Notes under the pieces: model-generated
What the model was told of the DNA's origin: nothing
The model's database searches: none
Seen by the model: the letters and a program-made list of their open reading frames with translations, nothing else
Program-made: the position numbers and the translations under genes
Assembly (NCBI GenBank): GCA_027603945.1
Contig: JADIIU010000092.1
Location: forward strand, 1 to 52,130
Direction of reading: 5' to 3'
DNA length: 52,130 bases
Source: Terramyces sp. JEL0728
Lineage: Eukaryota > Chytridiomycota > Chytridiomycetes > Rhizophydiales > Terramycetaceae
Shown: piece after piece, positions 1 to 52,130 of the stretch
Position numbering within the stretch: position 1 is the stretch's first letter
Layout of the letters: every line of letters starts with the position of its first letter

Positions 1-202
1 GCAGATTGCTCGCCAACCTCGAATGGCTTTGGTCAGGCGAGTAATGTGTGACTAGAACTGCAGACCAGCTTGCATCCTGTCACAAGACCAAGTAACTCTG
101 CGAAAAGAACTAAAAACTCCTAGAACCCGTATTATTCCGCAGTTGGTAATGCTGGAATTATAAATATACATTCTGCACTGAAATTGGCAGAAGATGCTGC
201 CA

Positions 203-457
203 TCATTGGAGTGTGCGAACGTTTCGGGTTTTGGCATCGAATTTATTGAGATCACAAGCTTCCTCGTTGCCAACGTAGTGGCCGCCATTGAAATTTCCAA
301 AAATACACATTGAATCATATGACCCAGTGGTAGCCCAAAAATAATACAAATCCAAGTAGAAGGAGAAATCTGGAGGAGTGTATCTGTTCAAACTCCAGCC
401 ATTACTATTATTTACAGCACATGAGCTTATTCGTTGTCTAGGTTTACTGAATGGCAT
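203..457 (-). CDS. possible hypothetical coding segment (uncertain)
   Basis: An ATG-initiated frame of 84 codons lies divergent from the bHLH gene that follows. Its composition (Tyr/Phe/Asn-rich, few low-complexity runs) looks protein-like, and a second open frame (52-318, same strand) overlaps its end. A short intron could join them, but no candidate gave a clear continuation. I recognise no family. There is no AATAAA overlapping either stop, unlike most confident genes here. It may be part of a gene or a chance frame. Confidence 0.22.
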   Translation of the reverse strand: MPFSKPRQRISSCAVNNSNGWSLNRYTPPDFSFYLDLYYFWATTGSYDSMCIFGNFNGGHYVGNEEACDLNKFDAKTRNVRTLQ

Positions 458-494
458 GTTTTTTAGTCTGCCACCAGATTCTTTTGCTCACAAC

Positions 495-524
495 GTGAAT
501 CCTGGTGTGACCTAATGGCCCACT
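495..524 (+). promoter_or_regulatory. upstream element shared with the second bHLH gene
   Basis: GTGAATCCTGGTGTGA (495-510) followed by TGGCCCACT (516-524) lies 40 nt before the bHLH start. A close match (GTGAATCCTTGTGTCA and TGGCCCACT) lies at 21085-21118, in the same order, 47 nt before the paralogous start. Little else upstream is conserved, so this is probably a retained control element or part of the 5' leader. Confidence 0.55.
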
Positions 525-563
525 AACAAGTACAAATAGACAGATCGAAACCAGGCAGCAGCA

Positions 564-998
564 ATGCCAAAGGTCGGTCGTGGTGCATCTCCAGCTGTAA
601 CTTCCAAGGAAGAATGGGAACGAAAGGAACAAGAACGCAAGCAACTTCACTCTGCAATCGAGCGGAAAAGAAGACAGAAAATACAAGAGCAGTTGCAAGT
701 ATTGAAAAAGCTTGTACCATCCTGTACCGCTAGAGATGATAATGAAAAGCTTTCCATTCTGCAAGGAACTGCTGAATACATTAAACAGCTTCAAGATTTG
801 CTGGTTCAATACCAAGAGAAAGATCCATCGATCGTGCCTACAGCTGCTAGATTCTTGCCAGTCAAGCCAAAAACCACCCACTCCATCCTAAGCACACTCT
901 TGCCAAACTACCAACCGCCAAGTACATTCAGGGAAAACAAAGACAAGTCGAACAAAGAAAGACCGGTCCCAATGAGATTGGAAACTTTACTTTGCTAG
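564..998 (+). CDS. basic helix-loop-helix transcription factor (copy 1)
   Basis: An intronless protein of 144 residues. The basic region (about residues 25-40) reads HSAIERKRRQK. It has the His/Glu/Arg pattern typical of bHLH proteins that contact E-boxes of the CACGTG type. Helix 1, loop and helix 2 follow (to about residue 81; EKLSILQGTAEYIKQLQDLL), then a conserved tail ending PVPMRLETLLC. The ATG is preceded by an element shared with the paralogue at 21165-21596. The two proteins align end to end, including the N-terminal MPKVGR and the C-terminal tail, so they are duplicates. AATAAA follows about 10 nt after the stop. Role: a sequence-specific nuclear regulator, probably a homo- or heterodimer of the two copies; targets are unknown. 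Confidence 0.9.
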   Translation: MPKVGRGASPAVTSKEEWERKEQERKQLHSAIERKRRQKIQEQLQVLKKLVPSCTARDDNEKLSILQGTAEYIKQLQDLLVQYQEKDPSIVPTAARFLPVKPKTTHSILSTLLPNYQPPSTFRENKDKSNKERPVPMRLETLLC

Positions 999-1237
999 TT
1001 ATTTAATAAATTATATATTGATGTTTTATCCGAGTATATCTGAAAATTGTTCTAAAAACATCTTGGCCAAAAATATTAATGAGAATCAATTGCCACAAGT
1101 ATATCTGGCCAGATACTGACGCATGGCATTGAAGCTAGATTTGTCTGGCCATCGGGCATCAAATGATAATCTTAATACTCACTGGTTGGCATACCAGCAA
1201 ATAACGCGACAAATAGTTCGTTTATTTCGCCTAGTTA

Positions 1238-2196
1238 CTATTTCCCTTGAGCGACTGCAGATTTTTGAACACTTGCAGCTTGGCCACTGGATTTCCCAGT
1301 TTGAGAGCGATTAAACGACTTGTTGTTTGAATTATCACCAGAAATCCCACCAGATTTAAACCGCATGATGTAGTTGTCTATAAGATCAACCAACACAGAA
1401 CGGTAGGTATAATCTGGAATTAAAATTACTTACATGCTGCGGAAGCAATCATTGTACCGGTTGGTGAAAGATACCCGAATCCAAATGCTTCCCCAATTAC
1501 AGCAATGACGACACCTAAATTAGCTTGACATACCCATTGAGAACACCATAATAATAGAAAATGTTTGCGGTTGGATACATTCGATAATCAAATCAATAAA
1601 ATGGATGTCTACTCCTCTTGCAAGCTTCATCTCGGCATACTTTACAATCAGCAAATCATGCAGGAAAGAAATAGCTTCACACAGCAACAGGAAGAGCAAA
1701 TTGAACCCCGGAATTGGATGGTAAATAGTAACTAGCACCATCATTGCCGTCCACAGCACTCTGAGAGTGTAGGGAATCCCCATAACCACATAGAACGCGT
1801 ATTTGGGCATCTCCATTGTCTGACACATAAAGGTAGTCATTTGGATTCTATGTAAACCGGTAATATACCTGATACCACTCTGGGCAATAGAGAGGATGAT
1901 GTGCTGCACTTCAAACCCAACGTATATCCATTCAGGGTTGACATCAGCAATAATGAACATCCAGACGACATGGGTTACCAGATCTATCCACTCTCCAAGA
2001 ATAAAGTTGAGATAGTGAGAGCGCAGTTTGGAGGTTCTTGCCTACTATTAGCCAAACCTACCAGCTTGTTTTCGACCAAGGCAAAGTAGGTGAGATGGAA
2101 CGCTCCACCCAGCATAAACACACAAATCATTTCGGCACTGCTAATGATACTGGGTTTCATGCTAAGAAACCCTTCGGTAAGCAAAGAGGTCGTCAT
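1238..2196 (-). CDS. multi-pass membrane protein, probably seven helices
   Basis: Four exons (2196-2062, 2041-1534, 1514-1434, 1413-1238) join through introns of 20, 19 and 20 nt into a 299-residue protein. Each intron has GT...AG and a CTAAT- or TTAAT-like motif, and removal restores one frame. The ATG at 2194-2196 is the first in frame. About seven hydrophobic segments are followed by a hydrophilic Ser/Asn/Gln-rich tail of about 50 residues, an architecture reminiscent of a receptor. I recognise no family. A further 21-nt GT...AG segment at 1848-1868 is in frame with no stop, so whether it is spliced cannot be decided; removal would give 292 residues. The membrane call is firm, the function unknown. 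Confidence 0.72.
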
Positions 2197-3013
2197 TTTA
2201 TGCAACTATCCTATCTTTCAGCTGTCAGGGCAAGTGAAAAACACGCGGCAAATCTCAGGTAAAGATATTACATCATCATGCTATTCGTAGCGATATAGTT
2301 ACAGCTATACCTTAAGTAGAGATACTAATCGCTATATTTCACTATTTCTTGCTATAGCGTTTCAACTTTAAGCAAAAAATTACATTTTGATGTTCAAATT
2401 ATATTTTTGTGCGGAAAAATAATATCACAATGACAAGATGCATGATTTTTAGATTTGGGAAGCTACTGGTGTTGTATTCTTAAATCCTTCATTGCAAAAA
2501 AACATTGATATTAATAACTAACTTTATTCGGTAAATTTCTACAAATGATTTGGGATATTATCAGCTATAGGGTTAAAATCTGCCGACTGACTCATTATCC
2601 CCATTCCACTAGTTGAATATTTCCATTCGCTGTGGAAAATCTGTTAAGAAACCTCTAGGAGTAACGCGACGGGATCGATTACATTGCGAAATAACGCTTC
2701 ATCCTGCGATTAGACACACTCGCTCCAAATTGGTGATTCGATCCAGAAGAGTGATTTTATTACTCACCGAAATATCTATTTTGAAGAATTCCATTTATAC
2801 TTTCCAAATACAGCCTTTATTAGCACCTACACGCTCAACAGTATTCAGATAAACTACTTTCGCGCTGTTTTAGCTCTTGGGTTCTGCTTGAAATCGAATC
2901 TTTTGGAATCTCTATTTTGCCGCACTGATGAATCAGCACATACGAGCTTCAGCCAATCAAAACCGTGTATTCTGTTACAAGGACCCTTAAGCTTGAAAAT
3001 TTTTTCCCAACGT
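2197..3013. other. intergenic stretch, divergent promoters
   Basis: About 820 nt of AT-rich sequence between two divergent starts. Reading frames present are short and lack family resemblance. No tRNA, repeat array or clear TATA box is seen. Confidence 0.5.
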
Positions 3014-3742
3014 ATGAGGGAGGTTGAACAACAGCATCGCTTTGAATTCCCCTGGAAAGTGCTAACGTTCGCAAATTGGAACAAATACCCTAATGAACAT
3101 GCTTCTCATGTTGCATCGGTGGATATTATTTCCAGGAATATTGCACCTGACGGAAAGCTGATTACTCATAGATTATTACAACTGAAGCAGCCAATACCTT
3201 CAATATTCAAGAAATTAGGAATCCCATACCCAGAATCAGCTTACTTTTTGGAGATGTCGGTCCTAGACCCTCAAACACAACAATTTGAAGCCACATCAGT
3301 TAGTTTATCTATGCGCAACTTTGTCAGAGCAAAGGAAACCTGTTGCTTTAGCCCCGACCCCGAATCTGGAGGTACATTGTTCCTTCAGAAAGCTTCCTTC
3401 ACGGCGTTTTCATTCTTTGCAAAAATCATTGAAGAAGTCGCTGTAAACAGGTTCGAAGCAAACTCTGCAAGAGGAAGACATGGACTGGAATCAGTAATCG
3501 AAAAAATATCGACAGAAATTGAAAATTTTGCACTGGGAGCAAAGGATTTTGAAACCAGGGTCGCAAGCAAAGTCAAGGAAGGAATCGTGGGACTAGAGAA
3601 GGAATATAGCACAAAAATTAATGAAGTGGAGCATCAATTCAAGAACACTCTTACTGCGGTGGAGAAGAAGATTGATGTCACGATTAACGCTGTGGAACAG
3701 TCTCTATTCCATGAGATCGATGCCGCGAACCCTTTTTGCTGA
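3014..3742 (+). CDS. PRELI/UPS (MSF1) family mitochondrial lipid-transfer protein
   Basis: A single exon encodes 242 residues. The start is the ATG giving MREVEQQHRFEFPW; the upstream in-frame extension begins only with TTG and is not family-like. The N-terminal 170 or so residues show the PRELI/MSF1 pattern: FEFPWKVLTFANWNKYPNE, HVASVDIISRNI, PDGKLITHRLL and later SLSMRNF. These proteins (yeast Ups1/2/3, human PRELID) shuttle phosphatidic acid or phosphatidylserine across the mitochondrial intermembrane space, usually bound to Mdm35/TRIAP1. The last 75 residues form a long charged helix with regularly spaced hydrophobics (EVEHQFKNTLTAVEKKIDVT), longer than in the short Ups proteins and nearer to PRELID1/LEA-type tails. 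The stop reads TGAATAAA, overlapping the poly(A) signal. Confidence 0.85.
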   Translation: MREVEQQHRFEFPWKVLTFANWNKYPNEHASHVASVDIISRNIAPDGKLITHRLLQLKQPIPSIFKKLGIPYPESAYFLEMSVLDPQTQQFEATSVSLSMRNFVRAKETCCFSPDPESGGTLFLQKASFTAFSFFAKIIEEVAVNRFEANSARGRHGLESVIEKISTEIENFALGAKDFETRVASKVKEGIVGLEKEYSTKINEVEHQFKNTLTAVEKKIDVTINAVEQSLFHEIDAANPFC

Positions 3743-3937
3743 ATAAATTAATATTAATGTCTCACTAGTAATCATATTTGTATTATTCTCCACTGGTTTT
3801 CGCAGAGTCACTGATGGTTAATTGATCAAGAGAAATCAATACCAGAGATTGATTTGAAGTTTGCTTGAACATAAGCTACTGCAAATGATTCACAACCTCA
3901 AAACCACATTGAAAAAAAGTTGGAATTGTTCGGACAA

Positions 3938-6065
3938 ATGGACAAGTTTGTAATCCGAACAAAAAAACATTTAGGTGAGAACAACACTAACCAGACATTG
4001 ATGAAGCGTTAAAGAAATTCCAGATCCAGTCGTTCAGGAACAACCAAAAAGAAGTCATCGAATCGATTTTGAAAGGAAATGACGCTCTGGTCTTGATGCA
4101 AACTGGAGGGGGAAAGAGCTTGACTTACCAGTTACCAGCAGTAATTTCAGACGGAGTCACGCTTGTTGTTTCACCGCTGCTGGCTTTGATCCAGAATCAA
4201 GTAGATGGTCTGTTGAAACTTAAAATCAATGCAGCAACTCTAAATTCAAGTATAACACAAAAACAAAAGAGCATTGTAATTGAAATCTTATTTAGATTAT
4301 TTCGGATCTGCAGTCAAAAGCACCAGAGATTAAATTGCTATATGTTACACCTGAATTGCTCGCGACTGAGAATTTTAGAAGCATAGTAGACAAGATGTAC
4401 AGGAACAAGGTCTATGCAAGACTAGTGGTGGATGAAGCGCATTGCATTTCTGAGTGGGGGCACGATTTCAGGGACGATTATCGCAAACTCGCCTACTGGA
4501 AGAAAAAATATCCCGACACTGCAGTAATCGCATTAACGGCTACTGCAACTGTAAAGTGCCTATGTATTAATAATAGCGTCCAAAATGATATAATGAAACA
4601 ATTGGGGCTGAATGATTGCAAGATATTCATGTCATCTTTCAACAGACCAAATCTGCATTATGAAGTGCGGTTTAAACCGTTAGATACGAACGACCCAACG
4701 GAAAACGTCTTGAAATTTTTGCATAGCGTGTATGCGAAAAGAAAGAGCAGAATTGAATCACAAGCTAGTAACGAACGAGCAGAGGGTGTGTGTGGCATAA
4801 TGTAAAATCGGCTGACAGTAGTTATTGTGCTACTAGAGCACAGTGCGAAGAGGTTGCTCTGACATTACGAAACAACAAAGTCAGGGCGAGGTGTTATCAT
4901 TCTGGTTTGACACACAAAGACAGAAAGGCAATATTGGAAGCATGGACAGGAACTGATGAAACCTCTGTTGTAAGTAAACAGATGTCTGGCAAACCGCAGA
5001 AAACAGATATAATCGATGTTGTAGTTGCAACTATATCATTCGGAATGGGGATTGACAAAAAATCTGTCAGATTTGTAATTCATTGGGATATTTCAAAATC
5101 GTTTGAAGGATATTACCAAGAATCAGGAAGGGCTGGCCGTGATGGACAGCTGTCTAGATGCATACTATACTACTCTGTCCAGGACAGAGATAGGGCACTG
5201 TTTTTGATCTCGCAAAATCAAGAAAATCCAAACAACACTCAGTCTCTGGAAAGTTTCAAACAGGTGTTCTAATCTAATGTAGATGATTGCATATTGTGAA
5301 AATTACAAAAAATGCCGTCATTTGTATATTGTGGATTACTTTTCCAAACAAAAGAATAAGATGAATGATGACATCTGCCCAAAAAGCAATTGCGATATAT
5401 GCAAGAAACCCGAAAAAATCAAAAAAGCAGCTTCAGAGTACCTTTTGAAATCGAGTAATTACAAGAATACAAGTGAAAACGTGGAATCTGTATCGTTATT
5501 AGGTGGAAACTACAACACAAGTGATGGCCCCAAGCGACTAATGGACGGTAGTCTAGCGAGCTTTGCGCCATTAAAGCGCACTTTTGATGAATATTCTTCT
5601 GTCGCCGAATACCCTGGATTCCAACCTGCCAAAGAACTTTACCGAAATTCAAGTGATTTTGGAGGATTCAAAACCGCTAAACAAATACACCAAGATACCA
5701 ACCCATTTTTTGGCAAAAAGAGTAAAGATAGCAGTGAAGATGAATCGGTCTCAAAATACCCATTGTTGCACTATGACCGACACATCAAGGGAAGCACCCG
5801 TGAAAAAAGGGACAAATCAATCACTAAATTGATAAAAGCACTGGCTGAAAAGTATGACACGCTCAATCAAGAGTAGAAAAGCATTAATCATAGTGTCATC
5901 CAGACGATTGCGATTGAACTCGAGGGAAAAGCTTTTATCTCCAGAACATTATTTGTGATTTATCAAAATAGCATAGTCACTACTTTGAGAGAAATTAAAG
6001 GATTAAAGACACCGTCTGCCGAGTTGAATAATGTTTACGAAAAATATATTGCCAATAAAATGTAG
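3938..6065 (+). CDS. RecQ-family ATP-dependent DNA helicase
   Basis: Seven exons (3938-3974, 3995-4275, 4296-4555, 4577-4801, 4822-5263, 5283-5872, 5894-6065) are joined by introns of 20, 20, 21, 20, 19 and 21 nt into 668 residues. Motifs run in order: FRNNQKEVI (motif 0), MQTGGGKS (Walker A, about residue 50), VVDEAHCISEWG (DEAH, about 151), ALTATATVNVQNDI (motif III, formed across an intron), GIIYCATRAQCEEV (motif IV, formed across an intron), FGMGIDKKSVRFVIH (V) and YYQESGRAGRDG (VI). The RecQ zinc region follows (CENYKKCRH, CPKSNCDIC). It unwinds DNA 3'-5' in repair and recombination. The C-terminal 270 residues are poorly conserved, as in RECQL/RECQ5 types. The first exon codes only 12 residues, so an additional upstream exon is possible. 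The fragmentation into short frames is entirely explained by the tiny introns. Confidence 0.93.
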
Positions 6066-6425
6066 ATATACGGGCCAGATTCCCTTTGTTCATTGGGGTT
6101 GCTGTACACCAGCCCAAATCAATCGGGCTTTATACACGAATAGTATAGAAGCCACAAAGTTCACCAACCTCCATTCGAAGAGAAGAATCTGCTGCTGGAT
6201 CATGGAAGAGAGATAATTACAAACAACTAGTACTACGTAAGAATATATCTAGGACACAGTGAATTTGACAGATTGGAGCAACAGTTTACAAGTGAGCCCA
6301 ATGACAGTACTATGAAAAATTCTGAAAAAATTAATCATATCCAACGCTGTCCCCCAGAATCGCATCTTTCTATCCCTCCATAATACTTGACGGTATCTTG
6401 CTTTCGATTTGACCCCCAACAAAAT
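6066..6425. other. intergenic stretch
   Basis: About 360 nt between the RecQ stop and the next ATG. Frames through it are short and show no family features. It presumably holds the RecQ 3' end and the promoter of the next gene. Confidence 0.4.
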
Positions 6426-7646
6426 ATGTCTGATTTATTGAATGTTTTTCTGCAAGTTTTAAATTTGAAACGGTTGGCGTGTTTGAGCCCAACATGCCCA
6501 TATATTAGAACGGCTTTTGGATTGCCATTTCAAAACATGGATTTCTCACTACTGCAGATATTCGTAATAACGATAAGTGTGTTGGGTTTCTATGGCGGAA
6601 TATATATCCTATTCTTTTGCAATATGCCAAGGAACCAGTTTACCCATTTGATTAAAGTCATTGCAGTGTCTGATGTACTCTCAGCATTCGCAGCATTAAT
6701 TGATGTATTATTCCACCTATGCGATATGGACAACAAATATGTTTATGGAGTTACTCGAGCTGTATACACCCTCAGTACAAACATGTTCCTTGTTTTAGCC
6801 AGCGCACTAGCAATTACGGCATTGTATATCGTACGGTTTGGAGGCTCGATCAACAATGTGCCTTGGTTCCTGTTCCTTCTGCTGTCAGTGTCATTATCGC
6901 TTCCGCAAATGTTCTTTGCGTATTTCAAGAACGGCAAGGGACAAAAAATAATCAACATCATGGATCTAACGCTGGATTTTGCCTTGTTTGCGGTGACCAT
7001 GCTCTGCTACTTGCTTACATACCACCAACTCAGGATGTCAAAAGAAGCCAGGAGACTTCGATTGTCCAAAAACACTTTCAACAAACAAGAATCCACAGTG
7101 CATAAAGGAAGCAATGCTATGATGAAATTCAGCATCACATTTACTATGATCAACCTATTTATTTTCATCCCTACAATTGTATTGAATATGCTGCTCGTAC
7201 TCCATCAAGCAAAAATACTAAAAGGCAAGAATTTTGGCTACTTCAACTTTTTTGGCCCGGTAGGTATATATCAAACATTCTTTTCCATCAAAGGCGTCTT
7301 GCACGCGGTTGGGATCTACTATGGATTCAACAACAAAAGGATTGCCTTGGCTTCCCAAAAGTCACAAAAGAAAAAAGACAACTCCTTACCTAAAAAGGAT
7401 GATATCTACATCTCTATGCCAATACCCTTGAAAACAAAGCAGAAAACTGAAGCTGTCCCAAACAGTTTCAGCGGGCCATTGTCGCCTACTTGGGAAACAT
7501 CTAAAGCTTCTGGAAAGCTGGATGTGTCAAAGAAATTCATCTCGGCAACAACGTCGGCAAGCACCATTCGCGTAGAAGAAAGGACGAAGCCAGTAATGCT
7601 AGATTCCCCTACTGTATCTAAATTCCCAGATTTTAGTAATTTGTAA
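6426..7646 (+). CDS. seven-transmembrane receptor-like protein, family A (copy 1)
   Basis: A single long exon. From the ATG at 6426 it encodes 406 residues. A later ATG at 6538 (MDFSLLQIF) matches the start of the paralogue at 11437 better, so the first 37 residues may be untranslated. Seven hydrophobic segments occupy roughly residues 42-315. Shared marks with the paralogue are IVRFGGS after TM3, a TYHQL segment at the end of TM5, and KGVLHAVGIYYGF at TM7. A long Lys/Ser/Thr-rich cytoplasmic tail follows (to residue 406). The topology suggests a G-protein-coupled-receptor-like protein, but no named class is recognised. The TAA stop overlaps AATAAA, shared with the convergent neighbour. Confidence 0.75.
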   Translation: MSDLLNVFLQVLNLKRLACLSPTCPYIRTAFGLPFQNMDFSLLQIFVITISVLGFYGGIYILFFCNMPRNQFTHLIKVIAVSDVLSAFAALIDVLFHLCDMDNKYVYGVTRAVYTLSTNMFLVLASALAITALYIVRFGGSINNVPWFLFLLLSVSLSLPQMFFAYFKNGKGQKIINIMDLTLDFALFAVTMLCYLLTYHQLRMSKEARRLRLSKNTFNKQESTVHKGSNAMMKFSITFTMINLFIFIPTIVLNMLLVLHQAKILKGKNFGYFNFFGPVGIYQTFFSIKGVLHAVGIYYGFNNKRIALASQKSQKKKDNSLPKKDDIYISMPIPLKTKQKTEAVPNSFSGPLSPTWETSKASGKLDVSKKFISATTSASTIRVEERTKPVMLDSPTVSKFPDFSNL

Positions 7647-7659
7647 ATAAACCTTTATT
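7646..7659. terminator. bidirectional poly(A) signal between convergent genes
   Basis: AATAAA (7646-7651, plus strand) and TTTATT (7654-7659, i.e. AATAAA on the minus strand) sit only 2 nt apart, between stop codons at 7644-7646 and 7660-7662. Each gene thus has its poly(A) signal at or directly after its own stop codon. Confidence 0.7.
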
Positions 7660-8573
7660 CTATATTTGGTCTTTTAATATGACTAGCTTTGGTTTCTTAG
7701 GAGCATTGTAAGCATTGAACTCTGATGGAGAGCTGACAGAGACAACTGAGCTGACAGAGTTCATTCTTCCTCCATTGAACGAGTTGAATTCACTTGGTGA
7801 ACCGACAGACATGACTTTGGAATTTGCAGAGCTCCCAGTTTTTAGTCTGGCACCATATACAATACTAAGGAAAATCAACGGTGGCAGGATAATCATTTCG
7901 ATAGGAATCAAGACGCCTGTCCATACCGGTCCAAAAGTATTGAGAATATACGGAATATAAGTGACAGTTCTAACCACGCATAGTAAAATTCCAAACATTG
8001 CCGAAGTGAGTTTGAGTGATTCCAGTTTCTGAGTAGTTTCGCTGAAATGCGATTGTCTAATTGAAGCAACCATAATCGACACAAAGAAAACCCCAACTAT
8101 TCCAACAAAGATGGTGTTCAAGACTGATTTAACTATCCTTGCTGTGCTTGGAAGTGACAAAAGACAAACACCGTCATCATTGTACCTCGTGGAATACAAA
8201 ATAACACTAACAATTCGTGGTATAATATCAAGTCCCCAGTATAATAATTGCCAAACTACTTTCTTCCACCATTTCTGTTCAAGCTTGTAAACTCTAATCA
8301 AAAATATCCAATCCACGAGTGCTTCAGCGACATTAAACGAAATTCCCTGGGATTAATTGTGACTACCTGCATATACCATACTGCACATTCAGTAACTGGA
8401 GAAATATTAATAGCAAGTGTAATGGTGGTATTGATAATCAGCAAAATTCCAAAGACACATTGGAATATCGCAATTTCTGCACGCTGCTTGAATCCGTAGT
8501 ATATCAATAATGCGATTCCGTTTATTATTGCAACTGTGAATTCTGCTATCACAGCGACATAGGTTGGTGTCAT
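7660..8573 (-). CDS. seven-transmembrane protein, family B (tandem copy 1)
   Basis: Two exons (8573-8367, 8346-7660) are joined through a 20-nt intron (GTAGTCACAATTAATCCCAG) into 297 residues. The start MTPTYVAVIAEF aligns with MPTLTPTFVAVIVEF and MTLTFIAVCTEF of the next two genes. Seven hydrophobic segments carry family marks: VDWIFLIRVYKLEQ (TM3), GLDIIPRIVS (TM4), CLLSLPSTAR, and VTYIPYILNT (TM6). The C-terminal tail has two copies of a SPSEFN motif. The two tandem paralogues lack the intron at this exact site. Function is unknown; receptor-like by topology. Confidence 0.8.
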
Positions 8574-8581
8574 TTGGGGAA

Positions 8582-8627
8582 AATATTCTCGAATTATTCT
8601 CAAAATATTCTCAATATTCTCAATATT
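8582..8627. repeat. short imperfect tandem repeat (ATATTCTCA)
   Basis: About four or five imperfect copies of a 9-11 nt unit related to AATATTCTCA lie directly upstream of the family-B copy-1 start. Probably a small microsatellite in the 5' leader. Confidence 0.6.
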
Positions 8628-8820
8628 TCAAGGAGCAAACAGCTGTCCGAAAACGTTTGCATAATTTACTACCAACAGCAGGATGATAAAGTCAATCCAC
8701 AATTAGATTAAAGAAGGCTATTTATCTTTCTATTCTTTTTGTTCTTGTGATCCCTAAAAAGGAAGCTACCGCAATTGCGGTTAAACTGCAGTCAAAAATA
8801 GAAAAGAGAAAAGAATTCTA

Positions 8821-9630
8821 TTACAAGATTGAGAGGCCGTTCTTTTTAGGTCCATTTGAACTAGTGGAGAATGAATTTATAGCGCCGGAAAGCATTCCGC
8901 TCCCAGTTTTCATCTTTGAGCCGTAAACGATGCTAAGGAATAATATTGGTGGTAATAATGACATTTCGATGGGAATCAAGACACCGGTCCATACAGGCCC
9001 AAAGGTATTGAGGATGTACGGAATGTAAGTGACAGTTCTAATGACACACAGAAGAATGCCAAACATTGAAGAGGTAATGGTAAGCGACTCCAATTTTTGG
9101 CGAGTATCATTAAAGGAAGTGCGGCCAATACTACTTACCATCATGTACACAAAGTAAATCCCAACAATACCAACAAACACGGTATTCATTACCGATTTGG
9201 TTAGCCTGGCAGTGCTCGGAAGAGATAACAGGCACAACCCAGTATTTGAAACACTAGTGCTATACATTGCAATAGAAACTACACGCGGAATCACATCCAA
9301 TCCCCAAAACAAGACTTGCCAAATTGCTTTCATCCACCATTTCTGTTCCAGCTTGTAAACCCTAATCAAAAATATCCAATCCACGACTGTTTCTGCAGTA
9401 TTGAAACTTATGCCTTGAAAGTACCACAAGTAGCATTCAGTAACTGGCTGCAGATTGACAACAAGAGTGACGCAAGTATTGATAATCAAGAATATCCCAA
9501 ATATACATTGAAAGTTGGCAATTTCAGAGCGTGGTTTGAATTGGTAGTATAGTAACAACGCCAGTCCGTTTAGAATGGCGATAGAGAATTCTACAATGAC
9601 CGCAACAAACGTTGGAGTTAGGGTTGGCAT
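8821..9630 (-). CDS. seven-transmembrane protein, family B (tandem copy 2)
   Basis: An intronless frame of 269 residues from an ATG at 9628-9630. It aligns along its whole length with the genes on either side: VDWIFLIRVYKLEQKWW, GLDVIPRVVS, CLLSLPSTAR and VTYIPYILNTFGPVWTGVLI. Seven hydrophobic helices and a short Ser/Gly-rich tail are seen. The residues at the position of the copy-1 intron read CAAGGC, uninterrupted. Second member of a head-to-tail array of three. Confidence 0.82.
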   Translation of the reverse strand: MPTLTPTFVAVIVEFSIAILNGLALLLYYQFKPRSEIANFQCIFGIFLIINTCVTLVVNLQPVTECYLWYFQGISFNTAETVVDWIFLIRVYKLEQKWWMKAIWQVLFWGLDVIPRVVSIAMYSTSVSNTGLCLLSLPSTARLTKSVMNTVFVGIVGIYFVYMMVSSIGRTSFNDTRQKLESLTITSSMFGILLCVIRTVTYIPYILNTFGPVWTGVLIPIEMSLLPPILFLSIVYGSKMKTGSGMLSGAINSFSTSSNGPKKNGLSIL

Positions 9631-10079
9631 TTCTGTGCCAATACTCGTTCCGTTATTTATTCAAAATGGTTTGTGTTTTTTCATGCCCAAAATAGATGAA
9701 CCAAGACCCGAATGATGACCTAGCGGATTAGCTCATGATTTCGACGCCGCAATAAAGAACTAGAACCTGCAATGGTATCGGCTCTTACGCTGCTGCAATT
9801 CAGAATGGCAGACTATGGCATTTGAATGCCAATCCGAAAGTTAAATCCAGCAAAGATCGAGAAATATTGGGTTCCTTTCGGGAGTGATGTGCCGATGCCA
9901 TTTTGACACCATAATAGGAAATTCTTCAGCAATTAATTCCCAATTAGATATTTTCAAACTTGAAATGGCTCATTTCTCGGTCAGGAGTGAGGACTGCTCC
10001 AGCTACTTTTGGAACTAGTTTTCAATAAACATCTACCAACAAACAGCAATTAACACAATTGCAAAGTTTATTAGAATGT
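9631..10079. other. intergenic stretch with a small inverted repeat
   Basis: About 450 nt between tandem copies. The only structure seen is a perfect 7-bp inverted repeat, TGGCATT-TG-AATGCCA, at 9816-9831, which could be a protein-binding palindrome. No coding signal is convincing. Confidence 0.4.
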
Positions 10080-10886
10080 TTAGAATATGGACAATGTTTT
10101 ATCTTTTCCAAGTGATGACACGGTCTTTTCCTTTGAGATTACTGAGGAAACAAAGTTTGTCAACGTGTGCTTCTTTGTCTTTAATTTTGCTCCATAAACA
10201 ATTGAGCAGAACAAGAGCGGAGGTAGGATCGTCATTTCCAATGGAATCAGGATGCCAGTAATAGTTGGCCAAGTGTTGAGAATGTAAGGAATATAAGTGA
10301 TGGTACGCACAATGCATAATGCGACGCCAAACATGGTTGAAGTCAAAGTAAGAGACTCCAACTTTTCGCTTGTGTCTTGAAAATTGGTTTGTCTAATGCT
10401 TTCAATCATCATAAAGATAAAGTAGATTCCTACAATACCAACAAAAGTAGTGTTCATGACGGATTTAAGTATTCTTGCAGTTTGCGGCAAGCTTAATAAA
10501 CATACGTCGTTTTGGTAGGAAGTGCTATACATTGAAATTGAAACTATGCGCGGAATAACATCCAAGCCCCAATATAAAACCAACCAAGAGTATTTTCTCC
10601 AAGCAATTTGTTCCAATTTGTAAACCCTAATCAAAAATATCCAGTCAATAATTGCTTCCGCTGCATTGAACGATATTCCTTGCAGGTACCATTCGCCGCA
10701 CCAAGCAACTGGGTTAAGGTTGATATATAATGTAATCGAAGTGTTAATCATCAACAAAACTCCAAACATGATTTGATACTTTTGAATTTCTGTTGTCGAT
10801 TTAAGCCCATAGTGATACAAAAGTACCAATCCATTCAGTATGGATACTGTAAATTCTGTGCAGACCGCGATAAAAGTAAGAGTCAT
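10080..10886 (-). CDS. seven-transmembrane protein, family B (tandem copy 3)
   Basis: An intronless frame of 268 residues from an ATG at 10884-10886. It shares IIDWIFLIRVYKLEQ, GLDVIPRIVSISMYSTS, CLLSLPQTAR, FVGIVGIYF and ITYIPYILNT with its two neighbours but is the most diverged copy. Seven hydrophobic segments are followed by a Lys/Ser/Thr tail. CAAGGA stands where copy 1 has its intron. AATAAA follows the stop by a few bases. Confidence 0.82.
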   Translation of the reverse strand: MTLTFIAVCTEFTVSILNGLVLLYHYGLKSTTEIQKYQIMFGVLLMINTSITLYINLNPVAWCGEWYLQGISFNAAEAIIDWIFLIRVYKLEQIAWRKYSWLVLYWGLDVIPRIVSISMYSTSYQNDVCLLSLPQTARILKSVMNTTFVGIVGIYFIFMMIESIRQTNFQDTSEKLESLTLTSTMFGVALCIVRTITYIPYILNTWPTITGILIPLEMTILPPLLFCSIVYGAKLKTKKHTLTNFVSSVISKEKTVSSLGKDKTLSIF

Positions 10887-11436
10887 AATGTGGTAAAATA
10901 TCTAGTTATTAAATAGGAAGGAGGCTTCTAATTCCCAGTTTGGATCGCTTACTGGGCTTATGGATCCGCAAGCGCCTCAAAACAAGAATGGTAAAGTCAA
11001 GGCTATTTACAGATACATTACAGTGGAGTTCCAATTACTCGTAAATATTCCTGAAAGAACATTCTTTTAGTAGGAATTCCATCAAAATTCCATTAATCTT
11101 GGGATCTTGACAGGTACTGATGTGGCGAGTGCTTGAACTGATGAGAGTCCATGCGTCTGCAAAGATGAACAAAGTCTGATATCGTTACAAAGAGCGAGCA
11201 AATCCGGATTGAGCCAGGTACTAGTGATTCAATCCCATCATTCTATCGTAACCGCCTGCTCCGACGGAATTCTATAATTCTGAAATTCTCGCTATTCACA
11301 ACCGACTTGCTATTAAACTTGTTTGAATTGATTACAAAGCCATTAGCATTTTTAGTTTCAATTACGCTATTTCTTTAGTTCCGTTCGTGAAACCAAAAAA
11401 GCCCATCACCGCACAGATTTTCTTTGACCAAAACTG
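10887..11436. other. intergenic stretch, divergent promoters
   Basis: About 550 nt between two divergent membrane-protein genes. No coding frame, repeat or RNA gene is convincing; see the rejected hammerhead-like match near 11137. Confidence 0.4.
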
Positions 11437-12413
11437 ATGACCACAACAGCCGGATACCTAATATTTAATGGATTTGTCATATTTGGAGGATTAATCGGAA
11501 CACTCGGAGCAATTGCACTTCTCAAATTCAAACTGCCCGCCAACCCATTCAGTTCATTGATCTGGTTTCTTGGAATCACTGATTTACTCTGCGCAGTGCC
11601 CTCAATATTGCTGTCAATTATATTTCTGATCAATAATGACCTTGGAACCATGATATGGATGAAGTTTTACAAAATATTTGCAATATTCCACCTGAATTTG
11701 TTTGCTTACCTGGGATTAAGTATTGCATTTTATACCTATTACATAGTTAGACTAGGAGGAAGCTTCAAAAGTATTAAATGGAAAACCGTGAGTTTCCTGT
11801 GTATATGTCCTGGTAAGTGATATAAGAGTGCCTGCAAAACGATCATACCGGCAGGCTCACTGATCCAATTCCCTTTCGAATAGAACTGACATTAGGAATC
11901 CTTATTATTACCGGCGGTGCTGTTCAAGTTCAAAAGTACGGAGAAGCGTTCGCAAGGCAGATATTAATGCCGATAGTCTATTCTGAGCTGATGATTGCCT
12001 TTTTGCTCACACTTACCTTTTGCTATTTGACGCTTACTCAGCTATCTCACCTGCCGAAAAAGAAATCACAAGCGGAGCATTTGATGTTCAAATTTATTAC
12101 ATTCTTTATGGTAGTGCATGTCATATTATGGGTGCCGGTCTTTGTTTTCTTATTGCTATTCATGATGCAAGTGGTCCATGGCCGGAAGCTGGAATTTAAT
12201 AGTCTGCCCAGGAATGTTCAAGTAAGCCAGGTGTTCTTCCAGGTAGTAATGATTACCAAGGGCTTTTTCCATGCTTTGGTAGTGAGATATGGACTGTCAT
12301 GCAAGGAAGAAAAGAAAGTTGTCCTAAAAGTCAGGAAGAAGGTCAGTGTCGTCTCTCTCCCAGAAATGGCAATAGTGGTAGACAAACCCAAACGATATTC
12401 TAATATTTTTTAA
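11437..12413 (+). CDS. seven-transmembrane receptor-like protein, family A (copy 2)
   Basis: Two exons (11437-11812, 11884-12413) flank a 71-nt GT...AG segment (GTAAGTGATA ... TTCGAATAG). Removal gives 301 residues with continuous alignment to the protein at 6426-7646: YIVRLGGSF, then TM4-TM5 ending TLTQL, then KGFFHALVVRYGL at TM7. There are about seven hydrophobic segments. The tail is short (about 40 residues) and lysine-rich, unlike the long tail of copy 1. The intron is the longest reconstructed in the window and does not split into 20-nt units. Receptor-like by topology; ligand unknown. Confidence 0.75.
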
Positions 12414-12470
12414 TAATACTGTACTATAACTGTTGAAAAAGTTTACTATTTTTCAAATCTCGGACGAGAA

Positions 12471-14694
12471 ATGAACACATTTAAAATCCTGATTGCAACA
12501 GACAACCACATTGGGTTCATGGAACAAGACCCGATCAGGAGCAACGATTCATTCCAGACATTCGAAGAGATTTTGAAATTGGCAGTGTCCCACAAAGTTG
12601 ATTTTATTCTCCTTGGTGGTGATTTGTTCCATGACAACAAACCTTCTCGAAAGTCAATATTCAATATAATGACCTTGGTTAGACAATATTGCTTTGGAGA
12701 TGGTGAATGCCATGTTGAATTCTTGTCGGATCAATCAGTGAATTTCTCCAACAGGTACGATAGCACTTACTAGATTCGGAACTGTAAATTATCAAGACCC
12801 AAATTTTAATGTAAAAATACCTATATTTTCAATTCATGGGAATCATGACGACCCTTCGGGAGATGGAAACTTGTGTGCACTGGATATACTCTCAGTTTCT
12901 GGATTGATCAATTATTTTGGAAAGCAAGCCCAAGTGGATGATATTGAGATTAATCCATTGTTGATGAGAAAAGGGGATAGCAAATTAGCAGTGTACGGAC
13001 TGGGAAATATCAGAGATGAGCGACTGCATCGCACATTTGAAAAACAAAAAGTGAAAATGCTCAGACCTGTTGAAGATACAGAAGAATGGTTCAATTTGTT
13101 TGTGATTCATCAGAATAGGTTCGTTTGAGCTAATCTAGAATTGCCCATTCGCAAAAGAACTATATTCCTGACAGATTTCTGGATTCCTTTTTAAATCTGT
13201 GTCTATGGGGCCACGAAGTAACTTGTACTCTAATCGATAGCACGAATGTCTGATTGAGCCTCAAGAATCAATCAACAACTTTTTCATCACACAACCAGGT
13301 AGGAGGATTATAACCCATAGGGTCCTCGATCGCTACATCGCTCTCTGAAGGCGAATCAGCTCAAAAACACGTTGGGATATTAAAAATTACTGGGCAAGAA
13401 TTCCAGCTTGAAAAAATTAAATTAAAAACAGTAAGGCCGTTCATTATGGACAATGTTGAACTATCAAAGGTAGAAGGTTTGGATCCTGGAGATAAGGATA
13501 GTGTTTCTTTGTACCTAAGAAGAAAAGTATTTTCTTTTTGATGAAGGTTGCCAAGATGATTGCAAAAGCAAAGCAAGAGTGGCTCGAGTTGAATTCAGAC
13601 AAGCAGGAAGCTGATTTTCCCAAGCCGTTAATTAGATTAAGAGTGGAATATAGCGAAGGATTTACAACTTTTAACCCTCAACGATTTGGACAGAATTTTG
13701 TAGAAACAGTTGCAAACCCAAAGGATATCTTGCAGTTTTATCGTAAAAAGGTGCCTAGAGGTACTATGCATGTAACATTAGCGAAAAGAGCTGCCCCGAA
13801 CCCCCAAGATATGCTGGATATTGAATCATTTCTGCCTGAAAACGTTGAAGAAACAGTGGTGGAAGATTTTATTGCGGACTATTTAAATGCACACAAGCTA
13901 GAGATTATACCTGAAAACCAATTCACCGATGTAATTGAAGATTTTATCCAAAAACAAGACAAGGAAGCCATTTCAACGTTTATTGACGACACAATTACAA
14001 AAACCAGAGAAATGATTGAGTTGGACGAAAACCTTGAGGTTCCTAGATTGAAAAGAATTATCAAGAATGTCAAAGAACAGCGTGCTGAGGAATACTCGAA
14101 TAAAGTTGGGAAAAAGGATCGCTCTGTTTCAATCAAGGCTCCGATGACAATGAATTTACCTCAAAACAAGTGGAAAAGAGCTAAAAATGTAATTAGTCAT
14201 AATAATAGGACCAAGACGATTTTGAAGATGAAGAATATGTATATGTAAACGAAGACGAGAAAAAGAAACCAGCAAAGAAAGCGCCAATTACAAAAGCCAG
14301 GCCAAAAGGCACAAGAGGAAAGAAACATGTGCAGGAATCTGAAGAAGAGGAAGATGTTGATATGTCTGAAGATAACCAGGAAGAAATTGAAGAGGAAGTT
14401 GCACAAAAGAAACGAAAGACTTTGGAAGTTGAAGGCCAGCCAAGAAAGCGTGGACGAAAAGCTGCAGCAGTTGACGAAGCAGTTTCTCCACCTGCTGTTG
14501 AAAAGCCGATTCAAAGATCAAAATCTAAAAGATTGATTGTAGACGAGGATGAAGAGATGCAGCCTGTTGTTGAACAAAAAGAACCACCGAAAAGAAAAGG
14601 AAGATTGCTTCCAACCAGCTTTGCCTCGTCTGGCCCAAAGAAAAAGAAGGTGGTTCGTCAGTCTACCTTAAACTTTACACCGTCCCAAAGATAA
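12471..14694 (+). CDS. MRE11: MRE11 double-strand-break repair nuclease
   Basis: Seven exons with introns at 12755-12773 (19), 13119-13138 (20), 13218-13240 (23), 13299-13320 (22), 13527-13546 (20) and 14189-14208 (20) give 699 residues. All phosphoesterase motifs are present: ATDNHIG (I), [14 protein letters not shown] (II), SIHGNHDDP (III), FVIHQNR (IV), and WGHEHEC (V), the last formed exactly across the 23-nt intron. [14 protein letters not shown], a hallmark of MRE11, is formed across the 22-nt intron. The core is followed by a Glu-rich then Lys/Arg-rich tail ending [19 protein letters not shown]11 with RAD50 and NBS1 resects breaks and activates ATM. All metal-binding residues expected from the family are intact. 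Confidence 0.96.
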
Positions 14695-15177
14695 TAATAT
14701 ATCAAAGCTTGTATCACTGATTTGGTCGCAAACTGCTCTTTAATCGCAAAACTTTGGTGAATAGGCAGAATTATCTAATACTGATGAATTGATAAAGCTA
14801 ACTAAAATATTTCAAATCTAAGATATTAGTAGATAGTTACGTATTCGGATATTTTAAATGAACATCCTGTTAGGCACAAATCTACAATTCTGAGAGAGTG
14901 TAAAAAGGGATAACTGAACAATAAATAGATAGTTCAGTGTAAACGTTGCCACCATGCCCTTTTAAACACTGGCCATAACATGCTTTGAAATATTTGTATT
15001 TTGGTGTTTGAGTCACGAGACCAAAGGCAGATTCAACTTTGAACTTGTTACATCAATATGAGACCATATTCACTAACTGCCTGCATCTATAGATGTCATC
15101 AGCCTCAACACAAACTCCTTGCTAGTGCCACATGTAGTCTTGTTTTAAACCTGCGCCTTATTTCCTCACTTTTGAAA
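14695..15177. other. intergenic stretch containing the first 24-nt repeat
   Basis: About 480 nt after MRE11. It holds one copy of a 24-nt direct repeat (14805-14828) followed by ATTAGTAGATAG, a word that recurs near 15707. An in-frame extension of the next gene from 15058 is open but is unlike the rest of the protein. Confidence 0.45.
14805..14828 (+). repeat. 24-nt direct repeat, copy 1
   Basis: Identical over 24 nt to 15966-15989, in the same orientation, 1.16 kb apart. It begins AAATATTTCAAATC and ends AAGATATTA. The two copies flank a single small gene. Confidence 0.8.
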
Positions 15178-15642
15178 ATGGATACAATTGAAAATCTTCA
15201 AATGAATCAGTTAGAAGAGTCAGAAGAGCAAAAGCGATTGGATTCCCTTCATCTATATATGAAATCATTAAACGAACCCTCACTTGATGTATTGATTGAA
15301 GAGCTTGAAAATCGCAGAAAATCATTCTCAACCTACTACAAAAGAACTAAAGCACAATGGGAAAAATACTATGGCCTTCCTGGAATTGATATTTACAACC
15401 ATTTACACTCGATGCAAGATGATTATATTGAGGAAGATTTATTGAATTATGTATTTCGATTTATGGATTCGTTGACTTCTTTGTATTCGTCCTCACGTTT
15501 GTCAGCGAAGCAGTCGCAGGACCATTTGGAGTTTCATCCGACACCTGTGTCAAAATCGTCTTTATCATCTGTATCGTCAAAGGATTCATTGAAGGAACAA
15601 GGCAATTCATTGAAAAGAAGAAAAGTCCGTACGAGCGAGTAG
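15178..15642 (+). CDS. hypothetical protein with helical middle and Ser-rich basic tail
   Basis: 154 residues from the ATG giving MDTIENLQMNQLEES. The frame stays open upstream to an ATG at 15058 (194 residues), but that extension is Cys/Leu/Ser-rich and reads like a leader, so the shorter start is preferred. The middle is helical and charged (DVLIEELENRRKSFSTYYKR). The C-terminus is Ser-rich and ends LKRRKVRTSE, a possible nuclear localisation signal. No family is recognised. It lies between two copies of a 24-nt direct repeat. Confidence 0.6.
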   Translation: MDTIENLQMNQLEESEEQKRLDSLHLYMKSLNEPSLDVLIEELENRRKSFSTYYKRTKAQWEKYYGLPGIDIYNHLHSMQDDYIEEDLLNYVFRFMDSLTSLYSSSRLSAKQSQDHLEFHPTPVSKSSLSSVSSKDSLKEQGNSLKRRKVRTSE

Positions 15643-15965
15643 AAAACTAATTTAATGTATTATTTATTTGCATGATGAGATAAGCTTTCTTGGCAGTCTT
15701 TTATAAATTAGTAGATAGGTATATATTCATGTATTAATATACAGTAAATTCCTGATTACATAAGAGAGATAATGTATTGGGAATAATAGAAAGTGAACAA
15801 GATGTTGAGGTGAGTATTACGAAAAAAGATGTCTGTTAAAACGGCGGGATATAGAAGAAAAAGAGAAAGGTTGTAGAGAGTGTTAGAGGGCAAGGTTGTT
15901 TTTTTTAAAGGTTTCTAACGATGTTATGGTCCCAACCTTTAGATTCTATAATAAATTTTATCTAG
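15643..15965. other. intergenic stretch
   Basis: AT-rich, with a T-tract near 15899 and the word ATTAGTAGATAG near 15707, also seen next to the first 24-nt repeat. No coding signal. Confidence 0.4.
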
Positions 15966-15989
15966 AAATATTTCAAATCTAAGATATTA
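15966..15989 (+). repeat. 24-nt direct repeat, copy 2
   Basis: Second copy of the 14805-14828 sequence. It ends 2 nt before the LYS2 stop codon, so it lies in the LYS2 3' untranslated region. Confidence 0.8.
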
Positions 15990-15991
15990 AT

Positions 15992-18900
15992 TTATTGTCC
16001 ACTGCGGGAAACTACTCCTTGCACATCCTTCCAAATTTCCAACTTCTTGAATGGATGCGGTTCTAACGATGGCAAGAAACCGACGTGGCAAAGATAGCCG
16101 AAATACAGCGACATCAAGTCGTGCATGTTTGGATTCCTTACCAAGGAGCCAGCAATAATTTCGCGTGTGAATGAATCATCCAGAGTTGGGCTCTTTGTCG
16201 AAGTTGGCAGGTCATCAAGGACAAAATGTAATAATGGGAATAATGCATGATCTGACGTGGATAGAGTTAGTTCAAGGAGAGATGTGCGCCAATGAATATA
16301 TTCGGTTGGTGCAACCTTGTAGTTGTGGATGAGACTGGCAAACAAATCATCGAATTTGAAACTAGATTAATGAAACAGTATACCTGTGTGAGTTCCACGT
16401 GTGGAACACTCCCAAGTCAAACGATTTGGGGTTTCCCGCAACTTCTAGGACCACATCGGCCACATAATCAACAGAGCACATATTGACAACGTTGGACATT
16501 CTCGGAGCTTGTTGTAGCTGGATACATCCCTTGATCAATCTCCAAATGAAATCATCTGTGTTGGTAACACCAGTAACTGAGTCGCCGACAATATATCCAG
16601 GTCTAATAATTGTTGCAGGCACACCTCTTTGGCGAGATCTGAGAATTAATTGTTCGGCGACCCACTTGGTTTGGCCATAACCGCTTCTCAAGCCATGTTT
16701 ACTTCCTTGCATATCATCGTTTTCATATACGGAGGTGCCAGTTACCAACTTATTTACATAGTGCTCAGTATCAAGGACAGACGTAGAAGAGACAAAGTGA
16801 ATCGATTTGAGGTGGTGCGTGGTTGCAGCTTTGAGGGCAGTAAGAGTACCAACCACATTTGGTCCCTTTAGTTTATGATATGGATAAACCCAATGCACCT
16901 AGAATTAGCCAGAATTGTACCAAAGCACCATTGTGAATAATAATGTCCACAGATTCGCAAATTTGAGTCCAGCGATCTTGAGCCAGTCCAAATCGTTCGG
17001 CAGCCAAATCACCGCACACGCCGATAATTTTGTCGTTCAATGAATCATTCCACACCAAGTGTCGCTTGCAATTTTCTTTGACTCTTTCAAATGCATCGCC
17101 TTCTGTTTTAGCACGAACAAGGCAGATCATTTTTGATTGAGGGAATCTCTTTAGGGCACTTGCTATAATAAAGGCTCCCAAGAATCCGGTAACACCAGTA
17201 ATAAATAAGGTTGGGTTTGGAGTGGATAGCTTGGAGATATCAAAATCAGCCAAATCACCTTTACAAATGGTTGGGTCATCAACTTCCTCCAAATCAGCTG
17301 CGTAATCAAAGATGACTTCTGCATTCTGAGTTTCATTATTCTCGCGTTTGATTTTTTCAAGAGATTCGTCGCTATTTGGTGCTGCTGCTGATTGAGTCAT
17401 GTTCAAGTCTCCTCCTCTGAGGTAGTCTACATCTGCAACCATATCTGATAAAACAGGCGATCGGTAGACCATTCCTAATGGTGCTTCAACGGCCAAAGAT
17501 TTGCGGACTTCAAAAACCAATCTAGTGGCAAGAATAGAGTGTCCTCCAAGATCGAAAAAGTTGTCTTCCAGAGAGATTTTTGAGCTTTCGACATTCAACA
17601 AATTGGACCAGATATCTCGAAGAGAATTTTGCAGTGGAGTCAAAGTATCTTCTGCTACTTTGGAAGTAGCTGCTGCAAGCGCAGTATCTGGGAAAGGAAG
17701 CGCATTCTTGTCGATTTTTCCATTTGGTGTTAGTGGCATTCTAGTCAATGGCACAAATACAGAAGGGATGGCATAGCTTGGAAGTTTTTGTTTCAGGTAA
17801 TCCCGGACGTCTTTGATAAACAAGCCAACATCTTCCCCTATTCTTTCTAGCGGAACAAAGTAGCAAACAAGAGTCTTTTCTTCGTACTTGTCTCTTCTTA
17901 CCAATGTAACATTTTCCCGTATTTTTGGATGCTGGGATAAATGAGTATCGATTTCCTTTAGTTCAATTCTAAATCCTCTGATTTTGACTTGGTCATCAGT
18001 TCTCCCGGTGCATTCAACACATCCATCGGGTAAATACCTTCCTAAATCACCAGTACGATATAATCGGTCTCTGGCGCCAAAGTAATATGGAATTGATCTG
18101 TCGCTTTTTGGAGGAGCAACAGCGAAAGGATTGTCAATGAATTTTTCTGCAGTTACTTCAGGGAGACCCAAATAACCTTCTGCTAAACCACCACTTCGGA
18201 CATACAATTCACCAACTTCACCGACACCAGCCAATAATCCGTGGTCGTTAATTACAAGTAACTGTACATTCTTCATGCCAACGCCGGCAGGCATGATATC
18301 CTTTTGTTCAGTTAAATAACCAGGATTGATGGACATTGGAGGGATTTTCAAGAATGACACAGCACGCTGAGTTTCGGTGGTTCCGTACATATTGATAACA
18401 TGAGTGTTTGCTGCTAGATGCTGCAGTCGCAATACATCTCTCTTTGTTAAAACATCACCAACAAAGAAGGCATGGCGCAATGATGGGATTGGATGGGTAG
18501 CGTTTGCAGAAAGTAGTTGGCCCATCGCAGGAGTCAAGTGGGTTATTGTGATTTCTTGTTCTGCCATCCATTCGGCCAATTTGCCAGGGGTACCAATGTT
18601 TTCAGCTGTTGGGATACAAATCTTTGCTCCCAAAAATAGAGGAGTAAAAATATCTCTTTGAATTGGATCATGAGCGATTCCCGACAGCATAGTGAAACTC
18701 TCCTCTTCAGTCATATTGAACTCCTCCTTCATCCACGGATAGAAGTGAGTCAACGAAAAGTGTCGTCCGCGAACACCTTTTGGAATACCAGTCGAGCCAG
18801 AGGTAAAACTAAGCGTTCCTACACTATCTGGACCGATAACAACTCCAGGATGCTGCGATGCTTTGGAATAAGAGTCTTGCAACACATCTGCAGCCCCGCC

Positions 18901-20183
18901 TGGCAACAGTCCCCCTTTTAATCCATTATCGGTTATTTCTAGGGCGGGAACTTCGCAAATAATATCCAAATTTTCTTTGATATAAGAACGCACTTCATCC
19001 CCCAAGACTCCTGCCTTTTTCAAAATAACCAGTCCTTTAGGCTTTGCAACAGAGAGATAGACATTTTGCCTGGGGTATGGATATGCAGGGTCTATAATTA
19101 ATCCAAAATTACCAATGACACTAAATGTAGCTCCTGCCTTTAAAACACCCATTACTGCAATAACCAAATCAACTCCTCTATAAGAATACAGCACAACTAC
19201 ATCTTCTCGCTGTATTCCACTTGCGATAAAGTGGTGCGCAAGGATATTCGATGCTTCATTCAATTCCTTGTAGGAATATGTTTTTGCTGGACCGCCATCA
19301 ACAGATTCAACAACACAAACTCTATCAGGATGTGCTTGAGCATTCTTTGCAAATATATCTGTAATGGCACCAGCATAGCTATCCCAATTCAAATCAGCTA
19401 AAGGATTTGGGATTAATTCTGAGCTAGAATCAGTAGCAAGTGAAATCTTTCCAATAGGAAGATTCACATCGTTAGCAGCAGAATTCAAGACCTGCTGTAG
19501 CTGTTCAATCATGATTTTGATTCTTGATTCAGAAAATAAGACTGAATTGTACACCACTCTGATTTGGATTGGCAATAGTCGTCGAAGTGTTGGCGCTTGA
19601 GAAATAAATACAGTCATATCACAGGACGATGAAGTTTGAGTTGATAGCAGAGTATCTGGAGTGGTGTCAGTAACATTAAAGAAGCGCACTTTAAACAGAG
19701 ATTGTCTTAATGACGGATCTTCATCTGTTTCTACATTGAACGCTTTCAACAACTCGCCAAATGGAATTTCGTCTTCAATCGCTTCATTTTCAGTCTACTT
19801 TAAACAATAATTACTTGAACAACTTTTTGAATAAGCTCCTTGATTGAATTCTTGCTCGATACATTCAATCGCAATACAGCTGGGTTCGTTGATTGTGAAC
19901 TAGATCCAACTGTGATATCTTCCTCGCCTGTATACCGATGTAAAATTGCAGTGAAGGCGGATAGCAATATGCTGAAAGGAGTAACGCTTGTATTACCAAG
20001 TGACTGAACAGCCAATGATAATTTCAAGATTGATAACGACGATTGTTCAGATATATCCAGGATTATTTCTGATTCAACAATTCGCGCTGGAATAGGACGT
20101 GGATAGTCAGTGGGCAACACAAGTTCTGTTAGTGAAGATAGCCGTGATTTCCATCTATTTGTTTTTTCAGTGACTGCAGGCAT
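15992..20183 (-). CDS. LYS2: L-2-aminoadipate reductase (alpha-aminoadipate reductase)
   Basis: Four exons (20183-19815, 19794-16921, 16898-16384, 16361-15992) with introns of 20, 22 and 22 nt give 1375 residues, close to the usual fungal length. The start is the ATG giving MPAVTEKTNRWKSRL. Layout: condensation-like N-terminus; AMP-binding domain with SFTSGSTGIPKGV (about 451) and YRTGDLGRYLPDG; carrier domain with DNFFDLGGHSIL, whose Ser (about 873) takes phosphopantetheine; reductase domain with FITGVTGFLGA (about 991) and IHNGALVHWVYPY, the latter built across an intron. It activates aminoadipate with ATP, loads it on the carrier and reduces it with NADPH to the semialdehyde, a fungal lysine-pathway step. 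The stop overlaps AATAAA. The LKR/SDH gene for the later steps lies 4 kb away. Confidence 0.97.
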
Positions 20184-21164
20184 GATTTTCAAGTTTGGTG
20201 GGGTAAGCTTTTTTTATGGTTTCGGAGATGGTGATTTTGGAGATTGATCAGCAAGTGATCAACGATGAAATTGAAACGACTCATTGAAATATACCATTCA
20301 TCCCATCATTCAACGCAGAGGCAGGCATTTATAAGTGATGGGACAAGTATATTTCCAATTGTAAAAATGTTCCAGGAATTACTTGGGATTCCCTTGAAAA
20401 TAAATATCCAATCTGAATGGAAGAGGAAGCTAATCGAATGCTCTCATGTCGTCTTGAAAACAAAGGGCGGTAACTTTCTCCATTTGCAATGCACTTACCC
20501 GCCAAACCAAAGGCTGCTCTTCTGGTAGATCTGAATGGGTAATCGTTTACTCATGGCTTGCACTCTGTTCATAAACAAAATATCTTTCGATGGCATTCGC
20601 CGACAGCCCTCTGATTCAGATAAAGTACTGGCTAATCAAAGCCTGCGCTTTGGAATCTCATTTAAACTCTTTGAAGAATTTGATTGGTGTGCTTTTCAGC
20701 CTGAAAATGAGATCACGAGTTCTCAACACTGCATCCCTTTGTTTCGAATGGCTGCCGACAGAAAAAATTTAGTTTTTAAATGATTCTCTGCAGTATTGGT
20801 TCCGCAATTGCTGTAGAAAGGATACATAATTGCTCTTTAACTTGTTCCGCTTTCCTAACCGTCTCAATCTTTTACTCTCTCCAAAGCCAGATAAACGTTC
20901 TGGCGATAAGGAAAAATGGCTAGGGTCCCAACGATTTCCATTGAAAAAAAAACATTTTTAGAACCGCTGCATTTAAATACAAATTTCTGCCAGCATGAAT
21001 TAGCATAGTAATAGATAAATAGCGGCCTGGTATTACCTTTTGCAAGCAGAGCTTCCTCCTTGTTTTTTGGTCATTCGTGGCCATGTGAATCCTTGTGTCA
21101 CATCTCGAATGGCCCACTCGAGAGAATATAAATTCCCCAAATCTCCAGCAAGAATCCATCAAAT
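20184..21164. other. intergenic stretch between LYS2 and bHLH copy 2
   Basis: About 980 nt, the longest gap here, upstream of both divergent genes. Frames from ATG at 20265 (87 codons) and 20535 (82 codons) are open but show no family features or AATAAA at their stops. No perfect Gcn4 site (TGACTCA) was seen. Conserved elements for bHLH copy 2 lie at its right end. Confidence 0.45.
21085..21132 (+). promoter_or_regulatory. bHLH copy 2 promoter: conserved element, E-box and TATA
   Basis: CATGTG (an E-box of CANNTG type, 21082-21087) merges into GTGAATCCTTGTGTCA (21085-21100), then TGGCCCACT (21110-21118), then TATAAA (21127-21132), 33 nt before the ATG. The middle two blocks match those before bHLH copy 1. 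An E-box here could allow self-regulation, which is inference only. Confidence 0.5.
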
Positions 21165-21596
21165 ATGCCTAAAGTCGGAAGAAGCGTTTCCCCAGACTAC
21201 ATCACCAAAGAAGAATGGGAAAGAAAAGAACAGGAAAGGAAGCAAAATCACTCTGCTATCGAAAGAAAAAGAAGACAGAAAATCCAAGAGCAACTCAAGG
21301 TCTTAAAACGACTTGTTCCGTCTTGCACTGCAAGAGATGATACCGAAAAGCTTTCCATTCTGCAAGGGACTGCTGATTATATCAAGCAATTACAAGATTT
21401 ATTAATGCAATACCAAGAAAAAGATCCGTCGATCGTGCCTACTGCAGCTAAATTTTTGCCCATCAAACAAACCAGCACACACTCTGTACTGACCACTCTA
21501 CTGCCAAACTACAAACCACCTTCAACTTTTGCAAGAGTGGAGAAGCCAGTTAAAGAGCGTCCAGTTCCAATGAGAATGGAAACTTTATTGTGTTGA
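21165..21596 (+). CDS. basic helix-loop-helix transcription factor (copy 2)
   Basis: An intronless 143-residue protein, paralogous over its whole length to that at 564-998. Basic region NHSAIERKRRQK, helices through EKLSILQGTADYIKQLQDLL, then KDPSIVPTAAKFLPI and the tail PVPMRMETLLC. Changes are mostly conservative (Lys/Arg, Asn/Thr) and scattered. This indicates an old duplication kept under selection rather than a recent copy. AATAAA lies about 10 nt after the stop. Likely to form dimers and bind E-boxes. Confidence 0.9.
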   Translation: MPKVGRSVSPDYITKEEWERKEQERKQNHSAIERKRRQKIQEQLKVLKRLVPSCTARDDTEKLSILQGTADYIKQLQDLLMQYQEKDPSIVPTAAKFLPIKQTSTHSVLTTLLPNYKPPSTFARVEKPVKERPVPMRMETLLC

Positions 21597-22095
21597 TATT
21601 TATAATAAATAATTGTAATAATTTGCTACATATTTCTACTGGATTGTTTTTTGTCATAAGGTAATGCACACAGGAGCACATGACATCAAAATGGTCGCCG
21701 ATTGTTTTTGGAGCCTTTAATCCAGCGGGGCCCGCCGACAGAAAAACACAGAATGGACCAAGCCAAAACAAGTATTCGTCTGGAAGAATAACTAGCCCAC
21801 TAGTAACTTGAATATAGTCCGCATTTCCTCTTGGTTATACTTTAATAAGGTATACGAAATGATATCCCGTGATCACATATGCTTTCCAAAAAAAGAAACT
21901 CAAGCTGGATGATCATGGGAGTAAATAATACAAGCTGCTCGACCAATCAAATATCGACTTTTATTGTATCTAGAACGACAAGCCAGATGTAGCGTGCGAT
22001 AAACCATTGCTAGATCTGACACAACATAAAGCTAGAGTCTGATAGTTGCGTATTATCAGTCGAATTCAAATTCGGTAAATTTGGCCAATCTAAAA
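21597..22095. other. intergenic stretch
   Basis: About 500 nt between bHLH copy 2 and the SNAP-like gene, both on the plus strand. Nothing beyond the AATAAA of the former was recognised. Confidence 0.4.
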
Positions 22096-23046
22096 ATGTC
22101 GAGAGCACAGGAATTTGAAAACAAGGCAAGACAGCAATTAAAAGATTCTTCTTCGTTCTTTGGGTTGTTAGGATCGCCTCCAAACCATATGCAAGCAGTT
22201 GAAGAGTAATTCCCCTATTAACATAGTTTCCAAACCGCTGCAAATCTATACAGAAACCAAAAACAGTATGATGAAGCCGTAAATTGTTTGTTGGCTGCCG
22301 CTGAATGCCATGTAACCCTGAATTCGTATTTCTTTTTAATCTAGTCCTTATTTGGCAGCACAAGCAACTTTGACTGCTGGGTCACTATTGGAAAAAGCCA
22401 ATCCTGAACGCTCTGCAAGTATTTATAAACAAGCATCTAATTTGTTTTACCAAGGAAATAGCAGTGATCGGGCAGCAGAAGTATTGGAAAAAGGTGCGAG
22501 GTAGACATGGTTAATCATAGAGCGCTGGAATTAACAAACAAAAAAAGAGCCTTTGAAATGTATATGGAGTCGATTAATTTATACGAACAGGAGGATCATA
22601 TTCAAACTGGGATCAACACTTACTCTGCTTGTTTAGCATTCACTCTGCGCAGTGGAATGAGAGAGGAAGCACTTCAAGTGTCATTAAGGATGCAGGAAGC
22701 TTTTTATAAAATCAAAAGGCAGACATCTTGCTACCGACAAGTTTTGGCGACTGTGCTGATCCTACTTTCGGATAGTAAATATGTTGATGCGTTCAATGCG
22801 TATACAGAAGCGCAAAAGTACGGACTGGACCAGACAGAAGAAAGCGCAGTTATACTATCAATATTCAATGCGGTTGAAACAGCTGATCAAGAAATGATGG
22901 ATATGACACTTACACAAAACAGATATTTGCTCGAAAACGAAGTATTGAAGCTGAATGTCAACGTTCCTGCCCAACCAATGCAATTGTTCAAGAGTAGTAA
23001 TCTGCAGGCACTCCAGGATGAAATTGAAGATGAAGGAATTTTATAA
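22096..23046 (+). CDS. gamma-SNAP-like NSF attachment protein
   Basis: Four exons (22096-22205, 22227-22325, 22345-22500, 22521-23046) with introns of 21, 19 and 20 nt yield 296 residues. It begins MSRAQEFENKARQQLKDSS and contains helical TPR-like repeats (FQTAANLYRNQKQYDEAVNC, ATLTAGSLLEKANPERSASI, YKQASNLFYQGNSSDRAAEV). The acidic C-terminus ends EIEDEGIL. The pattern matches soluble NSF attachment proteins, nearer gamma than alpha. Such proteins bind SNARE complexes and recruit the ATPase NSF to disassemble them after membrane fusion. Confidence 0.82.
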
Positions 23047-23266
23047 TATACTTGTATTTTATTCACTCCTGTCTATCTCACTGATAATTTGAATTTAGCA
23101 AGATTTTACTGAGAATTTGCCATTGGGCTCTTCGGAATCTATCGGATGTTTGTCGAACCCGCAGCGGTCCTCGAAAACTCAGCTAACCCAATCAATGCAA
23201 ACATCTATATCCAACCATACCTTGTAGCTAATTGCTCTAGTAATCATAATCACCATTCTTCTACAT

Positions 23267-23288
23267 CACGTGATACTATATAAAAAAA
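23267..23288 (+). promoter_or_regulatory. E-box CACGTG and TATA box of the cytochrome b5 gene
   Basis: CACGTG (23267-23272) is followed 4 nt later by TATATAAAAAAA (23277-23288), 25 nt before the ATG. CACGTG is the class of site expected for bHLH proteins with the HxxxERxRR pattern, such as the two encoded in this window. Direct regulation is only a hypothesis. Confidence 0.5.
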
Positions 23289-23313
23289 CCAATGAAGCGG
23301 ATTTTCTACCTCA

Positions 23314-23775
23314 ATGAGCAAAGTTTACACCTCAGCACAAGTAGAAGAACACTCTGACAGAACCGATCTATGGATGACCATCCACGGAAAAGTATACGAC
23401 GTCACAAAGTTCTTGGACGATCATCCAGGTAAGTAAATATAACCCAGGTGGTGAAGAGGTTTTGACTGAACTAGCTGGCCGTGATGCAACCGATGCCTTT
23501 GAAGAAATTGGTAACCCAAATTAACCCCAGGGTAAATATTCATTTAATTAGTCATTCTGATGATGCAAGAGACTTGTTGAAAACGTTCCTTGTTGGCGAA
23601 TTGGACAAGAAGGATTTCACTTCCAAGCCTAAAGCCAGTGTACCAAAGAGTGCTGCTGCCTCCGAAACTTCAACTGGACCGTAATTGGGTTTTTTATTGT
23701 AGGTCTGTTGTGTTGTTTGCTTTGCCAGTTATTTTTGCGGCTGCATTTGCTTATTATAAATTCTACTCTGCGTAA
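23314..23775 (+). CDS. cytochrome b5, tail-anchored
   Basis: Exons 23314-23428, 23448-23510, a single base at 23531, 23552-23680 and 23703-23775 give 126 residues. The haem-binding core has both axial histidines: FLDDHPGGEEVL (across a 19-nt intron) and AFEEIGHSDDARDLL. The codon for Gly before the second His is assembled from three exons: G from 23510, G at 23531, T at 23552. Introns 23511-23530 and 23532-23551 are both 20 nt. A Ser/Ala/Lys linker leads across a 22-nt intron to a C-terminal membrane helix (SVVLFALPVIFAAAFAYYKF). It is an electron carrier for desaturases and P450s on the ER (or outer mitochondrial) membrane. An indel in the assembly could also explain the one-base exon. Confidence 0.88.
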
Positions 23776-24177
23776 TATAGTTGTCTGGATTTTCAATTGA
23801 TTGTGTCGTATTTTGTGTTTGTATTGGATCGAGTAGTTTATCTGGCCTGATCTGGTCCAGGTTCGACTCCAATGCCCTGAGTTTCATATCTCCCTCAATA
23901 CTACCGTCAACTGAATATTTCATCTGTTGAAACAGCCAGCTTGTATTTTCAGCCTACGCCATAGTAAGTATCCAAGACAGAGCGATCACCTAAACTAGCC
24001 GAAAGTTGCCAACTGGTAGAACCGACTGAGGCGAAAATTATAGGCTGGTTTGTTTCTGTAGTTTCGATTTCTGATCACCCCAATTTTAGCGAAAACATCC
24101 CAGTTAGTTGTCCTGTGACCGATGCCAAAACGCCAGTGACAAACGGCTCACGCATTAAAATATTTTGCAAATTAAAA
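23776..24177. other. intergenic stretch
   Basis: About 400 nt before the LKR/SDH start. A B-box-like GGTTCGACTCC occurs near 23858 but no cloverleaf fits (see rejected list). Confidence 0.4.
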
Positions 24178-26927
24178 ATGCTTCGATTGAGGAAATACAC
24201 CACGAAAGCGCTGACAATCGGCATCAGGAAAGAAGGAAAGAACAGATGGGAACGCCGTGTTCCACTTGTGCCTGACCAAGTTGAACGACTAGTGAACGAA
24301 CTTGGATCAAAAGTAATTATCCAGCCTTCCACAAAACGTGTGATTCCAGACGCAAAGTATATCGCTGTAACTTTATTAGCTGATTATAGGCTGGTGCAAT
24401 AGTCCAGGAAGATTTATCCCAAGCAGATGTGATTCTAGGAGTAAAAGAAGTCCCAATCAACGACCTGATCCCAAATAAAACCTACATGTATTTCTCACAT
24501 ACACACAAAGGACAACATTACAATATGCCAATGTTGAAGTCGGTCATGGACAAGAAGATTCGTTTGTTGGATTACGAGTTGCTGACTGACGAGCATGGTA
24601 AAAGGCTAGTACAATTCAGCAAATTTGCTGGGTATGCAGGTATTTTATTGTTTACGAGGTATGATTGATGGACTACACTCCCTTGGGCTAAGATTGCTGG
24701 CTTTAGGGCTTGGAAATCCATTTTTGGCGATTGGCATGTCGTACATGTACAGAGCAGTCGCTGATGCTCGTTTGGATGTTACTAGAACTGGCCAAGTTAT
24801 TATGGACGATGGATTGCCGAAACAGCTTGGACCAATGATCTTTGTTATTACAGGCGATGGTAACGTCTCCAGAGGTGCGCTTCATGTATTCAAATGCTTA
24901 CCTCACGAATGGGTCAAAGCTGAAGATTTGGAAGCTCTTTCAAAAAAAAAGGACTTTGACAACCACAAAGTATATATTTGTCAAGCTCGTCCAAAAGATT
25001 TTATTGTTGACAAGGATGGCAAATTTGACCATGACGACTATATCGGCAACCCTCAAAAGTACAAGTCAGTATTCCACGAAAAAATAGCCCCGTACGCAAG
25101 ATTGATTTTGAATGGAATCTTTTGGACCGACAAGTACCCGCGGTTGATGACTATTGAACAAACAAAGCAGCTTGCCCAGAATGATAATCTCAAATTGCTT
25201 ACGCTTGCTGATGTTTCGTGTGATATCAATGTGAGTTTTACTAATTTAGGGATCATTTGAATTCATGGGTGAATCCTCAACAATCGACAGTCCTTATTTC
25301 ATGTACGACCCAATTACAAAGAAAACTCACGATGATATTGAAGGAAAAGGCATACAAATCATGTCAATTGACAACTTACCGACTGAAATGCCACTTGAAG
25401 CCAGTGAATTCTTTAGTGAAGCATTATTCCCAGTAGTCGCCCAAATGGCAAAAAATAATTTCACTCATCCAGTGTTAACTAGAGCTTCAATTACAGATTC
25501 AGATGGAAAGTTGGTTGGGAAACACGAAAAGTTGGCTAAATTTGTTGAAAAACATGCTCATGCTACCGTTGTTGACCCAAAGAAGGTATTGCTACTGGGT
25601 TCCGGATTTGTTGCAAAACCACTGGTCGACTTTCTCCTCAGAAACAAAGGATACAGTGTTACAATTGGTACATTTGACTAATTTTAGCCAGCAACATGAA
25701 GCAGGAAGCACTCAGATTATCTGATAACCGTCCAAATGCCCCAGTAGTTCCATTAGACGTATCCAACAAACAGCAACTAGGCGAATTAGTAAAATCACAC
25801 GATATTGTAGTCAGTTTCGTGCCAGCAACATTGCACCCTATTGTTGCTGAGGAATGCTTGAAATTCAAAAAGAACTTGGTAACTGCTAGTTACATATCAC
25901 CTGCAATGCAAGCATTAAACGACAGAGCAAGGCAGGCTGGATTAACGTTTATGAATGAAGTTGGTCTTGATCCTGGTATTGATCATTTGACCGCCTGCCA
26001 AATGTTTGACCATGTAAAGAACCAAGGAGGCAAAATCACGTCATTTGTCAGTTGGTGTGGTGGTTTGCCAGCTCCAGAAGTCTCAAACAACCCTCTTGGA
26101 TACAAATTCAGCTGGAGCCCAAAAGGAGTGTTATTGGCTGGTCTCAACTCTGCCAAATTCAAGCGTGATGGCAAAGTAGTTCTTTTTTAACATAGTTTAT
26201 GGAAATTCCAGGGTCTGAATTACTTGCTAACGCAATTGATGTTCCAATCTTCAAAGGATACGCCTTTGAAGGCTTGGCAAATAGAGATTCTCTGCACTAT
26301 ATTGACACTTACCAACTGGATCCTGAGCATATTGAAACAATGTTCAGAGGTACACTCCGATACAAGGGATACTCTGAACTGATGCACATGCTGTCAAGAA
26401 TTGGATTGTTGGATACAACACCTCGCAATGACGTATCTGGCAGCTGGGGAGATTTATTGGAGCGCCTGGTAAACAATAAGCCAGGGTATGGATTGAATGT
26501 CTCTAACGAACAACTAAAGAGGCTTGAATCTGCAATCAATTGGCTATCGTTAAACTCCAAGGAAGCGCAAGTAAAGCCGTCACCAACTGTTTTGGACGCC
26601 TTCTGCGACTTGCTTCAAAACAAACTTGTATACGCTGAAGGCGAAAGAGATATGGTTGCCATGCACCACGAGTTTGGTATCAAATGGTCAAACGGATCGA
26701 AAGAAAAACGCATGTCTACAATGATTGCCTATGGTGAGCCAGCCGGTTACTCTGCTATGGCTAAAACAGTAGGTTTACCGGCCGCTATTGCTACAGAAAT
26801 GATTCTCAAAGGCGGAATCAAACAAGCTGGTGTTATTGCTCCAATGTCCAGCGATGTTTATGAACCAATGATTGTGAAATTGGAAAAGGAGGGAATCAAG
26901 TTTGTTGAAAGTGTTGAACAGCAATAA
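24178..26927 (+). CDS. bifunctional lysine-ketoglutarate reductase / saccharopine dehydrogenase (AASS type)
   Basis: Six exons (24178-24366, 24390-24639, 24659-25230, 25250-25667, 25688-26175, 26196-26927; introns 23, 19, 19, 20, 20 nt) give 882 residues. The N-terminus is a short basic, mitochondrial-like leader (MLRLRKYTTKAL), then the LKR half (IGIRKEGKNRWERRVPLVP, YFSHTHKGQHYN, AGMIDGLHSLGLRLLALG). The SDH half starts near residue 450 with KKVLLLGSGFVAKPLVDFLL, then NEVGLDPGIDHLTA and the C-terminal LVYAEGERDMVAMHHEFGIK. Animals and plants have this fusion for lysine breakdown; the well-studied fungi use separate LYS1 and LYS9 enzymes for synthesis. Beside LYS2, it may run in the biosynthetic direction, or serve catabolism with other LYS1/LYS9 genes elsewhere. 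The stop overlaps AATAAA. Confidence 0.95.
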
Positions 26928-26966
26928 ATTATTTCCCAATAAAGGCAACAATATACACATTTATTT

Positions 26967-27772
26967 TCAAAGTGCATTTTCCAATAAATAATTCTCAGCG
27001 TCCATATAAGTCGCAAGACCGCCAATATCCAACCTGCCAGCAATTGAAAGCGCGTAGACTGGTGTTTTGTGGATTAGCCACTCTATCCATCTTCCAGACG
27101 CATCAATATCACTCAGTGGATGACCCTTCTTTTCATCCAAAAATACCTTCAGCAATCCCATAGAAGAAGGGTGGAGAAAGTAAAAGCATGGACAGCCTTT
27201 ACGCGAAGCTGTGTTTTGCGGTCCTGGTTTCTCCAAAAAGCCAGTTACTCTTTCAATCCCATCCTCACTGGTAGTTTCCAACACCCCACTTTTAAAGCAC
27301 TCCTGGTCAGTTACGGCGCTGTAAACGACTACTGAGCTTTTCGTAAGAGTCGAATCCAACACAAATTGCGCGAAATCAAACTTTTTCAATAATGTGTCGC
27401 CTGCAACCACTATCAAGTCATCATTTTGTAAACCGAAATGCTGAATTGCGAGGTGCAGATCTTTTACTGATCCTGAACGGGTTTCATTTGTAACCACTCC
27501 GTTACTGAAAATGCTCTTCTGGTCAAAGCCAGCTTTTTTCGCCCATTCATCAAATTGAGCTTTGTGAGTTTGATTGCAGATGATGTACGGTTTGTGACCA
27601 CCAATGATTTCAAGCCAATATTCCAACAGCGGCTTTTGGTTCAATGGCAAAAGAGCTTTCGGAACACCAACCAGATTCTTCAAATTGGATTCCTTGAGAT
27701 CTCTCTCTAGCCTAGTACCAAAACCTTTTTAAGTGAGAAAATACCGGCACACAAAAATAGCACATTGGGCAT
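26967..27772 (-). CDS. NTP_transferase-family sugar-phosphate nucleotidyltransferase
   Basis: Two exons (27772-27745, 27724-26967) with a 20-nt intron give 261 residues. The first exon supplies MPNVLFLCA, completing the nucleotide-binding motif LCAGFGTRLERDL that the second exon alone would lack. Then follow VPKALLPLNQKPLLEYW, LIVVAGDTLL (metal-binding Asp) and GFLEKPGP. The fold transfers a nucleotide to a sugar phosphate; substrate cannot be told from sequence. It converges on the LKR/SDH gene (39 nt between stops) and starts 45 nt from the divergent ABC gene, so both share one tiny promoter. Confidence 0.85.
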
Positions 27773-27817
27773 TGGGAAATGAAACAGGTGGACGGGAGAA
27801 AAAATTTATTCAGTAAG

Positions 27818-30800
27818 ATGGAAGTTGAAGGCGAGCCAGAAATTGAACCAGACGATATAAAGATGCAACAACTCGATGGTTCACAGGACATGCTAGATGC
27901 TGGTTCGCAATCCAGCAGTGTCGGAAGTTTAGACTCGAACGAAGAACGTCCAATTGAAGAGGAGCAACCAGCTAGACCTAAAATAAAGAGAAAGAGGAAA
28001 AAGACTAAATTTACACTTAAACCACGGAATATCTGCTCTCAATTTACCTTCAGCTGGATCATAGCTCTCGTTTACAAATGTACAAAGACAAATGATGTTC
28101 GAAATTTACTATTGATGTTGGACCGAACAGAAACGGCAGAGGTAGCAGGCAATAAATTGGAGAAGAACTGGAATGAAAAGTAGGTTTTCCTAACCTAGAA
28201 AACCCTCCTTATTTTGGGCATTATTTTCTTCATTTGGATACTCTTATCTCCCGCTTGGAATATGGAAAATATTCTGGATTGCCTTTATCTGGTTTGGAAA
28301 TTTCTATTGTTTCTTGAATTTAATTAAACTAAAAGAGGATAACGGAGAAACCCATCAAGCTCACCTGTATGCTGGTGGAATTTTTTTATGTTCATTATTT
28401 GGCACACTGTGCTTCCATCAACTAACTGTTCAGTGTACTAGGATTGGGATACAAGTATTTATTACTAACTGGAGTGTCGTGCTGCTTTGATGGTGTTGAT
28501 CTACAGAAAATCATTGCGACTGAGTTACGTGAAAGGAGGTGTGGGCGATATTGTCAATCTCATTTCTATTGAATGTAACAGAATTGCGGAAGCTTGTGTT
28601 TATTTGCATTATTTGTGGTCTGCTGCATTCGAATGTGTTGTTTTGTTGCTACTTGCGTACTACAACATAGGCGTCGCTGCTTTTGCACCACTTGCATTAG
28701 TCATTTTCATCCTATTTCCAGCAGAATTCTACTTGGCGGTTAAATCGTCGTCCTCTGCATGTAAACTGACTGCATTGATCACAAAACGTGTTTATTTGAT
28801 GTCTGAAATTCTAACAGCAATCAAACTAATCAAATTTTACACTTGGGAAAATTACTATAGAGAAAAAGTGGCAGCAATGCGTCAACAAGAAATTAACGAA
28901 ATGAGAACAGAACTGCGTTTGAAAATTTCAAGTTTCACCATTGTGTTTACAGCGCCTGCGGTCGCAATCTGCGTCGCAATGTCTGTTTATCATGCTTTAG
29001 GCAACGGATTAACACCCCATGTCGTATTTACTTTACTGTTTCTCCTGAATACCCTGCGATACCCACTGTTATTCCTTCCAAACGCCGAAAGAAGTATCAA
29101 TGGTAAACAGCCATAATATTAGGTGCGCAAAATTCATTGAAAAAACTGGAACAGTATTTCTTGTTGCCCGAAATTGATAGCCCGCCAGATGATGGCACAG
29201 AACTCGAGCCACAAGTATGTATGAGAATTGAAAACGGAAATTTCGTTTGGGATGGCGATTTGGATCATCCACACATTACTGATTTGAACTTGACTTTAAA
29301 TAGAGGCGAAGTGGTTGCTATTGTTGGAGATATAGGATCTGGCAAGTCATTATTGGCTGCAATTATGGGCCAGTTAAAGAAAACCTCGGGAAGTGTAACT
29401 GTTAACCAGTATAGTCTAGATTAACAACAGCGCTGTGTGTGGATTTGTTCCGCAAGAACCCTGGTTCATCAATGCCACGTTGAGAGATAACATCATGTTT
29501 GGACTAGAATTAGATGAGAAGAAGTACATTGAAGCAATTAGAATTGCCGGATTAACAAGAGATTTTATGCTTCTTTCAAACGGCGATGAAACTTTTATTA
29601 ATGATTTAAATTTGTCGTCAAGCCAAAAACAAAGACTGTCCTTGGCAAGGTGTGTATATCATGATCCTGATATCATTTTGATGGAAGATTGTTTAGGGTA
29701 AGTTTGTCCTAATTCAGTGACTTTGATGCAACTCAAGCCAAAACATTATTCAAGGAATCCATCAAGAATCAGCTTGCTAAAACCAAATGTGTTGTAATGC
29801 TCACTCAACAAAAGCAGTTTCTTCCTGACTTTGATAGAATAATTGTCATGAAGGCGGGAAAAGTCGTTGATGAAGGCACCTACAAGGACTTGAAAGCCAA
29901 GAATGTGAATTTTTCAGCCTGGGTCACTGATGTTGTTCAGTTAGATGATGATCCAAGTGGATTGCTGGAGAACAGTATCTGAATTTAATGTAGTGAATGA
30001 ATTAAAGTTGGATCCCCAGACTTCAATTACCAAACCGCAACTTTTAAGTCCTTTGAGGCCAGGAAACAAACCGCCTCATTTGCAAGTAAGGAAAAAGACA
30101 ATGCCTAGGAGTTCACCGTTGGCCAACTCGGTCATGAATGCAGACACAAACACCTCAATCAAGCAAATCATGGAATTGAATTCTAACTCTGTCCAGATAT
30201 CACAGCTGAATGAACAGACAATCTCCAAGATGATTGAAAGATCTCAAAATTCTATTTTGACTGGGAATGCAATGCGGCCCCCTACCAATTTTGCAAATCA
30301 GGATTTGGTAACAAGAACAATTGAAGCGAATCATTTGACTGTCCATTCTCTGCATGATTTTGATGTTGGGACACTTGAACCTGGGGAAGCCAATGAAGAT
30401 GAATCTGCGTATATGCAATTCTTAAAGTCAAAGCCTGGGATATATCTAGGATGCTTTTTCTTGTCAATTTTCTTGATTGCCCACGGATTTAGATTCTTTA
30501 GCGGTGCCCTATTTTAATGCTAGATATTTGGCTCATTACTTTGACTGAAAATCCCGACAACTTTGACCATAACATGGCGATCCAGTGGGGGTTGTGTGGA
30601 ATTATTGCATTCACCATTCTGATAAGAGGTACTGGATTCAACTACATGATATTAAGCAAGGCTACACTCTGGCACACCAAAATACTAGAGGTACAAGTGG
30701 ATTAACCCAGTCTGTTTTGCGCGCACCAATGTCATTTTACGATGTAACTCCGCTTGGTCACATTTTATCGTTCTTTGCCAAGCATTTATTTTCCGTCGAT

Positions 30801-32475
30801 GAAGTATTGCCGGATAGTTCTTTACAAGTGCTTAGTTTTCTCCCGATTGTGCTGGGAACTATTATTGTCGCTTGCTGCTACGTTCCTTGGCTCTGGGCAA
30901 CACTCCCGTTGTATTTTGCAGGATGGTTTGCAGTAGTATTCTTTTGTATGGCAATTCAGTACTTGTTCCAAGACTTGGAAAGTAAAAACTCATTAATGCA
31001 GCTTCAAACAAATCTCCAATGTTTGCGCATTTATCGACTACTCTTGAAGGTTTGTTTTTGATTCGTTTATATCACGCACAGGAAAAATTTGATCATTTTA
31101 ATTGCAACCTGATTGATTCTGACCACAAGGCTCTTTATTCATTACTATTAGGTACTTGGGCATTAATTAGTTAAAACATTAATGGCTGTCTCTTTAGATG
31201 CCATATCTACACTATTTATTTATTTCTGCACCTTATTTTCCATTCTATTTAACGTTGGCCCTTCAGAAACAGGATTGGCAGTTTCCAATGCACTGCAGCT
31301 GCTGCTATTTGTGCCTCTTTTGGTAAAAATGTTCTTTGATTTCCACGAATCAATGAGCAGTGTTTCTTCCTTGATTTACTTTGGAGACAAGGTTCCCAGA
31401 GAGGTATTTTATTGGTAACGCAGACCAAATCAAAGCACTCCAAGATCCCAGACGACTGGCCAAAGGAGGGGGAAATCCAGTTCAAAAATGTATCTTCCAA
31501 ATACCAACGATATGGCGTGTCTGTATTGAAAAATGTATCTTTCCACATACTCGCAAAGGAAAAGATTGCCATCTTGGGAAGGTCCGGTTCTGGAAAATCC
31601 ACAATATTAAGTGAGTAATTACTGATCCTAGTGAACCTGCTCCGTATTCTTGAGCCGTCTGAAGGACAGATTCTCATTGATGGAATCGATACTGGCAAAA
31701 TATCCTTGAATCAGCTGAGGTCGAGAATTGCAGTTATTCCTCAAGAGCCTGTCATGCTTTCTGGTACTATTCGGACGAATCTGGACCCATTTGGCACTTG
31801 CAAGGATGATGAAATCTGGAACGCTTTGAAAATGGTTCATTTGGGTGAAAAGATTATGGAAATGCCTGATAAGTTGGAAACTGCGATTACTGAAAACGGA
31901 AGAATGTTTAATATCTCTGAAAGACAACTGTTTTGTATAGCAAGAGCGATTTTAATCCGAACCACGATTGTAGTTTATGATGAACCATCGGTAACTGTAG
32001 ATAGAGACACTGAGCATTTGATTCAACAAGTGATGACCGAAAACTTTTCAGATTGTACATTAATTGTATTGGCCACTAGGTTTAGGGTAATCGTGCAGAT
32101 GGACAGGGTGATGGTAATGAAGCACGGTGAAATTGTAGAGTTTGATACTCCAATTGCACTTTTGGATAATCCGAAATCCAAGTTTTCGTTAATGCTGTCC
32201 CAAACTGGTAAGCGTTGTTGACCATAGGCGATATCGATCCTGCTCATTTAAAAAAGCTGGCAATGAAAAAGTTGGAAAGGACTGCCAGCCAGCCATCCAT
32301 TATTTCTTCAAGAGCTAGCAGCAAAGGCTCTATGGTTCCAAAGCACCTTGGAGAACTATTTATTGCTCCTCCTGTCTCACCGCCATCTTCAACTCGATCT
32401 CTGCCTATTGAGGACGAAGTCACCAGCTCGACCATTGTATTACTCCCTACAAGTGCCACTCAAGTAGACGATTAG
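27818..32475 (+). CDS. ABCC-type ABC transporter with degenerate ATPase motifs
   Basis: Fourteen exons joined by thirteen introns at 28180-28198, 28455-28474, 29103-29122, 29409-29430, 29698-29717, 29975-29993, 30504-30523, 30691-30710, 30982-31001, 31152-31170, 31404-31423, 31611-31631 and 32208-32227 give 1465 residues. An ATG at 27779 would add 13. Order: acidic N-terminus, TMD1, NBD1 (GDIGSGKS about 484; VPQEPWFINATLRDNI), Ser/Asn-rich linker, TMD2, NBD2 (GRSGSGKS about 1181; VIPQEPVMLSGTIRTNLDPF), Ser-rich tail. There is no TMD0, as in ABCC4/5-like exporters. Oddities: signature LSSSQ in NBD1 and a shortened ISERQ in NBD2; the switch histidine is Gln in NBD1 (MLTQQ) and Thr in NBD2 (LATRF). 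Hydrolysis may be weak or the protein regulatory. Substrate unknown. Confidence 0.93.
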
Positions 32476-32504
32476 ATGTCAATAAACTACATAAATATTA
32501 ATAT

Positions 32505-33046
32505 TTATTCTAATCCACTTCCATCTGGATGGTATTTCAAAACCGACTTTCTAAACTCCACAGGGTCGTTCCACATTTGTGCAGCATCAGTATTTAACGG
32601 AGATTCGTTATTTGGCTCACCAAGTAGCGATTGTACGGATAATAGAATTGTTTGGACATTATAAATCGCAGACCATTTATCCTTTAAAATATCCAAGCAG
32701 ATCGCACCGTTAATATCTACATTTGGATGGAAGCAAGTGGTTTCAAATCTAACTGCTGGCGGCAAATAAGGATAATTCTAGCATCAACTAATAATGTACC
32801 AGTGGGAAATCGAATGCTAATTTATAAACGAGTCCCTGATATACTGTCCCAACGGGTCCGTGAATAGTTGCGATCCAGTGTAATAGATTGTCTTTTTGGG
32901 GAAATGCAGATATTCCTTCTGTGCGAGACATCTATGTTAGGTATAGCTACCATTAAAGTCATCAATTCTGATTGCAGTCTGGATTATTAGATCGGTTACC
33001 TTTTGGATACTGCAGTGATATCGCCTGCTGGAGCTGCTGTGTTCAT
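32505..33046 (-). CDS. UBE2C: ubiquitin-conjugating enzyme E2, UBE2C/Ubc11 type
   Basis: Four exons (33046-33000, 32978-32951, 32931-32800, 32777-32505; introns 21, 19, 22 nt) give 159 residues. [52 protein letters not shown], then the catalytic segment [19 protein letters not shown] with the active Cys, and [20 protein letters not shown]. The GISAFP insertion and the LKDKWSAIY context are typical of UBE2C. That enzyme initiates ubiquitin chains on cyclin B and securin with the anaphase-promoting complex. It converges on the ABC gene with 29 nt between stops. Confidence 0.92.
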
Positions 33047-33136
33047 CTTTGGAATTGAAAATTTTTCAGAGATTTCAAGGTTTTGGACTACAATCCGGAC
33101 ATGGCCATTTTGGAATATCGAGGAAATTCGTTTATT

Positions 33137-33976
33137 TTATAATTCAATTTTACCAGGAAACCAAGGAATAAGCGCACTGGTAGACTTTTGATACTCTGCA
33201 TAGCGCGGATACTTTTTGGCGGTGATCCACTCGGTAAACTGAGTAGATCCCAGGAACAAGAGGGTCAGAAGGAACGCTCCAGCAAAGTTGGCAACCCACC
33301 AACTCCAATCTTCGTTGACAACGCATGAATTGATGCCAAACAAAGAAATGGTCCACCACATACTGAATTCACAGAAAAAGTTTGGATGTCTAGTATACCT
33401 GAATAGCCCGGTGGTGCAGAATCCAAGCCGATACGGCATTTCAATTTCTTCAATTGCTTTATCTTTTAGCAGCTCGTATTTTTTTGTCTGGAACGCCAAC
33501 TGTTGATTATCTGCTGTTGCTTCTCCGAGTAAAAGTAAAAGAAATAGCAGGGTGAAGATTATGTCCTTGTAGTTGAAGTCAGATGTGTCAGCTGCAGCGA
33601 CATAAACTGGAAGTGTAATCAAATAAAGTAAGAATAGTTGGTAGCTAGAAATAAAGAAAAAGTTAAACAAGTGCCATTGAATCGGGTTTGTAATGATCGT
33701 TTGCAATACCGGCCACCGATAATCCTGTTCTCCTGGTTTGTATCCTCCTCTTCTCCAAAAGTTGAAAGTTAATCTGCATCCCCACAATGTAATTAGAATG
33801 CACATTAAGTAAGCCCGCACAGTTGAGGCTAAAATCCATGCATAGGCGATTGGAATGACGGACCAAATTCGATCTACAAACGAAAAGTTGTTTGTCATTG
33901 AAGTGCGAACATAGCTGGTTACCGCTGCCACAGCAAAGAGTGTAATCGCTGCATAGAATCTAGTTTCTTGGAACAT
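33137..33976 (-). CDS. DUF1295 / steroid 5-alpha-reductase-like membrane protein
   Basis: A single exon of 279 residues with about six hydrophobic segments. Family marks are SFVDRIWSVIPIAYAW near the N-terminus, LWGCRLTFNFWRRGGYKPGEQDYRW, and GLFRYTRHPNFFCEFSMWW near the C-terminus. The last is the methyltransferase/reductase-like motif shared by DUF1295 and SRD5A-related proteins. The exact substrate is not known for most fungal members. The TAA stop is followed directly by AATAAA. Confidence 0.85.
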   Translation of the reverse strand: MFQETRFYAAITLFAVAAVTSYVRTSMTNNFSFVDRIWSVIPIAYAWILASTVRAYLMCILITLWGCRLTFNFWRRGGYKPGEQDYRWPVLQTIITNPIQWHLFNFFFISSYQLFLLYLITLPVYVAAADTSDFNYKDIIFTLLFLLLLLGEATADNQQLAFQTKKYELLKDKAIEEIEMPYRLGFCTTGLFRYTRHPNFFCEFSMWWTISLFGINSCVVNEDWSWWVANFAGAFLLTLLFLGSTQFTEWITAKKYPRYAEYQKSTSALIPWFPGKIEL

Positions 33977-34069
33977 GTATTTCTGGAAACTTTAACAAAT
34001 GAACTGCGAACTTTGTCGGGCGAAATTTTCCGCTCTTAACAACACTTTTTTATTTTGAAAAGAAATAAA

Positions 34070-36178
34070 TTACTTTGATGTGAATTTCAAATAAAAGTTG
34101 ACAACGACTGCAAAGAACAAACTGACTACTAAAACTGTTGGTCCAACTCTATCATCATATGGCCCACCATCTACAATTACTGATAAATTACCTCTATTTC
34201 TAATCTTATCCGCTCTCCACTGGTAAAGGAACAGTGCGTAAATCATAAACATCATAGCAACTAGTGTAAAGATCAAACCTGAGATTTGCCCGACAGCATC
34301 TCCAAAATTGAGCAAGCCAAGAGCTAAACCGCCAAGCACAATGCAGAAATGTAGCCATGATAAGAAAGTGCGTTCGTTGGCAAAGAATACCTTTGGTTCA
34401 ATTCTGACAGGCAAGACAATCTTTTTGTTGTGCATCTTGACTGGGATATCGGCATTTCCACCATAGTTCCTTTCTTCCTTCTTTTTCAAGATTGACCAGA
34501 ACGAGGTTTTGCCCTTATCTTTAGTTGTCGTTTTGGATGAGCCAATCAGAGGAGTATGCTCATCATCGTCATGATCATCGTCTACGATAACTTCAATGTC
34601 TTCCTTGGACTTTTTCTTTACTGGACGAGTTTCCAAGAAGGAAGTGTTGCTGGAAGCACCAACTAACGATCCTGTAACAGGAGCAGGCTTGCGGATATCT
34701 TTATCCATCTGAGGCAGCCAGAATGGCAGTAAACCAACTCTTGATTCCAACAGAGTCGCACAGCCATGAATAAATTTAGAGAACTTTGGAACTTCTTCCA
34801 CAAGGTGGCTTTCAATCAAGTCTTGAACCCACTTAGGAGGAGTAGAGCCGTGTTCAGTTTGGAGTTTAACCTCCAAAACAGCATACGGGAATGCAGTGTA
34901 GTCTTCTTCTGGCAAGTGGGTGAAAGGAGCTATAGTGCCAGCATCCATACGTCTCCAGTTATCGCCGGAACGAGCCTTTCCATAGTTATCTTCACGGATC
35001 ATGGTAAGTTCAGTGTCCAGAGAGATCCTAACCCTTGCATCCCCAGGAAGTTGGAAAGCGGTTCGGTTGTAGAAAGTTCTAACCATTGGTTTCAAGCCTT
35101 TTTCCAAAATAGTGCCTTGAATTTCTTTGGAAAGTGCGAGCGCATCATCCAACTCCTTGTCGGATTTCAAACCTTTAGCACGCATTTTTTCGATTGTACG
35201 ATCCATAGTGTACCGTCCAGCCAAAAAGTCATTGACATACTTTTCCTTGATTGAGAATCTTTCCTTGACGCTTTTTTCACCAGTCCAGTCTTCTTGGTGT
35301 CTTTTGCGTTCAACAAATACCTCTGTTTGGTCCATGTTGCCGTACCAACGTAGACGGTGAGCTTCCGCTCCTTGGCTCTTTTCCAAACGGCCCACGTAGA
35401 GTTCAAAAGCATCGTTATCCATGTATACGGAAGTAATAGCTGGATCGGGATCTTTAGCTCCCTTATTTGCGAAAATCAACACTGGAAGGTGCTTCAAAAT
35501 GTGGATTTTAACTTCAGTGACATTGTCTGGATGAACCCAGTATTTGGTGGTTTTGCGGACGAATGCCTGTGACGAGCTAGATGGCGGGTTAGCTGCCTCT
35601 CTGACTCCCCCAGTTCTAACAGTGTCGTATAAATTCGACAATCTGATAATGAGCGAATCAAAGCTGATTTTGTAGAATGGTTTGGACTGTAATCTAATCA
35701 TGAACATGTTTTTGAGCATAAAAGAAGTGTGTTTGTCGTGCTTTTTGAGAATCTACGTTAGCTAATGCGTACTTTCATGAATGCAGAGTAATTCAATCTG
35801 ATAAACTTGGACAATTCAGAAACTTCTACTGTAATATGTCCGATTTCTTCCGACACTCTGGCAAAAGTATTTTCGTCGATATCGTCTGGATTGGCCAAGA
35901 TGGCTTCGACAGAAGACTCGCAGTGTTGAACGCGGCGAATTAATTCATCAGATTTGATATTGCAAAACGAAGATACCTATATTAGAAACAAATACCTTTT
36001 CAAGTTCAGATTCTAGTACTTGAACGAATGAAGTTTCATTTTGCTCAGTGAATTTCTCGCCCTTTGCTTTCAGCTGACGTTTGAGTTCATCGTAGTCGCT
36101 TTCGTTAGCAATTGGTTACACATAGTAAAATTTCCATTCTGGATGCAGTGCGTTTGATAATTGAGTTCCAAATTTCAT
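34070..36178 (-). CDS. VTC4: vacuolar transporter chaperone 4, polyphosphate polymerase
   Basis: Four exons (36178-36120, 36098-35996, 35976-35773, 35752-34070; introns 21, 19, 20 nt) give 682 residues. SPX domain (1 to about 170) starts [20 protein letters not shown] and contains the lysine cluster ILKKHDK that senses inositol pyrophosphates. The tunnel domain has [41 protein letters not shown] (basic substrate-binding residues, about 268) and [11 protein letters not shown] with the catalytic Lys (about 414). Three membrane helices of the VTC1 type end the protein. VTC4 makes polyphosphate from ATP and feeds it into the vacuole. The intact ERKRH and EVK motifs point to the catalytic subunit rather than VTC2/3. 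Confidence 0.94.
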
Positions 36179-36329
36179 CTTTCAGAAATATTTTTGGTGA
36201 AAATTTTCACACCCTTTTCAGCTCTTGTTTTGTGGCTCTAAAATGAAAATAGAATTGTTTCTGTTTAGAAAGGCTATCCGCATGGGTGAAATTAGAAATG
36301 GGAAGAGTAAATTGATATCCGGTTTATTC

Positions 36330-36566
36330 TCAAATAATCTCCTCTTGTTTGGACTTGAATTAGCCTTTTCTTTGAAAAACGTTTTCAACTGATTGGTGCT
36401 GGATTAATCCTTCTATCACCAAGGCAAAAACGTTTTGACGGCTAGTTGCTACCAGTTTCATCTCTGATTCGTGAAGAATTTCCAAAACGTCCGCTGAAGG
36501 TTCGTAGATAACTTTTTTCCTTTTGAAATCTACAGACTTAAATGAATCGAGAATTGGAAAGAGCAA
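36330..36566 (-). CDS. possible small or partial gene (uncertain)
   Basis: An open frame with protein-like composition (DFKRKKVIYEPSADVLEIL, VATSRQNVFALVIEGLIQHQ) lies in the gap between VTC4 and the GSKIP-like gene. A 27-nt GT...AG segment (36354-36380) with GGCTAAT before the AG would extend it to SVENSKQEEII and a TGA followed at once by GAATAAA, the usual gene end in this genome. No ATG is found at its 5' end except an internal one, and the frame overlaps the start of the opposite gene. It may be a real exon whose start I cannot place. Confidence 0.25.
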
Positions 36567-36838
36567 TCGCCAGTATCACCTACGGAATTAACCCAAAATC
36601 AATTTTTGTAACAGAGAACATTGCAAAGTTCACAACTTTGGAAGGCAATCCCTGCAGTGTCCAAATGGCGTTGGGATTTCAAGTTGGTCAGTTTTAAAAT
36701 TAGATCATAGAGTATCCGATTGAGGAATACGTGGGAAAGGTATATGAGACTATTGAGGCACTGATATCGGATATCAGTGAACAGTATAGAGCAACCTTGA
36801 CGGAGCGGGTTGCTTTGGCATTTGCCCAAGATAATTGA
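36542..36838 (+). CDS. GSKIP-domain-like small protein
   Basis: Two exons (36542-36682, 36704-36838) and a 21-nt intron give 91 residues. KFTTLEGNPCSVQMALGFQ and YETIEALISDISEQYRATLTERV resemble the GSKIP (DUF727) domain, in which a beta-rich half is followed by a helix that binds GSK3. A different donor (24-nt intron, 36687-36710) also keeps the frame and changes only one or two residues at the join. The call rests on pattern similarity, not on a diagnostic motif. Confidence 0.6.
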
Positions 36839-36859
36839 ACTATATTATATTTATTCAGA

Positions 36860-39800
36860 TTACTTGTCTTCTTTTACTATGGATAGCCCAGGAATGAAAT
36901 ACTTTCTTCCAGGCTGGAATTTAACTTGAGTTGGCTGATTTTCAAATATTTGCAGCGCCGTTGGAGTAGTTTGTGGCCTTTGGCGATCAAGAGAGCCTCT
37001 AATGTAGCCCAGTTCAAAAGCAGAGTCTTCAGCGCTGGTGCTAGTGTGAATGTTCCTTGCCTTTCGCCTTGTGTTTTTATTCTGCTTGATTACGACCATT
37101 GATTTCGGCTCTTCAAATGGATCTAATCTGACTTGTTCGACTGGCATAGATTTGTTTATCGTTTTCAAATGTACTGATAAACTACTGTTTACAAAGCCTA
37201 CGTATTTTGGTGGTTCAGTGTACTCTGGGAGATAACCTACTTTCAAAAGGTAATTACGAAGCGTAACATCAAGCATCTCCCGGGAATGGTGGCAGCAACT
37301 CTGGTGTGTTTTCCCGATGCCTTTGGTGTTCATTTCTGAGAATTTCAACTTTCTCGCTGGTGCTTGGGCTTTTGCCAGTGCAGCTTCCTTTGCTTCTTTT
37401 CGTAGCCGCAACCGCTCTTTTCTTTCATCTTCCAGTGCTTGTCTTTCTGCTGCTAATTTAGCCTTTCTTTCTATTTCTTCTGCCTTTTCCCGTGCAGTTT
37501 TTGCGTCTGCTTCTTCCTTTACTTTTCGAGCAGCTTCTCTCTCTTCCTTCAAGCGGCTCTCTTCTTTAATTCTCGCTTCTTCCTCATAGAGTGTATAGTT
37601 GATTCCATCCACATAATCAGCTATTGTCGGATTCTTCAAAGTCGGTACAGGATCTCCAGCGGAGTGCACTGCTGGCGATTGTAGATTTAGCTATATCAAT
37701 TGAAATATACCGATGGGTAGTGTTTTAGGTCTAATTCTGTCCCGTAATCTTTAACTCTCATTTCATAAACAGCTGTTTGAACATTGTTTGCCTTGAATTG
37801 GAAGCTTGACGGCTCTTCTTTCAAAAAGTTTCTTTCAGGCAAAGCGTATGGAACACTTGGGTCATACTCGATTGTTAGGGGTGCAACAGCATCTATGATT
37901 AACAAGGAATACCCTGTTTCTTTTTCTTTTTCTTTTTCCTACCATCAGCAAGTTCGATTTCTTCCCCAAAGATGGACAATTTTTGAATTGTGGAGGCAGT
38001 GTGCTGGTCGGAAGCACTATTCATCAAGTAGTTTTTTAGGTTTTCTTGCAAGAACTCAACTAGTAATTTTCTAAGTGGGTCTTCTCCTTTTCCTGTTCCA
38101 AATACAGTATTATTCATTTCAATTACTTTGAACTCGTCCAAAATATCTTCAAGCTTCTTTTTAATAAATGGGACTTCGATGCAAGTAACTCCAACTGATC
38201 TGAAATACTGGAGACACTTGAATCTGTAAATTACATTGCATTTACTTGAGACTATCATACAAGGACAGCGTGTGAGGCAATAGAGCGATAAATAGGTTGT
38301 TGTCATCACAATTGAGTTGCAATAGCAAATCAATTGTTTGAATCCTCACCCGCATATCTTCTGAATCACTAACTTTAGGTACCGCAAGCAATCCACAAAA
38401 AAATTCAAACATAACCAGCGTTTTTTGAAATCCGTATTCTGAGCCTAGCCACTTGATATACTGCATTAGTTCTGATCTTTTTTGCGATGGTATATTGGAG
38501 AATGTACTGACAAGTATTGGAAAGAGATCATCTGGCGACCCGCCAATTCTCTGAGATTAGTGCAAATTACCGGATGCTTCATTAGCTTTCCTTTCCGGTT
38601 CTTGTATATTGTTTCAACATATAGGTTATTCTCTTGGTATCCTTGTGGATGGAACACCTAACGGTTAAAATTGAATACCAGGTCCTCTGGAAACCATTCA
38701 TAATTCATTAAACGCTCTATAGTTTCAGGGATTAACACTTCTTTAATTTCTTTTTCAATTGGAGCCAATTCCACATGCTTCAATTGGTGAGGAGTGCCAA
38801 CTCGTAGCTTGGCCACCTCTTCCTCTTCCTGCACCGTTTCTTCCACCTTCTCCTCCAATTTTTTGGTTTCTTCTTCCTTCATCTCGTCTTCAACCATTTT
38901 TTGCATCAGTTCTTTTAGCCGATTTTTATAATCATTACTTTTGGCTGATTTGTCTTCTTGTGTCTTTTTCTTTTCCTTTGGTTTCTTTTTCTTAAATGCA
39001 TGAATTGCAAATTGTGGTTGATCTAATTTTCCATGGTCTTTCAGCCATTTGTGCACTTCTTTGCCAACTTTAGAGTTGGGTACGATCCCATCTGGCGCGA
39101 TATTAAGCTTCATGTTTGGCTTTATGTCTTTGAATTCGTCTGAGTTAGTTATATCCAACCATCTGAATCCTCTGATTCTTCTGACTCTTTAAGGGGCTTT
39201 TTGGTTTGTAGTAATTCTTGCAATTCTTGAATTGGTACTATATTTTCATTTTCAAGGGCATTTTGTGCTAGCTTTGCGTTCAATTCATTTTGTATTGTCA
39301 CTTGTCTTTCCATTTCTTCCTTATGTCGCTTATATAGCTTTTCTCGGACTGTGTGCTCAATGTTTTTAAGAAATTCGTCCAATTCATCAACGACTGGTTC
39401 ATACTGTGTTGCCAATGCAGTTTTGGTATCGAATACTCCTTTTCTTCTAGTATTTGATACCTTTTCAAACCATTTGATATTGATTTCTGTAAAAACCTCA
39501 AGTGGATTTGTCCTGTCAAAAGTGATTTTTTCTCGTTCGCTTGCAGTTTTCTTCTGCCCTCTTGTAAAAGGAATTAAGCTATCGTCGAATAGCAGAGTAG
39601 TTTCTCCTTTATCTTTCGATAATGGTGGCCTAGAAGACAAATGCGACGGTGGTAAATCTACGTTAATAAAGGTCTACAAGTTGAACTTTTGACGAGGTCA
39701 ATTCTATTTTCCATTCCAATTAGTAAATCTGCTCTTTCGTTGGCCAGACACAGTCCTTTTATTGGTTCTTGGAAGTGCATTTCCCGAAGCATTTTGTTTT

Positions 39801-42517
39801 GATGATTCCAAATCCTCAAAGAATTATCATTGCTGATCGACATGAAAATCCCAAGGACAGGACTGCTGCAAATCGCAGTAACAGTTTGAGTGTGGTCGTA
39901 GCTTTTTGCATGGCCAGTCAAAATTCGCCATTCTTGTCTTTTTAAGTTGTATTCAAACATATGAATAGTAGCATCATCGGAATTCGTACAGACAATATTC
40001 CCCATATTACATAGAATACGCGGGATAAAGTTAATTTGAATATCAATTCTGATCTGAATCAAATTTGGATCCAGCGGTTTCACTGTGGATATTCTGATAT
40101 GCTCATCTGCATTAAATTAAAAATACCAACTCCTCCAGTGATCAAAGAGTGATTTACAGGATCATATTCCATTTGAGTGAATGCACCAAAATGTAGCTGA
40201 ATTATAAATGAATTACCTGATATCTATCAACTATTTTACCGCCTTGCCCAAACACCAACACATGCCCATTTTTAGTTCCACCCAGCAAAATCCCAAAATC
40301 TCGGAGGGATTTGGGACAAATGGCTCGATCCACCTCGTCAAATATGCCATGACACACTATCAATTGACTGCAATTTTCAATTCCTTGATTAATACTGACT
40401 TACTGGTTTCCGATGTATTCCAAACGTCTACAATGGTGCATGGATTTTGATCAGTTCGGAAAACCCAAATTTCTCCCCCTTCAAGCAATACAAAGAGACG
40501 GTCCAAGTTAGGAATAACTACCTATCATCGTATAGTATGCGACGTCTTGCACAGTATCTGTTTCCAATAAGGGCAGGTTTGCAGTAATCGTCCTGCCATT
40601 CACGGGGGAGAGTATTCGATTTACCCCATCGGATGTCCTGGCAATAATTCTGGAAAATTTATTGTCAATTTTCGGTACATATATTAACCTAGTTATATTT
40701 GAGCTGGATTAAAGTATTGACAAACCTCATTGATGTGAAATTAACGTTGAATTGATTTGTCACCCAAATTTCTATTGTTGTTCTCGTTCTAATATACAGA
40801 GTAACTTCATCGATTAGTTGCATATCGACTGGCAAATCCTTTAAATGTAAACTAGGTAAAACTGTTTGCTACCAATTGATTTCCTTGAAATACTTGAGAT
40901 TGTACAACCTAATGGTGTAATCCAACCCACAAGAAGCAAATAACGGTGAATTTGGAAAGACTGTAATTGCAACTACTTGCTTGGCATGCGCGACAAAGGT
41001 GTGGACTGCAGCCTTCACGATATTTACGACTTTGACTGCAGATTAATGATCAAGTACTAGTTCCATCCACGCTCCCAACCATAAGATATTGATACTCATC
41101 GTGGTAGCTAATCGACGTAATCTTGCGAGAATGTATCTTTTTCAAGTGGTGAAGGAGTTCTCCGGTTTGCAAACTATAATTCTTTGTTAACGATAAATAC
41201 ATAGATGTCTGTGTTGATAACAACATACAAAAGTCCCTGTTTTCCTTCAAAATGTATCATGTCGATCCATTTGTTTGGATTTCCAGGCATTGGAACAAAA
41301 GAAAACCGTAATGTTGGCTGAATACACAGCATTCCTCTGGTCACTGTTGCTTCCAGATCCCAAACAGTCGCTATGTCCGTTCCAACAGCGATGAATAAAT
41401 TCGAAATTGGCTCATAATGAATATCTATAATCAAATGTGGGGTCCTAAGAAGACTTGTAATTTCTAATTTCGAAGTAAAGAATTTCACTGTTTTCTGATT
41501 TGATAATCCAGCATATAAAAAGTATCTACTCAAGAATGTAATGTGGGAGAAATTATCGTGCATTTTGATTGACAATTTTGGTTCTGCATTGGTGATATCC
41601 CAAATAGTCATATATCTGTTGCTATCTAGAGTAGCAATAGAGTATGATTTATTCTTGGAGGTGACTACTTTATCTTCAAACAAATCTTCCTCATCTTCTG
41701 CAACGTCTTTGTAATCTTTTCGGTCGTAATCTACCTCAACTTCATGTCCAAAAGATCCATCTTGATAGTGAGTTGGAATTTTTAAATGGTGGCAAATGGT
41801 GGTTATCTGTTGCGGTCGCCTCAATACTTGCTGGCATTTCAACCCCTGCATAAGGCATTGCTGGTATGGAACCACACTGTCATCTTCCTCATCTTGCTCT
41901 GGGGTAAAGCCATGGATATCATTTGCAGCTGCAGATACAACTGTTGCTCTAAGCTTTTGCCAATTGTTTCTTGCTCGTTGGCTCTTCCATTTGTGGTGGA
42001 ACACCAATCTTGTAACATATTTTCCAACAGAGACTCTATTTAAATTAAATCTGGTTGGAGCTATTCCTGCATGAATTAAACCCTTTAATTTTTGCTGCTG
42101 GGCCTGATGACGAACACGCAAACTATTTGACAGGTAAAGAGACTCTTTTTCTGTCAGCTCGATATTTGCTGCTTCTGCCCCGGTGATCGTATAATGCATT
42201 TCCTTGTCTGAACTGTCAGTAAATAGCGATGAATAACTGGAGCTGGTTTGGGAGAGCACTTTTTCCACATGCAATTCCAATCCATTGTCAAATTGAAAAT
42301 CTACTTTGTGACGTCCCTTTGCGGTATGAGGTCGAGATCCAAAGGTAGAGTTTGAACTTTTACTATGCCTGGATGCAGCGCTTCTGGGTCTTTCTGTGGA
42401 ATTAGGTCTCGAATTTCTGCTGATCATGTCAACTAAAATTGCGTCACTTGAAGACATACCAAATTGACAGTTTTGTATTACAACAGCAAATCTATTCAGC
42501 ATCGATGAATACCTCAT
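36860..42517 (-). CDS. giant WD40-repeat protein, probably axonemal (WDR87/WDR97-like)
   Basis: Sixteen exons with introns at 41182-41200, 41036-41057, 40852-40872, 40704-40725, 40522-40543, 40384-40403, 40197-40216, 40107-40126, 39658-39677, 39140-39159, 38658-38678, 38551-38570, 38224-38245, 37893-37912 and 37691-37710 (19-22 nt) give 1782 residues; starting at the inner ATG (42457, MSSSDAILVDM) gives 1762. About residues 270-900 hold many WD-like blades (IATLDSNRYMTIWDI, FASCGLDYTIRLYNL, SISNDNSLRIWN). Then come charged coiled coils, a helical segment (MQYIKWLGSEYGFQKTLVMF), a Lys/Glu helix and a C-terminus ending KYFIPGLSIVKEDK. The layout resembles WDR87/WDR97 proteins of motile cilia; that match is from memory and tentative. 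The nearby CIMIP2 gene fits a flagellar role. Confidence 0.8.
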
Positions 42518-42657
42518 CCATCAGGAATCAAGGTGCGGCATTTTGTCAAGACCAAACTATCTCGCTGGTGATATTTAATTCAACTTTCGTATATCTATCT
42601 CCTAGGCAGCCAATATCCCACTCTTGCCATTCAAGAGCTGACTTTTGAATTTTTCAA

Positions 42658-44232
42658 ATGCTAATTTGGAAATCCAGAATTCACACACAAATTGAAGCTG
42701 TAATAGGGCTGGAAGTTCATTTGCGACTTAAAAGCAAGCAGAAATTATTTTCAAATGCAAATTCGTATTCCTATTCTCCAAATTCTCCTCAAAGTATTGC
42801 TGCATTTGATTGCGCGATCCCAGGAAGTTTGCCTGTACATCATGATAATACTAGGTGATTAATCCTGATTGTATCAAGTTAGCTGCTCAAGCAGCCTTGG
42901 CATTGAATTGCAACATAGCTCCCAAATTAACCTTTGACCGGAAGCATTACTTTTACCCTGATTTACCAAATGGTTACCAAATTACGCAGTATTTCAACCC
43001 TTTTGCTGTGGGCGGAAAGCTGGATCTATTACGGATTGATGGTGTACAGGAACCACTATCAGTGGCAATCGAACAAATTCAAATAGAGCAGGATTCGTCA
43101 AAATCAATTAAAACCGGCAGTGAAACACTTTTGGATTTAAATAGAGCTGGAATTGGTATATTGGAAATAGTCACCAAGCCAGAACTACATAGCTCGAACG
43201 ACACAGTGGTTTTCTTGCGAAAATTGCATCAACTGATGTGGTACCATGGAGTAACTGATGTGAATATGGACGATGTACACTATATTTAAATAGGGATCAT
43301 TCAGATGCGATGTCAATATTTCTGTGCGGGAGGTTGGGGATGCTTTGGGTAATAGAGTAGAGCTGAAGCACTTGCACAAATTTTCTGCAATTGGAGCTGC
43401 AATAGGTATATTCCGCTAACACCTGATTACGAAATTAAAAGACAATCAAAGATGTTAATGGAAGGATCGCAAATAAATCAAGAAACAAGAGGGTATGACT
43501 TGACAACCGGCGAATCGTTCGTTTTGAGAGAAAAAGAAGGAGCTGACGAATATTACTTTATTCAGGATGGTGACATACCCAAAGTAAATATAACAAAGGA
43601 ATATGTAAAAGGAATTGAAAAATTGATGCCGGAAGGACTGGATGGAAGAAGAAAACGATTGCATCAAGAATTAGGGCTGTCTCTTGAGCATGTTGACATC
43701 TTAATGTCGGAACCAGGAGCAGTAGAGTATTTCGAACAGTTCTTGATCTTGCTGCAGTCGCCTAATTATGAAGCAAAGTCTCTCGTTAACTGGGTGACTG
43801 GTGAATTAATGGGGATGCTGGGCAAAGAGAAACTGCGAATCATTGATTCACCTGTTGATACAGATAGACTGGCACTTTTGGTTGATTGTGTTTTGGATCA
43901 AAAAGTATCAAGTAAGCCGCAATTAATCGCAGGTGTATCGGCGAAAAAGGTTTTGCAAATGATGGTCCAAGGGAATTCATCGACCCCGGATGAAATTATT
44001 ACCAATCATGGCTGGATGCAAGACAACACAATCCAGCTCGATGATATATGTGCGCGAGTTATAGATCAAAATGGAGACATAGTAAAGCAAATTAATCCAG
44101 GTTGACAAAATTAAGAAAGGAAAGACGAGGTTGTTATCCCACCTGATCGGCCTTGTGATGAAGGAAACTAAAGGAAAGGCAAATCCGCAGAGTGTTTCTA
44201 AAGCATTAAACCAACTGCTGTTGAAACAATGA
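42658..44232 (+). CDS. GATB: glutamyl-tRNA(Gln) amidotransferase subunit B (mitochondrial)
   Basis: Five exons (42658-42834, 42855-43274, 43294-43405, 43426-44081, 44101-44232; introns 20, 19, 20, 19 nt) give 498 residues. [19 protein letters not shown] is the GatB signature. It is followed by [20 protein letters not shown] (the B-subunit motif), [29 protein letters not shown] (across an intron), YEIKRQ and the YqeY-like tail with [14 protein letters not shown]. With GatA and GatF/C it converts Glu-tRNA(Gln) to Gln-tRNA(Gln) in mitochondria (yeast PET112). The third intron (43406-43425) ends TG instead of AG, the only such site seen. Every other acceptor fails to restore the frame. Confidence 0.93.
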
Positions 44233-44266
44233 GAAACAATATGTAATTTATTTACCAATAAACCAA

Positions 44267-45291
44267 CTAGTCACGCTTGTTTGGTTTATGGCCGCTATAC
44301 CCCGGGATAGGTGGTGTTTTTGTTAAATCTTTTGGAGGCATAGAGGGTAATACAATGGGCATACGCCTAATTTAAACAAATCTTACCCCTTTGGATCCCT
44401 ACTGTTGAATTGGTCATATGCATGTTCGGCTGTTTTTCCAAAGCTCATTGAATAACAAGTCCTTCCGCCTGGGATAAACCCAGTAAACCCAGGAATAGGA
44501 TCTGTAGTTACTTGCTTAGGTTCGCAATGCTGGAATCGTTTAGGATTTACATAAGGATTGACTGGCGGAGGAGTTTGAGCAAAGTCTTCAATGGCTTCTC
44601 GTACAATACAAGAGTATGGCTATATTAAATCTGTTTACTTCTCCAAAATGGTGCTGTAGTCTAGGCACGAACCCAGTATATCCACTGATAAATGTTTTTT
44701 GAGGATGGCCAGCTGGCAGCTTGTATGGTGACAATTCGTCAATGACAGACTGCGCATAGGGGTCAAAACACGTCAAATGTGCTGGCTTTGAATCTTCAGC
44801 GGCCACTTCTTTTCCACATTCCCTTTTATTTTTTCTATTTGATTGAATTGCCAATACTTTTGGAGGAAGGGTATTTTTGGACCTCAGCATTCTCTGAAAA
44901 TCTTTGAGTGATGCGTTTGTTGCTTCGACGAATGGCCTGCCAAAGTGATCTTGCGATCTCGGGATATAACCTATCGTCAATCGAGGATACCTGTGTATCC
45001 AGGGACTGGTGGGAAGGAGAATCGGTCATCTCCTGTTGCATATGTGGTTTTTCTTGCCCACACATACTTTTTTTCTTCATAGGGAATCTTTGAATCAGTG
45101 TTCTCGGCAGCTGTCCTGTGAGTCTTCCTTGCCAGCTCTGTTTGTATTGCTCCTTTTTTCAGAGATGGATCGGTTTTAAGAATTTCCCTCGTTGCATTGC
45201 CAAATGTCATGCCAAATTTGCTAGACATTGAAGGGACAAACCCAGCAAATCCAGGTGTAGCGATACAAGTGGTTTCGTTTTGCATTCCCAT
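44267..45291 (-). CDS. CIMIP2/FAM166-type ciliary microtubule inner protein
   Basis: Four exons (45291-44991, 44970-44639, 44619-44387, 44366-44267; introns 20, 19, 20 nt) give 321 residues. It carries repeated Pro-Gly-Tyr/Phe-x-Gly-Phe/Tyr-Ile/Val-Pro motifs: TPGFAGFVPSMSSKFGMTFG, PGYTGYIPRSQDHFGRPF, SGYTGFVPRLQHHFGE, PGFTGFIPGGRTCYSMSFGK, and PGYSGHKP at the end. This is the signature of proteins that sit inside axonemal doublet microtubules. Several repeats are completed only when the introns are removed. It is good evidence that the organism makes a motile flagellum. Confidence 0.87.
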
Positions 45292-45430
45292 CTCAGAGTT
45301 ATTTTCTAAAAGATCTGCAAGAACAATGCAACAGGTTGATTGACATCACCAACGACCTAAATCGACACTTGTCAAAAACATTCCTCTGAATTATGCTTTA
45401 CCGAGGGATTTTTCTTTATTCGAGATCAAC

Positions 45431-45819
45431 ATGCCGATGCGGAACTCTGGTAGCATCAACACGGAAATAGAAATGGAATCAATGCCATATCCCAGCAATC
45501 CAGCGATTGGATGAGCTAATCAGCCTCTATCAAGCGATACCAGCATCAAAGGGTCTATTGGTAAGCCTCATAGCATGAATGGTCCAAGCCCATCCAGCTG
45601 ACCGAAATCAGAATAGCATAAATAGCAGAGAAAAAGCTTAATTCTTTACAAATGGATTCCTCACTAGTATTGCATGAAAATTTCCCAAACAGACGCCAAA
45701 TGTCTCGAGTGGTATTGAAAACACAGACAGTCAGTCAATCCAGGTCTGCAAAAATAGGAAGGGATTTCAAAAGCACTCCGATACCAAATGTTCATCAACC
45801 GAGAAAGATGAATAACTAA
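45431..45819 (+). CDS. possible small gene with a GC-AG intron (uncertain)
   Basis: The last part is an ATG frame (45652-45819, 55 codons, MDSSLVLHENFPNRRQ to HQPRKMNN). Its TAA overlaps AATAAA, as in confident genes here. Upstream, a frame from ATG 45431 (MPMRNSGSINTEIEMESMPY) continues if a 21-nt GC...AG segment with GAGCTAATCAG (45503-45523) is removed. It joins the last part if a further GT...AG segment of 44 or 65 nt ending at 45624 is removed. The product would be about 100 basic, Ser-rich residues. Nothing is recognised; the model is weak. Confidence 0.3.
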
Positions 45820-45838
45820 TAAACCATTGTAAAATTAT

Positions 45839-46504
45839 TTATTGTGTATTTGAATTGATCAGGCAGTAGTTGCTCGTGATGTAAAAAGCAGTGATAAGGC
45901 ACATCAGCAGCCGTTCGTTCAGTCCATACAAAGCAGGAAAGCAAATCTGAACAAAGATTAAGCTGGCAAAAGCACAAAGCATCAGCCACCTGAAGATATC
46001 AAATAATTGGTACTGACCATAAAATACAGTAGAGAGAATGACTTGCTTCAAACAGAATGCAGCGACAGTCGCACTGCAATAAGAGAGTTGAGCAAGGACC
46101 ACATTCGCCCATCTGTTCTGCAATTTTGAATATTTGAAATTAACTCTATCTGCGCAATCTGGTATAGAAACAAATCTAGTTGGTATAATAATGAGTAAGA
46201 TTTGTATCGTTGCATGTATGAGTAGCAAGATGTAGAATGCAGTTGAAAATCCGCTTGAAATATCCACCGAGATCAGGTATATTAGCCATGTTGCAGCTGT
46301 ACATACACTGGCTAGAGCTGAAATGATGTACAATGCAATAGATCCGTTTCTGGTACGCCTTTCTGTTGCGTACTCTGCAAATTGGTGAATAACTGGATGC
46401 AGTGGAGTATTTTTGGAATGAATGTAAAAGAATATCAAGATCCAGCATCCGCAAAATGATATAGATATTAGCGAGAACGCTTCGTATGGGGTGTTGCTGC
46501 TCAT
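45839..46504 (-). CDS. six-helix membrane protein of unknown function
   Basis: A single exon of 221 residues from MSSNTPYEAFSLI. Six hydrophobic stretches are separated by short loops (TRNGSIALYIISALASVCTA, FYILLLIHATIQILLIIIP, LMLCAFASLIFVQICFPALY). The loop between the first two helices is basic (EYATERRTRNG). No family is recognised. The stop codon overlaps AATAAA. Confidence 0.65.
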   Translation of the reverse strand: MSSNTPYEAFSLISISFCGCWILIFFYIHSKNTPLHPVIHQFAEYATERRTRNGSIALYIISALASVCTAATWLIYLISVDISSGFSTAFYILLLIHATIQILLIIIPTRFVSIPDCADRVNFKYSKLQNRWANVVLAQLSYCSATVAAFCLKQVILSTVFYGQYQLFDIFRWLMLCAFASLIFVQICFPALYGLNERLLMCLITAFYITSNYCLINSNTQ

Positions 46505-46653
46505 CAGGACGCGTTTAACTTTTCAAGAGTAGGATCACAGTTGGATGTAGAGGAAATAAACCAACTAGAGATTCACGACATGGTTAAAGTCTTACGTTCA
46601 AGAGCGGATTTTAATGGGGAAACAGATCGTCCCAGATCATTAAATTACATTTA

Positions 46654-47583
46654 TTAAGAATAACTAATACATGTTGAGTAACAACCATGAGTTCTGTTGC
46701 GGATTCGCACACGCTTATCGTTTAATAGCTGAAAGATAATGTTGAAATTTCCTCTGCGCAGCGCTTCTGTAACTACAAAATGATTATTAGCGGATGGGTC
46801 CACGCGTTGATCTGATAGCAAAATATTGACCAGTTGAGGACTGTTTTGTTGGATAGCAATAAACATTGCTTCGTTTTCATTTACAGACGGATCAATTCGT
46901 GGATCAGACATTAACATACGCACAAGCTGGAAATTTTCTGACTGTACGGCTTCCATAAAAACAGCGTTGCTTTCAATTGTAATATCCACCCTTTTATCCG
47001 CAATCAGCATTTTGGAAATGTCGAAATTCCCATAGTTTGCAGCCAGGTTGATCAGACCTGGGTTGATATCATAGTGATTTATAGCGTCTAGTGAAAGCCT
47101 GGCTACTTGCGTAAATCCCTTTATACAAGCAATTTCTAGGAGGTATTCATAGTCTTCTACCGTTGGCTGGACTTGTTCCAGCACACACATCAAAAAATCC
47201 ACAGACAGATTTGTGAACGGCTGCGTGATTATTCCCTGTAGAGCTGTCTTCCAGCCTTGACTTGAAACCAAACTAGGAGAGGATATGAACGCTTTTAGTT
47301 GATGATTCTGATTCGATTTAATAAAGAATTCAAAGCTAGTATCGCCTAGATACCTGGCTTCCAATTTCATTACCACAGATACGTCTATATAACGATCGAT
47401 ATAATCTGTGTGGAGGGCAGAGTAAACATAACTTTTCTTTATATCCACTGATTCTTTGAAAGCTGCCAAAGTTACTTTTTGGATGAGAGGCAAGTTGCTG
47501 ATCATGGAACATCGCAAGTTTTGATAGTCTTTAAAGTTTAAATGGCGAGAGATATACAGTAATTCGCCAGCAATTTGGTCCAT
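46654..47583 (-). CDS. ankyrin-repeat-like protein
   Basis: A single exon of 309 residues. The second half has ankyrin-type repeats of about 33 residues, each ending in a -DxRVD- turn: LINLAANYGNFDISKMLIAD, VFMEAVQSENFQLVRMLMSD, MFIAIQQNSPQLVNILLSDQ, VTEALRRGNFNIIFQLLNDK. The first half is helical and starts MDQIAGELLYISRHLNFKDY, possibly an F-box-like segment. The TAATAAA at its end merges stop and poly(A) signal. Partners unknown. A CACGTG lies at 47631-47636, 48 nt upstream of the start. Confidence 0.72.
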   Translation of the reverse strand: MDQIAGELLYISRHLNFKDYQNLRCSMISNLPLIQKVTLAAFKESVDIKKSYVYSALHTDYIDRYIDVSVVMKLEARYLGDTSFEFFIKSNQNHQLKAFISSPSLVSSQGWKTALQGIITQPFTNLSVDFLMCVLEQVQPTVEDYEYLLEIACIKGFTQVARLSLDAINHYDINPGLINLAANYGNFDISKMLIADKRVDITIESNAVFMEAVQSENFQLVRMLMSDPRIDPSVNENEAMFIAIQQNSPQLVNILLSDQRVDPSANNHFVVTEALRRGNFNIIFQLLNDKRVRIRNRTHGCYSTCISYS

Positions 47584-48244
47584 TATGTAAAGATTTTCGT
47601 GGAAATTTCAGTCAACACGAACCGCTACCTCACGTGACGGAAATTAGTTGGGAAGCCATTACTAGAATCAATTAAATTCTGCAGTTCATTGATAAAGCGG
47701 ATTTATTTCCCGCAAACCACTCGAGTGGTTGTATCTCAAAGAAAAATAGGAGAAACGGCTATACCAGAAATTCTGCTGAATAGTTTATGAACCAGAGAGT
47801 CTTGGAACGATGACTAACTCTGACTTTGCAGATAATTAGCTTTTCTCAAACGAATTTAGCGGTGGGGAAGACTGCAGGTACCTATTCCTGATACGTGAGC
47901 AAAAGGTTTACTCGACATGAGGGAAACTTCTTGAATTAGATTTATTGGGCACATAGCGAAACTAGCGGAGATCATGCAGGGTCTGTTGAAAAAGGAAGTA
48001 ATTAAAAATCGTCCCTCGATTGAGCGCAGGGGGTCGTGATTCCACCCAGATGCATGACCGGGTAAGGCGGCCTCTGATATCCAGAAGGAATATTGTTGCA
48101 CACTAATTCAATTCTCCACTCGAGAGTGTTTCAGCTTTCTTTGTATTCACCGCCTTCATTACACAACAGCCAATAAAATATCCGCAAAAAAGCCTCACCA
48201 CTATAAAAAAAGCGCTGTTTTTGCGGCATCCATTCCACTCAATT
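47584..48244. other. intergenic stretch with E-box and TATA box
   Basis: About 660 nt between divergent genes. It holds CACGTG at 47631-47636 near the ankyrin gene and TATAAAAAA at 48202-48210, 34 nt before the next start. The frame at 47856-48101 has no ATG start and no family features. Confidence 0.5.
48202..48210 (+). promoter_or_regulatory. TATA box of the X325/BIM1-like gene
   Basis: TATAAAAAA lies 34 nt before the ATG at 48245. Spacing is similar to the TATA box before cytochrome b5 (25 nt). Confidence 0.55.
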
Positions 48245-48916
48245 ATGAAGTACGCACTCCTATTCGCCTCTGCATTTGCTCACATCCACTTGATGAGTAT
48301 TGTTTCCAGGGGTCTCAACAAGACAACAATTGTAAGTGCGAAAAGTGCACAACCTTTTCCCCAAAGACAAACCTAACCATAGGGCAACGAAGACGAAGAG
48401 GGAGAATCAACTGGCCCTTGTGGGGCTCTCGATGGTGTCCCATTAACTGCTCCTACAGTTAGAACTTCCCTCCCGCTTAATTTCACTGTTGATTTCCAAC
48501 AAGCAGACGATGCAGCTCAAGTCTGGGTGTACGGAGCAGTAGGGGACAATCCAGCTCTGGGCACTGCTGCTTCAAAGAACTTTACTACTCTCCTGTACTC
48601 TTACAATTCCACCAAAGCTGAAGATTTGAACATTACTTTTGATTTTACAAAACTGGCTGGTGTTAGCAAGACTGACCCTACTTCAGTCACCCTTCAATTC
48701 ATCCAATTGTCGAATGAAAAGCCGCCAGCAACGAGATATATCTGTGCTGACTTGACTGTCGGTGGAAACGGTCCATTTGGAGTTGTTACCAGTTTGAGCA
48801 ACAGCACTGGCCCTTCCACCACGGGAACCACTGGCGCTGCAAAGCCAACTACTACCAACGCAGCTGCAGCTGTTGGTGCATGGCTGTTTGCTGCAATTTT
48901 ACCATTCATGATTTAA
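48245..48916 (+). CDS. X325/BIM1-like secreted, GPI-anchored protein
   Basis: Two exons (48245-48331, 48383-48916) with a 51-nt intron (GTAAGTGCGA ... CCTAACCATAG) give 206 residues. A signal peptide (MKYALLFASAFA) is followed by HIHLMSIVSRGLN. Cleavage before the His would expose an N-terminal copper-type histidine, as in LPMO-like X325 proteins. STGPCGALDG, FTVDFQQADDAAQVWVYGAV and RYICADLTVGG fit the X325/BIM1 domain. A Ser/Thr/Ala-rich stretch and a hydrophobic C-terminus (AAAAVGAWLFAAILPFMI) indicate a GPI anchor. Relatives bind copper at the cell surface, and the Cryptococcus homologue takes part in copper uptake. Stop and AATAAA overlap. Confidence 0.8.
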
Positions 48917-48927
48917 TAAACTTTATT
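48915..48927. terminator. bidirectional poly(A) signal between convergent genes
   Basis: AATAAA (48915-48920) and TTTATT (48922-48927) are separated by one base. They overlap both stop codons (TAA at 48914-48916 on plus; TAA on minus at 48923-48925). Only 6 nt separate the two coding regions. Confidence 0.7.
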
Positions 48928-49855
48928 CCACAATTAGAGGCTGTTCTATTTCATTCATCAAATCCCATCCAAATCGTTTGTTCAAAAACAAGATAAAGTC
49001 AGTCTCTATTTCACAATCAATACAATTTTCAACCAGGCTGATACAGCACTCGTGAACAAATTCCAAGTCAAAATCAGGTGGAAATTCTTTGAATTGCTTC
49101 ATCAGTAGTTTAACAAGTTTCTTGAAAGTCTCTGGATCAGTTTCAATGAATTCAATAGAATTTGTAATTACTTTTACAAGAGTCTTCCAGTGTTCAAATG
49201 CATCATAAAACTGGCCCAGATGAAAAAGAATGAATGAGATGGATAGTTCGGCGAGGATATCTGGCACCAACGATAATAAATAAGACTTGTCGACACTGTA
49301 TTTCGTAATCTCTGCCGGTTGTGCGTTTGGAGGATATGAAAATTTGAGATTTAGACTGGTAAAATTCACCCAATCTGCTTGTTCTTTGGTCTGCGCTTGT
49401 ATTGGTTCTGAATTGGTTGCAATGGCGAGTTTATCCAAATCTTTTTGAAGCTCTTTTTCCAAGATGACAGAATACAGTGACGACGATCCATTATTAACCT
49501 GGTTGATGTTCATCCTATTAATAGTCTTTAGATTAACGTATTCAAATTGTTCTTTCCACATATTCATTTCCTTTGGATACAACCCCAAGTATTCATCAAA
49601 GTTGGGTATAATGTCCAGTTGGATAGGTTCAAATTGTTCCAATTCAGTCGACCATCTATAAATAAAGGTTTCGTTGGTACAGTTGAGAAAGAATCCAGTT
49701 TTGAATTCGTTGAGAGAGTAGTGAATGAAATGGGTTCCTGGGGGAATGAATCGCATTCCTTTGAATTTTGGCCCAATCTTCCATGAATTGAAATCAATTC
49801 CAAACTCTAGATTATTTGGAGCGTCCAGTAATAACAGTGTTGAACCCAAAGACAT
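48923..49855 (-). CDS. AAR2: AAR2 splicing factor (U5 snRNP assembly)
   Basis: A single exon of 310 residues. The N-terminus GSTLLLLDAPNNLEFGIDFN SWKIGPKFKGMRFIPPGTHF IHYS is the AAR2 signature. The C-terminal half is all-helical with a conserved pattern (ELSISFILFHLGQFYDAFEHW). AAR2 binds Prp8 in immature U5 snRNP and keeps out Brr2 until assembly is complete. Its presence shows that a normal U5 assembly route exists in a genome with introns near 20 nt. It has no detectable intron itself. Confidence 0.9.
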   Translation of the reverse strand: MSLGSTLLLLDAPNNLEFGIDFNSWKIGPKFKGMRFIPPGTHFIHYSLNEFKTGFFLNCTNETFIYRWSTELEQFEPIQLDIIPNFDEYLGLYPKEMNMWKEQFEYVNLKTINRMNINQVNNGSSSLYSVILEKELQKDLDKLAIATNSEPIQAQTKEQADWVNFTSLNLKFSYPPNAQPAEITKYSVDKSYLLSLVPDILAELSISFILFHLGQFYDAFEHWKTLVKVITNSIEFIETDPETFKKLVKLLMKQFKEFPPDFDLEFVHECCISLVENCIDCEIETDFILFLNKRFGWDLMNEIEQPLIVE

Positions 49856-50103
49856 TTCTAGATCAAAAAATTAAATTTGGAAAATACTCACAAATCTTTA
49901 AATCTACTACTGAATTTATTGTGTAGTTTGTTCATTTCAGATAACCAATGGAATCTTCATTTACATTATACTAATCTTAGATTTTTAATCTGAACATTGA
50001 TCGCTGGGTCTCCATTATTCCTTCCTGAGAGAAAAGTAGTTGCATGGATATCAAAAAATAGCTTTGCTGTAAGAAATGAAAATGTTTGCAGTTTGCTTTT
50101 TAA

Positions 50104-50997
50104 ATGGGAAAATTCAATCTTGCAAATGCCAGACAGATTCTAGCACATTATAGAGACGAAATCCTTCCAGAATTCCCGGAAAAACAAACAAGAACTTACG
50201 ATCCAATCTTGGTAAAAGAGTTGGGAACGACAATCATCAATCAATATCAAAGCTCAGTTTCCAAACCAGAGTATTTTGCAATTTACGAGCAAACGCTAAT
50301 TTCTTACGTTGATACAGGTATTATGTGCTAATATAGGTTGATTGCGATTAACTATTAGGTATTCATTGTTGATAACAGGCGATTACGAAAAAGCACAAGA
50401 ATTATTAAATTTTCTAATTTCTAAATTCCCACCAGAGTATTCAAGGGTAAAGAAGCTAAGAGGGCATTTATACGAAGCGCAAGGTATTTCTTGATTGATG
50501 GAGGCAAATTCCAAGAAGCCATAAAGTTGTATAACGAGTGTCTTGAACTAAATCCAACAAATATGCCCATCCACAAGAGGAAGATTATGGCTTATGTGTC
50601 AATGGGAGATACTCAGAGGGCGATAGAGTTGCTCGTAACTTATCTGGACACATTCATGCAAGATACGGAAGCATGGGTAACACTTGGTAATTTGTATCTA
50701 CAAACTAATGCTTTCCAGCAAGCTCTATTTTGCTATGAAGAACTAGTATTGTTAAGACCGTCGACTCACCTGTACTTGTTGAAATTAGCAGATTTGTATT
50801 GTGCGGTTCGCAAGTACGATATTGCCAAAAAGTATTACTTGGGTGTAGTTCACTCTTTGCCAGACTGTTTACATGCTTGGTATGGTGTTTATTATTCCTG
50901 CAAGAACTTGAAGGAAGACGGAGACTTGTTTGATTTGGCCAAAGAGCGTATTTTACAATTAGCTAAAGGTCCGGCCATCCAAAAGGTCTATAAATAA
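50104..50997 (+). CDS. EMC2: ER membrane protein complex subunit 2
   Basis: Exons 50104-50317, 50379-50483 and 50504-50997 give 270 residues. TPR-type repeats match EMC2: ISYVDTGDYEKAQELLNFLI, YEAQGKFQEAIKLYNECLEL, AWVTLGNLYLQTNAFQQALF, LLKLADLYCAVRKYDIAKKY. EMC2 is the cytosolic scaffold of the EMC, which inserts membrane proteins into the ER. Its stop overlaps AATAAA, 8 nt from the convergent neighbour. The first intervening segment (50318-50378, 61 nt) is three consecutive GT...AG units of 19, 22 and 20 nt with no bases between them. The second (50484-50503) is 20 nt. Confidence 0.9.
50318..50378 (+). other. three back-to-back introns in EMC2
   Basis: Units 50318-50336 (GTATTATGTGCTAATATAG), 50337-50358 (GTTGATTGCG ... 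ATTAACTATTAG) and 50359-50378 (GTATTCATTGTTGATAACAG). Each has its own GT, branch-like CTAAT/TTAAC/TGATAAC and AG. Removal of all 61 nt restores TGDYEKAQ across the join. Removing any one or two leaves a frameshift or stop. Confidence 0.75.
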
Positions 50998-51005
50998 AAA
51001 ACAAT

Positions 51006-52130
51006 TTATTTTGGTTCATGTTCTTCTGCCACATGGTTATCCTGCCCTTTGGTGAGTTGGCCATAGACGATCATTGCGATACCCAAGGCGACAACGACCC
51101 AATAGACTGGGAATACCCATGCAGCCAAGTTGTAGTTTTCGCCATAGAATTTAATCCCAAGGTAAACATTGACCAAGCCAAGCAAAAACAATCCCCTTCC
51201 GACCCACCAATGAGCTTTATCCCACCACGGAATAGCTGGTCTGCTGGGTTCAAACTTGGCGTTGCTAATGTACCCCAGAATTATTTGAATAATCACCGCA
51301 ATAACAACCACCAACCCCAGTTTTTCGTGTGCGTTGCCTACAGACTCGTCAGTTCCAAACCGATCAGCAGAATACAGAAATATCAAGACGAATGACACCA
51401 AAGTCGCTGCTCCTGTCAATACAGCCATGAAAAAGACATGGAGGATGTACCAAGCATGTCCGAGAGACGACTTCAAGTATCTGGCAATGTAAATACCAAT
51501 GAAAGGAGATAGTGTCCAAGCAATAAACATCAGCACGCCATGGGTAATTATAATACTTTGGAATGGGAACGAAGATGATGCGGTTAGAATTGGTTTGGAA
51601 CCAACTGATCCTCCGCTATTCGTTTCCACTGGAACGTTTGAGGACGAGAAATCTGGCTGGAATACACTGTTGATGTCGTGCTGCACCAAACTAATGTCCT
51701 TTGAATCGTTCAAATTTCCTGACGGAGCACTACCTGATCCGGCATAGATAAACCCGGCATTTGGAGTAACCGATTGGCCATTTGCAGAAAGAGTGGTTGG
51801 ACGACAGAAAGAAAAGGACAGTTGCGACCACGTAGGTTTGGGATCCATCAAGGCAACTACCTGGTGGTTTTGAACAGAGTTTAATGCTGGTTGCGAGTGT
51901 CCTGTTCCAATAAAGTTTCCAACAGTAACACCGCCAGTCGAGTTGGTCCAGCCAATGTACATATCAGCGCCTTTCATTCTGGTGCTTCCAACACCAATAG
52001 CATTCCATCCATTAAAGGAACTATGGATCGTGAAACAGCTATTCGTTCCCTGCGTTTGAGCAACCACGCAAAAAGAGTTTTGTTCGGGGCAAACTTGGCC
52101 TGCTTGCACAATTGAAGATATTAAAGCAAA
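51006..52130 (-). CDS. DOMON - cytochrome b561 membrane protein (5' end outside window)
   Basis: The frame is open to the window edge, so the start is missing; 374 or so residues are visible. The first visible residues (FALISSIVQAGQVC) look like the end of a signal peptide. The extracellular DOMON-type domain (CFTIHSSFNGWNAIGVGSTR, ADMYIGWTNSTGG, LSFSFCRP) is followed by a Ser/Asn-rich linker. Then come five or six helices of the cytochrome b561 fold with haem-ligand histidines in ITHGVLMFIAW, LGHAWYILHVFF, NAHEKLGL and DKAHWWVGRG. Such proteins pass electrons across membranes, for example to extracellular metals. The short acidic tail ends EEHEPK. The stop overlaps AATAAA. Confidence 0.88.
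   Translation of the reverse strand, partial: FALISSIVQAGQVCPEQNSFCVVAQTQGTNSCFTIHSSFNGWNAIGVGSTRMKGADMYIGWTNSTGGVTVGNFIGTGHSQPALNSVQNHQVVALMDPKPTWSQLSFSFCRPTTLSANGQSVTPNAGFIYAGSGSAPSGNLNDSKDISLVQHDINSVFQPDFSSSNVPVETNSGGSVGSKPILTASSSFPFQSIIITHGVLMFIAWTLSPFIGIYIARYLKSSLGHAWYILHVFFMAVLTGAATLVSFVLIFLYSADRFGTDESVGNAHEKLGLVVVIAVIIQIILGYISNAKFEPSRPAIPWWDKAHWWVGRGLFLLGLVNVYLGIKFYGENYNLAAWVFPVYWVVVALGIAMIVYGQLTKGQDNHVAEEHEPK

Follow-up and report, generated by a model that had tools for sequence, protein, structure and literature searches.

Genes and Introns in the Window

The window, which is the whole stretch of 52,130 nucleotides analyzed here, is the entire contig JADIIU010000092.1 of the chytrid Terramyces sp. 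JEL0728. Chytrids are microscopic fungi whose spores swim, and the reading of the DNA as fungal is correct. The following genes and features were placed in it.

1238..2160, minus strand: gene called by the gene finder, four tiny introns (2042-2061, 1848-1868, 1515-1533, 1414-1433)
3938..6065, plus strand: RecQ-like helicase, 668 residues, six introns (3975-3994, 4276-4295, 4556-4576, 4802-4821, 5264-5282, 5873-5893); Pfam DEAD, Helicase_C and RecQ_Zn_bind
7660..8573, minus strand: gene for a membrane-like protein called by the gene finder, intron 8347-8366
12471..14694, plus strand: MRE11-like, 692 residues, seven introns (12755-12773, 13119-13138, 13218-13240, 13299-13320, 13527-13546, 13761-13781, 14189-14208); Mre11_DNA_bind and Metallophos
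15992..20183, minus strand: LYS2 (alpha-aminoadipate reductase), 1368 residues, four introns (19795-19814, 19092-19112, 16899-16920, 16362-16383)
22096..23046, plus strand: gene, three introns (22206-22226, 22326-22344, 22501-22520)
23314..23775, plus strand: cytochrome b5-like gene, introns 23429-23447, 23511-23530, 23532-23551, 23681-23702
24178..26927, plus strand: LKR/SDH-like bifunctional lysine enzyme, 882 residues, introns 24367-24389, 24640-24658, 25231-25249, 25668-25687, 26176-26195
26967..27772, minus strand: gene, one intron (27725-27744)
27818..32475, plus strand: ABC transporter (MRP-like), 1465 residues, 13 introns (28180-28198, 28455-28474, 29103-29122, 29409-29430, 29698-29717, 29975-29993, 30504-30523, 30691-30710, 30982-31001, 31152-31170, 31404-31423, 31611-31631, 32208-32227)
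32505..36178, minus strand: predicted as a single gene, judged a fusion of neighbors, seven tiny introns (36099-36119, 35977-35995, 35753-35772, 34171-34191, 32979-32999, 32932-32950, 32778-32799)
36860..42457, minus strand: WD-repeat protein, 1756 residues as corrected, 15 GT-AG introns (41182-41200, 41036-41057, 40852-40872, 40704-40725, 40384-40403, 40197-40216, 40107-40126, 39658-39677, 39140-39159, 38658-38678, 38551-38570, 38224-38245, 37893-37912, 37691-37710, 37237-37257)
40503..40521, minus strand: 19-nt GT..GG (non-AG) intron of the WD-repeat gene, branch adenosine at position 14
42658..44101, plus strand: gene, introns 42835-42854, 43275-43293, 43349-43368, 43912-43932; 44058-44076 and 44082-44100 are doubtful
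44267..45291, minus strand: gene, four introns (44971-44990, 44620-44638, 44530-44550, 44367-44386)
48332..48382, plus strand: longer intron of 51 nt, supported by a score gain of 30.3 nats
50104..50997, plus strand: EMC2-like gene, introns 50484-50503 and 50948-50968, plus the 61-nt stretch 50318-50378

In the window alone, 85 introns of 19-23 nt were found (18, 39, 16, 10 and 2 for 19 to 23 nt); the initial annotation had counted 80, and the two numbers are compared as totals. The lengths it had given for the RecQ-like, LKR/SDH-like and ABC proteins were reproduced exactly, whereas LYS2 has 1368 residues instead of 1375 and the WD-repeat protein 1756 instead of 1782. Its motifs WGHEHEC, GIIYCATRAQ and NGALVHWVYP were all recovered across the joins. 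Two longer calls, of 84 and 66 nt in 32505..36178, are probably artefacts (gain only 3.9 nats). A 94-nt intron called in the WD-repeat gene was wrong, and is replaced by the GT..GG intron.

Length Distribution of the Introns

The final gene-finder run covered 252 kb of the Terramyces genome and gave 140 predicted genes with 393 introns. The lengths of 379 introns were between 18 and 23 nt with a mode of 20 (6, 97, 169, 73, 30 and 4 introns of 18, 19, 20, 21, 22 and 23 nt). Thus, the earlier statement that nearly all introns have 19-23 nt holds, with a few longer ones supported. In this sample, 345 of the 379 short introns have 18-21 nt, in line with the narrow range of the ultrashort intron class.

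The peak was also seen in a motif scan that uses no gene models: the spacing of GTAAGT, GTATTT or GTAATT to TAAY and AG clusters at 19-22 nt, and three control words in the same scan gave no such pile-up. With a gene finder that had a flat length prior and only GT-AG imposed, 39 of 106 introns had 19-23 nt, with the peak at 19-22 nt, whereas five decoy dinucleotide pairs placed 3-5 of 68-85 introns in that range and showed no such peak.

Splice Sites and the Branch Site

When AG was not imposed, the acceptor was AG in 308 cases, and no other dinucleotide exceeded 103; when GT was not imposed, the donor was GT in 313 cases, and no alternative exceeded 114. This any-dinucleotide variant admits too much for a count of non-AG introns, and served only as a control. 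Two exceptions to AG acceptors were seen.

TTAAY/CTAAY was the most frequent branch motif, and in one tabulation 17 of the 379 short introns had no scored motif. The branch adenosine lies mostly at intron position 14-15, followed by 5-6 nt, and the distance from donor to branch is mostly 13-14 nt. Among the 360 introns with a scored motif, the adenosine is at position 13-16 in 338 and 4-7 nt follow it in 346, although the motif was in part learned by the same model that picked the introns. The motif near the 3′ end, as initially described, was borne out, at a near-fixed distance.

These features bear on whether the segments are removed by means other than a U2-type spliceosome, namely by DNA elimination of the ciliate IES kind, or by a minor-type spliceosome. 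A donor-to-branch distance of 13-14 nt speaks for such a process, being far below the human limit: human splicing fails at donor-to-branch distances under about 46-50 nt (PMC11291888, PMC6692369). However, the ends and the branch motif are of U2 type, the U2 snRNA carries GTAGTA, longer introns share these motifs, and DNA elimination is not expected to preserve a branch site. We consider removal by other means highly improbable.

Protein Continuity and Deposited Gene Models

Three genes with 32 tiny-intron joins were compared with foreign proteins. At 31 joins, one or more of these aligned without a gap within 6 residues, and at 29 joins at least half of the compared foreign proteins did so. 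At the one other join of the 32, 28180-28198 in the ABC transporter, a gapless foreign protein was not found. The deposited Terramyces models agree with our prediction at 23 of 33 checked introns, which include the one wrong 94-nt call. At other checked introns they drop parts of exons, and they translate two in-frame 21-nt introns (19092-19112 and 37237-37257). The expectation that gene finders would shred these genes is therefore only partly borne out.

The two translated introns would fit a reading in which the segments stay unspliced but are tolerated, the in-frame ones being translated and the others bypassed by frameshifting or being sequencing errors. However, the lengths of 300 of the 379 short introns are not multiples of three and 207 contain an in-frame stop; GT, AG and the branch motif are fixed; the inserted residues are mostly missing in homologous proteins; and the deposited models splice most checked introns identically. 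Tolerated segments are thus a very unlikely explanation. As a separate observation, stops occur in 44 of 79 in-frame introns and in 163 of 300 others, and the gene finder itself favors stop-bearing introns.

The deposited Terramyces models show an excess of indels at predicted joins. In Boothiomyces models, indels were found at 7 of 28 Terramyces joins against 6% elsewhere, and at 7 of 15 against 7%. In Globomyces JEL0801 models, the excess fell short of significance (13 of 32 versus 28%, p 0.077). Since the models of both Terramyces and Boothiomyces carry excess indels at joins, tiny introns are, judging from these sequences, probably common to the whole chytrid family. This implies systematic errors in the public gene models of this family.

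Longer Introns

A third reading is that the length distribution is broader, and that a sizeable class above 24 nt was missed since the gene finder had learned short introns. Genuine long introns do exist: besides the 51-nt intron in the window, RPL7 (123 and 215 nt), a DBP2-like gene (180 nt) and RPS3 (45 nt) have supported ones outside it. Two further candidate long introns had gains near 10 nats (173 nt in L038, and 176 nt at 11720-11895 of the window), and the Prp18 gene was best read with a 56-nt intron at a gain of only 0.8 nats. However, the flat prior kept the 19-22 nt peak, and introns of 45-200 nt numbered 41 with GT-AG against 39-58 with decoys. Furthermore, when up to 350 nt were allowed over 306,404 bases, only four genes, holding five long introns, gained more than 17 nats. 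A sizeable missed class is therefore unlikely. Several other long-intron calls were judged fusions of neighboring genes.

The rare longer introns have the same motifs and the same branch-to-AG spacing as the tiny ones. Since they persist, 20 nt seems to be a lower limit more than a fixed measure. An RPL7 intron contains a match to a snR39-like RNA, which scored below gathering (28.7 bits against 40, E 0.0014). No snoRNA reached the Rfam gathering score in 206,804 bases, where only one tRNA did, and the Rfam search of the window gave nothing at that score.

A Possible One-Nucleotide Exon and Possible Tandem Units

In the cytochrome b5-like gene (23511..23551, plus strand), two predicted 20-nt introns flank a putative exon of one nucleotide, the G at 23531. 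Their removal would restore EEIGHSDDAR, and the protein aligns without a gap across the join; 40 nt must be removed, and removing 41 would shift the frame. In the EMC2-like gene (50318..50378, plus strand), 61 nt must leave the message, either as one 61-nt intron or as three GT..AG units (19, 22 and 20 nt) that follow each other head to tail and add up exactly. Among the scanned sequence, 4 of 22,923 GT..AG segments of 54-69 nt, in 3 places, split into such units. The two sites suggest, at the sequence level, a one-nucleotide exon and head-to-tail mini-introns.

Splicing Machinery

The U2 snRNA is canonical, with the usual GTAGTA branch-binding stretch. The SF1 domain, Slu7, Prp18 and a U2AF65-like protein were all matched in the Terramyces genome, the last with 251.7 bits, under the family cut-off of 310.3, in a six-frame search, where introns interrupt the matched genes. 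Of the splicing genes named in the initial annotation, U2, SF1 and U2AF65-like were thus present, whereas U1 was not found in the genome by the Rfam model or a 12-base pattern, nor U6 by the Rfam model or two patterns. Two weak U6 matches (27 bits) are nearly identical copies of a repeat and do not have the U6 core. A prediction that the short branch-to-AG distance would go with a loss of Slu7, Prp18 or U2AF65 failed, as all three were matched. RED is a member of a pair that humans need at short 5′SS-branch distances; RED_N was not found, in a search of a kind where no match does not show absence.

Discussion

The GT-AG ends, the branch motif, 31 of 32 joins, the U2 snRNA and the splicing factors support the reading as spliceosomal introns. 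The tiny segments would be removed from RNA by the spliceosome, and are very probably U2-type introns that have shrunk almost to the room that the snRNA contacts require. They begin with a donor GTA(A)NT, followed by TTAAY/CTAAY with its A mostly at 14-15, and the 3′ site lies mostly 5-6 nt further on. Contacts at the donor, over about the first 6-8 nt, would abut the U2-branch duplex (about 6-7 nt) with almost no spacer, and the 3′ splice site would be fixed by how close it lies to the branch point. A length of about 20 nt may be a physical floor reached by deletion, because some introns with a likely function (the snoRNA-like RNA in RPL7, the DBP2-like gene) stayed longer. This state would go back at least to the common ancestor of Terramyces and Boothiomyces.

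It is possible, though we hold it doubtful, that the geometry of the spliceosome is altered in this family, so that it needs no donor-branch spacer and finds the 3′ site by counting off 5-6 nt past the branch. TG or GG would then serve where AG is missing, and introns lying back to back could be excised, the exons between them having one nucleotide or none.

If shrunken U2-type introns are the case, the size limit of splicing now lies within a lineage related to well-studied fungi, with a spliceosome that is well stocked as far as tested. The strain JEL0728 is kept in culture. What sets the minimum intron becomes testable by biochemistry and structure in a cultured chytrid.

Comparison with Known Systems

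Among the open-access listings consulted, none gave a fungal case of comparable shortness. In Cryptococcus neoformans, said to have relatively short introns, the mean is 63 nt (PMC8476143). The Terramyces introns, read as spliceosomal, share this trait with ordinary fungal introns, and the RPL7 intron position with its snoRNA-like RNA is kept, but those of Terramyces are shorter.

Chlorarachniophyte nucleomorph introns have 18-21 nt, as cited in PMC10245619. The length range is almost equal, but the nucleomorph is a relic endosymbiont nucleus and Terramyces has a fungal nucleus of 15 Mb. The parasite Mikrocytos mackini has 224 introns of 16-17 nt and a highly reduced spliceosome (PMC10245619). 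Mikrocytids share uniform ultrashort introns with Terramyces, which, in contrast, has about 23,000 introns per genome by extrapolation and retains Slu7, Prp18, SF1 and the U2AF65-like protein.

Stentor coeruleus has introns of 15-16 nt, and position 10 or 11 holds the branch A in most of them; its 8806 introns are spread over 18% of the genes, which mostly have a single one (PMC9505925). Terramyces resembles it in GT-AG ends, a strict GUA, AT-richness, a fixed branch A, a 5-nt tail, snRNA conservation (seen for U2 in Terramyces) and a free-living host. However, the introns of this opisthokont have 18-23 nt with the branch A mostly at 14-15 and occur at about 2 per kb of coding sequence. In addition, longer introns are reported to be absent in Stentor and mikrocytids, whereas Terramyces has five supported introns of 45-215 nt.

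Source and intron length

Since the LYS2 protein predicted from the window matches a deposited Terramyces sp. JEL0728 protein at 99%, the initial annotation was right in assigning the DNA to a fungus; the source is a chytrid belonging to the Terramycetaceae, a family of the Rhizophydiales. The assembly comprises 15.0 Mb in 231 contigs, and the window is one of these. Three length tests, each stronger than the last, were performed on 252,130 bases, made up of the window plus 20 segments of 10 kb taken from contigs 1-10.

In a scan without a gene model, strong donor words combined with TAAY and AG piled up at 19-22 nt in the 252,130 bases, and the same scan with three control words gave no such pile-up. 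In the second test, the gene finder demanded only GT and AG, with an equal prior for all lengths from 10 to 200 nt. Under these conditions, 39 of the 106 introns were 19-23 nt, versus 3 to 5 of the 68 to 85 calls obtained with each of five decoy dinucleotide pairs. The 45-200 nt class was no rarer with the decoys (39-58 calls) than with GT-AG (41). When the site motifs were learned and the lengths were still uniform, 223 of 390 introns were 19-23 nt, and the rest were thinly spread over 10 to 200 nt.

In the final run, the length was learned and very small exons were permitted. This yielded 393 introns in 140 genes, 107 of which carry introns, at a density of 1.97 introns per kb of coding sequence. 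The proposal that nearly all introns are 19-23 nt long was borne out in the 252-kb sample, in which 379 of the 393 introns are 18-23 nt. These short introns (85 in the window and 294 in the remaining sample) show a similar length distribution in both parts, and no two are identical in sequence. If the sample is typical, extrapolation to 15.0 Mb gives about 23,000 introns genome-wide.

Donor and branch sites

The donor is GTA in 90% of introns; 53% have A at +4, 59% have T at +6, and only 21% have G at +5. The commonest branch motifs are TTAAT, CTAAT, TTAAC and CTAAC; no scored motif was found in 17 of the 379 short introns. Of 360 introns having a scored motif, 338 place the branch adenosine at position 13-16, and 346 have a tail of 4-7 nt behind it. 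The most frequent classes (branch position + tail) are 14+5 for 19 nt (n=79), 15+5 (n=79) and 14+6 (n=72) for 20 nt, and 15+6 for 21 nt (n=42). There is no space for a pyrimidine tract in such introns. The tightness of these spacings is partly built in, because the 3' profile was trained on introns chosen by the same model; this bias affects neither the motif-only scan nor the joins that are fixed by proteins.

Protein continuity at the joins

Predictions from three genes of the window were compared against proteins of other chytrids as well as the models deposited for Terramyces.

15992-20183, minus strand, LYS2
27818-32475, plus strand, ABC transporter
36860-42457, minus strand, WD-repeat protein

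The first count covered 33 joins (32 tiny introns and one 94-nt call) and 15, 8 and 7 foreign proteins for LYS2, ABC transporter and WD-repeat protein, respectively. At 7 of the 10 joins where the deposited models disagree with the present calls, most foreign proteins are gapless over the present call. At two joins, the foreign proteins favour neither version: none of 8 is gapless at 28180-28198, and 2 of 7 are at 37237-37257, where seven additional residues are present in the deposited protein. The 94-nt call, in the WD-repeat gene, was wrong: the homologues indicate that only 19 nt are removed, as a GT..GG intron (40503-40521, minus strand). The second count used pairwise alignments with 8, 7 and 7 foreign proteins, hand-picked from the upper part of homologue lists of 120, 120 and 16 rows. 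Within six residues of the join, at least one foreign protein is gapless for 31 of the 32 tiny introns, and at least half of the foreign proteins are for 29.

In the deposited LYS2, the in-frame 21-nt intron 19092-19112 is read through, adding seven residues, and a conserved segment, VHWVYPYHKLK, is missing next to the 22-nt intron 16899-16920. The earlier expectation that gene finders shred such genes is only partly borne out, as 23 of the 33 joins are spliced alike in the deposited models.

The deposited Terramyces models (P0001, P0121 and P0241) have indels at 9 of 32 joins, versus 3% elsewhere (p 4e-7). An excess was also detected at Terramyces joins in Boothiomyces macroporosus (7 of 28 versus 6%, p 8e-4) and Boothiomyces JEL0838 (7 of 15 versus 7%, p 3e-5). 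The simplest reading of these alignments is that Boothiomyces would have like introns at matching places and that its annotation was likewise tripped by them. In Globomyces JEL0801, the difference was not significant (13 of 32 versus 28%, p 0.077). No excess at the joins was observed in Globomyces pollinis-pini, Gorgonomyces, two Batrachochytrium species, Entophlyctis and Spizellomyces, nor, with just 4 joins each, in Polyrhizophydium, Rhizophlyctis and one metagenomic protein.

A putative one-nucleotide exon, possible tandem units and non-AG ends

In the cytochrome b5 gene (window 23511-23551), a single G (23531) lies between two predicted 20-nt introns. Removal of 40 nt gives EEIGHSDDAR, which is gapless against solved cytochromes b5, whereas removal of 41 nt would shift the frame.

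In the EMC2-like gene (window 50318-50378), 61 nt must be removed; residues 23-245 then align with 21-242 of solved EMC2. The stretch divides into head-to-tail units of 19, 22 and 20 nt, each with GT, a branch motif and AG. Such splitting is rare (4 of 22,923 GT..AG segments of 54-69 nt, at three places in the sample), and the EMC2 case scores best, but its middle unit scores poorly, no better than the weakest called introns. The stretch may instead be one 61-nt intron.

By eye, three alike multi-pass membrane-like genes lie in tandem at window 7660-10886 (minus strand), with one, none and no introns.

A 38-nt intron call (gain 16.5 nats) makes better sense as a 20-nt intron of GT..TG type. 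The 20-nt intron ending with TG, not AG, is at 8332-8351 of L011, another locus of the genome, in a gene for a membrane-like protein. In all, two introns end with GG or TG at the branch distance where AG normally sits; these ends may be base errors of the assembly.

Longer introns

Lengths up to 350 nt were allowed in a run on 306,404 bases, and a gain of more than 17 nats was taken as support. Four genes, with five long introns between them, exceeded this value.

Long introns with gain >17 nats
window 48332-48382, 51-nt intron
RPS3-like gene, 45-nt intron
L004 954-1133, minus strand, 180-nt intron of a DBP2-like helicase gene
L015 2764-2978, 215-nt first intron of an RPL7-like gene
L015 3082-3204, 123-nt intron of the same RPL7-like gene

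The genes at L004 and L015, other loci of the genome, have family matches to DEAD-box helicase and Ribosomal_L30_N, and are accordingly called DBP2-like and RPL7-like. In yeast, too, DBP2 contains a long intron with a regulatory role. Candidates with gains near 10 nats are 173 nt (locus L038) and 176 nt (window 11720-11895); the remaining gains were under 6 nats.

The 123-nt RPL7 intron contains a box C/D RNA. Among Rfam families it matches snR39 best, at 28.7 bits (E 0.0014), which is under the curated score. This snR39-like RNA is a likely reason that the intron stayed long. The RPL7 intron position is reported as kept in 82% of fungi surveyed, and in eight intron-poor species the intron encodes such a snoRNA (PMC8476143).

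In all five supported long introns, the tail after the branch adenosine is 6 nt. Therefore, the spliceosome appears able to process introns of greater length, and the 20 nt of the other introns is best viewed as a floor to which they have come down.

Splicing machinery

In yeast, Slu7 and Prp18 matter less when the branch and AG are close, and the loss of one or the other had therefore been expected as an adaptation. This was refuted: Slu7 and Prp18, as well as the SF1 helix-hairpin domain, score above the family cut-offs. The U2AF65-like gene reached 251.7 bits, under the cut-off of 310.3, with a search method that breaks genes at introns. After intron removal, Slu7, Prp18 (with one 56-nt intron) and the U2AF65-like gene read as whole proteins. 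U2 snRNA scores 140 bits to its family and has the usual branch-binding stretch.

Among the splicing genes singled out by the initial annotation, U2, SF1 and U2AF65-like were thus seen, whereas U1 and U6 were not found in the genome, U1 by the family model or a 12-base 5'-end pattern and U6 by the family model or two conserved-core patterns. Weak U6 scores at L030 and L031 (contigs 199 and 111) came from near-identical repeats, not U6. Both RNAs may be lacking in the assembly or diverged, and the U6 gene alone may be interrupted. RED_N was not found by a search of a kind that does not prove absence; human RED and Smu1 are described as required when the donor-branch distance is short (PMC6692369).

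Comparison with known short introns

Human introns are reported to need a donor-branch distance of about 46-50 nt (PMC11291888; PMC6692369), and a B complex-based estimate of the human minimum is about 52 nt (PMC6692369). Among fungi, Cryptococcus neoformans introns, with a mean of 63 nt, are named relatively short (PMC8476143). In the available text, PMC11649378 does not mention chytrids and PMC5364385, on chytrid genomes, does not give intron lengths; among the matches listed, mainly from open-access literature, none reported such introns in a fungus or in Rhizophydiales. Known ultrashort introns are those of Stentor (15-16 nt, with the branch usually at position 10 or 11; PMC9505925), mikrocytids (16-17 nt) and nucleomorphs (18-21 nt; PMC10245619). 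The tiny introns of Terramyces would work like these. However, longer introns are reported absent in Stentor and mikrocytids, and because they persist in Terramyces, its introns are set apart. We call them an independent instance, with their own geometry, in a fungal host with an intron-rich genome.
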